Assembly: GCF_024347135.1 (NCBI RefSeq) | Contig: NZ_AP024908.1 | Location: 620,001-684,000 of the forward strand | Source of the DNA: Vibrio spartinae | GTDB lineage: Bacteria; Pseudomonadota; Gammaproteobacteria; Enterobacterales; Vibrionaceae | Direction: 5' to 3' | DNA: 64,000 nt | In this document: piece after piece, positions 1 through 64,000 of the stretch | Numbering within the stretch: position 1 is the first letter of the stretch | Layout of the letters: each line of letters opens with the position of its first letter | Notes under the pieces: model-generated | Database searches by the model: none | Told to the model about the DNA's origin: nothing | Seen by the model: only the letters and a program-made list of their open reading frames with translations | Translations under genes and position numbers: made by a program

Positions 1-1
1 G

Positions 2-481
2 GCGTATCGGGAAGGCCATGAGGTTCGTAATCAAATTGTTCAAGAAGAGATCTTCTTAATGCTTCGCCGGCTTTGTTCCTATAACTATCATGTTGAAATG
101 TTCAACTTTATGCGTGAAACCCCATTACGCCATGCTAATTATACCGGCTATAAAAATGTTCAGTTCATGCTTGATTACATTGCTAATAACCACAACAGGG
201 ATATTAAGGTTGAAGATATCGCGTCTCATGTAAAACTCCACCCTAAATATGCCATGAGTCTATTTAAAAACATGCTCAGTGTTTCTATCAAACAATACTT
301 AATTATTATGCGTATCAATCATGCCAAAGTGTTACTCGGCAATACCCGTCACCCCATTAAAAATATTGCGACCCATAGTGGTTTTAAACATCCGAGCTCG
401 TTTTTTGCAGCATTCAGAAACCATACTGGCATGACCCCACAAGCATTTCGAGAGCAAAGTCAGCAGCAAACGGTACTGTAA
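2..481 (+). CDS. AraC-family regulator, MelR-like, C-terminal part (5' end outside window)
   Basis: The reading frame is open from base 2, so the ATG at 59 is probably internal and the N-terminal sugar-binding part lies outside the window. What remains is the AraC/XylS DNA-binding domain with two helix-turn-helix units: a stretch starting VEDIASHVKLHPKYAMSLF, then IKNIATHSGFKHPSSFFAAF and the usual ending TGMTPQAFRE. The HPKYAM...MRINHAKVLL wording resembles MelR, the melibiose activator, rather than AraC itself; that likeness is from memory. The protein should bind DNA in the cytoplasm and activate a sugar-use operon. No sugar genes follow, so the target is not visible here. Confidence 0.85.
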   Translation, partial: AYREGHEVRNQIVQEEIFLMLRRLCSYNYHVEMFNFMRETPLRHANYTGYKNVQFMLDYIANNHNRDIKVEDIASHVKLHPKYAMSLFKNMLSVSIKQYLIIMRINHAKVLLGNTRHPIKNIATHSGFKHPSSFFAAFRNHTGMTPQAFREQSQQQTVL

Positions 482-567
482 TTGATTCAGGTAAGGATTT
501 GGACGTTGTGAGACATTAACAAAAACATGCCAACATATCGGTATAAATCGAAAGTGTTGAGGAGAAC

Positions 568-642
<75 letters not shown>

Positions 643-901
643 ATATCGGCTTGAGGTCGATAAGATGCCATAACTAAAAAAAAAGAAAAGCGCTTTTTGT
701 CTAAAAACCGTTTGTTTGTACACTTCATCAGCAAATCAAGATCAATTGGTTACCGAATAACCATAAAAACAGTGATTTTAATCATCATCACTCGTCGGAC
801 CGCAAAAGTTTCCGCTCCCCGATCATTTGACTACACTTTTTACTACACTAACACTGAGTACCACAGTGAGATACACCATCATCGATAGCAGGAGGTGCAA
901 T

Positions 902-1093
902 ATGAACATTCGCGATCGTATTGAATCACTTGAGCAGCAGATCTATGTTGCTTGCTCCGAAGGTGATTACCAAGCCGTCAATCATCTGGAACAACAGTTA
1001 GAACATTTACAAGGCATCGTAGACCATTCAATGAATGACGAAGGCCCATATGCGCTGGAAGGCAAAGACATCTTAGATGAGGACTGGCGTTAA
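902..1093 (+). CDS. conserved small acidic protein, 63 aa
   Basis: The start at 902 is chosen because a strong ribosome-binding site (AGGAGGTG, 890-897) sits 4 bases upstream; an upstream ATG at 827 in the same frame has no such site. The protein begins MNIRDRIESLEQQIYVACSEG and continues with a glutamine- and leucine-rich helix, likely a short coiled coil, and an acidic tail ending ILDEDWR. There is no signal peptide or membrane segment. I do not recognise a function; it resembles small conserved Vibrio hypothetical proteins. It stands alone and is followed by a strong terminator. Confidence 0.75.
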   Translation: MNIRDRIESLEQQIYVACSEGDYQAVNHLEQQLEHLQGIVDHSMNDEGPYALEGKDILDEDWR

Positions 1094-1118
1094 TCATCGA
1101 GGAACCGATTTTGATAAG

Positions 1119-1154
1119 AATATGCCCAAATAGCCCATGCTGTTTGGGCATATT
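1119..1154. terminator. hairpin terminator shared by the 63-aa gene and modC
   Basis: A 12-bp perfect stem (AATATGCCCAAA / TTTGGGCATATT) lies between the convergent ends of the small gene (1093) and modC (1174). There is no long T-tract, but the position fits a bidirectional terminator. Confidence 0.65.
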
Positions 1155-1173
1155 GATATGCGTTCAGCTCGGA

Positions 1174-2253
1174 TCAGGACAATGCCACAGACTTGATTTG
1201 TGCCCACACGGACATGCCGGCCGATAACCCCAATTCAGATGCTGATCTCAGCGTAATTTGTGCCAGCAAACGATGGTGACTGGACAATGCCAGTACCACA
1301 ACCACCTGTCCTTGCTGCGCCTTGCGATGGTCAATATCGACAATCACAGCCGGCAGGCGATTGAGCATTGTGGTTTGTTCCGGCTCATACAGCGCAATAC
1401 TGACATCAGAAGCCAACACCCGGCACCGGTACAACTGACCTTTCTCCCCGATATGTCCGGGTGCCCAAATCGTGACATTGTCACTTTCAAGTTGTGTGAC
1501 CCGATCCGAATGATGGTCAACTACGCGGGTATCAAAAATACTCCCCAACTCCTCACCAAATATATCCTGATGACCAGGATCGGACATCACAACCTCGGCT
1601 TGATCACTGACCACGACTTGTCCGTTTTGAAACAACACGACATGATCGGCTAAACGAGCCAGCTCCCGAACCGAATGTGTCACATAAATCACCGGAATGG
1701 ACAGCTCCTGATGAATCTTCTCCAAATACGGTAGGATCTCGGATTTCAGTTTGACATCCAGTGCAGATAACGGCTCATCCATCAATAATAATTTGGGACA
1801 AGTCAGCAACGCGCGCGCAATCGCAATTCGCTGCTTCTCTCCCCCTGAGAGTTGATGAACCGAGCGATCCAACAGATGACTCACACCGATAAAACGACAA
1901 ATACTGTCCACAGAGATCCGCCGTTTACTGGCTGGGATCCGTCGATAACCGTATTCCAGATTCTGCTGAACGGATAGATGCGGAAATAATCCGGCCTCCT
2001 GAAAAACATAGCCAATATCACGCCGATGTGTCGGCAGAAAAACCCCTTGTTCAGAACACTGCCAGATCTCGTCACCGACTTGTAGTTTCCCGTGCGCTGG
2101 ATTTTCCAACCCGGCAATCGCTCGCAGGCATGTCGTTTTTCCAGAGCCGGAGGGCCCAAATAACACCGTAATACCGGAAGCGGGTAACGTTAAATCCACC
2201 GCTAAAGAGAAGTCAGGATAAGTAATGGCGAATGCCGCATGAATAGAACTCAA
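1174..2253 (-). CDS. modC: molybdate ABC transporter ATP-binding protein ModC
   Basis: This is the cytoplasmic ATPase of the molybdate importer. Residues 33-41 form the Walker A (GPSGSGKTT). Later come the signature LSGGEKQRIAIARALL, the Walker B LLLMDEPLSALD and the switch histidine in VIYVTHS. The last ~70 residues form the Mop/TOBE regulatory domain typical of ModC. At 359 aa it is full length. The start is TTG, 3 bases after the modB stop, so translation is probably coupled to modB. It is the last gene of modABC. Molybdenum imported here would feed the molybdoenzymes nearby, xanthine dehydrogenase (14.5-19.4 kb) and the YdeP-type enzyme (53.4-55.7 kb). Confidence 0.95.
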   Translation of the reverse strand: MSSIHAAFAITYPDFSLAVDLTLPASGITVLFGPSGSGKTTCLRAIAGLENPAHGKLQVGDEIWQCSEQGVFLPTHRRDIGYVFQEAGLFPHLSVQQNLEYGYRRIPASKRRISVDSICRFIGVSHLLDRSVHQLSGGEKQRIAIARALLTCPKLLLMDEPLSALDVKLKSEILPYLEKIHQELSIPVIYVTHSVRELARLADHVVLFQNGQVVVSDQAEVVMSDPGHQDIFGEELGSIFDTRVVDHHSDRVTQLESDNVTIWAPGHIGEKGQLYRCRVLASDVSIALYEPEQTTMLNRLPAVIVDIDHRKAQQGQVVVVLALSSHHRLLAQITLRSASELGLSAGMSVWAQIKSVALS

Positions 2254-2256
2254 AAC

Positions 2257-2931
2257 TTACCTCTCCGAATAATGATAGCGATGGTTCAACCAATACATCA
2301 CCAACAAGGCAATAAAAGAGAAGGCAACCAGACTACCGGCAAGTAAATGCGCTTTACCAAATTCAAGCGCTTCAACGTAGTTGTATATCTCAACCGACAT
2401 CACCCGAGTTTTGCCCGGAATGTTACCACCAATCATCAAGACAACCCCGAACTCGCCCAGTGAATGACAAAACCCCATAATGGCTGCCGAAAAAATCCCC
2501 GGCCAGGCCAGCGGTAGAATCACAGAACGGAAACGATCCCACGGAGAAGCTCTGAGCGTTGCCGCGACTTCAATCGGTAATTGACCAATCGCGAGAAATG
2601 CATTTTTCAAAGGTTGTAAGACAAATGGAAAAGAATGAATGGTACAAGCAATCGCAATCCCAGTAAAAGAAAAGGGTAACTGCCCAAGATGGAGTTGTTG
2701 CAATAACTGACCAATCATACCTTGAGGCGAAAATAGCAGTAACAGATAGAACCCCAGTACCGTCGGTGGTAATACCATCGGCAGAGAGCAAATCGCCTCA
2801 ACGACTCCTTTATAGCGACATTTAGAAATACATAACCACCACGCAACCGGGATCCCAAGCACCAACAAACTGAAAGTGACGACCCCGGCTAGTTTTAAGG
2901 TTGTCAGCACAACAACGCTGTCAATTTCCAT
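2257..2931 (-). CDS. modB: molybdate ABC transporter permease ModB
   Basis: This is the inner-membrane permease of the molybdate importer. It is 224 aa with about five hydrophobic spans, beginning TLKLAGVVTFSLLVLGIPVAWW. The permease coupling loop is seen around EVAATLRASPWDRFRSVILP, matching the EAA motif that docks on the ATPase. The motif LPMVLPPTVLGFYLL is typical of ModB. It starts 21 bases after modA stops and is followed 3 bases later by modC, forming one operon in the usual A-B-C order. No ModE box was recognised upstream of the operon. Confidence 0.95.
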   Translation of the reverse strand: MEIDSVVVLTTLKLAGVVTFSLLVLGIPVAWWLCISKCRYKGVVEAICSLPMVLPPTVLGFYLLLLFSPQGMIGQLLQQLHLGQLPFSFTGIAIACTIHSFPFVLQPLKNAFLAIGQLPIEVAATLRASPWDRFRSVILPLAWPGIFSAAIMGFCHSLGEFGVVLMIGGNIPGKTRVMSVEIYNYVEALEFGKAHLLAGSLVAFSFIALLVMYWLNHRYHYSER

Positions 2932-2952
2932 CCCTTTACCTTTATGCTCACT

Positions 2953-3684
2953 TTACCGATATCCATAACTTTGGATGATACGCTGTGCCCTATCCGTCTG
3001 CAGATAATTCAGAAATGCCTGCGCAGCCTTATTCGTCTGTCCGGCTGGTAACACCACCGCATCTTGCCGGATTTGTGCATAATCTTCACACGGAACTTCC
3101 CAGTAAGAACCGGATTGATAATGATGATTCTGATAAACCTGAGATTTCGCCACAAACCCTAGCGCAGCATTGCCGGTGACGACAAACTGGAATGTGGGAT
3201 TCAATCCTTTACCTTGGACGATTTTATCCTGAATTTTCGAATATAGTCCCATTTTTTCAAGAACCTGTTGCGCAGCAAGACCATACGGTGCTAATTGAGG
3301 ATTTGCCATCGCGAGATGTGCATACTCCCCGCTCAGTAAGAGATCTTTCACCGCAATCTTCGGCTGTGCAGACCATAAAACTAATGTGCCTCGCGCATAC
3401 GTAAATTGATCACTCGCCTGCTGATCCTGAACCAATTTAGTCGGGCGGGCAGTATCCGCTGCAAAAAACAGATCAAACGGTGCCCCTTGCGTAATCTGAA
3501 CATATAACTGCCCAGTCGCACCGGTTGAAATTTCGATATGATGTGGAAACCGTGACTCAAAATCTTGACTCAACGCTTTCATTGGCCGATAAAAATTATT
3601 CGCAACCGCAAATAAAGCATCTGCTGACCAACAAGACGCACTCAATAACAATCCACTCATCAATACGATGAACCGAGCTTTCAT
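2953..3684 (-). CDS. modA: molybdate-binding periplasmic protein ModA
   Basis: This is the periplasmic binding protein that delivers molybdate to ModBC. The start at 3684 is chosen over an in-frame upstream ATG at 3720 because AAGGAT lies about 9 bases before it and the protein then opens with a clean signal peptide (MKARFIVLMSGLLLSASCWS, cleavage after SADA or CWS). The mature start ALFAVANNFYRPMKAL and the segment FESRFPHHIEISTGATGQLYVQI follow the ModA/SBP_bac_11 fold, in which S and T residues bind the oxyanion. Length is 243 aa, normal for the family. First gene of modABC. Confidence 0.92.
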   Translation of the reverse strand: MKARFIVLMSGLLLSASCWSADALFAVANNFYRPMKALSQDFESRFPHHIEISTGATGQLYVQITQGAPFDLFFAADTARPTKLVQDQQASDQFTYARGTLVLWSAQPKIAVKDLLLSGEYAHLAMANPQLAPYGLAAQQVLEKMGLYSKIQDKIVQGKGLNPTFQFVVTGNAALGFVAKSQVYQNHHYQSGSYWEVPCEDYAQIRQDAVVLPAGQTNKAAQAFLNYLQTDRAQRIIQSYGYR

Positions 3685-3918
3685 ACTTATATCCTTAATC
3701 GACAGGTAACGATGACTCAACCTATTGAATATTCATCAATTGAATCAGAATATACCCAAGTTGGCCTAAGATGAAGTTTTAACAGCGATTATTCAACAAC
3801 TGTTATTCCCCAGGCGAAATCAGCCATGAACCGACATCTCTGGTATGAGCCCAAAGGATGGATTGAAAAATATGAGGGAGATGGCGTTGAGGGAAAGAGA
3901 AGAAAAGAGCCCTCGGGC

Positions 3919-5220
3919 TCAAACCACGTCTGATATATCTAGCCGTTCGATACGTTTGCTATATTTGACATTATACATTGATTTGTCAGCATGAGAGAGT
4001 AGCCCTTGTTTATTGGATGCATCATCCGGAAAACAACTCATCCCGATACTGACACCAACAGAAACTTGTACATCGTTCACCGAAACCGGTTGAGAGATCT
4101 CTTCTGACAAACGTTGAATTCGGGCTTCAATACAATCGATATTTTCCAACAAATCCAAACAAATCACGAATTCATCGCCACCGATACGTCCGGCAAAATC
4201 AGAGGTTCGGATATGATGATGAATCCGTTGACCAATGCTGCGGATTAATTCATCACCGATTTCGTGTCCGTGATTATCATTTATCTGTTTAAATTTATCC
4301 AAGTCTAAAAACAAGACCACCACTTTCACACCAGAGCGATTTGCTTTGATTAAAGCTCGCTCCAGATGCTCCTCAAAAGCGCGCCGATTCAACAATCCGG
4401 TCAGATAATCATGTTCAGACAGAAAAAGCAGACGCTCTTTTTGCGCTTTTAGCTCCTCAGTTTGTCGATGGACTTCCGTTTGCAAATCATCCCGGGATAC
4501 CATGGTCTTTCTCAGTGCACTTTTCATCTGGTGGAATAACTCCGCCAGTGAAACAAATTCTGAGTCTAAATGACTGGTTTCTATCTGACTGCTCAATTTG
4601 CCTTGCGATAGCTCATGAAAACCATGTTTCAGGGCTTTAAAACCATACTGGAAATGTCGATAAATCAGCAAAGCGAAAACCCAGACAAACGCAGAAAAAA
4701 TCAATAAATTCGCGGCAGTCAGCAACAGCGTGATCTGTTGATTTTTCCGACTTTGATTTAATGTTTTCCTTTGCAAGTCGAGCAGATTTTCCGTCATATT
4801 CTGCACCAGCATGTTATATCGGGCATGAAGTAAATCCCGGCCAGACATTTGTCCTTCCCTTGTCATGGCAGACAAGCCAGATTTTATCTCCTGAGCGACC
4901 AAAACCGATAAATGTTCATTCATCCGGATCATATTTCTCGTATAGCGGTCTGAATAAGCAAACTGTTCTAATTTTTCCGATAGCTTTCTCTGTGCCACAG
5001 AAACCTGTTTCAACATATCGGTGTCTTCATACTGTAAGAATCCCCACAACTGACTACGCAGTGAATCAATACTCAACTGAATCTGCATTATGGACTCTAA
5101 ATTATTCCGGGTCTGAGCTTGATCTTGGGCTAAACTCCAGAGCGAAAAAATAATCAACCCGAACAGGAGTAAGGTCGAGATTAATAGCAACAGTAGTTTT
5201 CGAGAAATTGAACGGATCAT
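3919..5220 (-). CDS. membrane diguanylate cyclase (GGDEF)
   Basis: This enzyme makes cyclic di-GMP from two GTP. It has an N-terminal membrane helix (~8-30), a periplasmic helical domain (~31-160), a second helix (~163-188), a HAMP-like linker and coiled coil (~190-262), then the GGDEF domain. The active motif GGDEF is intact at 347-351. RTSD at 338-341 is an RxxD inhibitory site five residues before it, so product inhibition is expected. There is no EAL domain. The start codon overlaps the stop of the upstream binding-protein gene (ATGA, 5217-5220), implying coupled translation and perhaps a physical partnership, as in the NspS-MbaA polyamine sensor of V. cholerae. Confidence 0.93.
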   Translation of the reverse strand: MIRSISRKLLLLLISTLLLFGLIIFSLWSLAQDQAQTRNNLESIMQIQLSIDSLRSQLWGFLQYEDTDMLKQVSVAQRKLSEKLEQFAYSDRYTRNMIRMNEHLSVLVAQEIKSGLSAMTREGQMSGRDLLHARYNMLVQNMTENLLDLQRKTLNQSRKNQQITLLLTAANLLIFSAFVWVFALLIYRHFQYGFKALKHGFHELSQGKLSSQIETSHLDSEFVSLAELFHQMKSALRKTMVSRDDLQTEVHRQTEELKAQKERLLFLSEHDYLTGLLNRRAFEEHLERALIKANRSGVKVVVLFLDLDKFKQINDNHGHEIGDELIRSIGQRIHHHIRTSDFAGRIGGDEFVICLDLLENIDCIEARIQRLSEEISQPVSVNDVQVSVGVSIGMSCFPDDASNKQGLLSHADKSMYNVKYSKRIERLDISDVV

Positions 5221-6233
5221 GGTAAGACGCCCTGTTGATCCTGTAACCGTTCTAACGTATCTGACGCAAGCATCTTGCGGTAATCCGGCAACGGACCATT
5301 GATGATACCGGTATCAATGCCCCAACGCGCCTGCAACTGCAAATTAGACAACAATGCATTGCCTAACGAAAGCCGGAAAACATAATCTTTCCAAGTACTT
5401 TCCAGCTGAATTTTCTTGACAGAAAGTGCTCTACCGACAATGCTCCGGGACGATTCAGGATGTTGATGAATCCAATCAATAGTTTCTGCCAATGCTTGTA
5501 ACAAACGTTGATGGGTCTCTTGTTTTTGAATATAAGACGTACGCATCATCAACAAATTGAATGAGAGTTGATACACACCGCTTAAACTTAAATCAACCAG
5601 AGGTGTCGCTGATTGTGACGCTGCCTGATAACCATAGGGTTCCCATACAGATATCGCCTCAACCCGGCCCTCAAACAGCGCAGTGGTCAGCGCTTGTGGC
5701 TTTAAATAAACTTTTTTAACTTGATCATGGGTGAGGTTATGTACCAATAACAAAGCATCCAGATAGAACTCTGAAGCACTTGCTTTAACCACCCCCACAG
5801 TTTTACCAATTAAATCACTCACTTGACGAACACCGGTACGTTGCAATGACAACAGTTTTACGTCATGGTCTGACTCGACAAAACTACTCAGAACCATAAA
5901 GTCTTCGCGTTTAAAACTCTCAAACATCACCACTGACTCAGAAGCCGTGGCGTAATCCACCGCACCTGAAAATAATTCATCAATACAGGCAACACCGCCA
6001 TAACAGGGAACAAACGTCACATCTAATCCATATTTAGCGAATATGTCTAATTGCCTTGCAACCAAAAATGGCGAAGATAATGGTGTCTGAGAAACAGCAA
6101 TACGAATATGCTCTTTCGACTCTTGTATCATGATTGATTGCTCTTTATGCACCCAAAGTAAAAATATAGAAAAACCGACTGCCAGTATGATCAGCAATCC
6201 GATCCACCGGAGAAAAGTAAAACGAGTTCTCAT
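5217..6233 (-). CDS. membrane-tethered NMT1/SsuA-like substrate-binding protein
   Basis: A periplasmic binding protein of the NMT1/SsuA (sulfonate, nitrate, thiamine-precursor) fold, 338 aa. The first ~30 residues are a single hydrophobic helix (LLIILAVGFSIFLLWV) after a basic start and without a clear cleavage site, so it is probably anchored in the membrane. The fold is recognised from IRIAVSQTPLSSPFLVARQL, the GAVDYATASESVVM pocket strand, VGVVKASASEFYLDALL and VEAISVWEPYGYQAA. No ABC permease or ATPase is adjacent; instead it overlaps a diguanylate cyclase and follows a chemoreceptor gene. I infer a ligand sensor rather than a transporter part. The ligand is unknown. Confidence 0.85.
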   Translation of the reverse strand: MRTRFTFLRWIGLLIILAVGFSIFLLWVHKEQSIMIQESKEHIRIAVSQTPLSSPFLVARQLDIFAKYGLDVTFVPCYGGVACIDELFSGAVDYATASESVVMFESFKREDFMVLSSFVESDHDVKLLSLQRTGVRQVSDLIGKTVGVVKASASEFYLDALLLVHNLTHDQVKKVYLKPQALTTALFEGRVEAISVWEPYGYQAASQSATPLVDLSLSGVYQLSFNLLMMRTSYIQKQETHQRLLQALAETIDWIHQHPESSRSIVGRALSVKKIQLESTWKDYVFRLSLGNALLSNLQLQARWGIDTGIINGPLPDYRKMLASDTLERLQDQQGVLP

Positions 6234-6310
6234 CTATCCATTATCCATATTTCTCCACCCCTGAATGAAGGTTCAGGAGCGACTCATGATGTCATCAATA
6301 ATCTATTCAG

Positions 6311-8008
6311 TTAGCCTGGCTTAACCTGAAACTGAGACATTAAATGACGTAAATCAGATGCTTGTACCGATAGGTCTTCACTGGATTGTTTGGTTTCATC
6401 CGTACTCATCAGTACGGATTTCCCGGAGTCTCTGATATGAACCATACTGCGACTGATCTGCTCTGCCGCAACCGACTGTTGTTCACTGGCCGTCGCAATC
6501 TGAACATTCGCCTCGTTCAATTCGATGAGAGCTTGATCAATAAGCCCCATTTGTTGCCTGATATCCTGAATCAACACTGAAGACTGACCAATTTGCTCAC
6601 CGCTGACCTGAATCGCACCAACGGCCGAGTCGGTATTGCTCACCAATGATTCAATTAGTGCGTCAATTTCTTGGGTCGCTTCCTGACTACGTGCTGCCAA
6701 CACTCGGACCTCATCGGCAACCACAGCAAAACCCCGCCCCTGTTCACCCGCTCTTGCGGCTTCAATCGACGCATTCAACGCCAGTAAATTGGTCTGTTCT
6801 GCAATAGCATTCACGACAGACACAAAATCCTGAATTTTCGTCGTGCCTGCCTGTAAATTGGTGATCAGAGCCTGTGATTTTTCAGCACTTGCCACCAAAT
6901 TCTCCGCAAGATGACTGGTTTCTTCAATCATCCGACACCCATCTTTCACATAGGCTTCCGCTCGTTGACTGGATGAGGAAGCGTCTTCAGCATTGGCGGC
7001 AACCTGCGTAATTGTCGCGGCCATTTCAGTCATGGCACTTGCCACCTGCTCAGTATTCTGCTGTTGTTCATCAACCGATTGTCGGTTACTACTGGCAACA
7101 GTCGATAACTCAACCACCGAGGTCGCAATTGAATCACTACTCTTCATCACTGACGACACAATATTGCCCAATGCGTTCGACATCATCTGCATCGCGCCTA
7201 ATAAACGCCCGACTTCATCATGACGATCCACCTGAACATCAAGATCAAAGTTGCCTTGAGCCATCTGCTCAGCAACCGTACAGGCATAAGACAAAGAATG
7301 AACTAACTGACGACTGATAAATAAACCAATCAGCAAACCGACCGATAGCGCGATAGCCACCAATAAAACCATCCCCCATATAGCCTGTTGCTCTTCGAGC
7401 TCCGTTTGCATCAGCGATGATGTGGTGAGTTTTTCAACTTCGGCTAAAAGTGCCCCAAGCTCATGGTTCTGAGCGGTTTGTTGCGCTTCCAGTTGCTGGG
7501 CTTTTTCAGATAATGTTTGACTGGTTTGATGATCGGCAACGGCCTGAAGGATCTCGGTGGCAGAGTCTTCATAGCGCTGGCGATGGACAATCACAGCATT
7601 TAAATGCTGCAATAATCGTTGCTCTTTCTCAAGCATTCCATCCTGATGATCTTGCAACATCTCTTTCAGGTTGGACTGTGCTTGCAGAACTTCCTGATCA
7701 AAGGTCTGCGAAACAAGGCCAAAGTTCTGTTGTAGCCCTTTTAACTCTTCCACATCAACATCTACTGTAAATTCCGCAGCTCGCAGTGCTTTTTCAACAA
7801 TCAACGCACTTTGTAGCTGTTTCACAGTGGCATCATTGATAAGTTGAATCAAAGGTATGTGCTCATGAGCAATTCCTTTAACCTCTTCAGCAACTCGATT
7901 CATCTTAAACAGGCTGAAAGAAGAAAGAATAATGGTCAGTATGAGCATCGTCCCAACAAGAAAGACCATCTTGACAGTAATAGACTGATTCTTTATCCAT
8001 TGCATCAT
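6311..8008 (-). CDS. methyl-accepting chemotaxis protein
   Basis: A transmembrane chemoreceptor of 565 aa. It has an N-terminal helix (~13-32), a periplasmic four-helix-bundle-like domain (~33-205, with [20 protein letters not shown]), a second membrane helix (~208-230), a HAMP domain, and a long cytoplasmic coiled coil with the conserved signalling tip [20 protein letters not shown] followed by [17 protein letters not shown]. The periplasmic domain is glutamine- and glutamate-rich. It lies 77 bases upstream of the binding-protein and cyclase genes on the same strand, so all three may be co-transcribed as one sensory unit. No CheB/CheR-docking pentapeptide is seen at the C-terminus (QFQVKPG). 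Confidence 0.95.
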
Positions 8009-8343
8009 AAAACCCGGCCAATTGACGTTTATATTTTCATGAGTCAGACATATTCATACATATGCTATACAATCACGTCAAAACTCACATATTTAACTTA
8101 AGTGTATCGGGCTATTGCGTAATTGCTCATATTTTTTTGGTAGTAGACCACAAAACAGGCTTGCATCTCTGCTTAAAGCCTGAAAAAACAATCGGTAATA
8201 TCACTCAAAAATATAAAAATGGTCAGAGAGACTCAATCTCAGCAGTCAAGTTGTTCCACACGTGAAATCAAATAAATATCATTTTATCAGCACATAATGA
8301 GTGGCTTTCTACGCCATGGTAAGTACATCATTCACTTAAGTGA
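8009..8343. other. gene-free stretch between the chemoreceptor and the TetR gene
   Basis: This 335-base AT-rich stretch should hold the chemoreceptor promoter (reading left from ~8040). A 12-bp palindrome, TCACTTAAGTGA (8332-8343), borders the stop codon of the TetR gene. Short open frames here lack ribosome-binding sites and recognisable sequence. Confidence 0.4.
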
Positions 8344-8979
8344 TTAAGTCCGAAGTCCCAGCCCCCGTAAAACCATATCGACAACAAATTGCGTCGCATC
8401 GTCAAACTCTTGATCATTAAGCGGACGCTTTTTGATCAGGATAATTTCTGTATCACAGTCGGCATAAAATTGTGTCGTTCCCCAAATCATGAATAACAGA
8501 TACAACGGTTCAATTGGGCGAATTAACCCCCGTTCAATCCAGATTTGGATAACCGTGGCAGTTTTTTCTGTCCACTTCATCATTGGGAGCTGCATGGCGT
8601 TCTGGATATGTTGTGCACCATTGATCAACTCCAGCGCAAAAATTTTTGACGCTTTCGGATGGGTGCGGCTATAACGCATTTTCCCTTGGATATAACGTTC
8701 AATCACTTCATCTGGCGGTTGCTCTAAAGCCGCTTCGGAGAAGCCTTGGTTCCAGAGATTGAGAATATCTTCCAGCACGGCTAAATACAGACCTTTTTTG
8801 GAACGAAAGTAGTAAAGAATATTTGCCTTCGGCAAATGCACCCGATCAGCAATAGCCTGAACAGATGTGCCTTTATAACCATGTTTGACAAATTCATCCG
8901 TAGCAGCCTGAAGAATCAGTGCTTCATTGCGCTGACGAATCATACCGGTCTGAGCTTGACGCGACGACGTTTGTTGCAT
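8344..8979 (-). CDS. TetR-family regulator, RutR-like
   Basis: A 211-aa TetR repressor. The N-terminal helix-turn-helix is clear (ILQAATDEFVKHGYKGTSVQ, then IADRVHLPKANILYYFRSKKGLY). The C-terminal part (FALELINGAQHIQNAMQLPMMKW, then LYLLFMIWGTTQFYADCDTEI) resembles the RutR/YcdC ligand domain, which in E. coli binds pyrimidines. It is divergent from the purine ABC transporter and xanthine dehydrogenase genes. Sites resembling the RutR operator (TTGACCA-NN-TGGTCAA) lie before three of those transcription units. I infer that it is their local regulator with a purine-type effector; the effector itself cannot be read from sequence. Confidence 0.85.
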   Translation of the reverse strand: MQQTSSRQAQTGMIRQRNEALILQAATDEFVKHGYKGTSVQAIADRVHLPKANILYYFRSKKGLYLAVLEDILNLWNQGFSEAALEQPPDEVIERYIQGKMRYSRTHPKASKIFALELINGAQHIQNAMQLPMMKWTEKTATVIQIWIERGLIRPIEPLYLLFMIWGTTQFYADCDTEIILIKKRPLNDQEFDDATQFVVDMVLRGLGLRT

Positions 8980-9074
8980 ATGAAGCAGAGTCCCTTATTG
9001 AGGCATTGATGGAGTGGATCCCTTATTCCTGATCCCCTTCATCGCTGTCAAGTTTTTCTCTGATTTTTAGTTGC

Positions 9075-9151
9075 GAGGACAGACACTTTTAACACATCGT
9101 AATTACAACGTAATTACAAGGACAGGCATCGTAATTACAAGGACAGGCACT
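9075..9151 (+). repeat. GGACAGAC-family repeats, three direct copies
   Basis: The first copy is the full motif GAGGACAGACACTTTTAA (9075-9092). Two variant copies, AAGGACAGGCA (9118-9128) and AAGGACAGGCACTTTCAGG (9139-9157), each follow the word CGTAATTACAA, showing tandem duplication of a ~21-base unit. They lie between the TetR gene and the ABC operon, upstream of the putative operator. Confidence 0.8.
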
Positions 9152-9218
9152 TTCAGGTATTCCTACCCAAACACTGCCTATACATTATTCACCATATTGA
9201 TAATAAAGTCAGTAAAAA

Positions 9219-9234
9219 CTACACAGTTGGTCAG
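9219..9234. promoter_or_regulatory. candidate RutR-like operator before the ABC importer operon
   Basis: CTACACAGTTGGTCAG matches one half of the RutR consensus (TGGTCA) well and the other half poorly. It is followed by TTTTTTGCA, exactly as at 13166-13182 before the binding-protein gene. The repeated context supports a shared regulator. Confidence 0.45.
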
Positions 9235-9274
9235 TTTTTTGCATTACGCCTGCTGATATGTTGAAGGGAATACA

Positions 9275-10813
9275 TTGAATATGACAAAAATACCACTCTT
9301 GGAACTCTGGAATGTCAGTAAATTTTTTCCGGGGGTTGTGGCAAATGATCAGGTGAATTTGAAACTTCATACAGGTGAAATTCTAGCCTTGTTGGGTGAA
9401 AATGGAGCCGGAAAATCGACCCTTGTCAAAATGATATATGGTGTCACACGCCCCAGCCAAGGATCGATCTTATGGGATAATCATGAAGTTGAAATCCATT
9501 CTCCTAATCAAGCCAGAACAATGGGAATTGGCATGGTTTTCCAACATTTCTCAGTGTTTGAAACGCTGACAGTATTGGAAAATATCGAATTGGGTCTGGA
9601 TCGAGAATTTCTTCACAAAATTGATAATCTGAAACAGAAAGTGTTGGAAATCAGCCAACGTTACGATCTGCAAGTTGATCCGGACCGCTATGTGCATCAT
9701 CTTAGTATCGGCGAACGGCAACGGTTGGAGATATTACGCTGCCTCATTCAGGATATTCGCTTACTCATTCTTGATGAACCCACATCTGTTCTAACCCCTC
9801 AGGAAGTCGCCGGATTATTTCGTGTGCTACGCAAACTCGCCGGTGAAGGTTGTAGTATTTTATTTATCAGCCACAAACTCAAAGAAGTTACAGCCCTGTG
9901 TGATCGAGCGCTGATCCTCCGTGGTGGCAAAGTCACAGGGGCGTGTATTCCGGCACAAGAAACCCCGAACTCAATTGCCCGAATGATGGTTGGTAGCGAT
10001 ACCGAACTCTCAGAAAGTTATCCAAAATCGTTGGGGGGACAGACACTTTTACAGACCAATGCGCTGACTTTATCGCCAACCCACCCGTTTGGCTGTGGCC
10101 TGACGAATGTCAACCTGTCGATGCACAGTGGCGAGATTCTCGGCGTTGCCGGTGTGGCCGGAAATGGTCAGGAAGATCTGTTGGAAGCGTTAAGCGGAGA
10201 AGATCACCGTACACCAAAAGAGAGCATTTTCTTTCATGGTCAACCTGTCGGGCATTTAGATGCAGGCGCCAGACGCGCACTCGGCATGGCGTATGTACCG
10301 ACCAACCGTTTAGGACAAGGTGCCGTACCGGATATGACGCTGGAAGAAAATACACTACTGACACATACCGCTGAACTGACCCGTTTCGGCTTTATTCAGC
10401 AAAAAATGATGCAAACCCTCGCCCGCAAACTGATCCGAGATAATCAGGTGAAATGCCGGAATGAACAAGCTCAGGCCAAGAGCCTCTCCGGAGGGAACCT
10501 ACAAAAGTTCATTATTGGCCGTGAAGTCAATCAACAACCGACCATCTTGATTTGCGCCCACCCGACTTGGGGCGTTGATATCGGTGCAGCCAGTGCCATT
10601 CATCGTCAACTGATCGCCTTAAGAGATGCCGGTGCTGCCATTATTGTCATCTCGGAGGATATCGATGAACTGTTCGTCATTAGCGATCGGCTTGCCGCCA
10701 TTTATGAAGGACAGGTGTCTCCAATCGTCAAGACCAGTGAAACCAATATCGAGCAAATCGGACAATGGATTGCCGGTGGCTTTTTAAAGGATGAGGAACT
10801 CGCCAATGCTTAA
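9275..10813 (+). CDS. purine/nucleoside (BMP-type) ABC transporter ATP-binding protein
   Basis: A double ATPase of the RbsA/YufO type, 512 aa, working with two permeases and a BMP-family binding protein downstream to import nucleosides or purine bases. The first half has an intact Walker A (GENGAGKSTLV, ~42-52), the signature LSIGERQRLEILRCL and Walker B LLILDEPTSVL. The second half has a degenerate Walker A (GVAGNGQEDLL, no lysine), usual in this family, and the signature LSGGNLQKFIIGRE. A TTG start at 9275 fits the AAGGG site 6 bases upstream; ATG at 9281 is the alternative. Between the two halves, 10037-10051 carries a GGACAGAC-type repeat in frame (GGQTLLQ). Confidence 0.93.
   Translation: MNMTKIPLLELWNVSKFFPGVVANDQVNLKLHTGEILALLGENGAGKSTLVKMIYGVTRPSQGSILWDNHEVEIHSPNQARTMGIGMVFQHFSVFETLTVLENIELGLDREFLHKIDNLKQKVLEISQRYDLQVDPDRYVHHLSIGERQRLEILRCLIQDIRLLILDEPTSVLTPQEVAGLFRVLRKLAGEGCSILFISHKLKEVTALCDRALILRGGKVTGACIPAQETPNSIARMMVGSDTELSESYPKSLGGQTLLQTNALTLSPTHPFGCGLTNVNLSMHSGEILGVAGVAGNGQEDLLEALSGEDHRTPKESIFFHGQPVGHLDAGARRALGMAYVPTNRLGQGAVPDMTLEENTLLTHTAELTRFGFIQQKMMQTLARKLIRDNQVKCRNEQAQAKSLSGGNLQKFIIGREVNQQPTILICAHPTWGVDIGAASAIHRQLIALRDAGAAIIVISEDIDELFVISDRLAAIYEGQVSPIVKTSETNIEQIGQWIAGGFLKDEELANA
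10037..10051 (+). repeat. GGACAGAC-family repeat inside the ABC ATPase gene
   Basis: GGACAGACACTTTTA matches the dispersed motif exactly over 15 bases and reads in frame as Gly-Gln-Thr-Leu-Leu, in the linker between the two ATPase halves. A linker should tolerate a short insertion. Confidence 0.7.
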
Positions 10814-11972
10814 AGTTCAACCGCGCGTCGAAAGTTCACGCATCATGGCATGGTTTTCACCACTGATTGCGATTTCACTGACATTACTGATTTCCAGCCT
10901 GATGTTATTCTGGCTGCATGTCAGCCCGGTCAAAGCTTTCAACGTCTTTTTACTCCAACCTTTCAGCGATAATTACAACCTTGGTGAATTGATGGTGAAA
11001 GCGACCCCTTTACTGCTCTGTGCTGTTGGTCTGGCTATCTGTTATCGGGCAAATATCTGGAATATAGGTGCGGAGGGGCAACTGTTGATCGGTGCCGTCG
11101 CCAGTAGTGCTGTCGCAGTTCATGCCAGTGAAGATGCGGGTATGGCCATGTTAGGGCTCGCCTTATTAGCTGGAATTATCGCGGGCATGTGCTGGTCGGC
11201 AATCCCCACATTACTCAACCGACTGTTTCATACCAATATTATTCTGACTACGATCATGCTCAACTATATTGGACTGTATGTTCTGCTTTGGGCGGTTCAT
11301 GGACCATTGAGCGATCCCGATGGTTTTGGTTTCCCTGAGTCGATCATCTTCCCTGACAGTGTCATGTTACCACTCTTGTTTGACAGCGGACGCGCATCGG
11401 TCAGTATTATTGCTGCCATTGTGATTGCCTTCATTACCGCCATCCTTCTGTTCAAAACATTGCCGGGATTTAAAATCCGCGTTTTCGGTGAGGATGCCTC
11501 CGCGGCACAATATGCCGGATTTAACCGGAATAAAATTGTCTGGGGCGTCATGCTATTTGCCGGCGCATTAGCCGGATTCGCCGGTGCTGCTGAAGTGACT
11601 GGTCCGATCGGGCAATTGATCCCTTCCGTCTCTCCGGGATATGGCTATGCTGCGATTATTGTCGCTTATCTGGGCAGACTCAATCCAATCGGAATTATTG
11701 TGTCATCTTTCTTCATGGGCGCCTTATACATGGGGAGCGATCTCGCTCAGATTGAATTAGGTCTGCCGACCGCAGTCACCGGCCTCTTTCAGGGCATTCT
11801 GCTGTTTTCACTGCTCGCGTGTGATTTCCTGATCCATTACCAAATCAAAGTCCGCAGAAAAAGACCGACCGTCACAACGACCGCTTCTGCAATCACACCA
11901 GCTCTCGCGCTCTCAAATGAGACGGTTCCCCCTCAAACCAGCCACCAGCAAAATGATAACGGAGCGGCTTAA
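10806..11972 (+). CDS. BMP-type ABC transporter permease 1 (YufP-like)
   Basis: An inner-membrane permease, 388 aa from the ATG at 10806; AGGA lies 8 bases upstream. The in-frame ATG at 10791 has its AGG directly adjacent and is less likely. It overlaps the ATPase gene by 8 bases. About nine or ten hydrophobic spans are seen. Family markers are GLAICYRANIWNIGAEGQLLIGAVA, GVMLFAGALAGFAGAAEVTG and YGYAAIIVAYLGRLNPIGI, which belong to the BPD_transp_2 permeases of purine, nucleoside and ribose importers. The last ~40 residues (RRKRPTVTTTASAITP...) are a polar Thr/Ala/Gln-rich tail, longer than I would expect. Confidence 0.92.
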   Translation: MLKVQPRVESSRIMAWFSPLIAISLTLLISSLMLFWLHVSPVKAFNVFLLQPFSDNYNLGELMVKATPLLLCAVGLAICYRANIWNIGAEGQLLIGAVASSAVAVHASEDAGMAMLGLALLAGIIAGMCWSAIPTLLNRLFHTNIILTTIMLNYIGLYVLLWAVHGPLSDPDGFGFPESIIFPDSVMLPLLFDSGRASVSIIAAIVIAFITAILLFKTLPGFKIRVFGEDASAAQYAGFNRNKIVWGVMLFAGALAGFAGAAEVTGPIGQLIPSVSPGYGYAAIIVAYLGRLNPIGIIVSSFFMGALYMGSDLAQIELGLPTAVTGLFQGILLFSLLACDFLIHYQIKVRRKRPTVTTTASAITPALALSNETVPPQTSHQQNDNGAA

Positions 11973-12904
11973 TGGACATACTTTTCATCCAACAAATATT
12001 AATTGCTGCTTTAAAAACAGGCACCCCATTACTGCTCATTGCTCTGGGGGAACTGGTCTGTGAAAAATCAGGCGTACTGAATCTCGGTCAGGAAGGCATG
12101 ATGCTCATGGGGGCAATGGCTGGATTCGCCGGTACCTACTTCAGTGGCAGTCTCGCCTTAGGATTGCTCATCGCAATGTTTGCCGGCACCATGATGGCGC
12201 TATTGTTTGCCATACTGACTCAGACCCTGAACACCAATCAGGTCGCCACCGGCTTGGCCCTGACGATTTTCGGTACCGGGCTGAGCGCATTTCTCGGCAG
12301 TCAATTGGTAGGGAATACCATTGAAGGGTTTCAGGAGATAGCCATTCCCGGGCTCAGCCAGATTCCTTTTATCGGCCCGATCCTATTTCAGCACGATTTA
12401 TTGGTCTACCTCAGTTTTATGATTGTCGGTCTGACTTGGTGGGTCATGCATAGAACTCGCTTAGGACTGACCATCCGTGCCGTGGGAGAAAACCCACATG
12501 CAGCGAATGCATTGGGGATTCATGTCATTCGCCTTCGCTATGGCGTCATTGCATTTGGTGGGGCGATGGCCGGGCTTGCTGGCGCTTATATGTCACTGGC
12601 TTATACCCCGATGTGGATGGAAAATATGACCGCAGGGCGAGGATGGATCGCGCTCGCACTGGTCGTCTTTGCATCTTGGCGAATTGGTTACCTGATGCTC
12701 GGTGCCTACTTATTTGGATGCAGCTCAATCATGCATTTGGTGATGCAGGGATTAGGCATTGATATCTCCCCCAATTTATTAGCGATGATTCCCTATCTGG
12801 CGACAGTGATTGTCATGGTCTTGATCAGTTCTGATGCATTACGTCAAAAATTGGCAACCCCGATGAGTCTGGGAAAACCATTTGATCCCAAATTACATTC
12901 ATAG
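11972..12904 (+). CDS. BMP-type ABC transporter permease 2 (YufQ-like)
   Basis: The second membrane subunit of the same importer, 310 aa. Its ATG shares a base with the stop of permease 1 (TAATG), so translation is coupled. Markers include LVCEKSGVLNLGQEGMMLMG, LNTNQVATGLALTIFGTGLS and RAVGENPHAANALGIHV, followed by GGAMAGLAGAYMSLAY, all typical of the BPD_transp_2 partner subunit in guanosine/xanthine-type systems. About eight hydrophobic spans are visible. A set of four 16-bp tandem repeats starts two bases after the stop, then a terminator, separating it from the binding-protein gene. Confidence 0.93.
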   Translation: MDILFIQQILIAALKTGTPLLLIALGELVCEKSGVLNLGQEGMMLMGAMAGFAGTYFSGSLALGLLIAMFAGTMMALLFAILTQTLNTNQVATGLALTIFGTGLSAFLGSQLVGNTIEGFQEIAIPGLSQIPFIGPILFQHDLLVYLSFMIVGLTWWVMHRTRLGLTIRAVGENPHAANALGIHVIRLRYGVIAFGGAMAGLAGAYMSLAYTPMWMENMTAGRGWIALALVVFASWRIGYLMLGAYLFGCSSIMHLVMQGLGIDISPNLLAMIPYLATVIVMVLISSDALRQKLATPMSLGKPFDPKLHS

Positions 12905-12905
12905 C

Positions 12906-12969
12906 TAAGTTCGTTCATAAATAAGTTCGTCCATAGATAAGTTCGTTCATAGATAAGTCCGTCCATCGC
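12906..12969 (+). repeat. four tandem 16-bp repeats after the permease gene
   Basis: The units are TAAGTTCGTTCATAAA, TAAGTTCGTCCATAGA, TAAGTTCGTTCATAGA and TAAGTCCGTCCATCGC, in perfect 16-base register from 12906 to 12969. They begin immediately after the stop codon of permease 2. Units 2 to 4 alternate TTCAT and CCAT. No function is known to me. Confidence 0.9.
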
Positions 12970-13003
12970 TAATTCATCATGCAGTGGCACCACCATTTAA
13001 TCA

Positions 13004-13041
13004 CCCATTATGGGGCAATGCTTGCACCATAATGGGAATTT
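13004..13041 (+). terminator. hairpin terminator after the ABC importer operon
   Basis: CCCATTATGG (13004-13013) pairs with CCATAATGGG (13027-13036), loop about 13 bases, followed by AATTTTC. It would end the ATPase-permease transcript or weaken read-through into the binding-protein gene. Confidence 0.7.
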
Positions 13042-13157
13042 TCAGTTCAGATTTTCCACTCCCTGCCCGACTTTGAATACACCGCTAACCCATTTGAAGC
13101 GGTTCAATCGATAATTAAACGAAATGACACTGCGCTGAGATTTGATTTTGCCAAAAT

Positions 13158-13173
13158 ACAACCATGTGGTCAG
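13158..13173. promoter_or_regulatory. candidate RutR-like operator before the BMP binding-protein gene
   Basis: ACAACCATGTGGTCAG contains a perfect ACCA-TG-TGGT core, the centre of the RutR consensus. It is followed by TTTTTTGCA, the same context as the site at 9219. It lies about 130 bases before the binding-protein start. Confidence 0.55.
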
Positions 13174-13301
13174 TTTTTTGCAAGTCTGTCTTTGATCAAC
13201 GGTTTGGCAAAATTGTGTTTGATAAAACAGCCCCTCACCGTGAATGTCTATACCCAATTAATAATCACAATAATCAATAGAATGATGAAATGGAGTTTTT
13301 C

Positions 13302-14378
13302 ATGAAAATGAATCAGTGGTTGTCCGTCGCAGCCTTGTCGCTGTCAGCGTTGTTTTCCACTTCTACACTTGCCAAAGACCCCCTGAAAGTCGGATTTGTC
13401 TATGTCGGACCGGTTGGTGATCATGGTTGGAGTTATGAACACGATCAGGCTCGCCAAGAAATGGCAGCTCACTTTAATGGTCAAGTCAAAACAACATTTG
13501 TTGAAAATGTTTCCGAAGGCGCTGATGCTGAGCGCGTGATTACGCAACTGGCAAAAGCAGGCAATAAGATTATTTTTACCACCTCTTTTGGATTCATGAA
13601 TCCGACACTCAAAGTTGCCAAGCGCTTTCCCAAAGTTGTGTTTGAACATGCCACTGGCTATAAGCGCAGCAAAAATGTCGGCACTTATGCCCTGCGCACT
13701 TATGAAAGCCGTTACGTCTCTGGCGTTGCCGCTGGGATGACGACTCAATCGAATGTCATTGGCTATATTGCCACCTTCCCGATTCCAGAAGTGATTCGAG
13801 ATATCAATGCGGTTTATCTCGGAGCGAAAAGCGTCAATCCGGATGTAAAAATTAAAATTGTCTGGGTCAATACTTGGTATGATCCCGGTAAAGAATCTGA
13901 TGCAGCAAATGCATTGATCGATCAAGGGGTTGATGTTCTGTTGCAACATACGGATAGTCCTGCACCACTGATTGCCGCAGAGAAACGTGGGGTGATGGGA
14001 ATTGGACAGTCATCAGATATGCAACACTTCGCCCCCAAGTCACATATGTTCTCAGTCAGAGATTACTGGGCACCTTATTACATTAAAACCGTTCAGGAAG
14101 TGATGGACGGAACGTGGAAATCCACAGACTACTGGGGAGGACTCAAAGATGATGTCATTCATATTACGTCGATCAATCCGGCTTTACCGGCCGATGTCAA
14201 GACAGCAATTCAAGACACTCAAGACAAAATCAAATCCGGTGCGATAGTCCCGTTCGCCGGTCCGTTAAAAGATAATCAGGGCCATCTGAAAGTTGCCGCA
14301 GGCAGCGTAGCATCAGATAAAGAACTGGTCGGAATGCATTGGTACGTCGAGGGAATTGGCGCCAGCATTCCTAAATAG
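13302..14378 (+). CDS. BMP-family purine/nucleoside-binding protein
   Basis: The periplasmic binding protein for the importer encoded just upstream, 358 aa. The start at 13302 has GGAG 6 bases before it and opens with a signal peptide (MKMNQWLSVAALSLSALFST, cleaved near TLA-KD). The BMP (PnrA/Med) fold is recognised from KVGFVYVGPVGDHGWSYEHD, FENVSEG-type AERVITQLAKAGNKIIFTTS, then VGVAAG-like RYVSGVAAGMTTQSNVIGYI and DVLLQHTDSPAPLIAAEKRG. It has its own candidate operator and a strong terminator, so it may be expressed more strongly than the rest of the importer. The substrate is probably a purine base or nucleoside, inferred from the neighbouring xanthine dehydrogenase genes. Confidence 0.92.
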   Translation: MKMNQWLSVAALSLSALFSTSTLAKDPLKVGFVYVGPVGDHGWSYEHDQARQEMAAHFNGQVKTTFVENVSEGADAERVITQLAKAGNKIIFTTSFGFMNPTLKVAKRFPKVVFEHATGYKRSKNVGTYALRTYESRYVSGVAAGMTTQSNVIGYIATFPIPEVIRDINAVYLGAKSVNPDVKIKIVWVNTWYDPGKESDAANALIDQGVDVLLQHTDSPAPLIAAEKRGVMGIGQSSDMQHFAPKSHMFSVRDYWAPYYIKTVQEVMDGTWKSTDYWGGLKDDVIHITSINPALPADVKTAIQDTQDKIKSGAIVPFAGPLKDNQGHLKVAAGSVASDKELVGMHWYVEGIGASIPK

Positions 14379-14384
14379 TCACTG

Positions 14385-14426
14385 AACTCACTTCGTTCGA
14401 TACATGCCACGAAGTGAGTTTTTTTT
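14385..14426 (+). terminator. strong Rho-independent terminator after the BMP gene
   Basis: AACTCACTTCG (14385-14395) pairs with CGAAGTGAGTT (14410-14420), followed by a run of eight T. It separates the binding-protein gene from xdhA. Confidence 0.92.
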
Positions 14427-14435
14427 CGACATAAC

Positions 14436-14451
14436 TTGACCAAATGGACAG
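14436..14451. promoter_or_regulatory. candidate RutR-like operator before xdhA
   Basis: TTGACCAAATGGACAG agrees with the E. coli RutR consensus TTGACCA-NN-TGGTCAA at 12 of 14 defined bases. It is followed by CTTTTTCAG, close to the TTTTTTGCA that follows the other two sites. It lies 21 bases before the xdhA start. Confidence 0.65.
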
Positions 14452-14472
14452 CTTTTTCAGGGAAGGAAAATC

Positions 14473-15927
14473 ATGCTCGAAGTGATGATCAACAACCAAA
14501 TCGTCAGTATTCCTGCGATATCTGCCGATATGATGCTACTGACTTATCTCAGAGAACACCGTGCATTAAAAGGCACCAAAGAAGGCTGTGCCAGTGGTGA
14601 CTGTGGTGCATGTACCGTGGTGATGGTTGACCAAGATGAACACCATGCACTGCGTTATCGCCAGATCAATGCATGCATTACCCCATTACATGCGGTACAC
14701 GGAAAACAGATCATCACCGTCGAATCCCTGAAACAAGGGGAACAGCTCCACCCGGTTCAGCAAGCCGTTATCAATCGGCATGGCAGTCAATGCGGGTTCT
14801 GTACCCCCGGTTTTGTGATGTCACTCTATGCGCTCTCAAAACAGAAAAACCGCCCCGAGAACCCCGCTGATTTTCTAGCAGGCAATCTATGCCGCTGCAC
14901 CGGATACGGCCCGCTCATTCAAGCCGCCCATGATATCGTTCAAACCAATTCCCCCGATCCCCTTGATGCGGATCAACATGCCGTCCAACATTGGCTGGCT
15001 CAAGTACCACCACTCCAGTCTGAACACTATTTCATGCCGGAGACTCGTCAGGCGTTAGCTCAGTTACGCCAAACGCACCCCACGGCAAAATTGGTTGCCG
15101 GAGGGACCGATCTCTCTTTGGAAGTGACACAACGGTATCAGTCTCTCCCTTTGTTGATCGATGTTTCCAAAGTCGATGATCTGCTCACCATCACTGAAAC
15201 CAACGATGGCTGGCGACTGGGCGCGGCGATCCCGATGTATCGTGTTCATCAATTTATGCAGCAGCACTTCCCGTCAACCGATGAAGTGATTGAACGCTTG
15301 GGAAGTATAACCATCCGTCACCGCGCGACGTTGGGCGGCAGTCTCGGCCATGCCTCACCTATCGGTGATATTGCACCTTTACTCATCAGCTTAAATGGTC
15401 AGATTGAAGTTGATAATGGCAGACAACGCATCCGATATGCGCCCGAAGATTATATAACCGGTTATCGTCAGACTCGGTTGCAAGATGATGAATGGATCAG
15501 TGCCATCTATCTACCCAAACTAGCGCAACAGCAGCGCCATGCGATCTATAAAGTCAGCAAACGTTATGAAGACGATATTGCCACCGTTGTACTCGCCTTA
15601 AATTTCACGTTTGATACGCATCAACATATCAGTCACTGCATTATCGCCGCCGGTGGCGTTGCGGAAAAATCCGTGCGTCTGACAGCATTAGAGACCCCAT
15701 TTATCGGTCAGCCCCTGACCCAATCGCTGATCCGTGACGTTCAGACACGGGTTCCTCAGGTTATCCATCCACTGAGTGATATTCGCGGTTCAGCCCAATA
15801 TCGGATTCATCTGGTGCAAAACCTGCTTCAACGTTATTTCTTAGAAAATCAAAATATTACAGTGCAACAGCAACAACCCGAACATCAATCTCCCTCCATT
15901 CAAACGAGGTTGACTTATCATGCGTAA
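14473..15927 (+). CDS. xdhA: xanthine dehydrogenase small subunit (Fe-S/FAD) XdhA
   Basis: This subunit carries electrons from the molybdenum subunit to NAD+ during oxidation of hypoxanthine and xanthine to urate. It has a plant-type 2Fe-2S domain (Cys39, Cys44, Cys47 in CASGDCGAC), the all-helical 2Fe-2S domain (QCGFCTPGFVMSLYAL and GNLCRCTGYGPLIQAA), then a FAD-binding domain from ~190 with LVAGGTDLSLEVTQR and ITIRHRATLGGSLGHASPIGD split over two strands, and a C-terminal CO-dehydrogenase flavoprotein domain. Length of 484 aa is near the bacterial norm (~460-480). AAGGAA lies 8 bases before the ATG. It overlaps xdhB by 8 bases. Confidence 0.96.
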   Translation: MLEVMINNQIVSIPAISADMMLLTYLREHRALKGTKEGCASGDCGACTVVMVDQDEHHALRYRQINACITPLHAVHGKQIITVESLKQGEQLHPVQQAVINRHGSQCGFCTPGFVMSLYALSKQKNRPENPADFLAGNLCRCTGYGPLIQAAHDIVQTNSPDPLDADQHAVQHWLAQVPPLQSEHYFMPETRQALAQLRQTHPTAKLVAGGTDLSLEVTQRYQSLPLLIDVSKVDDLLTITETNDGWRLGAAIPMYRVHQFMQQHFPSTDEVIERLGSITIRHRATLGGSLGHASPIGDIAPLLISLNGQIEVDNGRQRIRYAPEDYITGYRQTRLQDDEWISAIYLPKLAQQQRHAIYKVSKRYEDDIATVVLALNFTFDTHQHISHCIIAAGGVAEKSVRLTALETPFIGQPLTQSLIRDVQTRVPQVIHPLSDIRGSAQYRIHLVQNLLQRYFLENQNITVQQQQPEHQSPSIQTRLTYHA

Positions 15928-18448
15928 ACTTATTCGTCAGCCCTATACGGCACAACCAGCCCACTCTTCTCAGCATCGATCAGACGTAGTTGGTCAATCG
16001 TTACTGCATGAAAGTGCTAAAAAGCAAGTTTCCGGAGAGGCATTGTTTGTCGATGATTATCCGGAACCACACGGATGCTTACATGGTGCAGTGATCACCA
16101 GTACCATCGCCAAAGGCACCATCAAGCATCTCGATCTGTCTGAAGTACAGCAGTCTCCGGGAGTCATTCGCGTCATAACCCATCACGATATTCCGGGTCA
16201 TAATGAAATTGGCACCATTCATAAAGGCGATCCGCTGCTATGTCAGCATGACATCCGCTATTTTTGTCAACCCATTGCCTTTGTCATCGCAGAAAGCCAC
16301 CAACTCGCTTGCCAAGCGGCACGCAAAGCATTGATTGAATATGAAGAAGTCAGCGATCCCGTGATCTCGTATCAACAAGCGTCGCAACAGGCTCATTTAC
16401 TTCCACCTCACCAGATGGGAACCTACCGAGGACAGACGTTTTTAACCAATTCTTACCGAGGACAGACACTTTTAAAACCGACACTTTTAAAACCTGCAAC
16501 AAACCCCGTAAACATCAGCGGTACGTTGGCGGTCGGCGGACAAGAGCATTTCTATCTGGAAGGACAAATCAGTCTTGCCGAGTTGACGGAAGACGGCGGC
16601 ATTTTTATCCGGGCATCAACCCAGCATCCGACCGAAGTGCAAAATCTGATTGCTGAAGTGCTGAACATCCCTTTCAATCTCGTCACAGTTGATATGCGCC
16701 GTATGGGTGGTGGATTTGGTGGCAAAGAGACGCAAGCCGCGGCATGGGCTTGTCTTGCCAGTCTGGGTGCAAAACTCACCCGGAAAGCGGTTAAATTCAG
16801 ACTCCCGCGAGCAGTTGACATGTCAACAACTGGTAAACGCCATCCCTTTTTTAATCGTTATGAACTGACGACAACTGACGATGGGGAAATACTGGCGGCG
16901 AATATCGAAGTCAATGGATTATGCGGTCATTCCGCCGACTTATCTGATGCCATTGTTGATCGCGCCATGTTCCACGCTGACAACGCTTATTTTCTCGGAC
17001 AGGCCAGCATCCTTGGCAACCGCCTCAAAACGGATACCGTTTCACATACGGCATTTCGAGGGTTTGGCGGACCACAAGGGATGCTGGTGATTGAAAAAGC
17101 GATGCAAGATTTGGCAATTACATTGCAGCAAGATCCGTTCGATATTCGTCTCAAAAATCTCTATCGCCCGGGGAAATCCGTCACACCTTATGGGATGGAA
17201 GTCGAACAAACCGCTGAACTTTATGAGGTACTCACCCGACTGGAAACTTCCTGTGATTACCGTCAGCGACGTCAGGAAATCCACGTATGGAACCGACATC
17301 ATCCGGTGCTCAAAAAAGGATTGGCGCTGACCCCAGTTAAATTTGGTATTTCGTTTACAGCAACACACCTCAATCAAGCTGGTGCACTCATCCATATTTA
17401 TACCGATGGAACAGTGCAGGTTTCACATGGCGGTACCGAAATGGGCCAAGGGCTCCATACAAAAATCCAACAAATTGTTGCTCAGACATTCGGCATTCCC
17501 ACCGACTGGATCTTAGTCACATCGACGAGAACCGATAAAGTACCGAATACTTCACCAACGGCGGCTTCTTCCGGGGCCGACCTCAACGGCATGGCTGCAC
17601 ATAACGCAGCTATGGCCCTCAAGGAGCGACTGCTCGACTTTGCGGTAAATCATCACGAGTGTCTGTCCTCTCAGCACGCCTCTCAGACACAACGACCGGC
17701 TCACGGATGCCTGTCCTCGCAACCTCTATCCTCGCAATCTAGCTCGCCCACACCTGAGATTAAAGATGGCATCCTCTATCTCGATACCGCAAAAATTGAA
17801 TGGGCCACCTTAATTCAGCAGGCTTATTTAAATCGTGTGTCCCTGTCTGCAACAGGTTATTACAGTACCCCTAAAATTGGTTATGACCGCTCACAGGCTT
17901 GTGGGCGTCCCTTTTTCTATTTTGCCATCGGCGCTTCCTGTTCAGAGGTGATGATCGATACACTCACTGGAGAAATGACGGTCGAGCGAGTGGATATCTT
18001 GCATGATGTTGGCAGTAGCTTGAATCCAGCCATTGATATCGGACAGATTGAAGGGGGATATATTCAGGGATTAGGCTGGCTGACGACTGAAGAACTCGTC
18101 TGGAATGATCGAGGACATCTGGTTAGCCATAGTCCGATGAATTATAAAATCCCAAGTATCTGTGACTATCCGAAGCAGATGAATATTGAACTCTACGAGG
18201 TTCCCAATCCGGAACATAGTATTTACCGTTCCAAAGCGGTCGGTGAACCCCCTTTTATGCACGCAATCAGCACTTGGTGTGCGATTTATGATGCCATTGC
18301 CGCAATTTCTGAACATCAGTTCATTCCTGATCTAGACACCCCTGCCACAGGCGAAAGAATACTCACGGCTTGCCAACAACAATATCAATGGTTGGCACAC
18401 CAAACACAGACAACGATGGTTCACCGTCAAGCAGATAGCGAGGGATAA
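15920..18448 (+). CDS. xdhB: xanthine dehydrogenase molybdopterin-binding subunit XdhB, with repeat-derived insertions
   Basis: The catalytic molybdenum subunit. Markers are GEALFVDDYPEP near the N-terminus, the molybdenum-site loops RRMGGGFGGKETQAAA, TAFRGFGGPQGM, HGGTEMGQGLHTKI, and KAVGEPPFMHA with the catalytic glutamate. At 842 aa it is about 60 residues longer than typical XdhB (~780). The excess sits at two places that carry the dispersed GGACAGAC repeat: residues ~170-192 (TYRGQTFLTNSYRGQTLLKP) and ~580-612 (ECLSSQHASQTQRPAHGCLS). Both insertions keep the frame open and spare the conserved loops, so the enzyme may still work. It overlaps xdhA and is followed 2 bases later by xdhC. Confidence 0.95.
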   Translation: MRKLIRQPYTAQPAHSSQHRSDVVGQSLLHESAKKQVSGEALFVDDYPEPHGCLHGAVITSTIAKGTIKHLDLSEVQQSPGVIRVITHHDIPGHNEIGTIHKGDPLLCQHDIRYFCQPIAFVIAESHQLACQAARKALIEYEEVSDPVISYQQASQQAHLLPPHQMGTYRGQTFLTNSYRGQTLLKPTLLKPATNPVNISGTLAVGGQEHFYLEGQISLAELTEDGGIFIRASTQHPTEVQNLIAEVLNIPFNLVTVDMRRMGGGFGGKETQAAAWACLASLGAKLTRKAVKFRLPRAVDMSTTGKRHPFFNRYELTTTDDGEILAANIEVNGLCGHSADLSDAIVDRAMFHADNAYFLGQASILGNRLKTDTVSHTAFRGFGGPQGMLVIEKAMQDLAITLQQDPFDIRLKNLYRPGKSVTPYGMEVEQTAELYEVLTRLETSCDYRQRRQEIHVWNRHHPVLKKGLALTPVKFGISFTATHLNQAGALIHIYTDGTVQVSHGGTEMGQGLHTKIQQIVAQTFGIPTDWILVTSTRTDKVPNTSPTAASSGADLNGMAAHNAAMALKERLLDFAVNHHECLSSQHASQTQRPAHGCLSSQPLSSQSSSPTPEIKDGILYLDTAKIEWATLIQQAYLNRVSLSATGYYSTPKIGYDRSQACGRPFFYFAIGASCSEVMIDTLTGEMTVERVDILHDVGSSLNPAIDIGQIEGGYIQGLGWLTTEELVWNDRGHLVSHSPMNYKIPSICDYPKQMNIELYEVPNPEHSIYRSKAVGEPPFMHAISTWCAIYDAIAAISEHQFIPDLDTPATGERILTACQQQYQWLAHQTQTTMVHRQADSEG
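16428..16494 (+). repeat. GGACAGAC-family repeats in frame inside xdhB (first insertion)
   Basis: Two full copies, GAGGACAGACGTTTTTAA (16428-16445) and GAGGACAGACACTTTTAA (16458-16475), plus a third partial copy GACACTTTTAAAACC (16480-16494), repeat at 30 and ~22 bases. They encode YRGQTFL, YRGQTLLK and PTLLKP. The tandem layout mirrors that of the intergenic cluster at 9075. Confidence 0.85.
17659..17720 (-). repeat. GGACAGAC-family repeats in frame inside xdhB (second insertion, opposite orientation)
   Basis: AGTGTCTGTCCTC (17659-17671) and ATGCCTGTCCTCGCAA (17708-17723) are the reverse complement of the motif. They encode CLSS and CLSSQ in a Ser/Gln-rich stretch that I do not recognise in other XdhB proteins. 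These are the only clear reverse-oriented copies left of the RAYT gene. Confidence 0.8.
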
Positions 18449-18450
18449 AA

Positions 18451-19410
18451 ATGACTGTCCATTCATCCCAATCATCCGTTTATACATCTCTTTGTACTGC
18501 AATGCACTGGCTGGACGCTTGCCATATGTTGCAACAGCAAGGTTGCAACTACTGTCTGGCGACCATTGTTGCAACAGCCGGGTCAGTGCCACGCGGTTGC
18601 GGGGCGAAAATGGTAATCACCACACAAGGACAGTATGACTCTCTCGGGGGCGGAAATTTAGAGCGACAAGTCATTGAGACGGCCAGAGCCGAACTGCAAC
18701 GTCGCTGTCAGCAGCCTAATCAAGATCCGACAGTGTCGATCGAGCGATATAGTCTGGCTGCGGATTTACAACAATGTTGTGGTGGTGCCGTTCAGGTCTT
18801 GTTCGAATATTTCAACACACATCAATCTCACGTTGCCATTTTTGGTGCGGGTCATATTGGGCAAGCTCTCGCCCCGATTATTGATAAGTTACAATGTCAC
18901 GAAACCGTTTTTGATTCTCGCCCGAACTGGCTGGCACCGCTGAGTGAACAAGGGATTTCAACGCAGTGCTTTGACTCCGCTGAAACCGTGATCGCATCGT
19001 TACTCCCCCACACTCATCTGGTGATCATGACACACGACCACCATTTAGACTATGAGCTAACCCGGCTGGCTTTGGAAAGACAATGCTTTCCATATATTGG
19101 TCTCATTGGCTCTGAAGGTAAAAAACAGCGTTTCACCTATCGACTCACAGAGCAATTAAGTCAGCCCGAACTCATCTCTCAGTTAACTTGCCCAATCGGA
19201 CATCCCGATATCAAAGGCAAACGACCGATGCAGGTGGCTCTTTCCATTGCAGCGCAGTTGAGTATGCTTTTTGAACAACAAGAAGCGTCAATTCGGAGCC
19301 AAGTCGATATTGAAGCGACGTCCACCGATTCAGCTCAAAAAAAGCAACGACAGCTCTGGCAACAAGCCAATGTATTGCTTAAAAAGATGTCCAAATCTCC
19401 CTACCAATAA
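18451..19410 (+). CDS. xdhC: xanthine dehydrogenase accessory protein XdhC
   Basis: XdhC binds the molybdenum cofactor, helps sulfurate it and inserts it into XdhB; it is not part of the finished enzyme. The N-terminal XdhC/CoxI domain is seen in ATAGSVPRGCGAKMVI and GGGNLERQVIETA, followed by QQCCGGAVQVLFE. The C-terminal Rossmann domain contains VAIFGAGHIGQALAPI and the loop YIGLIGSEGKKQRF. At 319 aa it is slightly long, with a Gln/Ser/Thr-rich tail after ~290. It starts 2 bases after xdhB and ends 8 bases before uraD, so the operon continues. Confidence 0.94.
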   Translation: MTVHSSQSSVYTSLCTAMHWLDACHMLQQQGCNYCLATIVATAGSVPRGCGAKMVITTQGQYDSLGGGNLERQVIETARAELQRRCQQPNQDPTVSIERYSLAADLQQCCGGAVQVLFEYFNTHQSHVAIFGAGHIGQALAPIIDKLQCHETVFDSRPNWLAPLSEQGISTQCFDSAETVIASLLPHTHLVIMTHDHHLDYELTRLALERQCFPYIGLIGSEGKKQRFTYRLTEQLSQPELISQLTCPIGHPDIKGKRPMQVALSIAAQLSMLFEQQEASIRSQVDIEATSTDSAQKKQRQLWQQANVLLKKMSKSPYQ

Positions 19411-19418
19411 GGAAAGAG

Positions 19419-19910
19419 ATGAACGCTGCAATTCGAACCATTCATTTAACGCCGCCCCAACTGGCTCAAATCTGCACCAGTACATCGTGGCAGCAGTTTA
19501 TGCTTGCTCATATGCCGAGTCCTGACTATGCGACATTTTGTCAAAGTGCTGATGTCGCATTTGCACAACTGTCAGAATCTGACTGGCTGGAAGCGTTTGC
19601 AGGTCATCCGATGATTGGTGATCTTGACACGTTACAGAAGAAATATAGTCAGGGAAAACATCTCAGTGAACAAGAACAAGGAGAAATCAAACAGGCATCA
19701 AAAGCTGTACTGCATGATCTTTTGTATTACAATCAGGCCTATCTGAAAAAATTCGGTTTCATTTTCATTATTTGTGCGAGCCAACAATCGGCAGAACAGG
19801 TCTTGGAACAGCTAAAGGCAAGAATCAAAAATAATCGCAGCGATGAATTAATGAATGCGGCCATAGAGCAACAAAAAATCAGTCGCCTGCGTATGGAGTC
19901 TTACCAATGA
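19419..19910 (+). CDS. uraD: 2-oxo-4-hydroxy-4-carboxy-5-ureidoimidazoline (OHCU) decarboxylase
   Basis: This enzyme carries out the last step from urate to S-allantoin. At 163 aa it has the family length. Motifs are WLEAFAGHPMIGD with the catalytic histidine and the C-terminal FIICASQQSAEQVLEQLKAR, followed by NRSDELMNAAIEQQKISRLR. An AAGGAAAG site stands 3-4 bases before the ATG. It overlaps uraH by 4 bases. It sits in the xdh operon, although the enzyme making its upstream intermediate, a urate oxidase or hydroxylase, is not encoded in the window. Confidence 0.93.
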   Translation: MNAAIRTIHLTPPQLAQICTSTSWQQFMLAHMPSPDYATFCQSADVAFAQLSESDWLEAFAGHPMIGDLDTLQKKYSQGKHLSEQEQGEIKQASKAVLHDLLYYNQAYLKKFGFIFIICASQQSAEQVLEQLKARIKNNRSDELMNAAIEQQKISRLRMESYQ

Positions 19911-20230
19911 GTACATTAAGTTGCCACATTCTTGATACCGGTTCCGGTATGCCTGCTGCTCATGTATCGGTGACACTGTATCGTTACCAGACAGGAAAAC
20001 CGCTCGCATCAGCAACAACCGATGCCGATGGTCGTATCCGTTTTGAAGATATCACGTTATCATCCAATAATTATACGCTCTCATTTGATGTGGCATCTTA
20101 TTGTGAGAATGCCTTTGGTCAGGCATTTTTCCCCCAAATCGATGTACATTTTCATGTGACGGAACAAAAGCATTACCACATTCCATTACTTCTCTCGCCC
20201 TACGCCTATTCAACCTATCGTGGAAGTTAA
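19907..20230 (+). CDS. uraH: 5-hydroxyisourate hydrolase (transthyretin-like)
   Basis: It hydrolyses 5-hydroxyisourate to OHCU, the substrate of the preceding decarboxylase. The 107-aa protein starts LSCHILDTGSGMPAAHVSVT, with the catalytic histidine of the family N-terminus, contains DADGRIRF, and ends YSTYRGS, the transthyretin-related C-terminal signature YRGS. No signal peptide is present, so it acts in the cytoplasm. ATGA overlap with uraD implies coupled translation. guaD follows after 9 bases. Confidence 0.95.
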   Translation: MSTLSCHILDTGSGMPAAHVSVTLYRYQTGKPLASATTDADGRIRFEDITLSSNNYTLSFDVASYCENAFGQAFFPQIDVHFHVTEQKHYHIPLLLSPYAYSTYRGS

Positions 20231-20239
20231 GAGTAAAGT

Positions 20240-21535
20240 ATGCAGAAAACATTTCACCGGGGCGAGATTTTGCACTTCCCCAAAAGGACACACAGTCCTG
20301 AACAAAATTACCAATATCTGAATGACGGCATTCTCGTTATCGAACAAGGGAAAATCATTGATCTACTCGATGCTGATGTTTTTTTCCAGCACCACCAGAT
20401 TGCCCCGGAACAAATAGAAACACATTCGGGATTATTGATACCGGGAATGATTGATAGCCATGTTCACTATCCTCAAATGGAAATGATCGCCAGCTATGGT
20501 CGTCAACTCCTAGAATGGCTCAATGACTATACATTCCCAGTCGAAACAAAGTATGCCGACTCATCCTATGCGGCACTGCAAGCTGATGCTTTTCTCCACC
20601 AACTGTTTGCTCACGGCACAACCACCGCCAGTGTTTTCGCCACCGTCCACCCACAATCCGTCGATGCTTTCTTTACTGCTGCGGCGACTTATCAGGCCCG
20701 CATGATTTGTGGCAAAGTTTTGATGGACCGCCATAGTCCTGAGAATCTACGTGATACCGCTGATTCCGGCTATCGTGAGAGTAAATATTTACTGGAAAAG
20801 TGGCATCATCAAGAGCGGGCGCTGTACGCTATTACGCCTCGATTTGCACCAACAAGCACGCCGGAACAATTGGCATTAGCAGGACAGTTGGCACAAGAGT
20901 ACCCAGATGCTTTCATTCAGACCCACTTGAGCGAAAACACCGACGAAATTCACTGGGTCAAAACCCTATTCCCGGATGCCCAAGATTACTTGGATGTTTA
21001 TGAACGTTATGGATTAGTGCGTGACAAAGCATTATTCGGCCACGGGGTTCACCTTGAACCCAGAGAATATCAAGCACTGGCTCGCAACCATAGTAGTGTG
21101 ATTTTCTGCCCAACCTCCAATCTCTTTATCGGCAGTGGTTTATTCCCTTATTTTACCGTGAAAGAACATGGGATACCGGTTGCCATTGCCAGTGACGTCG
21201 GGGGCGGTACCAGCCTCAATCTACTGGTAAATCAGGCTGAGGCTTACAAAATCTTGCAATTACAGCATCAAAACCTCAATCCTTTTGAATCGTTATATCT
21301 ATGTACACAAGGAGCTGCTGTTGCAATGCAGTTGGATCACCAAGTTGGTAATTTAAACCCCGGCACAGAAGCTGACTTTATTGAACTCGATATCAACGGT
21401 ACACCAATGCTAAAACAACGCATGGCGCAAGCAAAGACATTAGAAGAGAAGCTATTTGCTTTAATTATGCTGGCCGATGAACGGGTTATCCGTCAGACCT
21501 ACGTGAATGGACAACGGGTTTATCATCGCCCATAA
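20240..21535 (+). CDS. guaD: guanine deaminase
   Basis: It converts guanine to xanthine plus ammonia, feeding xanthine dehydrogenase. It belongs to the amidohydrolase superfamily and has 431 aa against ~439 in E. coli. The metal-binding motif is IDSHVHYPQMEM (HxH). Later come IQTHLSENTDEIHWV with the zinc histidine, FGHGVHLEPRE, and IASDVGGGTSLNLL with the catalytic aspartate. It is the last gene of the operon beginning at xdhA and is followed by a strong terminator. Confidence 0.95.
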   Translation: MQKTFHRGEILHFPKRTHSPEQNYQYLNDGILVIEQGKIIDLLDADVFFQHHQIAPEQIETHSGLLIPGMIDSHVHYPQMEMIASYGRQLLEWLNDYTFPVETKYADSSYAALQADAFLHQLFAHGTTTASVFATVHPQSVDAFFTAAATYQARMICGKVLMDRHSPENLRDTADSGYRESKYLLEKWHHQERALYAITPRFAPTSTPEQLALAGQLAQEYPDAFIQTHLSENTDEIHWVKTLFPDAQDYLDVYERYGLVRDKALFGHGVHLEPREYQALARNHSSVIFCPTSNLFIGSGLFPYFTVKEHGIPVAIASDVGGGTSLNLLVNQAEAYKILQLQHQNLNPFESLYLCTQGAAVAMQLDHQVGNLNPGTEADFIELDINGTPMLKQRMAQAKTLEEKLFALIMLADERVIRQTYVNGQRVYHRP

Positions 21536-21542
21536 ACTGCGG

Positions 21543-21579
21543 AAAATGTCGGGACTCATGTTGATGTCCCGACATTTTT
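21543..21579. terminator. terminator after guaD, convergent with the next gene
   Basis: AAAATGTCGGGAC (21543-21555) pairs perfectly with GTCCCGACATTTT (21566-21578), ten-base loop, with T-runs on the plus strand and A-runs that work for the minus strand. It can serve both guaD and the minus-strand gene at 21605. Confidence 0.9.
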
Positions 21580-21604
21580 CAACGATAGCGAATCAACCAA
21601 CCGA

Positions 21605-22069
21605 TTATCCTCGATGACATTGAATATTATCTGGTAAGTTTTTCGCTTTTAACGACAAGCGTTGTTGATCCAAGCGGACAATATCCAGCGTTCCCCCTGC
21701 ATGTTTAGGGATATATTGTTTAAGATTCAGCATCGCTTCCCATTCAGGATGTGTCAGGTTCTCCACCTTCAGCTCATTCGCCTCAAGGATCAACTTATCT
21801 CCTTTCATTTTCCAACTACCATTCCCAGCAACAGAATATGACACTTCAATAGGCTGTCCTGGTAAACGAGCAATCAGTGTCCCTTTGGTCACATATTTAT
21901 GGGACGCAAGATAATGTTCCTGAGTGGTTAAATTTAACTGATACAAAGGCTGGCGAAGAGATGCAGAGCAATCCCACTTTCCCCGCAATAAAGACTCATT
22001 TTCAGCGGCTTGAGTTGCTACCGAAAATCCAATGGGTAAACAGCAGCATAGCAAATAAAAATAACGCAT
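21605..22069 (-). CDS. secreted protein of unknown function, 154 aa
   Basis: The ATG at 22069 begins a signal peptide (MRYFYLLCCCLPIGFSVATQ, cleavage near QAA-EN); a GTG at 22081 in the same frame would add four residues. The mature part is about 130 aa with two cysteines (WDCSAS and the C-terminal NIQCHRG) that may form a disulfide bond. The segments GSWKMKGDKLILEANEL and GGTLDIVRLDQQRLSLKAKN suggest a small beta-sandwich of the lipocalin-like or DUF kind. I do not recognise the family. It ends convergently with guaD. Confidence 0.7.
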   Translation of the reverse strand: MRYFYLLCCCLPIGFSVATQAAENESLLRGKWDCSASLRQPLYQLNLTTQEHYLASHKYVTKGTLIARLPGQPIEVSYSVAGNGSWKMKGDKLILEANELKVENLTHPEWEAMLNLKQYIPKHAGGTLDIVRLDQQRLSLKAKNLPDNIQCHRG

Positions 22070-22172
22070 CACAATCTTCACTTCATCTGAACAAGTTTTC
22101 GAATCATAACTAATTTTAAGCTAAAAGTGTCAGCATCAGGTCGAAACTCTTCTCTGCCAAAGAAACTCTTCC

Positions 22173-22224
22173 AAGGACAGACGTTTTTAGTCCCATTCCA
22201 AGCATTATAAGGACAGACAAAATT
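22173..22224 (+). repeat. GGACAGAC-family repeats, two intergenic copies
   Basis: AAGGACAGACGTTTTTAG (22173-22190) and ATAAGGACAGACAAAATT (22207-22224) lie between two divergent genes, 80-130 bases before the DUF2057 gene start. Confidence 0.8.
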
Positions 22225-22305
22225 ATTCAATTTGTCACTTGTAATTCAGGCAAGAACCATGCATCTTTAGGCAGATTAAATATTTGATAAAAAAGGATAA
22301 TATAA

Positions 22306-22971
22306 GTGAATATATCCAAGGCTCTATCATTCACCAGCATGATTTTATTAAGTGGTTCAGCAATGGCATCGGTCACGATTGATCTTCCAGAAGCCGTTAA
22401 CGTTCTGGTAGCCAATGGTGGTAAAGCAAACATATCAAGTGATGGTTTTTTTAGCTCACAAAAAAAACTACAACTGGAAGATGGACTACAACAAATTGTC
22501 TTCCGTTATGAGCCTTTCTTTCAAGAAGGCAAAGACAATATCGGTATCGAAAGTGATGTGACGGTTGCAGTATTTAATGCGGCAGATGCAGAACTGACGC
22601 TGCAAGTTCCTCAATACAGAAGTTCGCGCGAAGCTCGGGAACATATCAGTGGTATGCAATGGTCGCTGACCAATCAAGACGGACAAAAAATCCCTGTTAC
22701 GCAGGACAAACTACTCAAAGACGGTATCCAGTTTGGACGCAACTATTATACCGAAATGTCTGTTTACAATCAGTCTGACAAAGTCGCATCCGTTCCTGAG
22801 TACGCGCCTCAATCAGGATTATCGGCCAAAACCATTCCGGCTCGCTCACTTAGAACGTCTTCTCAAACCAAGGCTTCAGCAACCACAGCGGAAACAATGT
22901 TGCATTACTGGTATGAACAAGCGGATGCGAAAACCCGGTCTCGTTTTAAACAATTTATCAACCAGCAATAA
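22306..22971 (+). CDS. UPF0319/DUF2057 (YccT-like) exported protein
   Basis: A 221-aa exported protein. The start is GTG at 22306 with AAGGA 8 bases upstream. A signal peptide (NISKALSFTSMILLSGSAMA-SV) is followed by the DUF2057 pattern: VTIDLPEAVNVLVANGGKAN, LQLEDGLQQIVFRYEPFF and AVFNAADAELTLQVP, ending with MLHYWYEQADAKTRSRFKQF. Family members such as E. coli YccT (CsgI) are periplasmic and limit curli assembly; whether that applies here is not known. It stands alone between repeat copies and a strong terminator. Confidence 0.88.
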   Translation: MNISKALSFTSMILLSGSAMASVTIDLPEAVNVLVANGGKANISSDGFFSSQKKLQLEDGLQQIVFRYEPFFQEGKDNIGIESDVTVAVFNAADAELTLQVPQYRSSREAREHISGMQWSLTNQDGQKIPVTQDKLLKDGIQFGRNYYTEMSVYNQSDKVASVPEYAPQSGLSAKTIPARSLRTSSQTKASATTAETMLHYWYEQADAKTRSRFKQFINQQ

Positions 22972-23034
22972 TTTTCTTACCACTGACAGCTGATCTTTCT
23001 GTTCTATATCGAACACAGTGAGTCTATCAGTAAA

Positions 23035-23071
23035 CGGCCACCGTCCCGCATCAGGACGGTGGCCGCTGTTT
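23035..23071 (+). terminator. strong GC-rich terminator after the DUF2057 gene
   Basis: CGGCCACCGTCC (23035-23046) pairs perfectly with GGACGGTGGCCG (23054-23065), followed by CTGTTTTA. Confidence 0.88.
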
Positions 23072-23281
23072 TATTGAGCGACCGAATCTTTTTAAACAAG
23101 CAATGCCACTCCTCGTTGTTCGGTATCACGATATCAGCAGATAATGGTGTTTGATATCCTGCACATTATTTCCCACAACTCACCCACTCAAATGTGAAAT
23201 CACTTCAGCCCTCATTGTCGCTCTTTCCGATGATGATCACTAAACTGGTATAAAAGGTAACGTTATGGCAAGGTACTTATC

Positions 23282-23314
23282 ATAAAAACAGGCCATGCTA
23301 TAAAAACAAGCCAT
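23282..23314 (+). repeat. two direct 15-bp repeats upstream of the lipoprotein gene
   Basis: ATAAAAACAGGCCAT (23282-23296) and ATAAAAACAAGCCAT (23300-23314) repeat with an 18-base period about 45-75 bases before the lipoprotein start. They could be a tandem operator or a simple duplication. Confidence 0.6.
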
Positions 23315-23356
23315 AACATTTGCTAAGTAGATAGATTGATCATAAGGATAAGCAAC

Positions 23357-24631
23357 ATGAAACCAATAACATCCGCAGTCGCTTTATGCCTACTGATTGG
23401 CATAGCGGGTTGTCAGAGTACGCCGCATCAGACATCATCGGATAATCCAACCGACGAACAATCCCAGTCTTATGCGCTGTTTACTCATATTCAAACCACT
23501 TATCAGCAATGGGATGAAACGCTCACGGATGTTGAATCGTTCAAAATTTACTCCGAATCTCATTACAACAAGCTACAAGATGCATGGAAAGATGCTCAAT
23601 CTTTATATCAGGAGATTCAGTCCGATCCATCAAGAACCACCGAAAGTGTGTCAATTTTCTCCAGTCAAACTTATGCAGACAAATTTAACCAGTATATTGA
23701 CACGATCGAGCAGCAGTTAAACCAACTTCAGACCTTCAAAGAAAAAGCGGATCACTTCCTTGCCGATGCGATTGCTGAGATGGATTATTTAACAAAGATC
23801 GATGCACAACAGTATGATCGCAGAGCATATAAACGAGTGAATCAGCTATACCATGACTTATTTGAATATGTTGCTGAAGATAAATTAGAAAAGGCACAGA
23901 CAAAACAGGTGGCGTTTCTGAATCTCTCTCGGAGCCTTGAAGTGAAGGTAATGCGCCTCAAATATGTCCAGCCATTACAGAAGAAACTCACATTATTGAA
24001 ACAAGAAGACTTTAATGAGGTGGCTCCCATCACCTTTGCGAAAGCCAACCATCAAATCCAATTGGTTGAGGCAACGGTTCAGTCCAATCCTCGGGATATT
24101 ACAGCGATAGAAAAAGCAGCACAGTCCGGTCAGTTTGAAATCGCTCATCTAGAACAAGTCACACACATGGTGAAACAATTACGTAGTATTGAAGATGGTC
24201 AATTCGAACCAATTGTTCTTGAGATCGAAAACAAACTACTGGCTATTTCACAAGCTATCGACCATTCAGACTTCCGGGATCAAGTGCTAAGAGAACAGAC
24301 AAATCATATTCTGGAGAGTGTCGCAACCCTTCAACAACTCGCGCAAACACAACAAGAAAACTGGCAGGCCAAAAACACGGCGCAACAGCAAAATAATCAG
24401 AAGCTACAAACAGCACTGACAGAAGCCTATCAGCAACAACAAACACTACAAAAGCAATTGCTTCAAGAACAAACGCATATAAAAAATCTGGAAACATTGG
24501 TGACACGATTAAAATCACAGCAATCACCATCAAAAGCCGCGCCTCAACCAGAACAAAACAAATTAGGGGAAGCAGCGGATAAATCCCCGGCCTCCCAGCA
24601 AACGGAGTCGGAAAATTTACAAGCACAGTAA
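23357..24631 (+). CDS. predicted coiled-coil lipoprotein
   Basis: The start at 23357 has AAGGA 8 bases upstream. The signal peptide ends in a lipobox (LLIGIAG-C), so the protein is lipid-anchored. The mature residues are S/T-rich; an Asp at +2 is absent (CQST), which favours the outer membrane. The rest, ~400 aa, is almost wholly helical and rich in Gln, Glu and Lys (for example YQQQQTLQKQLLQEQTHIKN), predicting long coiled coils. It resembles ATPase/DNA-repair-like coiled-coil lipoproteins annotated in vibrios, which is only a resemblance. A polar Pro/Ser/Gln tail ends the protein. Function unknown. Confidence 0.8.
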   Translation: MKPITSAVALCLLIGIAGCQSTPHQTSSDNPTDEQSQSYALFTHIQTTYQQWDETLTDVESFKIYSESHYNKLQDAWKDAQSLYQEIQSDPSRTTESVSIFSSQTYADKFNQYIDTIEQQLNQLQTFKEKADHFLADAIAEMDYLTKIDAQQYDRRAYKRVNQLYHDLFEYVAEDKLEKAQTKQVAFLNLSRSLEVKVMRLKYVQPLQKKLTLLKQEDFNEVAPITFAKANHQIQLVEATVQSNPRDITAIEKAAQSGQFEIAHLEQVTHMVKQLRSIEDGQFEPIVLEIENKLLAISQAIDHSDFRDQVLREQTNHILESVATLQQLAQTQQENWQAKNTAQQQNNQKLQTALTEAYQQQQTLQKQLLQEQTHIKNLETLVTRLKSQQSPSKAAPQPEQNKLGEAADKSPASQQTESENLQAQ

Positions 24632-24676
24632 AACAACTATCCACGCCAACCCATTTATTTAAAATAATTTTGCTCG

Positions 24677-24709
24677 CAGGGATGACAAGTTTGTCATCCC
24701 TGATATTTT
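24677..24709 (+). terminator. terminator after the coiled-coil lipoprotein gene
   Basis: CAGGGATGACAA (24677-24688) pairs perfectly with TTGTCATCCCTG (24691-24702), a 2-base gap, followed by ATATTTTG. Confidence 0.8.
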
Positions 24710-24769
24710 GATCGTTTGATAGTCCATGGTTGTCAGGGGGCGCCGCAGGCCAGGTTCTTTTTTCTTCTA

Positions 24770-24828
24770 GGGACAGACGTTTTAAGGAAACTGAAACACA
24801 TTCTCTTCTCATGGGGACAGATGTTAAA
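24770..24828 (+). repeat. GGACAGAC-family repeats upstream of the RAYT gene
   Basis: GGGACAGACGTTTTAA (24770-24785) and GGGGACAGATGTTAAA (24813-24828) lie 145-200 bases before the transposase start, in the same orientation as the gene. A reverse-oriented copy lies downstream at 26106, so the gene is bracketed by inverted copies. Confidence 0.85.
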
Positions 24829-24970
24829 GCCAACAAGTATGTCATTCTTTATCAACATCAAAATTACACCGAAAAAACCGACATGACTCGTATCATGAGA
24901 ATCATGCCCTTCCTCGCTATTCTTTCATTCGACATACTTCCAGCTCAATTCGTTGATGCGGTTTCTTTTT

Positions 24971-25927
24971 ATGACTATCCCCAGAACACAGTTGGTTTCT
25001 CCTGATATCACAGCCTACTATCACTGCGTGTCACGTTGCGTCCGACGAGCATTCTTATGCGGAGAAGATCAACTGACCGGGAAATCCTACGAACATCGAC
25101 GTTACTGGGTTGAACAACGTATTTTGGCTTTAGCCCAAGTATATTGTATCGACATCTGCGCCTATGCGGTGATGAGCAACCATTATCATTTGGTCGTTCA
25201 TCTTAACCGACAAAAAGCAGAACAATTATCGGACAGGGAAGTCATCATACGCTGGGGAAAGGAGCATCAGTTGCCATCATTGATCCTGAAATATCTAAAA
25301 AATCAGACGACCAATTCTGAAATTCAGACCTGTCGAACAATCATCTATCTTTGGCGAGAGCGACTCTATTCTCTAAGTTGGTTGATGAAAGAAATCAATT
25401 TCAGTATTGCTAAACAAGCGAATCAGGAAGATCAATGCCGCGGGCATTTCTGGGAAGGTCGATTTAAATCTCAGGCTTTACTAGATGAGAAAGCGCTGCT
25501 GGCAGCAATGGCCTATACAGATCTAAATCCGGTTCGAGCTGGCATCGCTAAAACACCAGAAGCTTCAGAGTATACATCGATTAAGAGACGGCTTGATTTA
25601 CTGAATGCAGCTCAAGCCCCACGCTCAAGGCTTTTTCCATTTGTTGGTGAATCCTCTCATAAAAAATCTGATGGGATTCCATTCCGCCTGATTGATTATA
25701 TTGAGTGGATTGATTGGGTTGGTCGACAAATTCGAGAAGGAAAACCGGGCCGTATTGACAACAAACAACCAACCATTCTCATCCGATTATCTACCAGTCA
25801 TCCCGACAACTTCGACTTATGTACCCGACTAGAACGTAAGCGATGTTTATGGGTCGGTTCATCAAAGCGACTTCAAGTCGTGAAACATCGATTGAATAGG
25901 CAACGTTTACATGGATTATCCATCTAA
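24971..25927 (+). CDS. REP-associated tyrosine transposase (RAYT, Y1/HUH type)
   Basis: A single-strand DNA transposase-like protein of the IS200/IS605 Y1 superfamily, 318 aa from the ATG at 24971 (a TTG at 24953 would add six residues). The HUH metal site is HYH at 71-73 in VMSNHYHLVVHL. The nucleophile is Tyr182 in AYTDLNPVRAGI, the classic RAYT signature. GHFWEGRFKSQALLDEKAL precedes it. The ribosome-binding site is weak. RAYTs are usually single-copy domesticated genes that recognise short chromosomal repeats; here the candidate is the GGACAGAC motif, present on both sides of the gene and across the window. No insertion-sequence ends are seen. Confidence 0.93.
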   Translation: MTIPRTQLVSPDITAYYHCVSRCVRRAFLCGEDQLTGKSYEHRRYWVEQRILALAQVYCIDICAYAVMSNHYHLVVHLNRQKAEQLSDREVIIRWGKEHQLPSLILKYLKNQTTNSEIQTCRTIIYLWRERLYSLSWLMKEINFSIAKQANQEDQCRGHFWEGRFKSQALLDEKALLAAMAYTDLNPVRAGIAKTPEASEYTSIKRRLDLLNAAQAPRSRLFPFVGESSHKKSDGIPFRLIDYIEWIDWVGRQIREGKPGRIDNKQPTILIRLSTSHPDNFDLCTRLERKRCLWVGSSKRLQVVKHRLNRQRLHGLSI

Positions 25928-26065
25928 ATAGCGCTCCAAATATCCGTTCAACTTGTATTTGACAACTGCACGAAGCCAGTCACTGGCCATACCCTTACAC
26001 CATTTAAAACTCATTCTATAATCCAACACTCTTATTCCATCTCAGAACATCGCTCAACTGACACC

Positions 26066-26179
26066 CATTAAGAACTCGCATTAAGAACTCGGCTGCGGAG
26101 TTGGAATGCCTGTCCTCGTAACTCTCGTAACTTAAACCCGGTTGAAACGTGTGTCCTTATTAATATGTCCTTATTAATA
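26066..26179 (-). repeat. degenerate GGACAGAC-family cluster between RAYT and macA
   Basis: A copy in reverse orientation, ATGCCTGTCCTCGTAA, lies at 26106-26121. Before it is a perfect 13-base tandem duplication, CATTAAGAACTCG (26066-26078 and 26079-26091). After it come TGTCCTTATTAATA twice (from ~26153 and ~26166). The 368-base gap (25928-26295) otherwise shows no gene. Confidence 0.7.
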
Positions 26180-26295
26180 TTAATGCTTATGAATGCCACT
26201 TGTGACTTACCAACGCTTGTGGCAGATTAACCATTCAAATATGTCTGAGATACACGTTGTTTATCCACTTTACTTACCATGGTCTCCCATCCTTT

Positions 26296-27477
26296 ATGAA
26301 AAAGCTTTCAAAACAATGGTTGTTATTCGGTATCATTTTACTCTTGGTTCTCTCAGTTGGTGTCACTTACTGGTGGCTGCAGCCGGAGCCACAGCCGGTT
26401 TACGCGACACAAACAGTCAAAAAAGGACACATTGAAAATAATGTCCTTGCGAATGGGATGTTACAAGCTTCCAAATTAGTCAGTGTCGGTGCCCAAGCCT
26501 CCGGACAGATTGTGACTTTACCCGTCAAGCTCGGTGAGCAAGTCAAAAAAGGGCAGCTCATCGCACAAATCGATAGCCTGACACAACAAAATAGTCTTAA
26601 AGAATCCCTTGCCTCGCTTACGAGTTTGAAAGCACAGTATCGTGCTAAACAAGCGCAAATCCGCCAAGCTCGACTGGCCTATAACCGTCAAAAAGCAATG
26701 CTGGCAGACAATGCCAGCTCCAAAGCCGATTATGAATTAGCCGAATCAAACCTCGCTGTCTATCAAGCAGAACTGGATCAACTGAGCGCCGGTATTGAAC
26801 AAGCTGAAATCAATGTTGATTCAGCCAAAGTCGATCTGGGTTATACAACAATTTCAGCACCGATGGACGGGACAGTCGTTTATACCGCAGTGGAAGTTGG
26901 CCAAACGGTGAATGCCAATCAGACAACCCCCACCATTGTTGAACTGGCAAACCTAAATCAGATGACAGTGAAAGCTGAAATATCCGAAGCAGACGTCATC
27001 CATGTTCATGCGGGGCAACCGGTCTACTTTACTATTCTAGGCCAGCCAAACCACCGTTATCACGCGACTTTACGTGCCATTGAACCCGGCCCGACTGTGA
27101 TGGACGGTGACGATAGTGATATGACATCGAATGATTCAGAAGCGATTTATTATAACGGTTTGTTTGATATTGATAATCCAGATGGTGTGCTACGTATCGG
27201 TATGACGGCACAAGTGACGATCGTCCTCAATCAATCTGACGATGCGTTGATGATTCCCTCTCAGATCTTACGCTCCAGTGACAATGATCCAAACGGTTAT
27301 CAAGTCCCGGTATTGGTGAAAGGCCAAGTCGAATTTCGTGATGTTACGATTGGTATTAACAATAAAGTCCGGGCGGAAGTTCTCAGTGGTTTGAACGAAG
27401 GCGATCAAGTGATTCTCAGTTTACCAAATGATGACTCACAGACACCCCGCCGTTTCCGCCGCTCAACGAGGATGTAA
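26296..27477 (+). CDS. macA: MacA-like periplasmic adaptor of a tripartite exporter
   Basis: The membrane-fusion protein linking the MacB-like ABC pump to an outer-membrane channel. The start chosen at 26296 gives MKKLSKQW and a single N-terminal membrane helix; a TTG at 26257 is the alternative. Domain order: biotinyl-lipoyl half (GQIVTLPVKLGEQVKKGQ), helical hairpin (~95-185), the second lipoyl half (YTTISAPMDGTVVYTAVEVG), beta barrel and membrane-proximal domain. Length of 393 aa is close to E. coli MacA (371). It carries an acidic loop (VMDGDDSDMTSNDSEA) not usual in MacA. macB starts 3 bases after its stop. Confidence 0.9.
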   Translation: MKKLSKQWLLFGIILLLVLSVGVTYWWLQPEPQPVYATQTVKKGHIENNVLANGMLQASKLVSVGAQASGQIVTLPVKLGEQVKKGQLIAQIDSLTQQNSLKESLASLTSLKAQYRAKQAQIRQARLAYNRQKAMLADNASSKADYELAESNLAVYQAELDQLSAGIEQAEINVDSAKVDLGYTTISAPMDGTVVYTAVEVGQTVNANQTTPTIVELANLNQMTVKAEISEADVIHVHAGQPVYFTILGQPNHRYHATLRAIEPGPTVMDGDDSDMTSNDSEAIYYNGLFDIDNPDGVLRIGMTAQVTIVLNQSDDALMIPSQILRSSDNDPNGYQVPVLVKGQVEFRDVTIGINNKVRAEVLSGLNEGDQVILSLPNDDSQTPRRFRRSTRM

Positions 27478-27480
27478 CAG

Positions 27481-29427
27481 ATGAAGGATGCATTACTCCA
27501 TTTGTCTGGTGTATCTCGCAGTTTTCCTGCCGGAGAACAGACGCTGACGGTTTTGAAAGACATCGATTTGACGATTGAGCGCGGTGAAATGGTCGCCATT
27601 GTCGGCGCCTCCGGTTCGGGGAAATCGACACTGATGAATATTCTTGGTTGTCTCGATAAACCCTCACAAGGTCATTATCTCATTAATGGCCAAGATACCT
27701 CGACAATGCGGGGAGATGATCTGGCCCAACTCCGTCGGGAATATTTTGGGTTTATCTTCCAACGCTATCATTTATTGGGTGATTTAACCGCAGTCAATAA
27801 TGTTGAAGTTCCGTCCGTTTACGCAGGGAAAGCGCGCAAAAGTCGTCGAGAGCGATCCAGTCAACTGTTAACACGTCTTGGATTGGGTGAGCGTTTAGAT
27901 CATAAGCCCAGTCAGCTCAGTGGTGGACAGCAGCAACGAGTCAGTGTCGCCCGGGCACTGATAAACGGTGGCGATGTCATTTTAGCGGACGAACCTACTG
28001 GCGCTTTGGATAGTCACAGCGGTGAAGAGATGCTCAAGCTATTACAAGAGCTGCACCAAGATGGACACACGATTATCATCGTTACCCATGATATGCACGT
28101 TGCACAATTCGCCGACCGCATCATTGAAATTAAAGATGGTGAAATCATTCGTGATCAACAGCATCACGCACAACGACATCAGACACAGCGACAACCGCCA
28201 TCTCCGCAGGTTCAACGTTGGTTCAACTGGGATCGTTACATCGAAGCGTTCAAAATGGCTCTGCTTGCCATGTCGAGCCATCGACTCCGAACGTTTTTGA
28301 CTATGCTGGGAATTATTATCGGCATTGCATCTGTCGTATCGGTTGTTGCCTTAGGTACCGGATCACGACAAGCCATTTTGAAAAACATCAGTTCCATGGG
28401 TACCAACACCATCGATATTCGGCCGGGAAGCGGATTCGGTGACCGGCGAGCCAATCGAATCAGAACGCTGAGTGCCAGTGATGGTGATGCACTGAAAATA
28501 CTACCTTTTGTCGATAGCGTGACCCCGTCCATCAGTAGTAGTGTCACCATTCGCTATACCAATCAGGCTGTGACAGCCAGTGTTGAAGGGGTCGGGCCTG
28601 AATATTTCCGTGTCAGAGGTTACGAGATTGCAACAGGGCAATACTGGGATAGCAACAGTGTTCAGTCATTAGCACAGGAAGCGGTGATTGATAACAATAC
28701 AAAACAGTCACTGTTTCCACGGAGCGACCCTATCGGTCAAGTCATTTTTCTCAATACATTACCCGTGCGAATCATCGGTGTCACCCAACCGAGAGAAAGT
28801 CCATTCGGCAATAATGATTCACTAAGAGTCTGGGTTCCCTATACCACCGTAGCGGGTCGGATGCTCGGTCGCCCTCATTTAGACCGACTCACCGTTAGAA
28901 TCAATGACTCCGCACCCAGCCAAGCGGCCGAGCAGGCGATCATCTCGCTTCTGACAATGCGTCACGGCACGCAAGACTTCTTTACGATTAACACAGATAC
29001 CATCCGCCAGAATATTGAAAAAACAACCGCGACAATGACCCTACTCATTTCGGCCATTGCTGTTATCTCGCTCATTGTCGGCGGTATCGGTGTCATGAAT
29101 ATTATGCTGGTTTCCGTTACGGAAAGAACCCGGGAAATCGGGGTTCGTATGGCGGTCGGCGCGAGACAAAGTGACATCTTACGCCAGTTTCTGATTGAAG
29201 CAGTACTGGTTTGCCTCTGTGGGGGTATATTAGGCATTTCTCTCGCCTTCCTGATTGGCGTCATATTCTCGTATAGTGGTGGTGGCAACAACTTCCAGAT
29301 GATTTATTCCACAACATCCATTATCACTGCATTTCTCTGCTCAACACTTATTGGGGTGCTGTTCGGATTTTTACCTGCACGTAATGCGGCACGTCTGGAT
29401 CCAATCGAAGCGCTGGCAAGGGATTAA
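27481..29427 (+). CDS. macB: MacB-like ABC exporter (ATPase-permease fusion)
   Basis: At 648 aa it matches the length of E. coli MacB. The N-terminal ATPase has Walker [16 protein letters not shown], signature [15 protein letters not shown] and Walker [15 protein letters not shown] linker with a His/Gln-rich stretch ([13 protein letters not shown]) leads to the permease: a first membrane helix (~275-300), a large periplasmic domain (~300-525) and three C-terminal helices with [18 protein letters not shown]. MacB drives export of macrolides, lipopeptides or haem-like compounds through a TolC channel by mechanotransmission. The true substrate here is not predictable. Confidence 0.94.
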
Positions 29428-29433
29428 TGACCA

Positions 29434-30834
29434 ATGAATTCAATCATGATCAAACCATTGTTGCACATTGCGATATCAACCCTGCTGCTATCGGGTTGTT
29501 CCTCGCTAACTCACACCAAGTTCACACCGCCACAAGTAGACGTTCCGGCGGCATGGCAAACCCAACAAGTGACCGATCAGGTCAGCCTTAGCCCATGGTG
29601 GGAACGATTTAACGATCCGGTACTCAATCGACTCATTCAACAGATGTTGCGCATCAATAATGATCTGACGCTGGCAACACTGACACTGCAAAAAGCGCGT
29701 CTGGAAGCCGGCCTGAGTGAAACGGATCAATACCCTGAATTGTCATCGACACTTGCCGCTTCACACTCGAAACGATTAGATTCAGGCACCAATAGTAAAA
29801 ATTACTCGGCCAACCTTTCTGTTCGCTATGAATTGGATCTATGGGGACGGGTCGCTTCATCCGTCAATGCAGCCCAATGGACCGCAATTGCCAGTGCCGC
29901 AGACAGAGAAAGTACCGCACAAAGCCTCGCCTCAACGACGGCTTCACTCTATTGGCAAATTGGTTACCTAAAAGAACGGGTCGCACTCAGTGACAAGAGT
30001 ATCGCTTATGCCAAACAAATTCTGGCGCTGGCGCAACGCCAATATCACAGTGGTGCCGTTTCCGAACTGGATGTTCTGGAAGCCAAACGTAGTTTAGCCG
30101 GGCAACAAGCTGCCCATAGTGACTTGCTGCAATCTTTGACCGAAGCAGAAAATGCGATGGCAATACTCTTCAATCAGCCACCGAAACAGGGTGAATTACA
30201 GATTCAGTCGCTCCCTAAAGAGCCGATTCCCGAAGTGGCTGCGGGCGTTCCGGCGGATCTGTTGATCAGAAGACCAGATGTCAAAGCTGCTCTTTATGAA
30301 CTGAAATCAGCATTGGCGACCAGCGATGCAACGGTTGCCGGATACTTACCGACGCTGACGCTGACCAGTTCTGTTGGAGACGCTTCTTCGCAGTTGCGTC
30401 ATCTTCTGACCGATCCACTCGGCACGCTGGGGGCAGAAATGATCCTGCCTTTTTTACAATGGAATCAAATGTCCCTGAACCGAAAAATCGCGCAAACCAA
30501 TTATCGAACGGCACTGGTGAATTATCGTCAGACCCTGTATACCGCGATGACGGATGTTGATAATGCGCTCTCAGCGAAACAGCACTATCAATATCAAGGG
30601 TTTAGACTCAAAGAGCAGTATGACGCAGCAACAGCGGCAGAGCAGATTTATGCCAGTCAGTATCATCATGGTGCCGTGAGTATCCGAGACTGGTTAGATG
30701 CACAAGAAAACCAACGCAGTGCGCAGGAGTCGTTACTGGAGAACCGTTATAACCAGTACCATATTCAGGCCACGTTATATCAGGCGCTGGGAGGAAGCGA
30801 TATCGCCCCCCCTTTAACCGCGTCCAATCCTTAA
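29434..30834 (+). CDS. TolC/NodT-family outer-membrane efflux lipoprotein
   Basis: The outer-membrane channel of the exporter, 466 aa. The signal peptide ends in a lipobox (LLLSG-C), as in the OprM/CusC/NodT type rather than TolC. Two outer-membrane-efflux-protein repeats are present, with PWWERFNDPVLNRLIQQML at the start and AKRSLAGQQAAHSDLLQSL in the first helical hairpin, then VPADLLIRRPDVKAALYEL, a strong marker of the NodT family. It starts 6 bases after macB stops, so macA-macB-channel form one operon encoding a whole tripartite pump. Confidence 0.93.
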   Translation: MNSIMIKPLLHIAISTLLLSGCSSLTHTKFTPPQVDVPAAWQTQQVTDQVSLSPWWERFNDPVLNRLIQQMLRINNDLTLATLTLQKARLEAGLSETDQYPELSSTLAASHSKRLDSGTNSKNYSANLSVRYELDLWGRVASSVNAAQWTAIASAADRESTAQSLASTTASLYWQIGYLKERVALSDKSIAYAKQILALAQRQYHSGAVSELDVLEAKRSLAGQQAAHSDLLQSLTEAENAMAILFNQPPKQGELQIQSLPKEPIPEVAAGVPADLLIRRPDVKAALYELKSALATSDATVAGYLPTLTLTSSVGDASSQLRHLLTDPLGTLGAEMILPFLQWNQMSLNRKIAQTNYRTALVNYRQTLYTAMTDVDNALSAKQHYQYQGFRLKEQYDAATAAEQIYASQYHHGAVSIRDWLDAQENQRSAQESLLENRYNQYHIQATLYQALGGSDIAPPLTASNP

Positions 30835-30917
30835 CGCATCGATATGGCGGTATTGATCAGCACACAACCAAACGGCCGGTGTAAACCGGCTGCAGTGCTG
30901 AACTCAAGGTTCTGAAT

Positions 30918-31301
30918 TCAAAACTCAGAGGGGTGGTATCTCAGATATCGCCCACTCACCCAAGAGACTTCATTTCTGAACTGAATCATCGCCCAGCCAC
31001 GAGAAAAACGATAAACATAAATGTTCTCGCCGTATTCCAGCTGACCAACCGGCCGACCATCCAGTAAATTATCGCCACGCACATTTAACCGTTTTGCCGT
31101 CACCACATAGTTGCCAGCACCCCGGTAAAGTTTTTCCCGGCTCTCTTTATGAGCGGATAACATCGGCTGAAGCTGATGATATCCACTATTCTGAACATGA
31201 TGACATGTCTGTCCTTTCAAACAGCTATTGGCTTGAGCGGTGAGTGTGAAAGACAACCCCATACAGCACAACATTATTATTTTCATACTTTTTTTCATCA
31301 T
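30918..31301 (-). CDS. exported SH3-domain protein
   Basis: A small exported protein, about 127 aa from the ATG pair at 31301. Signal peptide KKSMKIIMLCCMGLSFTLTA, cleavage near QA-NS. After a Cys-containing segment (SCLKGQTCHHV) comes a bacterial SH3 domain (~60-125): YVVTAKRLNVRGDNLLDGRP and YGENIYVYRFSRGWAMIQF, then WVSGRYLRYH. Bacterial SH3 domains of this type often bind peptidoglycan. The DNA for LKGQT is a copy of the GGACAGAC motif (31207-31220). The upstream 60 bases hold several CATACTTT repeats, which make the exact start uncertain. Confidence 0.78.
   Translation of the reverse strand: MMKKSMKIIMLCCMGLSFTLTAQANSCLKGQTCHHVQNSGYHQLQPMLSAHKESREKLYRGAGNYVVTAKRLNVRGDNLLDGRPVGQLEYGENIYVYRFSRGWAMIQFRNEVSWVSGRYLRYHPSEF
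31207..31220 (-). repeat. GGACAGAC-family repeat inside the SH3-protein gene
   Basis: GTCTGTCCTTTCAA is the reverse complement of the motif and is identical to the intergenic copy at 50257-50270. On the coding strand it gives Lys-Gly-Gln-Thr between two cysteines of the mature N-terminus. Confidence 0.6.
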
Positions 31302-32009
31302 TTTTTCATACTTTCTTTCATACTTTTCATATACGACCTTGCAGCATGACCCAACTGAAAATAACCGCATTGACGTATATTCTATACACAACTGATTTCA
31401 AGATACAGTTATCGTATAACAATGACGCATCCTAATTCAGGATATGAATGATTTGGTTGATAATCACCCATTGCCCCCAGCAGTCATGTTCTCTCTCAGA
31501 GAAAGGCTGGGTGCAAAACGTGACTTCGCTATTGACTAGAGAATCAGCGATTTGAACGCGAATGAGACTGCTATCTTAAAAAATGCCGTACACCGGATTT
31601 TTATTTATGCCATTTTTAGCAGTTATAAAAACTAGCTACCAACAACATTTATAAGGCAGTGAAGATGAACAGCAAGATAATTAGCTTCTTCATTTGATAT
31701 ATTTTATTTGTACGTATAAAAAATATAATCACGAGATTTAAATGCACCATTCATTGCTTTAGGATATTTAAAATAAAAATACTCAAATAGAGGAAAATCA
31801 TTATCATGTTACATTTGTCTAGTGCAGAATCTCTCTAGAAAAAATCAATGTGAGCAATACATCTCATATAGTGAATCACCCAACGCTTCAACATACAAGT
31901 GGTTAACTAAAACTGGCCATGATTTGAGCGTTTTCCTAATAAAAATAACCTTATCATCTTCATAAGAAAACATTATTCTATCCTTTAAATTTAAAGTGTA
32001 TTGATAATA
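31302..32009. other. AT-rich gene-free stretch
   Basis: About 700 bases with no supported gene. The first part holds repeated CATACTTT words before the SH3 gene. From ~31570 the DNA becomes very AT-rich with poly-A and poly-T runs, unlike its left neighbours, and stays so through 33.5 kb, matching the base bias of surface-polysaccharide DNA. Confidence 0.4.
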
Positions 32010-33035
32010 TCAAATGGAATGAAAATAAAATTCCCGATACCAGTTTACGAATTCCAAAATACCATCACTATAATGCGTTTGAGGTTGGTATCCTGTTAGA
32101 TTTTTCAGTAAAGTACAATCAGCCCAGGTTGCTGGAACATCACCCTGTTGCATCGGAAGATAATTTTTTTTCGCTTTCATGTGCAATGAATCTTCGATGG
32201 CTTCAATAAAGTCCATCAATTTGACTTTTTCTGAGTTCCCAATATTTACGATGCGAAATGGGGCAACACTGCTGGCATTCTCATCATAATCATTTTCTAA
32301 CGTTCGACGCGGAATTCGCTCAAGTAGCAGAATGATTGCTTGTGTAAGGTCGGCAACATAGGTGAAATCACGATACATTTCACCACCATTATAAATATCA
32401 ATGGGATCACCATTTAATATACACTGAGTAAATTTAAAAAGAGCCATGTCAGGTCTTCCCCATGGTCCATAAACAGTAAAAAACCGGAATACCGTGATAG
32501 GGAGCTCAAATAGATGGGAGTATGAATGTGCCATAATTTCACCACATTTTTTAGTGGCAGCATAAAATGTCAGTGGATTATCGGTATGCTGACTTTCATC
32601 AAATGGTAATGATGTATTCGCTCCATAGACCGAAGATGTCGACGCCATAAGCAGATGCTTCACTCGCGTAATACGCGCGCATTCAAGAATGTTAAACGTG
32701 CCAGTAATATTAGTATCCAAATATTCATTCGGATGATCAATGCTATAGCGTACACCTGCTTGAGCAGCCAAATGAACAATAACCTCAGCTTGGCTCTCTT
32801 CACAGACTGACAATAACTTCTTCTTATCTTCCAACCTAATGGTGGTATGCTGATAAGAAGAGTATTCTTGAAGAATACTAAGTCTTTTTTTCTTCAACTC
32901 GACATCATAATAATCAGTCAGTGCGTCAACACCCGTAACTTTCAACCCCATCTGCAACAAATGAAGAGTCAGATGAAAGCCTATAAACCCAGCGGAACCT
33001 GTCACTAATATATTTTTCACTATAACCTCACACAT
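32010..33035 (-). CDS. UDP-glucuronate 4-epimerase-like NAD-dependent epimerase
   Basis: An extended short-chain dehydrogenase/epimerase acting on a UDP-hexuronic acid, supplying galacturonate-type sugars for capsule or LPS. The start at 33035 has GGGGAG 6 bases upstream. Features: Rossmann motif GSAGFIG, GVDALTDYYDVELKKKRL, HLAAQAGVRYSIDHP, a catalytic STSSVYG serine, YAATK (YxxxK) and FFTVYGPWGRPDMALFKFT, all typical of CapI/WbpP-like UDP-glucuronate epimerases. Length of 341 aa is normal. It stands alone beside insertion-sequence debris and is more AT-rich than the core genes, suggesting a leftover of a polysaccharide locus. Confidence 0.88.
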   Translation of the reverse strand: MCEVIVKNILVTGSAGFIGFHLTLHLLQMGLKVTGVDALTDYYDVELKKKRLSILQEYSSYQHTTIRLEDKKKLLSVCEESQAEVIVHLAAQAGVRYSIDHPNEYLDTNITGTFNILECARITRVKHLLMASTSSVYGANTSLPFDESQHTDNPLTFYAATKKCGEIMAHSYSHLFELPITVFRFFTVYGPWGRPDMALFKFTQCILNGDPIDIYNGGEMYRDFTYVADLTQAIILLLERIPRRTLENDYDENASSVAPFRIVNIGNSEKVKLMDFIEAIEDSLHMKAKKNYLPMQQGDVPATWADCTLLKNLTGYQPQTHYSDGILEFVNWYREFYFHSI

Positions 33036-33440
33036 AATGTTCTCCCCAACTGAAAATGGTCTAGTATCCACGAAGATGGAATCTGATTCTCCTTACCCAT
33101 TACAGCGATAGATTTCGGCAGTTATACAAAGCCATCTGACTGCTAATGATTATCGAGAATGGCGACAATTGCCCAGGTTATCGCAATACCCGTTTATTTC
33201 AGTGCAAATGGGAAAGCTCTACTTACCAACATACATTTTCTGGGGAGAATTACATTTAAATATGCTTTATTTTCCAATTTTTATTAACAAATAAACTCAA
33301 ACAATAAAATTAATTTGATTAGCTTCTAATTTAACAGGTGCAATAATGTCAACATTATTAATATAGAGAGTTTATTTCTTATAATTGAATTATAAATAAA
33401 ACGTCGACTATAAATTATATATTGGTAAAACACCAGATCT

Positions 33441-33679
33441 CTATACACTATCAAACTTCTGAGAACACTGCCTTTCATACTTATTTGGTGACAGTCTACA
33501 ATTAGTACCATGATTCCATTTAGGGTTGAAGCACTCGATATAATCAAATATCTCTGAGCGAGCTTCATCACAGATTTTGTCTGTTTTCCTCTTTATCCGA
33601 TCTTTCTTCAGTAACGAGAAAAAACTTTACCTACAGCATTATAATGATAGTTTCCCTTGCGACCCATGCTGATTTTCAT
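33441..33679 (-). pseudogene. IS3-family transposase OrfB, C-terminal remnant with frameshift
   Basis: Reading the minus strand from 33679 gives MKISMGRKGNYHYNAVGKVF, then after a one-base shift FFSLLKKDRIKRKTDKI, DEARSEIFDYIECFNPKWNH and LSPNKYERQCSQKFDSV stop. This matches the end of IS3-family OrfB (typically MSRKGNCYDNAVAESFF...). A base deletion near 33618 breaks the frame and the rest of the element is missing. Not functional. Confidence 0.8.
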
Positions 33680-33740
33680 ATTGTGTTCCTTTAAGAAGCT
33701 TCGTCAATCACTAGAAGTATATATTGAACATTCTGTCTGA

Positions 33741-34665
33741 GTGGATAAGAACTTTTCTCTTCGATCCTCGACGCCAAATAATATAGCAAGGTTTAAACTT
33801 GAAGCTGCATATTTGGTCCTTGACCAAGGTTATTCTATACCTGAAGCCAGCTGTTCCCTTGATATCGGTGAAACGGTTCTCCGACATTGGGTTAAACAGC
33901 TTGAACAAGAGAGAACTGGCGTAATGCCAGGCAATAAAGCGTTAACGCCTGAGCAGCAAAAATTCAGGAGCTTGAAGCCAGAATTAATCGTTTGTAACGA
34001 GAAAAAGCCATATTAAAAAAGGCTTCAGCTCTCTTAATGGCGGATGAATGAGAACGTACGCGCTGATAGACCAATTGAGGGAGCATGAAGACACCGAACT
34101 GGTCTGTGCATCATTCGATATCGCTACATCTTTTTTTATGGTTATTTAAATCGTCGTCAATCTATTGATTTAAATAAAATTACTTAGCGAGCTGAAACGG
34201 CTATTTCGAATTAGCCGAGGCTCAGCAGGAAGTTGGATGCTCATTTCGATGATGAAAGCTATCGGATATCAGGTCGGTCGCTTCAAAGTCCGTCGCTTAA
34301 TGAAAGAAGCTGGCTTAATATCAAAGCAACCCGGTGTTCACCGTTATAAAACCGGTGGTATGAAACGATCCGATATACCCAATCAGCTCACCAGACAGTT
34401 TGATGTTCATTCTCCAAACGAAGTTTGGTGTGGTGACATCACTTACATCTGGGCTGAAGGTCGTTGGCGTTATCTGACTGTCATTCTCGATTTATACACT
34501 CGTCAAGTGGTCATCCGCAGTTTAAAATCGGAATGGATACCAGAAATGGGTTACTCATCGGTTCGGGAAGCAAAACAAGATATCAGTGGACCTGATGGAC
34601 TATTACAACTGGCAACAACCTCATCAACGTATACGCTCAATTCTCAGCGTAATTCCATAATCTGA
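33741..34665 (+). pseudogene. decayed IS3-family element (OrfA and OrfB remnants)
   Basis: OrfA begins at 33741 with the helix-turn-helix segment FKLEAAYLVLDQGYSIPEAS and HWVKQLEQERTG. A missing base near 33960 and a TAA at ~33999 break the coiled-coil end, which is still readable in another frame up to LLMADE stop. OrfB is readable from ~34050 (YALIDQLREHEDTELVCASF) with internal stops, then as a clear run from ~34190 (LFRISRGSAGSWMLISMMKA) to GDITYIWAEGRWRYLTVILD, which has the first catalytic Asp. An internal deletion after DLYTRQVV joins to SLKSEWIPEMGYSSVREAKQ, removing the second Asp. Not functional. Confidence 0.85.
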
Positions 34666-34747
34666 GTGAAGACCGATAATGACAGTCGTCATTACTTAAC
34701 TGGAGGTCTTCACCATGTCACTTTCACCGCAAGCCTAGCTTGGGGTC

Positions 34748-34888
34748 TGCTATAGCATTGTGGAAACTGCAAAGCTGAATGGGCTTTAACCCTACGAATA
34801 CCTTCATACCGTTCTGACTAAACTACCGTATGCCGAGACGGTAGAGCAAATCGAATCTCTTCTTCCGTGGAATATCGCCAGAGGTTAA
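34748..34888 (+). pseudogene. IS66-family TnpC, C-terminal remnant
   Basis: One frame reads CYSIVETAKLNGL, stop, PYEYLHTVLTKLPYAETVEQ, IESLLPWNIARG stop. This is the well-known end of IS66 TnpC transposases (YSLIETAKxNGLxPYxYL...LLPW). The internal TAA and lack of any upstream transposase show that it is a fragment. A GTGAAGACC/GGTCTTCAC inverted repeat (34666-34674, 34705-34713) lies between it and the IS3 remnant. Confidence 0.82.
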
Positions 34889-35108
34889 TACTTCTGGCTA
34901 TCAACCTTAATACTGCTGAGAATAAATCGCTTACTCATCAACATAATGATGGCGTTCCGCCTGCAATTGCCGAAAATCGGCCTAACCGCGTGTCCGGTTT
35001 TAGTTACCTCTATATTTCTCCTTAGGTGTCTTTAAGGTAGTTGGAATTTTGTAGGTATTGTTCTCTCAGAAAGAAACGAAAAACTCACCAACAACATTTT
35101 TGGCCAAA

Positions 35109-35585
35109 CTAACGAGGTTCACGATCAAATCGATGGATAACCTGATTACTGGAGCCACACCAAAGTAATTCAGGATCATATTTGTCTTGTTCAAATTTGC
35201 CATCGATCAGCACATCAACCATATCGACAATCGCACGCTGTGACTCTGATAGCTCATTGAGCGTATACCCAGTCCACATCCAGATATCCTTATCAGGACA
35301 CTCAGTTTTTACTCTGGAGACTAATTGATATATAGCCGAAAGATTTGCAGGATGAAGGGGATCCCCACCAGATAATGACAAACCACGGCGTTTGATACGA
35401 GTGTCTTGTAAATCGGCAATAATCTGGTCTTCCAATTCTTGTGTAAATGGATGGCCAGAACGAGGAGACCATGTACATTGGTTATAACAGCCCCGACATT
35501 GATGCTCGCATCCTGAAACGAAGAGAGTACACCGCGTACCCTCTCCATTCACAACATCAACCTGATGATATTGATGATAATTCAT
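35109..35585 (-). CDS. nrdG: anaerobic ribonucleotide reductase activating protein NrdG
   Basis: A radical-SAM activase that generates the glycyl radical on NrdD. The protein has 158 aa, close to E. coli NrdG (154). The 4Fe-4S motif CxxxCxxC is CEHQCRGC, followed by YNQCTW. The SAM-binding GG appears in GLSLSGGDPLHPANL and the later strand is DIWMWTGYTLNEL. It starts 5 bases after the nrdD stop on the same strand, so the two are co-transcribed and act together when oxygen is absent. Confidence 0.96.
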   Translation of the reverse strand: MNYHQYHQVDVVNGEGTRCTLFVSGCEHQCRGCYNQCTWSPRSGHPFTQELEDQIIADLQDTRIKRRGLSLSGGDPLHPANLSAIYQLVSRVKTECPDKDIWMWTGYTLNELSESQRAIVDMVDVLIDGKFEQDKYDPELLWCGSSNQVIHRFDREPR

Positions 35586-35590
35586 AACAG

Positions 35591-37711
35591 TTATAGGTGC
35601 TTCACTCGTCGTTTAACTTCTTCTTGCTTACCAAAATTGAACGGTCGAGCATCAGGGCTGCCTAAATAGCCGCATACCCGGCGGATGACGGACACTTTGG
35701 CCGGGTCATGGTTACCACATTTCGGACAAACAAATCCTTTACTGGTACAAGAAAATTCGCCGGTATAACCACACTCATAACATTCATCGATCGGGGTATT
35801 GGTCCCGTAGTAAGGCACGCGACTGTAGCTGTAATCCCAAACGTTCTCCAACGCTTCAACATTACGCTGCATATTCGGGAACTCGCCGTAACAGATAAAA
35901 CCACCACTCGAAAGCGCCGGATATGGCATTTCAAAGTCAATCTTGTCGTATGGATTGACCGTTTTCTCTACATCCAAATGGAAACTATTGGTGTAGTAAC
36001 CCTTATCGGTTACACCGTCGAACATCCCAAACTCTTTGGCATCAATACGGCAGAAACGGTTACACAAGTTTTCACTCGGTGTACCGTACAGACTGAACCC
36101 ATACCCCGTTTCTTCCGCCCAGCGGTTGGTGGCTGCTTTAAGGTAACCAATAATTTTTATCGCTTCATCCCGGAGTTTTTGGTGATCATAAACATGCTGT
36201 TGATCACCAAACAGTGCGTTGATCGTTTCATGAACCCCAATATAACCCAGTGAAATCGATGCCCGACCATTTTTAAAGATATGAGCAATCGGCTCATCCG
36301 CTTCCAGTCTGACCCCACAAGCACCTTCCATGTACAGAATCGGAGCAACCCGCGCGCGGACTTTTTCTAAACGGCTAATTCGGGTTTCCAGCGCCCGACG
36401 CGCCAGTGACAAACGTTCATCAAGAATTTGGTAGAAGCGCGTCAAATCCCCTTTGGCCTGCAATGCAATCCGCGGCAGATTTAGACTCACGACCCCAAGG
36501 TTATTGCGGCCGTCATGTATTAATTCGCCATGCTCTTCATAGGTACTGAGGAAACTCCGGCAGCCCATCGGGGTTTTAAAGGAACCGGTAACGTCAACCA
36601 CACGGTCATAGTTGAGAATATCCGGATACATCCGCTTGGTTGCACAGTCGAGCGCCAGTTGTTTGATATCATAATTCGGCTCACCCGCTTGATGGTTTAA
36701 GCCATCTTTAATCGCAAAAACAAGTTTTGGAAACACAGCGGTTTTATGATTTTTTCCTAAACCGGCAATCCGGTTTTTCAAAATAGAAATTTGAATCAGC
36801 CGCGAAGCCCAACTGGTACCCAGACCAAAACCGAACGTCACAAAAGGAGTCTGTCCGTTGGCAGTGTGCAGCGTGTTCACTTCATATTCCAGCGATTGAA
36901 ATGCGTCATAACACTCTTTTTCAGTCCGCGTGGCCGCAAATGCTTCGGGATCGTGAATATCCCATTCGTGGGCAACATCAAGATGTTTGTGATAGCTTGC
37001 CAGAACGTAAGGTTCCAAGATTTCATCAATGCGATTAATCGTCGTCCCGCCATAAATGTGGCTGGCAACTTGAGCAATAATCTGGGCCGTCACGGCTGTT
37101 GCTGTCGAGATCGATTTCGGTGTATCGATTTCTGCATTGCCCATTTTGAAGCCGTGCGTCAACATGCCTTTCAAATCAATCAACATACAGTTGAACATCG
37201 GAAAGAAAGGTGCGTAGTCCAGATCATGGTAGTGAATATCGCCGGCTTCATGTGCCTGGACGATATCACGGGGAAGAATTCGGGTCTTGGCATAGTGTTT
37301 CGCGACAATCCCAGCCAACAAGTCACGCTGAGTCGGAATCACCTTGCCATCTTTATTGGCATTTTCATTTAGCAAGTCAGCATTGCTTTCATTGATCAAC
37401 CCTTCAATTTCTCGTGTCAGCGCACTTTGTTTCTCTCGGGCAATATCACGATCATGACGATATTCAATGTAAGAACGAGCCAATGATTTATAAGGGCCCT
37501 GCATTAATTCGTTCTCAACCAACATCTGAATTTCTGCAATATGAACTTCTTTGTAATCCTTGAGCTTCAACTCTACAGCCAGCGCAACATTTAAGGCATA
37601 GATGGCCAGTTCTTGATCAGTATGTTCGGCTGCTGCTTCAACAGCAGCCTGAATTCTGTCTCGATGAAACGCTGCTCTTGAGCCATCGCGTTTGATCACA
37701 ATCGGTTTCAC
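35591..37711 (-). CDS. nrdD: anaerobic ribonucleoside-triphosphate reductase NrdD
   Basis: The class III reductase making deoxynucleotides from NTPs without oxygen, 706 aa. An ATP-cone regulatory domain occupies ~1-95 (IVIKRDGSRAAFHRDRI). The radical glycine is Gly681 in RRVCGYLGSP, the same number as in E. coli. The zinc site is CYECGYTGE...CPKCG just before it. The start is GTG at 37711 with GGAG 6-9 bases upstream. Upstream lie paired NrdR-like boxes and a perfect FNR box, fitting anaerobic and nucleotide-dependent control. The nrdG activase follows. Confidence 0.97.
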   Translation of the reverse strand: MKPIVIKRDGSRAAFHRDRIQAAVEAAAEHTDQELAIYALNVALAVELKLKDYKEVHIAEIQMLVENELMQGPYKSLARSYIEYRHDRDIAREKQSALTREIEGLINESNADLLNENANKDGKVIPTQRDLLAGIVAKHYAKTRILPRDIVQAHEAGDIHYHDLDYAPFFPMFNCMLIDLKGMLTHGFKMGNAEIDTPKSISTATAVTAQIIAQVASHIYGGTTINRIDEILEPYVLASYHKHLDVAHEWDIHDPEAFAATRTEKECYDAFQSLEYEVNTLHTANGQTPFVTFGFGLGTSWASRLIQISILKNRIAGLGKNHKTAVFPKLVFAIKDGLNHQAGEPNYDIKQLALDCATKRMYPDILNYDRVVDVTGSFKTPMGCRSFLSTYEEHGELIHDGRNNLGVVSLNLPRIALQAKGDLTRFYQILDERLSLARRALETRISRLEKVRARVAPILYMEGACGVRLEADEPIAHIFKNGRASISLGYIGVHETINALFGDQQHVYDHQKLRDEAIKIIGYLKAATNRWAEETGYGFSLYGTPSENLCNRFCRIDAKEFGMFDGVTDKGYYTNSFHLDVEKTVNPYDKIDFEMPYPALSSGGFICYGEFPNMQRNVEALENVWDYSYSRVPYYGTNTPIDECYECGYTGEFSCTSKGFVCPKCGNHDPAKVSVIRRVCGYLGSPDARPFNFGKQEEVKRRVKHL

Positions 37712-37748
37712 TTTATCTCCTTACCCATCATCATTCACTTTGGGTGAA

Positions 37749-37797
37749 ACACATGATATAGGGTTTCATATCGATACATTAACACTACATATTGTAG
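37749..37797. promoter_or_regulatory. paired NrdR-like boxes before nrdD
   Basis: ACACATGATATAGGGT (37749-37764) and ACACTACATATTGTAG (37782-37797) each match about 12 of 15 defined bases of the NrdR consensus (ACACWATATNTWGTGT). Their 33-base offset is about three helical turns, the usual NrdR pair spacing. The second box is also a near-perfect palindrome (CACTACA-TAT-TGTAGTG). Confidence 0.65.
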
Positions 37798-37828
37798 TGC
37801 ATTTAACGAAAAGCCCCTTCGGCATGTA

Positions 37829-37842
37829 TTGATCAAGATCAA
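37829..37842. promoter_or_regulatory. perfect FNR box before nrdD
   Basis: TTGATCAAGATCAA is an exact match to the FNR consensus TTGAT-N4-ATCAA. It is centred about 125 bases before the nrdD start codon, consistent with activation in the absence of oxygen. Confidence 0.85.
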
Positions 37843-37948
37843 CAAAGCACAGCGAATGGATAAGATAAACACGATTATTATCAGCAGATCTCATTTATGA
37901 AAGAACATCCCTGAAAACAAAAAATTTTCCACCACCAAGGTGGATTTT

Positions 37949-40900
37949 TTACTCAAAACGATTTTTCATCACCGCAAAATACAGCACCGGTATCACGATT
38001 AATGTCAATAACGTGGACACAAATACCCCGAAAATCAAACTAATCGCGAGCCCATTAAAGATTGGATCATCGAGAATAAACAGAGAGCCAATCATTGCTG
38101 CCAACGCAGTCAACAGAATTGGTTTTGCCCGTACTCTGACAGAATTGATCACGGCTTCAGAGAAGGCCATCCCCTGTTGATGTTCCTGACGAATGAAATC
38201 CACCAGCAAGATAGAATTACGCACAATGATCCCGGCTAACGCAATCATGCCGATCATGGAGGTCGCCGTAAATTGTGCATGCAAGAGTGCATGTCCCGGC
38301 ATCACACCAATCATCGTCAGCGGAATCGGAGACATAATAATCAGCGGTGTCAGGTAGGATTTAAAATGAGCCACAACCAATAGATAGATCAAGATCATCC
38401 CGACAGCATAGGCAATCCCCATATCCCGAAACGTTTCATAGGTAATTTTCCACTCACCATCCCACAAAACCGAGACCTGACTAAGACCCGATGGTTGATT
38501 GATGTAGTTTTGCTCAACCGGAAACGGCAGCGTTTTCATCCGGCTGGCTATCTCAAACATCCCATAAAGCGGACTATCCGTACGACCGGACATATCACCG
38601 ACCACCATCACCATCGGGACCAGGTTCTTATGCATAATATAATCATCTGCCGCAACCTGACGCACCCGAACCAAATCAGACAGCGGATACGCGATCCCAT
38701 CCTGACTGGTAACGCGCATCTCAAGCAACTGGGACAGATTTGCCTTATCGCCTTCAGTTGCCTGAAGCTGAATCGGGACCGGATACTTACTATAATCGGT
38801 ATGCAGATAACTGACAGGCTGCCCGCCAATGGCGGTGGTCAGCGCTTGCACAATCGATGCGTAAGGAACCTGAACAAGCGCAGCTTTATGACGATCAATC
38901 CGCACCTGCCACTGTTGATGAGGTTCCGGCAGATAAATATCGACATCGACGATATCGGCACTGGTCTGGAATAAGTGACGGATCTGTCTCGCAGCCTGCG
39001 AACGGACCTCAGCCGTCGGCCCATAAACTTCAGCTAAAATCGGAGACCAGACCGGCGGGCCCGGTGGCACTTCGACCACTTTCACTTTTCCGCCAAATAC
39101 GCTGGCAACAGCCACTAATTTTGGCCGTATTTCGCCGGCAATCTGATGGCTGTCTTTATCCCGATCGCCCTTCGCCAGCAAATTCACCTGAATATCCCCC
39201 TGATAAGGGCTAGAGCGAGTAAAGTAATGTCGAACCAGACCATTAAAGTTCATTGGTGCAGCCGTACCGGCATAAATTTGGTAGTCATGCACTTCAGGTG
39301 ACTGATCAAGTACGGCCGCCATCTCAAACAACACCCGCTGCATGCGTTCTAACGACGTATCATCCGGCATATCCAGTATCACCTGAAATTCAGATTTATT
39401 ATCAAACGGCAACATTTTCAGGACGACAGCCTGATAGACAGGTAGCAACAGAGACCCGATAATCAGCATCACAATACCGCAACCGAGCAACCAGCGATTA
39501 CGCCGCTGTTGGGGCGATAGAACAAATGGTGCCATGATTCGCTGCACAATCGCCTGATTCGGTTCTTTTGACTCTTTTGACTGCTGATGAGGCCGATCAC
39601 GCAGTAATTTCACCGCTAACCAAGGGGTTAACACAAAAGCGACGGCCAGCGAGATAAACATCCCCATCGAGGCATTGATCGGAATCGGACTCATGTACGG
39701 CCCCATTAATCCGGTGACAAACGCCATCGGTAATAGCGCAGCGATTACCGTAAAGGTCGCCAAAATTGTCGGCCCCCCGACTTCATCGACAGCATAAGGC
39801 AGCGAAAATTGCCGACCTTTTAATGACATATGTCGATGAATATTTTCCACGACCACTATGGCATCATCCACCAGAATGCCGATGGAAAAGATCAACGCAA
39901 ACAAAGAGACGCGGTTAATAGTGAACCCCCATGCCCATGAGGCAAACAGCGTCATCATTAAGGTAATCATCACCGCGATACCAACGACAATGGCTTCTCG
40001 CCATCCCATCGTAATCAGTACAAGAATCACCACAGCACAGGTTGCAAACATCAATTTACCGATCAGTGTATGGCTCTTCTCCGCTGCGGTATTGCCATAG
40101 TTGCGCGTCACATCGACTTTCACATTCGCGGGGATCAACTGGTTTTCAAGTCCCTGTAATCGCGTTTCAACATCCTGGGCAACCGTCACCGCATTTTCTC
40201 CGGCCTTTTTAGCAATGGCGATAGTGACCGCGGGGACTAAATTGGATTTATCACTGGTCCAAACATGCTGAGTCGGCGTATTGGCACCTAAAGTCACGGT
40301 CGCAATATCACTGAGGTAGACCGGCGCCTGATGATGCATACCGACCAAGAGTTGCTTAACATCTGACACGCGATGGAGAAACTGCCCGATTCGGACCGGA
40401 ATCGCTTGATTATGATCCGTGATGATCAACTGCGGCGAATGGACGTTTGCAGACTGAAATACCTGATTCAGTTGATCAATGGTGATGCCAAAACTATTCA
40501 TCCGTACCGGATCGAGCCGGACATCAACAATCATGTCATGTCCCCCGACGGTATAAATATCCCGTGTTCCGTCAATCGTTTTCAGCGTTGTTTCAAGGCC
40601 ATGAGCCACTTCTGTCAATTGCTGTTGAGTCATCTGACCGTCTGGATTACTCAGGGTAAGGCTGACAATTGGCACATCTTCAATACCTCGCGGTTTAATC
40701 ACCGGCTCACCGACACCCACGCCGCTCGGCATCCAATCTTTATTCGAATACAGTTTATTATAGGTTCGCACCACTGCATCATTGCGCGAGACACCCACTT
40801 TGAAAATCGCAACAATCAGGGCCCCGTCCGGCTGTGAAAAAGAATAGATATTATCAATTCCCTGAATCTCCGAGACTATTTGCTCTGCCGGGTTGGTGAC

Positions 40901-41107
40901 CAAATGTTCAACTTCGGCCGGAGAAGCACCGGGAAAAGGGATATAAATGTCGGCAAAAGTCACATCAATTTGGGGCTCTTCCTCTTTCGGTGTCACCAGC
41001 ACAGCAAACACGCCCATGAGTAAACCAACCAATGCTAACAGAGGGGTAATTGCCGAGTGTTGAAACAGTGCAGCAATACGCCCGGAGATGCCCAGTTTTT
41101 TTTCCAT
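37949..41107 (-). CDS. RND-family efflux permease
   Basis: The inner-membrane proton-driven pump of a tripartite efflux system, 1052 aa. It has the N-terminal helix, the conserved periplasmic start PFPGASPAEVEHLVTNPAEQ, the mid-membrane proton-relay region around SLFALIFSIGILVDDAIVVV, and its second-half counterpart GMIALAGIIVRNSILLVDFI. The wording EEEPQIDVTFADIYIPFPGA and GPPVWSPILAEVYGPT place it in the HAE1-related group whose members often export heavy metals, solvents or bile-like compounds. No His/Met-rich metal site stands out. It follows the adaptor gene by 12 bases in one operon; no outer-membrane factor is encoded next to it. Confidence 0.93.
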   Translation of the reverse strand: MEKKLGISGRIAALFQHSAITPLLALVGLLMGVFAVLVTPKEEEPQIDVTFADIYIPFPGASPAEVEHLVTNPAEQIVSEIQGIDNIYSFSQPDGALIVAIFKVGVSRNDAVVRTYNKLYSNKDWMPSGVGVGEPVIKPRGIEDVPIVSLTLSNPDGQMTQQQLTEVAHGLETTLKTIDGTRDIYTVGGHDMIVDVRLDPVRMNSFGITIDQLNQVFQSANVHSPQLIITDHNQAIPVRIGQFLHRVSDVKQLLVGMHHQAPVYLSDIATVTLGANTPTQHVWTSDKSNLVPAVTIAIAKKAGENAVTVAQDVETRLQGLENQLIPANVKVDVTRNYGNTAAEKSHTLIGKLMFATCAVVILVLITMGWREAIVVGIAVMITLMMTLFASWAWGFTINRVSLFALIFSIGILVDDAIVVVENIHRHMSLKGRQFSLPYAVDEVGGPTILATFTVIAALLPMAFVTGLMGPYMSPIPINASMGMFISLAVAFVLTPWLAVKLLRDRPHQQSKESKEPNQAIVQRIMAPFVLSPQQRRNRWLLGCGIVMLIIGSLLLPVYQAVVLKMLPFDNKSEFQVILDMPDDTSLERMQRVLFEMAAVLDQSPEVHDYQIYAGTAAPMNFNGLVRHYFTRSSPYQGDIQVNLLAKGDRDKDSHQIAGEIRPKLVAVASVFGGKVKVVEVPPGPPVWSPILAEVYGPTAEVRSQAARQIRHLFQTSADIVDVDIYLPEPHQQWQVRIDRHKAALVQVPYASIVQALTTAIGGQPVSYLHTDYSKYPVPIQLQATEGDKANLSQLLEMRVTSQDGIAYPLSDLVRVRQVAADDYIMHKNLVPMVMVVGDMSGRTDSPLYGMFEIASRMKTLPFPVEQNYINQPSGLSQVSVLWDGEWKITYETFRDMGIAYAVGMILIYLLVVAHFKSYLTPLIIMSPIPLTMIGVMPGHALLHAQFTATSMIGMIALAGIIVRNSILLVDFIRQEHQQGMAFSEAVINSVRVRAKPILLTALAAMIGSLFILDDPIFNGLAISLIFGVFVSTLLTLIVIPVLYFAVMKNRFE

Positions 41108-41119
41108 TATACGCCCCTC

Positions 41120-42181
41120 CTACTGTGCATCGATTGGAAACACATGGGTCACAATCTGATCCCCGATTTCCAGTCCGGATAAAATTTCAACCGAGTCACC
41201 ATAATCCTGCCCGAGCCGGACTGGATTCAGTCGCTGTGCTTTTCCTTCGCCCTTCACGCGCAACACCGCACTGAGCTCTCCTCGTCGGATCACCGCAGTT
41301 TTCGGCACCAGCACAACTTGTCTGTCCCCAGTATGGAATGAGGCTTTCACCCACATCCCCGGTGCAAGTTCAGCGTCACTTGTCTCAGGCAATCTCAAGC
41401 GCATCGTAAACGTATGGGATTGCGGATCTGCATAACGGAATAACGTATATTGGCTGGGTTGTAGAATGTGTCCGTCCGGCAATTCAATCGAAAACTGTTG
41501 CGCCTGTGTCACCAAAGCACGATATCGTTGCGGCATTTGAAATTCGACCCGCAGCGGTGACATCCCATAACCACTCAATAATGGCATGCCGGGCGAGACG
41601 GTTTCTCCCAACTCAACGTGACGCTGGGTTACAATCCCTGAATAAGGCGCTTTGATACTGGTATAGCCTAACGCATCTTTCGCTTTCACCGTCGCAGCCT
41701 TGGCCGCTTGAACTGCCGCAGCAGCGGTTCGGGCACGTGCTTCTGCACTATCCAGTTGCCCTTGAGAAACCGCGCCTCGTGAGATCAACTGTCGAAAGCG
41801 CTTCACCTGAGTCTGCGCTTCTTTATTCTGAGCAACCGCCTGATTCAGTTGTGCGATTGCGGCATCGTAAGACGCTGTTTGTTGTGTCGCACTGATTTCA
41901 AGTAACACATCACCTTGTTGTACGACATCATTCACATCCACGTACATTCCCACGACTCGCCCGGAAGTTTGAGCCGCAACCGTTCCTTGATTGACCGGCT
42001 GAACAATCCCATCGAAGGTGACTTGCTCGGGTATCGTTGCCCGCTTGACGATCAGTGTCTGTCCCTCTAGGCGCTCCGTTGTCTGTCCCGCTAACGATTC
42101 TCCTGCCTGCGCCTCAAAAAACGTCTGTCCCGCTAAGACCACCACCAGACCCAAAGCCAGTTGCCGTATATGCTGTTTCAT
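41120..42181 (-). CDS. RND efflux periplasmic adaptor, with repeat-derived N-terminus
   Basis: The membrane-fusion partner of the RND pump. The start at 42181 is set by AGGAGGGG 7 bases upstream; an in-frame ATG at 42226 has no such site. A signal peptide (MKQHIRQLALGLVVVLAGQT) is followed by a short spacer, lipoyl domain halves (GTVAAQTSGRVVGMYVDVND and TSIKAPYSGIVTQRHVELGE), a helical hairpin and a beta barrel. The first ~35 residues contain three Gly-Gln-Thr units (AGQTFF, AGQTTE, EGQTLI), each coded by a copy of the GGACAGAC motif. This is extra length at a flexible spot between signal and first domain. Confidence 0.92.
   Translation of the reverse strand: MKQHIRQLALGLVVVLAGQTFFEAQAGESLAGQTTERLEGQTLIVKRATIPEQVTFDGIVQPVNQGTVAAQTSGRVVGMYVDVNDVVQQGDVLLEISATQQTASYDAAIAQLNQAVAQNKEAQTQVKRFRQLISRGAVSQGQLDSAEARARTAAAAVQAAKAATVKAKDALGYTSIKAPYSGIVTQRHVELGETVSPGMPLLSGYGMSPLRVEFQMPQRYRALVTQAQQFSIELPDGHILQPSQYTLFRYADPQSHTFTMRLRLPETSDAELAPGMWVKASFHTGDRQVVLVPKTAVIRRGELSAVLRVKGEGKAQRLNPVRLGQDYGDSVEILSGLEIGDQIVTHVFPIDAQ
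42055..42136 (-). repeat. GGACAGAC-family repeats inside the RND adaptor gene
   Basis: GTGTCTGTCCC (42055-42065), GTTGTCTGTCCCGCTAA (42078-42094) and ACGTCTGTCCCGCTAA (42121-42136) are reverse-oriented copies, about 23 and 43 bases apart. The last two share the same 3' word CCCGCTAA, suggesting local duplication. On the coding strand each reads in frame as Gly-Gln-Thr. Confidence 0.85.
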
Positions 42182-42350
42182 CAGATTCCCCTCCTTTGGC
42201 GAACCTCTTGTTGTTTTCATTTTCATTGATGATATGCCTGAACGAAGCCCACCGAATCAATCACCCATTGCATAAATACAAACCGATTGTTTTTACCAAG
42301 TGGGAGGTTCACACAATGGGGGTTCACACAATGGCTTGCCACCAACATGC

Positions 42351-42701
42351 TCATGACTTCTCACTCAGTGATTCTGGTTCTTCACAAAATAGCATCTGCA
42401 AATTGACAATGATTTGTGCAGCCCGGCTATCGGTCAGTGAATAAAACACCTGCTGTGAGGATTTGCGGCACGCCACCAAATGATGTTTACGCAGCACCGT
42501 CAAATGCTGAGAGAGTGCCGACTGACTCAAAGTCGAATTCTGTTGGAGTTGTCCGACGCCGACCTCTCCCTGTATCAATTGGCACAACACCATCAATCGT
42601 TCAGGGTGTGCCATCATTTTCAAAAAATCAGCCGCATCCTGGGCATGGGCTTTGATTCGCTCAACCTCAGTGACTTGGTTTGGTTCATGGTTAACTTGCA
42701 T
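42351..42701 (-). CDS. ArsR-family regulator of the persulfide-sensing BigR/SqrR/HlyU type
   Basis: A winged-helix repressor, 116 aa from the ATG at 42701 (GGAG 6 bases upstream). The recognition helix is in STLSQSALSQHLTVLRKHHL, the usual ArsR pattern. Two cysteines, in VLCQL and LFCEE, are 66 residues apart, the same spacing as the C42/C108 pair of BigR and the equivalent pairs of SqrR and HlyU, which form a tetrasulfide bond on contact with persulfides. A third Cys (VACRK) lies in the wing. It is divergent from a DUF2892/CoA-disulfide reductase pair and lies upstream of the RND operon, so it may control both. Confidence 0.88.
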   Translation of the reverse strand: MQVNHEPNQVTEVERIKAHAQDAADFLKMMAHPERLMVLCQLIQGEVGVGQLQQNSTLSQSALSQHLTVLRKHHLVACRKSSQQVFYSLTDSRAAQIIVNLQMLFCEEPESLSEKS

Positions 42702-42779
42702 GAGCACTCCACGGGGAAAAATCTCAATGCCTTTATATTAGTCAAAACTTATTTAGAAAAGCAAATATTAGTTAATAAT

Positions 42780-42799
42780 AAATTAGACTTTGCTAATTT
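42780..42799. promoter_or_regulatory. candidate ArsR operator in the divergent promoter region
   Basis: AAATTAG (42780-42786) and CTAATTT (42793-42799) form a 7-bp inverted repeat with a six-base gap. The word TATTAGT occurs twice just upstream (from 42737 and 42766). AT-rich inverted repeats of this kind are typical BigR/SqrR targets. The site lies 40-60 bases before the DUF2892 gene. Confidence 0.5.
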
Positions 42800-42841
42800 T
42801 TAGATCTATAGTCACAAAGAATCCAAAAAAAGGAGTATGTC

Positions 42842-43030
42842 ATGACCATTGAAAATGGCGTCCGAGTCATCGCTGGCAGCATGGTACTGCTTTCCGTTAT
42901 TTTGACTTATTTCGTCCACCCCTACTTTGTCTGGTTGACAGTCTTTGTCGGGCTCAACCTTATTCAAAGCGCATTGACTGGTATCTGTCCGGCAGTCTTT
43001 ATTCTCAAAAAGCTCGGATTGAAAGCGTAG
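42842..43030 (+). CDS. DUF2892 (YgaP-like) inner-membrane protein
   Basis: A 62-aa protein with two membrane helices (VIAGSMVLLSVILTYFVHP and FVWLTVFVGLNLIQSAL) joined by a short loop, then TGICPAVFILKKLGLKA. This is the DUF2892 fold found at the C-terminus of the rhodanese YgaP or as a separate small gene beside sulfurtransferases. The conserved Cys in TGICP is present. AGGAG lies 6 bases before the ATG. It is followed 31 bases later by a CoA-disulfide reductase with its own rhodanese domain, a usual partner. A role in handling reactive sulfur at the membrane is inferred. Confidence 0.9.
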   Translation: MTIENGVRVIAGSMVLLSVILTYFVHPYFVWLTVFVGLNLIQSALTGICPAVFILKKLGLKA

Positions 43031-43061
43031 TATCAGTCTCAAACGTGAAAAGGCTTACTTT

Positions 43062-44759
43062 ATGACAAAAATCGTAATTATTGGCGGCGTTGCGGGCGGT
43101 GCATCTGCAGCAGCTCGCGCGCGCCGTCTTAGTGAAGATGCTGAAATTATAATGCTTGAACGCGGTCCCTTCGTTTCGTTTGCTAATTGCGGGCTGCCCT
43201 ACCATATCGGTGGAGACATCAAAGAGCGCGGCCACCTTCTACTGCAAACACCGGAAAGTTTTCTGGCACGTTTTAACGTAGATGTACGCGTCATGAATGA
43301 AGTGCTCCGTATTAACCGCGCAGAGAAAACGCTCACGGTTCGTAACCTTTCAGACCAAAGCGAGTACACTGAAAGCTACGACTTCCTGCTTCTCAGCCCA
43401 GGTGCGGGGCCGGTTGTGCCGCCCATTCCGGGGCTAGACAATCCATTAACGCACTCGCTACGTAACATTCCAGATATGGATAAAATTATCCAAACTATCA
43501 ATACCAACCAAGTTGATCACGCAACGGTTGTGGGCGGTGGTTTTATCGGTTTGGAAATGATGGAAGCTTTCCACCAGCTCGGTATTCAAACCACACTGCT
43601 GGAAATGGCTGACCAAGTGATGACCCCAGTCGATCGAGAAATGGCAGGTTTTGTACATGCCGAAATCAAAGCAAAAGGCATTGATTTACGTCTGTCCACA
43701 GCGTTGCAATCGGTCGAATTCAAGCCAACCACCTCACTGGCAAGCATGGATTCAGGTCAAATAGAACACCAGCACGTGAATGGCGAACTCGATCTGACAC
43801 TCAGCAATGGCGACACACTGACCACTGATATTCTGATTATGGCCATTGGTGTTCGTCCTGAAACCAAACTGGCTTCAGAGGCCGGTCTGCAAATTGGTGA
43901 GCTTGGCGGCATTTACACCAATGAATACATGCAAACGAGCGATCCATCGATCTACGCGGTTGGTGATGCTATCGAAGAGAAAGACTTCGTCACGGGTAAA
44001 CCGACACTGGTCCCTTTAGCGGGTCCTGCAAACCGTCAAGGCCGGATGGCGGCCGACAATATGCTTGGTCGTCGCGAAACTTATCAGGGCACTCAAGGCA
44101 CTGCGATTTGTAAGATTTTCGATTTAGCCGTGGCATCAACGGGTAAGAATGAGAAACAGCTCAAACGTGAAGGTACCGAGTACGAAAAAGTGTATGTCCA
44201 CACAGCGAGCCACGCGAGCTACTACCCGGGGGCAGAAGTGGTGTCGTTCAAAATGCTGTTCGATCCAAAGTCAGGCAAGATTTTCGGTGCGCAAGCGTTG
44301 GGTAAAGATGGCATCGATAAACGTATCGACGTCATGGCAGTGGCTCAGCGTGCCGGAATGACCGTCGATCAGTTACAACACCTTGAGCTGACTTACGCGC
44401 CACCTTACGGGAGTGCGAAAGACGTGATTAACCAAGCCGCATTTGTCGCAAACAACCTCATCAAAGGCGATTCTGCAGCGATTCACTTTGACGAAATTGA
44501 TCACCTCACTGCCGACCAGTTGTTACTTGATGTCCGTAATCCCGGCGAGTTACAAAACGGTTATCTGGCAGGTGCTGTCAATATTCCGGTCGATCAACTC
44601 CGCCAGCGTATGCATGAGTTACCGAAAGACAAAGAGATCATTATTTACTGTCAGGTTGGGTTACGCGGTAATGTCGCCTATCGCCAACTGGTGAATCATG
44701 GTTTCAGAGCACGAAATCTGCTCGGTGGCTATCGCACTTATCAGTTCGCCACAGCTTAG
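43062..44759 (+). CDS. CoA-disulfide/persulfide reductase with rhodanese domain
   Basis: A flavoprotein of the single-cysteine CoA-disulfide reductase family fused to a C-terminal rhodanese, 565 aa. FAD-binding GGVAGGASAAARARRL begins at residue 8; the active cysteine is Cys43 in SFANCGLPYHIGG; the NAD(P)H-binding VVGGGFIGLEMME comes next; YAVGDAIE is the second FAD contact. The rhodanese domain (~470-565) has the catalytic Cys530 in IIYCQVGLRGNVAYRQL. Enzymes of this layout (Npsr, CoADR-RHD) reduce CoA persulfides or polysulfide to sulfide with NADH. Context with a persulfide-type ArsR sensor supports that role. Confidence 0.93.
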   Translation: MTKIVIIGGVAGGASAAARARRLSEDAEIIMLERGPFVSFANCGLPYHIGGDIKERGHLLLQTPESFLARFNVDVRVMNEVLRINRAEKTLTVRNLSDQSEYTESYDFLLLSPGAGPVVPPIPGLDNPLTHSLRNIPDMDKIIQTINTNQVDHATVVGGGFIGLEMMEAFHQLGIQTTLLEMADQVMTPVDREMAGFVHAEIKAKGIDLRLSTALQSVEFKPTTSLASMDSGQIEHQHVNGELDLTLSNGDTLTTDILIMAIGVRPETKLASEAGLQIGELGGIYTNEYMQTSDPSIYAVGDAIEEKDFVTGKPTLVPLAGPANRQGRMAADNMLGRRETYQGTQGTAICKIFDLAVASTGKNEKQLKREGTEYEKVYVHTASHASYYPGAEVVSFKMLFDPKSGKIFGAQALGKDGIDKRIDVMAVAQRAGMTVDQLQHLELTYAPPYGSAKDVINQAAFVANNLIKGDSAAIHFDEIDHLTADQLLLDVRNPGELQNGYLAGAVNIPVDQLRQRMHELPKDKEIIIYCQVGLRGNVAYRQLVNHGFRARNLLGGYRTYQFATA

Positions 44760-44794
44760 TGGATGTTCTGTCATTTAACGCCCTCACCACCACA

Positions 44795-44829
44795 AAAAAC
44801 GCGCCGGGTATTTGCAACCCAGCGCGTTT
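44795..44829. terminator. terminator between convergent genes
   Basis: AAAAACGCGC-C-GGGT (44795-44809) pairs with ACCC-A-GCGCGTTT across a short loop, with A and T runs on both sides. It serves the CoA-disulfide reductase (+) and the formaldehyde dehydrogenase (-). Confidence 0.8.
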
Positions 44830-44865
44830 GATGCCAGTCACCCGATATCGGGTGAAATGGTCAAT

Positions 44866-46065
44866 CTATGCGGTAACACTACCGTGTGGATCAATAACGA
44901 ATTTTTTCGCTGCGCCACCATCAAAATCAGCATAACCTTGCGGTGCCTGATCCAACGTGATCAGCTGAACGTTCACCGCTTTTGCAATGTTGACTTTATC
45001 AAACAGAATCGCCTGCATCAGAGAGCGGTGATATTTCATCACCGGGCACTGACCGGTATGAAACGAATGGGATTTCGCCCAACCGAGACCAAAACGCATA
45101 CTCAACGCACCGATTCTTGCCGCTTCATCCGTTGCGCCCGGATCATCCGTCACATACAGCCCCGGGATACCAATTTGGCCACCGGCACGAGTGATTTGCA
45201 TCGCTGAGTTTAACACAGCCGCAGGCGCTTCTTTATGGTGTCCGCCACAGCCACAGCCATGCGCTTCAAACCCAACACAGTCAACAAAACAGTCAACTTC
45301 TCGTTCACCGAGAATCACTTCCAGTTTATCTTCCATATCGCCGTCTTGACGCAAGTCGATCGTTTCACAGCCAAAGCTTCGTGCCTGTTCAAGACGTTCC
45401 TCTATCATGTCACCCACGATCACACACGCAGCCCCCAGCAATTGGGCCGACACAGCAGCAGCGAGACCAACCGGACCAGCCCCTGCGACATACACGGTTG
45501 AACCGGGACCGACACCCGCGGTCACACAGCCGTGGAAGCCGGTCGGGAAGATATCAGAGAGCAATGTCAGATCCCGAATTTTTTCCATTGCCTGATCTGA
45601 ATCAGGGAACTTCAGCAGATTGAAATCAGCATACGGTACCATCACGTACTCTGACTGGCCACCGACCCAGCCCCCCATATCGACATAACCATAAGCAGCG
45701 CCGGGACGTGCCGGGTTGACATTCAGACAGATGCCCGTCATACCGGATTTACAGTTGCGACAGCGTCCACAAGCAATGTTGAAAGGAACGGAAACGATAT
45801 CACCCACATTCAGGAATTCAACGTCGTCTCCTTTTTCAAGGATCACACCGGTGATTTCATGACCCAGAACGAGTCCCGCCGATGCGGTTGTCCGTCCGCG
45901 GACCATGTGCTGGTCACTCCCACAAATATTGGTGGTCAGAACCTTCAGGATGACGCCGTGATTACACTTCCTTTTTCCCAGAGCCAACTCCGGAAAAGCG
46001 ATCGATTCAACGGCGACTTGTCCCGGTCCTTTATATACAACACCGTGATTACTGGAATTGCACAT
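44866..46065 (-). CDS. glutathione-independent formaldehyde dehydrogenase (Zn, NAD-dependent)
   Basis: A zinc alcohol-dehydrogenase-family enzyme that oxidises formaldehyde without glutathione, like Pseudomonas putida FdhA. The start at 46065 has AAGGAG 7 bases upstream; a longer frame to 46254 has no matching sequence. Length of 399 aa is the family norm. Catalytic zinc ligands are in TTNICGSDQHMVRGRT and LGHEITG; the structural zinc lobe is CGRCRNCKSGMTGIC; the NAD-binding motif is VYVAGAGPVGLAAA. The characteristic CGCGGHHKEAPAAVLN stretch is present. It is divergent from ahpC, sharing an intergenic region with an OxyR site. Confidence 0.93.
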   Translation of the reverse strand: MCNSSNHGVVYKGPGQVAVESIAFPELALGKRKCNHGVILKVLTTNICGSDQHMVRGRTTASAGLVLGHEITGVILEKGDDVEFLNVGDIVSVPFNIACGRCRNCKSGMTGICLNVNPARPGAAYGYVDMGGWVGGQSEYVMVPYADFNLLKFPDSDQAMEKIRDLTLLSDIFPTGFHGCVTAGVGPGSTVYVAGAGPVGLAAAVSAQLLGAACVIVGDMIEERLEQARSFGCETIDLRQDGDMEDKLEVILGEREVDCFVDCVGFEAHGCGCGGHHKEAPAAVLNSAMQITRAGGQIGIPGLYVTDDPGATDEAARIGALSMRFGLGWAKSHSFHTGQCPVMKYHRSLMQAILFDKVNIAKAVNVQLITLDQAPQGYADFDGGAAKKFVIDPHGSVTA

Positions 46066-46295
46066 TCTGTTCTCCTTAAGCGAATTATTATTGTACTGCG
46101 TCTGCCACGTTAGCGAGCATGAATTCACAATAGATATTCGTATACGACACCATTCAGTCAAGTCGCGACTCATGACTGTCAAGAAAGTATTTTCTGTGGT
46201 GTTGATTAGACTTTTATCACCACAGAAAAGATCCCCGTCAATCATCGCGTTCAATCACCCATGTGATAGCCAGCAATTATCTCAGTTCCGATAAA

Positions 46296-46332
46296 ATAGA
46301 TTTTTCCTATCAAATGAATAGCTACAAGTGAT
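46296..46332. promoter_or_regulatory. OxyR binding site before ahpC
   Basis: ATAGATTTTTCCTAT (46296-46310) and ATAGCTACAAGTGAT (46318-46332), with a 7-base spacer, fit the full tetrameric OxyR pattern ATAGnTnnnAnCTAT-N7-ATAGnTnnnAnCTAT; the only misses are one A in the first half-site and the last half-site reading TGAT. It is about 87 bases before the ahpC start. Peroxide induction of ahpC is expected. Confidence 0.8.
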
Positions 46333-46418
46333 TTTATTTTGTGGTGCGGCAGTGCGAATATACATCTCGAAGGCAAGATATTGCAAAGCTAACCAACTGA
46401 AAGGAAAGTAAAAAAATC

Positions 46419-46976
46419 ATGATCAATACAAAAATCAAACCATTTAGTGCAACCGCTTATAAAAACGGTGAATTTGTTGAAGTCACAGAAAAAAGTGTCG
46501 AGGGCAAATGGGCAGTATTTTTCTTCTATCCTGCTGATTTCACATTCGTTTGCCCAACAGAATTAGGTGATCTTGCCGATCATTATGCTGAGCTTCAAGA
46601 GCGTGGCGTTGAAGTATTCTCCGTCTCAACTGACACCCACTTCACGCACAAAGCATGGCATGACAGTTCTGACACGATTGGCAAAATTCAGTATTACATG
46701 CTTGGTGACCAAACCGGTAACATCACCAACAACTTCGGTGTGATGCGTGAAGGTCAAGGCCTTGCAGACCGTGCAACATTCCTCATCGATCCTGAAGGTG
46801 TCATTCAGGCAATGGAAATTACTGCTGAAGGGATTGGCCGTGACGCTGAAGACCTGCTGAGAAAAGTCAAGGCAGCACAATATGTTGCAGCACACCCAGG
46901 CGAAGTTTGCCCGGCAAAATGGAAAGAAGGTGAAGAAACATTGGCACCTTCACTGGATCTTGTCGGCAAAATCTAA
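46419..46976 (+). CDS. ahpC: alkyl hydroperoxide reductase peroxiredoxin AhpC
   Basis: A typical 2-Cys peroxiredoxin that reduces organic hydroperoxides and low levels of hydrogen peroxide, 185 aa. The peroxidatic cysteine is Cys45 in [12 protein letters not shown]; the resolving cysteine is Cys164 in GEVCPAKW. The sequence [16 protein letters not shown] is the conserved AhpC core. AAGGAAAG stands ~10 bases before the ATG. It has an OxyR site upstream and is followed after 142 bases by its reductase ahpF, with a hairpin between that may set their ratio. Confidence 0.96.
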
Positions 46977-47004
46977 CGATTTTCTGATTTAGATTTTTTA
47001 ATTT

Positions 47005-47052
47005 GAGAGTGGGCTGGATGTACCATACGACCAACGCATCCGGCTTGCTCTC
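47005..47052 (+). terminator. imperfect hairpin between ahpC and ahpF
   Basis: GAGAGTGGGCTGGATG (47005-47020) pairs with CATCCGGCTTGCTCTC (47037-47052) at 12 of 16 positions, followed by a pyrimidine-rich CCCCTCTCTC. It may be a partial terminator lowering ahpF relative to ahpC. Confidence 0.5.
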
Positions 47053-47118
47053 TCCCCTCTCTCATTATCTAGAGTGGTCACTCTCTTTATCTATCTAAAG
47101 ACAAGGTGTAATCGAAAC

Positions 47119-48687
47119 ATGCTAGACCAAGCGATCAAACAACAATTAAAACAATATCTCACAAACTTAAAAGAAGATGTCCGCTTAGTGGTCAGTCTAG
47201 ATGAAAGTAAAACATCTCAAGAAATTCTTTCACTGGCTGAAGAGATCGAAACATTAAGCGATCATGTCTCGGTAGTACATGATAACGCGGCCAGTGAACG
47301 TAAACCCGTCATGGCGGTCACGAATCCGGAGAAAGGTACACAATTGCGTTTTGCAGGTGTGCCGATGGGACACGAGTTTACCTCATTGGTTTTAGCGCTG
47401 CTCCACTCGGGTGGTCATCCGATGAAACTTGAAGATGAGACCATCACGCAGATTGCCAGTCTTCATAAAAAACTGGATGTGGAAGTCTTTATCTCCCTCT
47501 CGTGTCAGAACTGTCCCGATGTGGTTCAAGCTTTCAACATGATGGCTGCAATCAACCCAGACATTCGGGTCACGATGATTGATGGTGCCCTGTTCCAAGA
47601 TGAAGTCAAACAACGTGATATTCTGGCAGTGCCAAGCGTTTTTGTGAATGGTGAGTTATTCGGGCAAGGCCGGATGTCATTAGCAGAAATCTTAACCAAA
47701 ATTGATGATGGTGCAGCGGAAAGAGCAACAGCCAGTATTAATGAAAAAGACCCATACGATGTATTGGTCGTCGGTGGCGGACCTGCCGGTGGTGCTGCGG
47801 CTGTTTATGCCGCTCGTAAAGGCATCCGGACAGGTATCGTTGCGAAGCGTCTCGGTGGTCAAGTGATGGACACGATGGCGATTGAAAACTTTATCTCCGT
47901 CAAGAGAACCGAAGGGCCGAAACTGGCAGCCGATCTGGGTGAGCATCTCAAAGAATATGATGTGGATATCATTACTGATCAGCAAGCAGACCGGTTGATG
48001 GGTGCAGCTTATACCGAAGATGGGTATATTCACGTCAATCTTGAAAGCGGTGCAACCCTCAAGAGTAAAAGTGTCATTCTCAGCCCGGGCGCACGCTGGA
48101 GAGAAATGAATGTTCCCGGTGAACATGAATACCGCAATAAAGGGGTTGCTTACTGCCCACACTGTGACGGTCCACTGTTTAAAGGGAAGAAAACAGCCGT
48201 TATCGGTGGCGGCAACTCCGGTATTGAAGCCGCGATTGATTTGGCCGGGATTGTCGAACACGTCACGGTCCTTGAATTTGCCGATATACTTCGTGCAGAC
48301 CAAGTACTGATTGATAAAGCAAACTCTCTGCCGAATATCGACATCATTACCATGGCACAGACCACCGAAGTGATTGGCGATGGAAAACGGGTGACCGGTC
48401 TTAAATATAAAGATCGCCATACCGATGAGATCCATACTCTCCTGTTATCCGGTATTTTCGTGCAAATTGGTTTGGTTCCCAATACAGAATGGCTGAAAGA
48501 TTCAGATGTAACGCTCTCACCAAGAGGTGAAATCGAAGTCGGTAGCCGAGGCGACACCAGTATGTCAGGAGTATTTGCTGCCGGAGATGCGACGACTGTC
48601 CCTTATAAACAAATTATTATCGCTATGGGCGAAGGGGCGAAAGCCAGTCTGGGAGCATTTGATTACCTGATTCGTCATCAGGGGTGA
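47119..48687 (+). CDS. ahpF: alkyl hydroperoxide reductase flavoprotein AhpF
   Basis: The NADH-dependent flavoprotein that re-reduces AhpC, 522 aa (E. coli AhpF is 521). The start at 47119 gives the usual [14 protein letters not shown]. The N-terminal thioredoxin-like domains contain [15 protein letters not shown], the redox CxxC that docks with AhpC. The C-terminal part is thioredoxin-reductase-like: [17 protein letters not shown], the active [12 protein letters not shown] and [17 protein letters not shown], ending with [16 protein letters not shown]. Downstream is a hairpin terminator that was the target of an IS256-family insertion. Confidence 0.96.
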
Positions 48688-48762
48688 TGGGTTCGAGTGA
48701 CTGTCAGTTCACTCATACATGAGTCATTGATAGTTACTTATATCCATTGACTCTCAATAGGC

Positions 48763-48793
48763 AAAACGGGCGCTTAAAACAAGCGTCCGTTTT
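48763..48793 (+). terminator. ahpF terminator, abutted by an IS insertion
   Basis: AAAACGGGCGCTT (48763-48775) pairs with AAGCGTCCGTTTT (48781-48793), one G-T wobble and a 5-base loop. The last eight bases, TCCGTTTT, are the target duplicated by the neighbouring IS256-family element, whose left end begins at 48794. Confidence 0.88.
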
Positions 48794-50095
48794 GGTAGTG
48801 TTCAAATTTCTGTGTCATTTCTTTAAACTGAACCAAAAAGGAAATGACACCTTATGTCTGACGATAAATTCGAAATTGATATTCAAGCTTTTGCCAAAGC
48901 ATTGCAATCCGGTCAGGGCCTCAACGGCAAAGACGGTTTGCTCACCCCGTTGATTAAGCAAATCACTGAAGCCGCGCTCGGGGCTGAAATCGAACAGCAC
49001 CTTGAAGCTGAGCCCGACAATCGCAAAAATGGAAAATCCCGCAAAACCGTTAAAACCTCATCCGGGGAATTTGAACTTGAAACGCCCCGTGACCGAAATG
49101 GCTCTTTTGACCCGCAAACTGTCAAGAAGCACCAGACCCGACTGACCGATGAGATGGAACGTAATGTCCTCTCCCTGTTTGCCCTTGGCAACAGCTATCA
49201 ACATATCCGGGAATATCTGCTGGATATGTATGGTATCAGCGTTTCCAATGGCACGATTAACGCCATCACCGACCGTCTTATCCCTGAGCTCAGAGCATGG
49301 CAGGAGCGGGATTTAGACCCCGTCTATCCGGTCGTCTGGCTTGATGCCGTTCACTACAAAATCAAGGAAAACGGTCGCTTTGTTTCCAAAGCCATTTACA
49401 CCATCCTTGCACTCAATATCGAAGGAAAAAAAGAGCTGCTGGGGATTTATCTCTCTGATGCCGAAGGCGCGCATTACTGGCTCAGTGTCCTGACCGACTT
49501 ACAAAATCGCGGTGTCAAAGATATTTGTATTGCTTGTGTCGATGGCCTCAAAGGGTTCCCTCAGGCGATTGAAACCATTTACCCGCAGACTGAAGTCCAA
49601 CTCTGTGTTATCCATCAAATCCGTAACTCGATGAAGTATGTCGCCAGCAAAAATCAGAAAGCGTTTATGGCGGATTTAAAATGTGTTTATAAAGCGGCAA
49701 CCCTTAAAGCTGCCGAACATGAGCTGGATGAGCTGGAAGCCAAATGGGGACCACAATACCCGCTGGTGATTCAGTCATGGCGCAATAAATGGGAGAACTT
49801 ATCGGTGTATTTCAAATATCCCGAACAGGTCCGCAGAGCCATTTACACCACCAATGCGGTTGAGGCGGTACATCGTCAGTTCCGCAAACTGACCAAAACC
49901 AAGGGCGGTTTTGCTAATGAAACCAGCTTGCTCAAGCTGTTGTATGCAGGTATGTTGAAAGCCAGTGAAAAGTGGACGCATCCGGTGCAGAACTGGAACC
50001 TGACACTGTCTCAGCTCAGCATCCACTTTGAAGGCAGACTCACTCCATATCTGGATTTATAAAAATGGGCGTGACACAGAATAATGAACAGTCTC
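48794..50095 (+). mobile_element. complete IS256-family insertion sequence, 1302 bp
   Basis: Left end GGTAGTGTTCAAATTTCTGT and the reverse complement of the right end, GAGACTGTTCATTATTCTGT, both continue with GTCA and form imperfect terminal inverted repeats of ~24 bases. The flanks carry an 8-bp direct duplication TCCGTTTT (48786-48793 and 50096-50103), the length usual for this family. The single transposase gene is intact. Intact ends, duplication and gene point to a recent insertion. Confidence 0.93.
48854..50062 (+). CDS. IS256-family (mutator-type) transposase
   Basis: A DDE transposase of the IS256/MULE class, 402 aa, full length. Markers are the N-terminal LTPLIKQITEAALGAEIEQH, NGKSRKTVKTSSGEFELETP, the first catalytic Asp in YPVVWLDAVHYKIKENG, the second in ICIACVDGLKGFPQAIET, and the final Glu in IYTTNAVEAVHRQFRKLTK. 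The C/D...H residues (QLCVIHQIRNS) of the family are also present. It starts 60 bases inside the left end and stops 33 bases before the right end. Nothing suggests inactivation. Confidence 0.96.
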   Translation: MSDDKFEIDIQAFAKALQSGQGLNGKDGLLTPLIKQITEAALGAEIEQHLEAEPDNRKNGKSRKTVKTSSGEFELETPRDRNGSFDPQTVKKHQTRLTDEMERNVLSLFALGNSYQHIREYLLDMYGISVSNGTINAITDRLIPELRAWQERDLDPVYPVVWLDAVHYKIKENGRFVSKAIYTILALNIEGKKELLGIYLSDAEGAHYWLSVLTDLQNRGVKDICIACVDGLKGFPQAIETIYPQTEVQLCVIHQIRNSMKYVASKNQKAFMADLKCVYKAATLKAAEHELDELEAKWGPQYPLVIQSWRNKWENLSVYFKYPEQVRRAIYTTNAVEAVHRQFRKLTKTKGGFANETSLLKLLYAGMLKASEKWTHPVQNWNLTLSQLSIHFEGRLTPYLDL

Positions 50096-50117
50096 TCCGT
50101 TTTCTGTTGTTACCTTT

Positions 50118-50270
50118 GCCTGTCCCTCTAAATCTCTCTAAATCGTCTGTCCCTTTTAGCCCATTTCGTCAGCCCCTAAATCGTCTGTCCCTGTAATTCA
50201 AATTCATCTGTCTCTTGAGTTCTTCTCTTCAAGTGTCTGTCCCTTCAAGAGTACAAGTGTCTGTCCTTTC
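50118..50270 (-). repeat. GGACAGAC-family repeat cluster, five or six reverse-oriented copies
   Basis: In the gap between the IS256 element and the DUF3750 gene lie CCTGTCCCTC (50119-50128), TCGTCTGTCCCTT (50143-50155), TCGTCTGTCCCTG (50181-50193), a degenerate ATCTGTCTCTT (50205-50215), AAGTGTCTGTCCCTTCAAG (50231-50249) and AAGTGTCTGTCCTTTCAA (50255-50272). Several share the word CTAAATCGTCTGTCCC, showing tandem duplication. No gene is present in this stretch. Confidence 0.88.
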
Positions 50271-50386
50271 AATTGCTTTTCGATACAAATCAATCTCGAC
50301 CGAAAATATGCGAGTTATGTCTTTTGCGCCTGAATTGTCTATAGTAGCTTAAGAATCAGTTACATCGTGCATAAGGACGTTCAATC

Positions 50387-50917
50387 ATGCTCAGATATCT
50401 TTTCATCGTGTTTGTGATGATCGTGACTCTCAGTTGTAGTGGTGGGGACTGGCGCACCGCAAGCCGTCAACCCGCAGGTATAGCCCCGGAACCGGGACAA
50501 GAGAAAGAAGCGGTGATTGAAGTGTATGCCGCCGACGCGTTCGGCTGGCGCGGCTGGTTTGCGGTGCACACTTGGATAGCACTGAAACCGAAAAATGCCC
50601 CTGAATATACCGTTTACGAGGTGATCGGCTGGCGACTCAAACAAGGACGCTCGGTTCTGACCCAATATCAAACCAAACATCCGGATCGCTACTGGTATGG
50701 TGCCAAACCAGAAAAAGTTTTATCCCTCCAAGGAGAAAAAGCGAGCCAGTTGATCCCTGAAATTACGGCTGCCATTGAATTTTACCCGTGGGCAGATGAA
50801 TACACCCTCTTCCCCGGACCGAACAGTAATACATTTCCGGCATGGGTTGGCTTACAGGTACCCGCACTGGGATTAAAAATGCCTTTCCGGGCGATCGGGA
50901 GCGGCTACGCGAATTAG
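50387..50917 (+). CDS. DUF3750 exported protein
   Basis: A 176-aa protein with an N-terminal hydrophobic segment (MLRYLFIVFVMIVTLSC-SG) that may be a lipoprotein signal with Cys17 as the anchor. The DUF3750 pattern follows: VIEVYAADAFGWRGWFAVHT, WIALKPKNAPEYTVYEVIGW and ITAAIEFYPWADEYTLFPGP, then NSNTFPAWVGLQVPALGLKM. The strongly conserved His (AVHTW), Asn and Trp residues look catalytic, resembling a cysteine-independent amidase or hydrolase fold, but no function is known to me. It stands alone, separated from the IS element by the repeat cluster. Confidence 0.85.
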   Translation: MLRYLFIVFVMIVTLSCSGGDWRTASRQPAGIAPEPGQEKEAVIEVYAADAFGWRGWFAVHTWIALKPKNAPEYTVYEVIGWRLKQGRSVLTQYQTKHPDRYWYGAKPEKVLSLQGEKASQLIPEITAAIEFYPWADEYTLFPGPNSNTFPAWVGLQVPALGLKMPFRAIGSGYAN

Positions 50918-51362
50918 CCGAATGGTAAGTTGGGTTGCTCACAGATTTTGCGCTGTCTTCGGTTCGCTGTGATCGACACTCAATGCTCATGGCTGACAAT
51001 GCATCCACATGATCACCAGACATATTCACACTTGTGCACATGCTTGAAATGAAATAGCATACGTAAAAACAGACTAACTGTGTGGTTGTTGTCTATTTCA
51101 TGAATAGTTTCATATAGATATTATCATGTTGGTGAATTATCCAGTGAATCGATAGATTTAATTTCGTTCATTTCAATTAAAAATTATCGCCGATACTCAT
51201 CTCAAAAATACACCAAAATGCGAGCATACTTTTAATGATTCAGTCATAATGAATCATTGAAAGTATGAGAAGTGCATCAGGACGATCACACTGTTTACGA
51301 GCTGGATATCAAAAGCTCTGATGATCAGAAATACTGATTATCAGAAACAATGGAGAGTCATC
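50918..51362. other. gene-free upstream region of the Fe-S oxidoreductase gene
   Basis: About 445 bases with no supported gene. A 9-bp perfect inverted repeat, AATGATTCA (51234-51242) and TGAATCATT (51250-51258), seven bases apart, sits about 105 bases before the start at 51363 and could be an operator. Confidence 0.5.
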
Positions 51363-53249
51363 ATGGTGAATATTATGATCGATGGATCAACGTATACAGT
51401 CGATCCGAATCAAACGCTGCTCAGTGCGACAAGAGCCTGTGGTGTTTCCCTGCCTTCACTCTGTGATACCGATGCTGCTGGCAGTATTCATCAACACTGT
51501 AAACTCTGCGAGGTTGACATTCTCGGTACAGGTATCGAGCCCGCTTGTCAGCAAATGCCAGTAGAAGGCATGGTGGTCACCACAACATCCAGCCACCTCT
51601 CAGAACGCAGAAAAAAACACCTTCAGGACATTCTTTCTCAACCCAATATCATCTGTAGTGAACCGCCTTGTCAAACTGCCTGCCCTGCCCACGTCGATAT
51701 TCAGCAATATCTGGCGCTCATCGCACAGGGTAACTATCAGCAAGCAATTGCCGTCATCAAAAAAACACTCCCGATGCCGCTGTCAATTGGCCGGGTCTGC
51801 CCGGCTTTCTGTGAATCCGGATGTCAGCGCCAACAGTTGGACGAACCACTGGCAATCCGTCAGTTAAAACGCCATGCAGCCGATCACGATCTGGCCGCGT
51901 ATCAGTCTTATCTGCCAGAAAGAAAAGCAGAGAAACATAAAAAAGTAGCGATTGTCGGTGCCGGACCAGGAGGGCTCAGTTGCGGCTACTTCCTCACCAA
52001 CGAAGGCTATGATGTCACTATCTTGGAGGCCATGCCCCAAGCAGGTGGATGGCTTCGCTATGGCATTCCCGAATACCGTCTGCCGAAAGCAATTCTTGAC
52101 CAAGAAATTGAATTGATGTGTCGTCATGGCATGGCCATCAAAACCAATCAGCGACTCGGCAAAGACTTCCTGCTCTCGTCACTGAGCGATAATTATGATG
52201 CGGTTTGTCTGGCAATTGGTGCATCGCAAGCCAGTGGTATGGCTTATCCCGGTAGTGACCTCGACGGCTGCTATCTCGGTGTGGATTTCCTGAAAGATCA
52301 CATGCTCGATCAACAGTATACCGTCGGTCAGAATGTTGCGGTCATCGGTGGCGGTAATACTGCGATTGACTGCGCCCGGACCGCTTTACGCCTTGGGGCG
52401 CAAGCAACGATTATTTACCGTCGTTCCCGAGAAGAAATGCCGGCAGAAGATTATGAAATCGAAGAAGCAGAACATGAAGGGGTTCAATTTTATTTTCTGA
52501 CCAACCCCGTCGAGAATATCGCAGATCAAAATGGTCGGGTCGGTCAGGTCAAACTGGAAAAAATGGCTTTAGGTGAACCAGATGCTTCCGGACGCAGACG
52601 CCCTCAGCCGACGGGTGAGTACATCATGGAATCCTTTGATACCGTGATTTCAGCAATTTCACAGCAAACGGATGTCAGTTTTCTCGATAATGACAACATC
52701 GCACTGCCACTCAACCGGTATCAGACCATTGATGTGAATGAAGACAATATGTTCTCCGGCTCACGCAATATTTTTGCAATCGGTGATTTTCGCCGCGGCC
52801 CGGCAACCGCAGTGGAAGCCGTTGCCGATGGGCGCAAAGCGGCATACGGCATTGACCGTTTTCTTGGCGGCGATATGGAAAAACTGTACACCGAGTCCTT
52901 CCGGGAAAGAAATATCACCAGAAGCCACCTGATCCGGCCTGAACATGTTGAGAAGCTCAAAGACGAACTCCGTTCAATCGTTCAGGGCGATACTCAGGCA
53001 CAACGCGATCAAGCGCTGACACAGGCACTGCAACACATTCTGAGGGCCAAAATGCCGGAACTGACATTAGCTGAACGCCGGCATAACTTTAAAGAAGTCG
53101 AAACAGGCTTCACCGATCAGGTCGCAATGCACGAAGCCCGTCGCTGTTTAAGCTGTGGCTGTCCGGATGGAAATGACTGCAAACTCCGCCACTATGCGAC
53201 GGAGTATCATGTCGATAAATCTGTACTGCCACATTCAGATTGTGCTTAA
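51363..53249 (+). CDS. Fe-S/FAD NAD(P)-dependent oxidoreductase (GltD-like with ferredoxin N-terminus)
   Basis: A soluble electron-transfer protein, 628 aa from the ATG at 51363 (GGAG upstream). Order: a 2Fe-2S ferredoxin/NuoG-like domain (~1-75; CGVSLPSLCDTD, HQHCKLCEV), a Fer4_20 domain with two 4Fe-4S motifs (CSEPPCQTACPAHVDIQQYL and IGRVCPAFCESGCQRQ), a FAD site (VAIVGAGPGGLSCGYFLT), an NADPH site (VAVIGGGNTAIDCARTALRL), and a Cys-rich tail (ARRCLSCGCPDGNDCKL). This layout occurs in formate-dehydrogenase-linked subunits and glutamate-synthase-like proteins. The convergent YdeP-type molybdoenzyme is a plausible partner, inferred only from location. Confidence 0.88.
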   Translation: MVNIMIDGSTYTVDPNQTLLSATRACGVSLPSLCDTDAAGSIHQHCKLCEVDILGTGIEPACQQMPVEGMVVTTTSSHLSERRKKHLQDILSQPNIICSEPPCQTACPAHVDIQQYLALIAQGNYQQAIAVIKKTLPMPLSIGRVCPAFCESGCQRQQLDEPLAIRQLKRHAADHDLAAYQSYLPERKAEKHKKVAIVGAGPGGLSCGYFLTNEGYDVTILEAMPQAGGWLRYGIPEYRLPKAILDQEIELMCRHGMAIKTNQRLGKDFLLSSLSDNYDAVCLAIGASQASGMAYPGSDLDGCYLGVDFLKDHMLDQQYTVGQNVAVIGGGNTAIDCARTALRLGAQATIIYRRSREEMPAEDYEIEEAEHEGVQFYFLTNPVENIADQNGRVGQVKLEKMALGEPDASGRRRPQPTGEYIMESFDTVISAISQQTDVSFLDNDNIALPLNRYQTIDVNEDNMFSGSRNIFAIGDFRRGPATAVEAVADGRKAAYGIDRFLGGDMEKLYTESFRERNITRSHLIRPEHVEKLKDELRSIVQGDTQAQRDQALTQALQHILRAKMPELTLAERRHNFKEVETGFTDQVAMHEARRCLSCGCPDGNDCKLRHYATEYHVDKSVLPHSDCA

Positions 53250-53322
53250 AGCAATGATTCTTCACTGAAAACAAACAATCGTGCTTCAGTCAGAAGAATG
53301 CCGACACCCCCCACCCAAATAC

Positions 53323-53351
53323 AACAGGGGCAGATATTTTCTGCCCCTGTT
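53323..53351. terminator. bidirectional terminator between convergent oxidoreductase genes
   Basis: AACAGGGGCAG (53323-53333) pairs perfectly with CTGCCCCTGTT (53341-53351) across a 7-base AT loop. Lying between two convergent genes, it can end both transcripts. Confidence 0.85.
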
Positions 53352-53398
53352 CAGTTTCAAGCCATCAACATGATCACTTTTGGATCATTAAATGACGC

Positions 53399-55702
53399 TC
53401 ATTGAATCAATAAGGGTTCACTCTGCGCCGGAGCCAACACGACCGCCACCGTTTTCGATGTGGGTGTATCACTCCAGTCTCCTTTGCTGTCGAGTGGAAT
53501 CAACGCATTCGCTTCCGGAAAATACGCAGCCACATTTCCCTGCGGGATTTGATACGGGACAACCTTAAAGTTATCAATTTTCCGCCGCACATCATCCGTC
53601 CAGATCGTCTCGATATCGACTCGCTCTTCCGGTTTTAATCCCAGTAATTCAATATCTTTCGGATTCAGGAAAATAACCTGACGCTCACCCCGGATCCCCC
53701 GATAGCGATCATCATACCCATATACCGTGGTATTGTACTGATCGTGTGAGCGCATTGTCTGAAGAATAAAGACCGGTTTATCCGTCATACTTTGCGGGTC
53801 AAATGCCAATATGTGCTCCGGTAGTGGATTGGCAGCGATCACCGCTTTCCCTGAGGTAGTTTTCCAGTTGAGCTCTCTGGCACTATTCCCCAGGTAAAAC
53901 CCGCCCGGTATATCGAGGCGCTGATTGAAATTGTCAAAACCGGGAATCGTTTGCTCAATCAAATCACGGATATGATCATAGTTATCCGCCAGTGCTTGCC
54001 AGTCGACCGGGTTGTGTGCCCCCAACGTTGCTTTAGCGATACCAACCACAATTGCCACTTCTGAATGAACCGACTCTTCACTCATATCCACCCGCCCGGA
54101 TGAAGCATGAACCATTGAAAATGAATCTTCGACCGTCACCCGCTGTTCACCGCTGGCCTGCATATCAATATCGGTTCGCCCCAGACACGGTAAAATCAAC
54201 GACGCTTTACCGGGATTCACATGACTCCGGTTGAGCTTCGTCGCAATGTGGACCGTCAGTTCACATTGACGCATCGCCTGTGCGACCCGGGCCGTATCCG
54301 GTGCTGCCGCAACCAGATTGCCTCCCAAGCCGATAAACACTTTACTGTCGCCACGCGCCATCGCTTGTAATGCATGATGAACATTATGCCCATGCGCTTG
54401 TGGCGGTCGGAACCCGAATACCTTTTCGATATGATTTAACAACGCTTGCGGCGGATGGTCATTGATACCAACGGTCCGATCACCCTGCACATTCGAATGC
54501 CCACGAACCGGACACAATCCAGCGCCCGGTTTGCCGATTTGGCCAAACAGCAACTGCAAATTGACAAACTCTTCAATGATGGCAACCGAATGTTTATGCT
54601 GAGTAATTCCCATTGCCCAGGTCACAATCCGCCGTTCCGCATGAAGATAAATATCGGCGGCTTGGATGATTTCATCCTGAGTCAGACCCGATTGCTGAAT
54701 AATCGCCGACCAAGGGGTGGCTTCAACCTGTTCGAGGTATGCAGATAATCCTTGTGTATGCTGTTCGATAAACACTAAATCAAAAACCGATTCACCACGT
54801 TGTACGGCTGCCTGATGATACCCCAGCAGCACTTTGACGATACCGCGAACGGCAGCCATGTCGCCACCCAACTTCGGCATGAAATAGTGGCTGGTGGTCG
54901 GTGTCGAACTATTACTGATCATTTCGAGCGAATGTTGCGGATTGGTAAAACGCTCTAACCCGCGCTCTTTCAGATTGTTGAAAGCAACAACTCTGGCACC
55001 CCGTCGGTAAGCATCACTCAATGTTTCGAGCATTCGAGGATGGTTCGTGCCTGGGTTTTGTCCGAATAAGAAAATTGCATCCGCTTTTTCAAAGTCATCA
55101 ATTGTCACCGTGCCTTTACCGATACCAATACTTTTCCCCAGCGCATAGCTGGTCGCTTCATGACACATATTGGAACAATCAGGAAAGTTATTCGTACCAA
55201 AGCGGCGGACCAATAGCTGGTAAACAAAAGCAGCCTCATTACTGGTCCGTCCTGATGTATAAAATTCAGCCTGATTGGGATCATCAAGTAAATTCAGATA
55301 ACTGGCGATCATCTCGTAGGCATCGTCCCAACTAATCGGCTCGTAGTGATCCGTTTCTGGATTATAACTCATCGGCTCATTGAGGCGCCCCTGATATTCG
55401 AGAAAATAGTCCGTCTGTTTGTTCAACCATTCTACAGAATATTGTGTAAAAAATTCCCGGCCGACCCGACGAGATGTCGCTTCCCAGTTGACGGCTTTTG
55501 CACCGTTTTCACAGAAACGAAAACGTCCCGGAACACCTTTCTCTCCCCAAGCACACCCCGGACAGTCAAACCCGTGATCTTGGTTGGTACGCAGTAGATT
55601 GGATATATTTTTTGCAACATTCCCACTTTTGAACAAATGCTGAGTCGTCGCTTTTAAAGCCGCCCACCCACCGGCAGAACCTGAATATTTTTTATAACTC
55701 AT
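53399..55702 (-). CDS. FdhF/YdeP-family molybdopterin oxidoreductase
   Basis: A formate-dehydrogenase-like molybdopterin enzyme of the YdeP type, 767 aa (E. coli YdeP is 759). The N-terminal start YKKYSGSAGGWAALKATTQH and the segment GFDCPGCAWGE are characteristic. The usual 4Fe-4S Cys set is reduced to CPGCAW plus later Cys (RFCENGAKAVNWE). GRTSNEAAFVYQLLVRRFGT and NNFPDCSNMCHEATSYALGK are MGD-binding strands, where a Cys (SNMCHEATS) replaces selenocysteine. The C-terminal molydop_binding domain holds QTMRSHDQYNTTVYGYDDRY. YdeP is linked to acid resistance in E. coli; the substrate is unknown. It needs molybdenum, connecting it to modABC. Confidence 0.9.
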   Translation of the reverse strand: MSYKKYSGSAGGWAALKATTQHLFKSGNVAKNISNLLRTNQDHGFDCPGCAWGEKGVPGRFRFCENGAKAVNWEATSRRVGREFFTQYSVEWLNKQTDYFLEYQGRLNEPMSYNPETDHYEPISWDDAYEMIASYLNLLDDPNQAEFYTSGRTSNEAAFVYQLLVRRFGTNNFPDCSNMCHEATSYALGKSIGIGKGTVTIDDFEKADAIFLFGQNPGTNHPRMLETLSDAYRRGARVVAFNNLKERGLERFTNPQHSLEMISNSSTPTTSHYFMPKLGGDMAAVRGIVKVLLGYHQAAVQRGESVFDLVFIEQHTQGLSAYLEQVEATPWSAIIQQSGLTQDEIIQAADIYLHAERRIVTWAMGITQHKHSVAIIEEFVNLQLLFGQIGKPGAGLCPVRGHSNVQGDRTVGINDHPPQALLNHIEKVFGFRPPQAHGHNVHHALQAMARGDSKVFIGLGGNLVAAAPDTARVAQAMRQCELTVHIATKLNRSHVNPGKASLILPCLGRTDIDMQASGEQRVTVEDSFSMVHASSGRVDMSEESVHSEVAIVVGIAKATLGAHNPVDWQALADNYDHIRDLIEQTIPGFDNFNQRLDIPGGFYLGNSARELNWKTTSGKAVIAANPLPEHILAFDPQSMTDKPVFILQTMRSHDQYNTTVYGYDDRYRGIRGERQVIFLNPKDIELLGLKPEERVDIETIWTDDVRRKIDNFKVVPYQIPQGNVAAYFPEANALIPLDSKGDWSDTPTSKTVAVVLAPAQSEPLLIQ

Positions 55703-56082
55703 TTGCTTCTCTTCTTATTCTTGATGTTCAGAAAACATCCGCCAACGCAATGCCATCATACAATCATGCATCCGTATCCGGTCAGTCAATCAGGCTTCTC
55801 TCCCATCACATTTCCCATCATATCAATAGTCGATAAAGACGAGAGCGATAGAAATATATCTTCTCTTATTAACGAACCAACGAACACGCATCGAGAATAT
55901 CTAAATGATAACAGTCTCAAAAACCGACAAATGACTAAAAACGACAAATGTCAGCTTAGTTTCACCGAAAATAACGCAGGTATTTGTTAGGAAGCCAAAT
56001 TCATGTTGAAAAGAAAGAAACCTGATTTGAATACACCAAAAATACTCCTTAGCAATGACCAGGGTCAATAAAAAGCAGTTCA
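55703..56082. other. gene-free stretch upstream of the YdeP-type gene
   Basis: About 380 bases. It should contain the promoter of the minus-strand YdeP-type gene. An open frame on the plus strand (55703-55990) has no ribosome-binding site or familiar sequence, so I do not call it. Confidence 0.35.
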
Positions 56083-56220
56083 TCACTGCCTTTCCTCAAA
56101 TACTCGTTTTGCTGCATTTAATGCTAGTTGTTGAGTATTGGCTAACGTTTTATGCGATTTCGCCACAAGGTTACTAATAAAACCAAAAATAGAATCATAT
56201 TTTCCATAAATGGGATACAC
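56083..56220 (-). CDS. possible small protein or gene remnant, 45 aa
   Basis: A minus-strand frame from a GTG at 56220 reads YPIYGKYDSIFGFISNLVAK, then SHKTLANTQQLALNAAKRVF and ends EERQ. It has a balanced, protein-like composition with an amphipathic helical end, in a region with no other gene. There is no clear ribosome-binding site and the frame is closed by TGA two codons upstream. It may be the tail of a decayed gene rather than a living one. Confidence 0.25.
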   Translation of the reverse strand: MYPIYGKYDSIFGFISNLVAKSHKTLANTQQLALNAAKRVFEERQ

Positions 56221-56447
56221 AACTAAGCATCAATTCCCGGTTGTTGCTTTCAACGTTAAATTAATATAAGCATTAAAATGCATATTAATATTTCTATTTG
56301 CGAACAGAAAATTCAGATGACCCATCCGTATAATCATGTCATTTTATTTACATCTGTGAGGTAAAATGTTGCAGGTACTTTCTTAGAAGTATGCGATTAC
56401 CCATAGTGAGAGATGATGAACTTCAAAAAAGGTGGAACCATAATTTT

Positions 56448-56927
56448 ATGACGAAGATTTATGCTATATGTGGCTTTATTGGCTCAGGGAAGACAACATA
56501 CGCGAAAGCTCTGGCGGAAAAATGTGGAGCGTTTCGCTTTTCTATGGATGAATGGATGATCCCGCTGTATGGCGAACATATGGAACGGGATGTATTTGAC
56601 CATCGCCTGTCAACGCTAAAAGGGCTATTCGAAGATGCAGCATTACAGCTTTTCTCTCTGGATACCCCCGTCATTTTCGACTTTGGGCTTTGGACCGGCG
56701 CTAAACGTCAAGCTTTTAGGGACTGGGCATCTGATATTGGCGTGGATCATGAAATTCACTACTTGGATGTTAGCTTTGATATCTGCAAACAGCGGGCACT
56801 TGCTCGCAATTCAGAGCGCGAAAGAAAGTCTTACGCAATGACACCGGAAATGTTGGATTTATTCTGGTCCAAGTTTGAAGTGCCACATCCAGATGAAAAT
56901 GTGATTTGGGTGCAAACAACAATGTAA
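56448..56927 (+). CDS. P-loop kinase-like protein (AAA_33)
   Basis: A small cytoplasmic ATP-binding protein, 159 aa from the ATG at 56448; an in-frame ATG at 56391 adds 19 residues with no family likeness. The Walker A is ICGFIGSGKTTYAKAL near the N-terminus. After it come FRFSMDEWMIPLYG (a substrate-site aspartate), VIFDFGLWTGAKRQAFRDWA (Walker B-like strand) and the lid arginines in CKQRALARNSERERKSYAMT. This matches the AAA_33/zeta-toxin-like kinases that include antibiotic-modifying and RNA or nucleotide kinases. No antitoxin gene is adjacent. Substrate unknown. A hairpin region follows downstream. Confidence 0.83.
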   Translation: MTKIYAICGFIGSGKTTYAKALAEKCGAFRFSMDEWMIPLYGEHMERDVFDHRLSTLKGLFEDAALQLFSLDTPVIFDFGLWTGAKRQAFRDWASDIGVDHEIHYLDVSFDICKQRALARNSERERKSYAMTPEMLDLFWSKFEVPHPDENVIWVQTTM

Positions 56928-57533
56928 CGAACCTTCCTGACTTCTTTCTCACTCCCGATCAATCGATCATCATCAGCCGATGGGCATATCAAATGTATTG
57001 ATGACATCCGCTCATCATCAATACATTTGCCTATTCGAGGACATATGTAATGCCTAGCAGCAAGCGCATGACATGCTCCGCATTTTTATCGATTACTCAT
57101 AACATTTGGTTGATAAACCAGACAACTATCGTCATTTTGTTCTGAACCATACCTGTGGCGTGAAGCCCTCGAGAACATTGTCCATAAAGTTGGACATCAA
57201 TAAATATAATTAGGCCATGGATATTTACCGAGATCATTTACCAATTGTCGCCCTTCCACACAATGATTCAACCAAACCAGCATCGTGCGTTGATTTATTG
57301 CTAAGCATGAATAGATCCATAAGAGAGGAGTTGAATACTAAAATAGCGCAAATGCCACCCGCACATAAACAATCAAAACAATTTATTAGCGCGGTGCATT
57401 AATACTATACAAAGCATTTAAGAAGATGTGGCACACGTAAAAATCCCATCTGCGTTAGGATTGATAGCACTTTGCAAACGTTTGTACTCTGTTGTACCAG
57501 CACCTTTAATATGTTCAGGCTGTAAGGGAAGTT
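56928..57533. other. gene-poor stretch with a long perfect inverted repeat
   Basis: About 600 bases between the kinase and the lipoprotein genes. CAAATGTATTGATGA (56990-57004) and TCATCAATACATTTG (57015-57029) form a perfect 15-bp stem with a 10-base loop but without a T-tract. A 61-codon open frame at 57217-57402 (MDIYRDHLPIVALPHNDSTK...) has no good ribosome-binding site; I leave it unassigned. Confidence 0.6.
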
Positions 57534-58205
57534 ATGTTTCAAAAATTAAGTATGATTCTATTGTCTGCACTGATCACTGCATGTTCCGGTGGAACAGTTG
57601 GTGGATTATTACCCGCCCCCAAAATATTGCATGGGAAATTAGAGGGCTTAACGTATACCTCACCGCAAGGTGACTTAACAATCACAGCCCCCGCTACAGA
57701 AGATCATGGGGAATGGACCTACACGCAAATAAAAGAACATTCTGAAAATACACCTGACCAAATTGATACTTTCGTCGGATTTAAAACACCTTATGACAGT
57801 CACTTTTACTCTGCTGAAGTAGTAAGTTATAAGCACCTTCCCCCTCTCACTGACAAGCAGTTTTTGCGATTTAAAAATGACAATTTAAAGCGCATGATAA
57901 ATGCGACAGAAGAACGTTGGGGAAGCAAAGTTGAGCGACTCAATGAAACCCGGATTCATTGCGCAAACAATCAATCTTTTACCTATACGATATTGAAACA
58001 AAAAATCACATCTTACGAACTCAATTTTGTAAAATACTATTTAATTTCTCAATCTTATCAGGGAAATAGCGTCGCAGTTGTTACCAGTGAACTCAATTTT
58101 GATTTAAGAAATGAACGTACGCCTGAAGCCGATATAAAAAATGCAAAATATACCAAGCATCGGGCATTCACCTGTTCTTTAAAATACGTTACCTCTGCTC
58201 ACTAA
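57534..58205 (+). CDS. predicted lipoprotein of unknown family, 223 aa
   Basis: The ATG at 57534 has AAGGGA 4 bases upstream. The signal sequence MFQKLSMILLSALITA-C ends in a lipobox (ITAC), so the protein should be lipid-anchored; the following SGGTVGG carries no Asp at +2, favouring the outer membrane. The mature part has strands such as GLTYTSPQGDLTITAPA and FVGFKTPYDSHFYSAEVVSY, and two further cysteines (ETRIHCANNQ and AFTCSLKY) that may pair. The family is not recognised. It stands alone before the DEAD-box helicase genes, with a weak hairpin at 58220-58254. Confidence 0.75.
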   Translation: MFQKLSMILLSALITACSGGTVGGLLPAPKILHGKLEGLTYTSPQGDLTITAPATEDHGEWTYTQIKEHSENTPDQIDTFVGFKTPYDSHFYSAEVVSYKHLPPLTDKQFLRFKNDNLKRMINATEERWGSKVERLNETRIHCANNQSFTYTILKQKITSYELNFVKYYLISQSYQGNSVAVVTSELNFDLRNERTPEADIKNAKYTKHRAFTCSLKYVTSAH

Positions 58206-58219
58206 AAGCCATCCAAAAA

Positions 58220-58262
58220 TGCCGCTTGTACTGATGCAGATGCATAAAGCGGCAACTTCCTC
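58220..58262 (+). terminator. weak hairpin after the lipoprotein gene
   Basis: TGCCGCTT (58220-58227) pairs with AAGCGGCA (58247-58254), loop of 19 bases, followed by ACTTCCTCTC. The long loop and lack of a T-run make it a weak terminator candidate. Confidence 0.4.
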
Positions 58263-58357
58263 TCTCACCGAATAGATAAAGCTCTCATCAAGCCCAAGTT
58301 CGTGCTAGAATCGCGCGTTTTGTTCATTCAGCTGCACCAAAATCACCAGAGGTCACT

Positions 58358-59548
58358 ATGTCATTCGCGAAACTCGGACTCAGCACGCCCCTCATTCAAG
58401 CGATTAGTGAGCTTGGGTATCATCAACCGACGACGATCCAGAGTCAGGCTATCCCTGTGATTCTACAGGAAAATGACCTCATTGCTGCGGCGCAAACCGG
58501 TACCGGTAAAACAGCAGGGTTTGTCCTCCCGATATTGAACAAACTCGCCCAAGGACAAACACAGCGTAAAAAACGCATTCGGGCTTTGATTTTGGTCCCG
58601 ACTCGTGAATTAGCAATGCAGGTCGCGGAGAAAATCACCCAATATGGCAAATATCTCTCCCTGACATCACTTGCAGTTTATGGCGGTGTTGATGAGAAAC
58701 CACAAAAACAACACCTGATTGAAGGCGTTGATGTGCTCGTCGCAACACCGGGACGGCTCCTCGATCTGTATCATCAACGGGCAGTGTACTTCGAAGAAGT
58801 CGAAGTGTTAGTCCTCGATGAAGCAGACCGAATGCTGGATATGGGATTTATCGATGACCTGAATAAAATTCTTGATCGATTGCCAGAAAATATTCAACAC
58901 TTATTATTCTCTGCGACATTATCTAACAAAGTCCGCGATCTCGCCAAAACGGCCGTCCATCATCCGCACGAAATTACCATTGCAGCAAATCAGGCTTCCA
59001 AACCCAATATCGAACAGTGGCTGATCACCGTTGATAAAGACAAAAAATCAGCGCTGCTGGCTCATCTGATCCAAGAAAATCAATGGGGTCAAGCACTGAT
59101 CTTTATTGAAACCAAACATGGTGCCGCCAAACTGGTGGCTCAACTGGAAAAACGAGGCATTCAGGCCGAAGCCTTTCATAGCGGTCGTAGTCAGGACATC
59201 CGAGCCAAGTTGCTGGAAAATTTTAAAAACGGCCAAATCAAATATATGGTGGCAACCGGTGTAGCAGCACGAGGCATCGATATTGATTCACTGCAACGTG
59301 TCATCAACTATGATCTGCCTTTCCCTGCGGATGAATATGTTCACCGTATCGGCCGGACCGGAAGAGCCAATGCATCCGGTGAAGCGATTTCTTTTGTTTC
59401 TAAAGACAATTTTAAAAATTTGTGCATGATTGAAAGCCGTCTCGGTCACCTAATCGAGCGCAGAGACGTTACCGGATTCGAACCGAAAAAACCGGTCCCC
59501 ATCTCCATTCTGAACTATGTGCCTAAACATAAACGGACGGATCCTTAA
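58358..59548 (+). CDS. DEAD-box RNA helicase, RhlE-like
   Basis: An ATP-dependent RNA helicase, 396 aa. Motifs in order: Q motif (GYHQPTTIQSQAIPV), Walker A AAQTGTGKTAGF, PTRELAMQV, GG/TPGR (VATPGRLLDL), DEAD (VLVLDEADRMLDMG), SAT (LLFSATLSNK), and in the second domain ATGVAARGIDI with HRIGRTGRANASG. It has almost no C-terminal extension, only ~45 residues after the core, shorter than E. coli RhlE. Likely roles are ribosome assembly or RNA turnover. It lies 89 bases before a second helicase, dbpA, on the same strand; each has its own ribosome-binding site. Confidence 0.94.
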   Translation: MSFAKLGLSTPLIQAISELGYHQPTTIQSQAIPVILQENDLIAAAQTGTGKTAGFVLPILNKLAQGQTQRKKRIRALILVPTRELAMQVAEKITQYGKYLSLTSLAVYGGVDEKPQKQHLIEGVDVLVATPGRLLDLYHQRAVYFEEVEVLVLDEADRMLDMGFIDDLNKILDRLPENIQHLLFSATLSNKVRDLAKTAVHHPHEITIAANQASKPNIEQWLITVDKDKKSALLAHLIQENQWGQALIFIETKHGAAKLVAQLEKRGIQAEAFHSGRSQDIRAKLLENFKNGQIKYMVATGVAARGIDIDSLQRVINYDLPFPADEYVHRIGRTGRANASGEAISFVSKDNFKNLCMIESRLGHLIERRDVTGFEPKKPVPISILNYVPKHKRTDP

Positions 59549-59637
59549 ACAGCGCAACTGATATTTAGTTCGACGTCCCAACCAACCGTACCATTAACCA
59601 TCAGCGACCTAGTTTCAACTTATATGAGGAATGCCCT

Positions 59638-61023
59638 GTGAGCCAATTACCTTTTTCTTCTCTGCCTTTATCTCCGGAACTGTTGCAGAGCCTTGACACC
59701 CTTGGCTATACACATATGACGCCGATTCAAGCGCAAAGTCTGCCTTTTCTGCTTCAGGGAAAAGATATTATCGGACAGGGGAAAACCGGATCGGGTAAAA
59801 CCGCAGCATTTGGCCTCAGCTTATTACATCATCTGAATGTGAACCGCTTTCGCGTACAGTCGCTGGTCCTGTGCCCTACTCGCGAGTTGGCGGATCAAGT
59901 GGCCAATGAAATCCGTTCACTGGCAAAAACCATACACAATATTAAAGTGCTGACACTCTGCGGTGGCATGCCGATGGGGCCACAAATCGGCTCTCTCGCT
60001 CACGGCGCGCATATTTTGGTTGGCACTCCCGGACGGATTCTTGATCATTTACAGAAAGGTCGCATTAACTTATCAGAATTAAATACCTTGGTCTTGGACG
60101 AAGCAGACCGGATGCTAGAAATGGGCTTCCAAGACGCGTTGGATGCCATTATTGACCACGTGCCGTCTCAACGACAAACATTGTTGTTCAGTGCCACGTT
60201 TCCGGCGCAGATTCAGTCGATAGCACAACGGATTATGCAGGATCCAGAGTGGATCAAAGTCGAATCTACCCATGATGACACCTCCATTCATCAGGTGTTC
60301 CATCAAGTCGGCGGGGATGATGATCGCTTACTGGCCCTGAAAAAACTGCTACTTGCTCATCAGCCGGAATCGACGGTTATTTTCTGCAATACCAAACGTG
60401 AGGTTCAAGAAGTCGCGGATACCCTCTACCATGACGGGTTCAGTGTCATCGATTTACATGGTGATCTGGAACAGCGGGAGCGTAATCAATCACTCGTTCA
60501 GTTTGCCAATAAAAGTGTGTCGATTCTCATTGCAACCGACGTCGCAGCGCGTGGTCTGGACGTTGACCAGCTCGATATGGTCATTAACTACCGTCTGTCA
60601 CGCGATCCTGAAGTCCATGTTCACCGAATCGGGCGGACAGGCAGAGCGGGCAGCAAAGGTATGGCATGTAGTTTATTTAGCGCCAACGAAGGCATTCGGG
60701 TTGCTCAAATCGATGAGTACATGAACACACCGATTGATCCGGTTGCGCTACCGACTGACGACGTACTCAGCCGCTCACCATTTCAACCCCAGATGGTTAC
60801 GATTGAGATTTCCGGTGGCAAGAAACAGAAAGTCCGTGCCGGCGATATTCTCGGAGCCCTCACCGGTCAGCAAGGCATCGAAGGGAAACAAGTCGGGAAA
60901 ATTAATCTGTTCGATATGCGGGCTTATGTGGCTGTACACAAAAGTGTCGGCAAAAAAGCAGTGAAAAAATTAGAAAATGGCAAAATTAAAGGGCGTTCTT
61001 TCAGAGCACGAATCATCAAGTGA
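59638..61023 (+). CDS. dbpA: ATP-dependent RNA helicase DbpA
   Basis: A DEAD-box helicase acting in 50S ribosome assembly, 461 aa (E. coli DbpA is 457). The start is GTG with AGGA 8 bases upstream. Core motifs: GKTGSGKTAAFGLSLL, CPTRELADQV, VGTPGRILDHL, LVLDEADRMLEMGF, SATFPAQIQ, ATDVAARGLDV and HRIGRTGRAGSKG. The C-terminal DbpA RNA-binding domain is clear from VTIEISGGKKQKVRAGDILG and VGKINLFDMRAYVAVHKSVG; it binds hairpin 92 of 23S rRNA in characterised homologues. A terminator follows downstream. Confidence 0.96.
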   Translation: MSQLPFSSLPLSPELLQSLDTLGYTHMTPIQAQSLPFLLQGKDIIGQGKTGSGKTAAFGLSLLHHLNVNRFRVQSLVLCPTRELADQVANEIRSLAKTIHNIKVLTLCGGMPMGPQIGSLAHGAHILVGTPGRILDHLQKGRINLSELNTLVLDEADRMLEMGFQDALDAIIDHVPSQRQTLLFSATFPAQIQSIAQRIMQDPEWIKVESTHDDTSIHQVFHQVGGDDDRLLALKKLLLAHQPESTVIFCNTKREVQEVADTLYHDGFSVIDLHGDLEQRERNQSLVQFANKSVSILIATDVAARGLDVDQLDMVINYRLSRDPEVHVHRIGRTGRAGSKGMACSLFSANEGIRVAQIDEYMNTPIDPVALPTDDVLSRSPFQPQMVTIEISGGKKQKVRAGDILGALTGQQGIEGKQVGKINLFDMRAYVAVHKSVGKKAVKKLENGKIKGRSFRARIIK

Positions 61024-61106
61024 GGATATATCACCATACCATTGAGGTAATATTTATCTGGTAAATTCATCTCAATGAATTTATTTTCCTCTGGAATCAT
61101 ATGAAA

Positions 61107-61139
61107 AATATCCCGGCATTGGATTGATACCGGGATATT
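61107..61139. terminator. terminator between dbpA and the convergent small gene
   Basis: AATATCCCGG (61107-61116) pairs perfectly with CCGGGATATT (61130-61139), loop of 13 bases, preceded by an A-run and lying between convergent genes. Confidence 0.8.
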
Positions 61140-61189
61140 AAGAGAATGATCATCCAATTAATATGGGGACAAAAAATTCGTAATTGGGA

Positions 61190-61537
61190 TCATTCAGAAA
61201 TTTGAAACTCAATGATATGACACATGTGTCCAGCGGGTGTATCTACCCCTTGAGTAACAACCTTGACGGTTTTCTTCGCCACATATGCTGCCATTAAAGC
61301 GGACATCATCCCTTTACTCCCCGGATCATTTTCATTGATATATGACCAAGACGGATTTTTAGGGCCATTGTGACAATGCCATGCACCGGGATTATTTGAA
61401 ATCACCCGAAAGTGAAAATTCGTCGGTCCCGACATAAAAATAGCACTAATCTTGAATGCTCCCGGATATTCTGCAGCTTGAATGACTCCACTCAAAGTAA
61501 TTCCCATCACAATTAAAATTCGAAAAATATTCTTCAT
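61190..61537 (-). CDS. small secreted protein of unknown function, 115 aa
   Basis: The signal peptide (MKNIFRILIVMGITLSGVIQ, cleavage after QAA) is followed by ~93 residues with two cysteines (AWHCHNGPKNPSW and HMCHIIEF) that may form a disulfide bond. The sequence YPGAFKISAIFMSGPTNFHF and the Gly/Asn-rich middle suggest a small beta-rich fold. I do not recognise the family. It looks like the short secreted hypothetical proteins common in vibrios. It is convergent with dbpA. Confidence 0.7.
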   Translation of the reverse strand: MKNIFRILIVMGITLSGVIQAAEYPGAFKISAIFMSGPTNFHFRVISNNPGAWHCHNGPKNPSWSYINENDPGSKGMMSALMAAYVAKKTVKVVTQGVDTPAGHMCHIIEFQISE

Positions 61538-61713
61538 TGATATTCCTAGTTAATATTAAAAATAATAATAACACCTGAGTCCTGAAATAAAATTATTGGG
61601 TGTCATCATAAGAGTCAGAAATTGTATCAGTCTAGTAAAATGTTTCAACGATTCTGATATTTAGATTAAAGAATTGAGTGTATTTTTATAATTCTGCTGA
61701 AGAAAACACTAAA

Positions 61714-61900
61714 GCGTCTGTCCTCATAGCATATCTGTTCTCATAGCAATCATCCTTACAACAATTCAATATGTCGCTACGATTGTGCTAAAGCGTCTAT
61801 GCCTTTATTCCAACAACTTTCCATCACTGTTATGAATACCCGAAGAGCCCGCTAACGTGTCTGTCCTCATAACTTCCATAACTTTTGTTCTCATAACTTT
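61714..61900 (-). repeat. GGACAGAC-family repeat cluster before the GNAT-nitrilase gene
   Basis: Clear reverse-oriented copies are GCGTCTGTCCTCATAGC (61714-61730) and GTGTCTGTCCTCATAAC (61857-61873). Degenerate neighbours keep the same flank: CTGTTCTCATAGC (~61735), AAAGCGTCTATGCCTTTATT (~61790) and TTGTTCTCATAAC (~61886). The rest of the 537-base gap (61538-62074) has no gene. Confidence 0.8.
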
Positions 61901-62074
61901 GTTGGACACAACAGGCGCTTTATGAGTAAAGTAATTGATAACCAAAGCCTAACCAATACCCGACTATTTCACTAAGTTAAATATGGTACACTTACACTAA
62001 TGCAAACTTCCCACCGTAATATTACGTTAGGCAAACCCAGTTTATAATCAAATAGCAAAAATCCAGAGGTACTT

Positions 62075-63613
62075 ATGAAAACGTCCAACCCACGACTGAC
62101 GTTGCGTGTGATTGAAAAGAGCGACTACGATGAGCTCGCAGAACTCATGGATCTCGTCTTTCCCGACGTAGGTGGGGCATGGCCAAAAATGACCATCATG
62201 GATCTGATTCGCCAATTTCCAGATGGACAGATCTGTATTGAAGACAACGGAAAAATTGTTGCCGCAGCGCTCACGATCAAAGTTGATTACAACCGTTACT
62301 CACTGCCCCATGTTTACACCGACATTGTTGATGAAAAAAATGTCATTCAGCATAACCCACATGGTGATGCAATGTATGGGCTCGATGTCTTCGTTCACCC
62401 TGACTATCGCGGTATGCGTTTAGGCCGCCGTTTATATCATGCGCGCAAAGAACTGTGTCAAAGTGAAAATCTGAAAGCCATTCTGACTGGTGGCCGGATC
62501 ACGGGCTACCACAAACTTTCTGATGAACTCAAAGTCGCTGAATACATTGAACAGGTTAAGCGTAAAACGATTCATGACCCAATTCTCTCTTTCCAGCTTG
62601 CCAATGACTTTGATGTCAAACGGATTATGCGCCACTATCTGCCTGAAGATGATAAGTCTCAGGGCTACGCGACTCTCCTTGAGTGGGATAACTTCTTTTA
62701 TGAAGAAGACCAATCATCCATCCATGAGATTGATAAAACGCTGGTTCGTATTGGCATCGTGCAATGGCAAATGCGTCAAGTCACAAGTCTGGAGGATTTA
62801 CTTGAGCAATCAGAGTTCTTCATTAGCTCATTATCGAACTATAAAGCCGACTTTGCGCTCTTCCCTGAGTTTTTCAATGCACCACTCATGGGGCTTCAGC
62901 AAGATCAAACCTCAGTCGAAGCGATTCGCTATCTTGCATCCTTTAGTCGCGCGATTAAACAGCGCTTTTCTGAGCTTGCTATCACATACAACATCAATAT
63001 TATCGCCGGAAGTATGCCTGAAGAACGGGATGGCAAGTTGTACAATGTCTCTTATCTGCTTCAACGAGATGGCATGATTGATGAGCAGTTGAAGATCCAT
63101 ATTACACCACACGAACAACGCGACTGGGTCATTGATGGTGGTAATGAAATAAGGGTATTCGAAACCGATGCGGGACGGATTGGTATCCTCATCTGTTACG
63201 ATAGTGAGTTTCCTGAGCTTGGCCGAATGATGGCAGAAAAGGATGTACAAATCATGTTTGTGCCGTTTTGGACCGACACCAAAAATGGCTATCAACGCGT
63301 CCGTCTCTGTTCACAAGCAAGAGCCATTGAAAATGAGTGTTATGTCGCAATTGGAGGCAGTGTTGGTAACTTACCACGTGTGGACAATGTCGATATTCAA
63401 TACGCACAATCTGCGGTATTTTCACCATCCGATATCTTCTTCCCACACGATGCAACAATCACCGAAGCAAGTCCGAACACAGAGATGATCATCTTCGCCG
63501 ATGTTGATCTAGATAAATTGAAGCAACTGAATACCGAAGGATCCGTGACGAACTTACGTCACCGCCGTCTCGATGTTTACGGTGGCTTTACTCAACCCAA
63601 ACTAGGCAAATAA
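62075..63613 (+). CDS. GNAT acetyltransferase-nitrilase fusion protein
   Basis: A two-domain cytoplasmic protein, 512 aa. The N-terminal half is a GNAT acetyltransferase (~5-200), with LRVIEKSDYDELAELMDLVF and acetyl-CoA loop VHPDYRGMRLGRRLYHARKE. The second half (~220-505) is a carbon-nitrogen hydrolase with the Glu-Lys-Cys triad: Glu in DFALFPEFFNAPLM, Lys in EQLKIHITPHE and Cys in GRIGILICYDSEFPELGR. Fusions of this kind are conserved in many bacteria under the name bifunctional GNAT/carbon-nitrogen hydrolase; substrate unknown, possibly amide or N-acyl side products. AGAGGT lies before the ATG. It has its own terminator. Confidence 0.92.
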   Translation: MKTSNPRLTLRVIEKSDYDELAELMDLVFPDVGGAWPKMTIMDLIRQFPDGQICIEDNGKIVAAALTIKVDYNRYSLPHVYTDIVDEKNVIQHNPHGDAMYGLDVFVHPDYRGMRLGRRLYHARKELCQSENLKAILTGGRITGYHKLSDELKVAEYIEQVKRKTIHDPILSFQLANDFDVKRIMRHYLPEDDKSQGYATLLEWDNFFYEEDQSSIHEIDKTLVRIGIVQWQMRQVTSLEDLLEQSEFFISSLSNYKADFALFPEFFNAPLMGLQQDQTSVEAIRYLASFSRAIKQRFSELAITYNINIIAGSMPEERDGKLYNVSYLLQRDGMIDEQLKIHITPHEQRDWVIDGGNEIRVFETDAGRIGILICYDSEFPELGRMMAEKDVQIMFVPFWTDTKNGYQRVRLCSQARAIENECYVAIGGSVGNLPRVDNVDIQYAQSAVFSPSDIFFPHDATITEASPNTEMIIFADVDLDKLKQLNTEGSVTNLRHRRLDVYGGFTQPKLGK

Positions 63614-63620
63614 TCAGAAA

Positions 63621-63655
63621 AAAGGAGGGGTAACCCGATAACCCTCCTTTCTTTT
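63621..63655 (+). terminator. terminator after the GNAT-nitrilase gene
   Basis: AAAGGAGGGGTA (63621-63632) pairs with TAACCCTCCTTT (63639-63650) apart from one G-A mismatch, loop ACCCGA, followed by CTTTTC. Confidence 0.85.
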
Positions 63656-63667
63656 CCCACCGACTTA

Positions 63668-63685
63668 AAGTGTCTGTCCTTATAA
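63668..63685 (-). repeat. GGACAGAC-family repeat beside the CRISPR array
   Basis: AAGTGTCTGTCCTTATAA, reverse orientation, lies 10 bases before the first CRISPR repeat. The same word occurs again on the far side of the array at 63974. Confidence 0.8.
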
Positions 63686-63695
63686 CTCAATAACC

Positions 63696-63846
63696 CTGTT
63701 CATCCCCGTGTGTACGGGGAACACTGGAAGCAAGTCGCGGAAGAGGCGAGACAGCGCGGTTCATCCCCGTGTGTACGGGGAACACGGTGAGTTGCTAAAT
63801 GGCTTATTGGGTACATTCGGTTCATCCCCGTGTGTACGGGGAACAC
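63696..63846 (-). CRISPR. type I-E CRISPR array, three repeats and two spacers
   Basis: Three 29-base repeats lie at 63696-63724, 63757-63785 and 63818-63846. On the minus strand they start GTGTTCCCCGTACACACGGG and end GATGAACCG, the E. coli-type I-E repeat with its CCCCGT/ACGGGG hairpin. The two spacers (63725-63756 and 63786-63817) are both 32 bases, the I-E length. The leftmost repeat has one changed base at 63697, as expected for the old, leader-distal end, so the array should be transcribed leftwards from a leader at right. No cas gene is in the window; they may lie beyond the right edge. Confidence 0.95.
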
Positions 63847-63973
63847 TCTAGTTGTAGTGAATTGATTTATAAATATAAATTTCTACATTTACAATCTACC
63901 AACATTTTTTGTCTGTTTTAACGTTCATCGATCCAACCGAAAATGGTAAAACTATCGAGGACTTGGACGCTAT
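63847..63973 (-). promoter_or_regulatory. AT-rich putative CRISPR leader
   Basis: The DNA right of the last repeat is strongly AT-rich (runs such as ATTTATAAATATAAATTT at 63865-63882), typical of a leader that holds the promoter and IHF site. Position and the degenerate repeat at the other end both support this side as the leader. Confidence 0.6.
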
Positions 63974-64000
63974 AGTGTCTGTCCTTATAACTTAGTGTCT
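63974..64000 (-). repeat. GGACAGAC-family repeat at the window end
   Basis: AGTGTCTGTCCTTATAA (63974-63990) is followed by a second copy cut by the window edge (AGTGTCT, 63994-64000), a 20-base tandem period. Confidence 0.75.

Follow-up and report, generated by a model that had tools for sequence, protein, structure and literature searches.

The RAYT gene and its surrounding repeats

The window, meaning the whole 64,000-nucleotide stretch of Vibrio spartinae DNA that we analyzed, carries a RAYT-type transposase gene and copies of a short repeat both between and within genes. The features are listed by window coordinates, strand, and description.

24971..25927, +, RAYT-type Y1 HuH transposase gene (ATG at 24971, 318 codons plus stop; NHYH and Y-x-D-L-N-P motifs)
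24764..24786, +, upstream flanking copy, facing the RAYT (GGACAGAC at 24771)
26100..26122, -, downstream flanking copy, facing the RAYT (GGACAGGC at 26108, with a 9-nt duplication, AGTTACGAG, immediately 5' of the core)
26141..26163, -, second downstream copy with another spelling (GGACACAC at 26149; 14-nt tandem duplication with GGACA at its end)
9070..9156, +, intergenic cluster (GGACAGAC at 9077, GGACAGGC at 9120 and 9141) containing 11-nt and 21-nt tandem duplications
10030..10052, +, copy within an ABC-transporter ORF (9275-10813), in frame and translated as GQT
16423..16475, +, two in-frame copies (16430, 16460) in a molybdopterin-cofactor-binding ORF
17653..17723, -, two antisense copies (17661, 17709) in the same molybdopterin-cofactor-binding ORF
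22168..22226, +, intergenic copies at 22175 and 22211
31199..31221, -, in-frame copy in ORF 30918-31391
42049..42137, -, three copies read in frame (42057, 42081, 42123), close to the N-terminus of an HlyD-like ORF (41120-42226), in which the number of LAGQT-like repeats differs among species
50110..50273, -, five clustered intergenic copies (50118, which is GGACAGGC, 50145, 50183, 50235, 50259)
61708..61873, -, intergenic copies at 61716 and 61859
63664..63991, -, copies at 63672 and 63977 flanking CRISPR repeats

The block of copies runs past the window end, to C2:695256. Our recount agreed with the site list of an earlier reading made from the letters alone (hereafter the sequence-only reading), its 26.1 kb site being a GGACAGGC copy, and with its description of a RAYT bracketed by inverted copies, at 24771 (+) and 26108 (-). 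What it took for a single RAYT gene is, however, one of four full copies in the genome, the other three being full-length paralogues elsewhere.

Judged by sequence motifs, the RAYT protein has the catalytic signatures of the TnpAY1/RAYT superfamily (HuH, Y---NP). Residues N69 H70 Y71 H72, W160 E161, Y181, and N185 P186 are invariant across 14 homologues, and invariant columns extend to R311; the window RAYT reads YTDLNP and the consensus of the 14 reads YVDLNP. The match to Pfam Y1_Tnp (E 8e-4) was significant yet under the curated cut-off, and that to NCBIfam REP_Tyr_transpos (E 3e-12, 46.7 bits) was under its cut-off of 80. The structure model had a mean pLDDT of 68.7, and a PDB sequence search with the protein gave one chance-like match (E 0.008).

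The window contains 24 exact GGACAGAC words on both strands, while 100 shuffles gave a mean of 1.29, in line with an earlier estimate of one or two chance octamers per 64 kb, and a maximum of 4. Five further good copies are spelled GGACAGGC (9120, 9141, 17709, 26108, and 50118). The earlier count of about 26 corresponds to the 24 exact octamers. Using a matrix trained on the orthologous sites of relatives and scoring flanks without the core, 20 of the 24 GGACAGAC flanks outscored the best of 16 control sites for the longer consensus TTAnAAGGACAGACACTTTTAG, in a test that is not fully independent because orthologous sites made up the training set. The words at 3035, 36849, 41320, and 43690, whose flanks do not score above the best control, are probably background. 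The fuller form of the repeat proposed earlier proved real: 164 copies from five orthologous blocks (excluding copies near stretch ends) gave the consensus TTa.AaGGACAGACACTTTtag with 3.8 + 3.4 bits of flank information, whereas the 56 GGACAGRC words elsewhere in the genome had no flank consensus (1.1 + 1.0 bits).

Over the same 164 copies we found no ladder of covarying arms and a mean MFE z-score of -0.05, in agreement with the earlier statement that the motif has no internal palindrome. The consensus hinted at a weak hairpin, TTAnAAG-GACAGACA-CTTTTA, which was ruled out since it showed neither covariation nor folding excess. The 5' GTAG/GTGG tag of REPs is also absent, the upstream consensus being TTa.Aa.

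Extent and conservation of the block

Across the genome (5.19 Mb), GGACAGAC occurs 169 times and the reversed word 142 times, without clear excess, and a genome-wide repeat family is thereby ruled out. The excess is confined to about 77 kb around the RAYT, from -1.2 to 75.3 kb in window coordinates (C2:618.8 to 695.3 kb). The sequence-only reading had called the family dispersed, which does not hold, as the copies are concentrated in one block. It had also proposed a genome-wide count and named a lack of excess as refutation; the lack is literally there, but its sole cause is that the repeats keep to the neighborhood of the RAYT. Pooled over four genomes, motif density per 10 kb was 17.5 in the first kilobase from the RAYT and zero in the second; it was 3.0-6.8 between 2 and 30 kb and 1.3 at 40-50 kb, against 0-1.0 for the reversed-word control. 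Less in keeping with the link to the RAYT, a pair of GGACAGAC words lies on C1 at 3.295 Mb, with no RAYT listed nearby.

Of the 39 GGACAGRC words in this block, 32 are oriented toward one center, and the block lies less than 100 kb from the terminus of its chromosome. Both observations would suit a regulatory or chromosome-organizing site of some other protein, such as a terminus-region signal, beside which the RAYT sits by chance. We consider this highly improbable, since the center coincides with the RAYT, as the gene's position in the middle of the repeats had suggested, and since other RAYTs, including some in other families, have different spellings around them. The GC-skew switch and a dif-like site fall within 590-595 kb, which is 50 kb away from the RAYT (best site C2:594766, with 4 mismatches to an E. 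coli-like 28-mer), and a terminus signal is accordingly rejected for this chromosome.

The block is kept in four relatives and was seen in parts in a fifth, with varying copy numbers. RAYT orthologues (84-90%) have the same block, which in G131 is on contig C1, in G155 is inverted, and in G084 lies elsewhere on C2. The earlier proposal to compare genomes with and without a RAYT gave a result in favor of the link: among 196 genomes of the genus, the extended GGACAGAC motif is present in 13 of the 72 with a RAYT match, being absent from the other 59, and in 0 of the 124 RAYT-negative genomes. G110 was ruled out as a RAYT-less relative, as its gene is present with a 1.1-kb insert.

The same sites differ in occupancy between species. 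In the molybdopterin-cofactor-binding ORF, in-frame inserts are present in all five block genomes having the gene, and seven aligned orthologues from outside these genomes lack the insert at that site. An exact pre-insertion sequence was not found for any single insertion. Nor was a usable empty site found for the 1.34-kb unit at C2:232, using a query that included 42 nt of the unit.

One alternative is that recent arrival of the RAYT is the sole reason for the copies being local, with genome-wide spread to follow given time. This is the published reading for palindromic REPs in Marinomonas and Thauera (PMC2817692, PMC8266576), and the RAYT at C2:232, nearly identical to another copy, is without a block. 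However, block and sites are common to species that are about 77-93% identical over the aligned DNA of this region, and locality has therefore outlasted several speciations, making recent arrival quite improbable as an explanation.

Tandem duplications occur near motifs of four blocks at 2.7-5.1 per kb versus 0.13-0.30 away from them, part of this excess arising because the motif itself is repeated; near 16 motifs outside the block there were none. Several of the short duplications start or stop at the motif. Copies within one site often have site-specific flanks in common and resemble tandem duplications, as would be expected if old repeats multiplied passively by replication slippage or recombination, with the RAYT using only the flanking pair as its ends. 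Retention of the copies examined in G110, despite the interrupted RAYT, is in keeping with such passive growth. It is nonetheless an unlikely account of the whole: sites separated by tens of kb have an extended 20-nt consensus in common, genomes in which no RAYT match was found do not carry the extended motif, and the block follows the RAYT and its spelling.

Repeat spelling around related RAYTs

We surveyed 150 RAYT loci, of which 147 are distinct (L212, L217, and L222 repeat loci of the set of 70). At 144 of the 147 distinct loci, which come from many marine bacteria, the RAYT gene is flanked by GACA[GC]-type words, most of them inverted. GACA[GC]NCA reaches 27-32 per 10 kb up to 500 nt from the gene, versus 2.4-4.4 for the reversed word, and of the 507 flanking copies at the 147 loci, 471 face the gene. 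At many RAYT loci the flanking copies are present and the wide block is absent, in a comparison from which six of 80 named loci, shorter than 8 kb, were left out.

Spelling follows the enzyme clade. GGACAG[AG]C leads at 22/22 loci in clade A and GGACAC[AG]C at 22/23 in the next clade (B), although for eight of the 22 clade-B loci in support the count is three words or fewer. One locus in the V. spartinae genome, C1:1176, contradicts its clade (10 GGACAG[AG]C versus 7 GGACAC[AG]C), and spelling was mixed or unclear at 35/150 loci. The same genome has a GGACACAC block (26 in 110 kb) around two other RAYTs; a third copy, at C2:232, is 98.96% identical to one of these two over 1,344 aligned columns and has no block.

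That all copies point at the RAYT was rejected as a general rule: orientation is strong within 3 kb in clade A and mixed beyond. At the other loci of clade A, facing is lost at 3-10 kb, where 62 copies point toward the gene and 82 point away from it; the clade-B counts are 44 and 18. Among five paralogues in G098, likeness begins at the motif in only 5 of 10 pairs, and on the 3' side it stops shortly past the gene, without a motif.

Residue 158, beside the W-E motif, was the most divergent column compared, with H in 41/45 G-type proteins and R in 49 and H in 21 of 70 C-type proteins. In 10 independent pairs, about five differed in the same way, none in the opposite way, and five showed no difference (median p 0.06, uncorrected for the choice of column). 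We take this only as a lead that H or R at this position may help set the spelling.

Taken together, centering of the block, co-occurrence across genomes, empty orthologous sites, and clade-wise spelling bear out the sequence-only reading of a hairpin-less repeat linked to the RAYT, and these sequence comparisons strongly support the linkage.

Proposed mechanism and comparison with known systems

We think it probable that the RAYT reads a linear GGACA[GC] word rather than a hairpin and that its seeding and duplication of short repeats takes place chiefly close to its own gene. The recognition word would be a short GGACA[GC], here TTAnAAGGACAGACACTTTTAG, and the inverted copies around the gene are probably the ends of the RAYT's own mobile unit. 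From these flanking copies, new ones would be seeded up to about 50 kb from the gene, and an occupied site would expand through tandem duplication of short stretches (about 9-45 nt), probably after nicking at the motif. Within genes, only in-frame outcomes would survive. Locality would reflect action near the gene encoding the enzyme, through cis preference or transfer inside one replication fork. We infer that the RAYT cuts or moves the motif, as we do the order of these steps and the cause of locality; growth within a site could also be slippage independent of the RAYT. Tentatively, subclass-2.3 RAYTs might be cis-restricted local mutators, each with its own word, nicking and duplicating within about 50 kb throughout evolution and producing enzyme-specific chromosome territories that differ in spelling. 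They would then put short repeats into intergenic DNA and in-frame GQT-type peptides into nearby proteins.

Searching the literature for the motif words gave nothing on bacterial repeats, judged by title, and we found no treatment of this motif at subclass 2.3 among RAYT/REPtron papers, judged by title or abstract start. For related genes, both GGGGWSAS inverted repeats and palindromic REPs with a local distribution are already published.

The window RAYT fits TnpAY1 subclass 2.3 by matching features, not by formal assignment. As described by Quentin et al. (2018; PMC6006769), this subclass, for which that survey named Chromatiales and Alteromonadales, has proteins of about 325 aa, YVDLNP, about 4 copies per genome, and a conserved extra C-terminal part. 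In common are NHYH, WE, Y-x-DLNP, several genomic copies, occurrence in marine gammaproteobacteria, and length (317 residues compared here, a median of 325 there). In the account of that survey, REP-like sequences were not found at subclass 2.3 genes; here, in contrast, GGACA[GC] repeats flank the genes, GACA[GC]-type words being present at nearly all distinct loci as given above, and form local blocks in some genomes. With this motif, a widespread transposase subclass gains a candidate substrate, the survey having had none for it.

TIRYTs and TIRtrons (Di Nocera et al., 2013; PMC3733652) likewise have a RAYT-like gene between inverted repeats that are not of the GTAG hairpin type, as the gene-facing copies described above are. 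Their GGGGWSAS word overlaps GGGACA[GC]: the core GGACA[GC] fits its last six letters, and the two preceding letters are A or G, mostly A. Families of TIRYT end repeats exist, some as dimers or clusters, and Quentin et al. placed 20 of 26 TIRYTs in subclass 2.1 (PMC6006769). Unlike TIRtrons as described by Di Nocera et al., the present system has blocks of tens of kb and clade-specific spellings.

With IS200/IS605 elements (IS608, ISDra2) the RAYT would share HuH/Y1 chemistry by homology, but a hairpin is absent at the motif and tnpB was not recognized among the eight ORFs scanned. REP/RAYT systems (REPtrons) also have a Y1 enzyme with inverted repeats on its flanks, and each enzyme has its cognate repeat (PMC2817692, PMC8266576). 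In four REP genomes the repeats are reported to gather near the gene, over no more than about 200 kb (Nunvar et al., 2010, PMC2817692; REPtrons Ma/Mb of Marinomonas MWYL1, PMC8266576). REPtron repeats, as these sources describe them, are GTAG-tagged palindromes and usually genome-wide, whereas here a RAYT-type enzyme is tied to a linear word rather than a hairpin, in a block kept through several species. The reading of recent arrival leaves such lasting restriction unexplained. With enzyme clades and spellings already paired in nature, both recognition and the reason for locality can be tested directly, as can a route from mobile repeats to peptide insertions in proteins.

A local repeat block around the RAYT gene

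The window contains 24 copies of the octamer GGACAGAC, against an expectation of 1.29; one feature is central:
24971-25927, + strand, Y1 HuH transposase gene (RAYT).
The sequence-only reading described a dispersed repeat family linked to this gene. Genome-wide (5.19 Mb; the window lies on C2, the second of two contigs, 1.19 Mb), we counted 169 copies against 142 of the same word read backwards, so there was no clear enrichment overall and the excess that stands is one local block. An 85-kb stretch (C2:615-700 kb) held 38 of the 55 GGACAGRC words in the 464 kb examined, window included, with block limits at -1.2 and 75.3 kb in window coordinates. All nine exact genome-wide matches to the stricter pattern RAGGACAGRCDYTTT fell within the block, as did 16 of the 26 with up to one mismatch (reversed pattern, 9). 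The consensus from 164 copies in five orthologous blocks was TTa.AaGGACAGACACTTTtag; its flanks were absent at 56 GGACAGRC words elsewhere in the genome, and flank-only scoring placed 20 of the 24 window octamers above every one of 16 controls. In agreement with the sequence-only reading, no hairpin was detected at the motif. Sixteen of the 25 good window copies were intergenic, although the ORF selection used makes ~83% of the window coding; among these 25, all seven sense copies within ORFs read GGA-CAG-AC (Gly-Gln-Thr) and two were antisense.

The RAYT protein carries NHYH and Y-x-D-L-N-P motifs and matched Y1_Tnp and REP_Tyr_transpos, both below threshold. Three full-length paralogues are present elsewhere in the genome. 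In length, motifs and copy number the protein fits TnpAY1 subclass 2.3, as described by Quentin et al. (PMC6006769). In another genome of the genus (G104:C1:1323001-1343000, L178), four RAYT genes lie in ~6.4 kb.

We rejected the motif as a terminus signal for this chromosome: GC skew switches at ~590-600 kb, and the dif-like site detected at 594.8 kb is 50 kb away from the RAYT. Two motif-like copies, one of full form, at C1:3294612-3295279 are possibly a relic, with no RAYT nearby among the matches listed. Four tandem 16-nt units resembling AAGTTCGTTCATAGAT (12891-12970, near a gene end) are unrelated to GGACAG.

Conservation and turnover of repeat sites

An orthologous block, with copy numbers that vary, is present in four relatives and, in the parts covered, in a fifth (together G110, G131, G155, G084 and G195). 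Its neighbourhood is syntenic among relatives, with aligned segments ~77-93% identical, and is located on C1 in G131, elsewhere on C2 in G084 and inverted on C2 in G155. Repeat sites coincide with several alignment breaks, and larger insertions may concentrate there. At 44757-46295, G155 keeps an ORF (44866-46254) and has 4.5 kb more; in place of the ORF, G131 has ~18 kb and G084 ~0.4 kb, and both replacements carry motif copies. A type I-E CRISPR-Cas locus (63696-63846, continuing in fetched locus L041 at 304-8756, C2:684.3-692.8 kb; Pfam matches Cas1, CRISPR_assoc, Cas5, CT1975, Cse2, Cse1 and Cas3) has a motif copy on either side (63672 and 73506), the two being identical and in the same orientation. 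Since the G084 alignment runs straight across most of this locus, it may have been gained or lost by recombination between motif copies.

At seven hand-picked sites, aligned in four or five genomes each, the repeats form ~20-50-nt units with one GGACAGRC apiece, whose number differs by species both in intergenic DNA and within ORFs. The comparison of empty and occupied sites proposed from the sequence supports the link to the RAYT: the molybdopterin-cofactor-binding ORF at 15920-18448 has in-frame inserts in all five block genomes with the gene (own, G110, G131, G155 and G084; no match was listed for G195), and these are absent from seven aligned orthologues (66-70% identity), six of them from genomes not among the RAYT-positive ones (G173, G152, G019, G040, G176 and G191). 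GGACAGRC was missing from 24 of 25 other loci retrieved; the exception, L317, has one copy that lacks the consensus. Both L317 and L319 come from genomes whose RAYTs are of the GGACAC type, and each contains three GGACACRC words, against one in every block genome except G155. In G110 the RAYT orthologue (C2:655.9-658.0 kb, L320) is split by ~1.1 kb carrying a 197-aa frame, which we take to resemble an IS630-type transposase.

Motif spelling among RAYT clades

The RAYT and TTNNRRGGACAGACRYTTT searches covered one common set of 196 same-genus genomes, 72 of which were RAYT-positive at E 1e-3 or better, some by weak matches. In line with the proposed link to the gene, TTNNRRGGACAGACRYTTT was found in 13 genomes, all RAYT-positive, and in none of the other 124 (reversed pattern, one match). 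It was missing from 59 of the 72, which is what one would expect were the words used to differ between RAYTs.

We examined 10 kb on each side of 70 RAYT loci, taken from the matches listed, nearest kin first, and grouped by a quick-method tree. GGACAG[AG]C outnumbered GGACAC[AG]C at 22/22 clade A loci, and the reverse held at 22 of 23 in clade B, where eight rest on three words or fewer; the exception was C1:1176 of our genome (10 GGACAG[AG]C, 7 GGACAC[AG]C). A third group (n=25) had both spellings, many loci with few copies. Motif spelling tends to follow enzyme clade. In our genome, 26 GGACACAC words surround two clade B RAYTs (C1:1156-1266 kb), separate from the C2 GGACAGAC block. A third clade B copy at C2:232 kb, 98.96% identical to one of those two over 1,344 aligned columns, has no GGACACAC block around it, which we read as the gene probably arriving first and the block forming later.

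The named loci, the best 80 of 577, comprised 16 from Vibrionaceae (three repeat loci of the 70) and 64 from outside, including Marinomonas, Microbulbifer, Alteromonas, Paraglaciecola, Pseudoalteromonas, Colwellia and Shewanella. Close to the gene (up to 500 nt away), the density of GACA[GC]NCA per 10 kb was 27-32 across the three locus groups (reversed, 2.4-4.4), and over whole loci the forward word exceeded the reversed one at 64/70 same-genus, 57/64 outside and 15/16 named Vibrionaceae loci. At least one copy lay within 700 nt at 144 of 147 distinct loci, and 471 of 507 such copies were oriented toward the gene. Wider clusters occurred at some of the 74 named loci of at least 8 kb, many being without.

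Table. Repeated words at named loci.
L236, Microbulbifer thermotolerans: GGACACCC, 19 copies
L285, Alteromonas marina: GACAGGCA, 12 copies
L221, Photobacterium halotolerans: GGACAGAC, 11 copies

Proposed mechanism and known systems

In our block, 32 of 39 copies are oriented toward the gene. Across loci this orientation is strong close to the gene; at 3-10 kb, toward:away counts were 24:9 for orthologous blocks, 44:18 for clade B and 62:82 for other clade A loci. The near-identical 1.34-kb unit has boundaries close to motif copies and, with the inverted flanks, suggests movement of the gene between ends marked by the motif. Partial support comes from five G098 paralogues: on the 5' side likeness starts at or beside GGACAC in 5 of 10 pairs and ~50-60 nt inside in the rest, and on the 3' side it ends shortly past the gene, without a motif.

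Tandem duplications (a 10-nt word repeated at 6-50 nt spacing) number 2.7-5.1 per kb in the vicinity of motifs, compared with 0.13-0.30 in the remaining sequence, an excess partly built in because the motif itself repeats. Several begin or end at a motif without containing two copies:
9098: CGTAATTACAA duplicated before GGACAGG
16465: GGACA followed by GACACTTTTAAAACC, duplicated

The enzyme would nick at the motif, with local copying to follow; locality would come from cis preference or single-fork transfer. Taken as a whole, we consider this explanation quite probable, the enzyme's activity on the motif being predicted.

For subclass 2.3, Quentin et al. state that neither automatic nor manual search found REP-like sequences (PMC6006769). 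Genes related to this one are bordered by inverted repeats with the word GGGGWSAS in the work of Di Nocera et al. (2013; PMC3733652). Nunvar et al. (PMC2817692) report four genomes in which palindromic repeats cluster round the RAYT, over no more than about 200 kb; PMC8266576 says the same of Marinomonas and interprets it as recent arrival. Retention of our block through several species argues against mere recency. Within the published literature searched, four features are apparently new: the presence of repeats at subclass 2.3 genes, the linear form of the word, a spelling specific to each clade, and retention of a block through several species.
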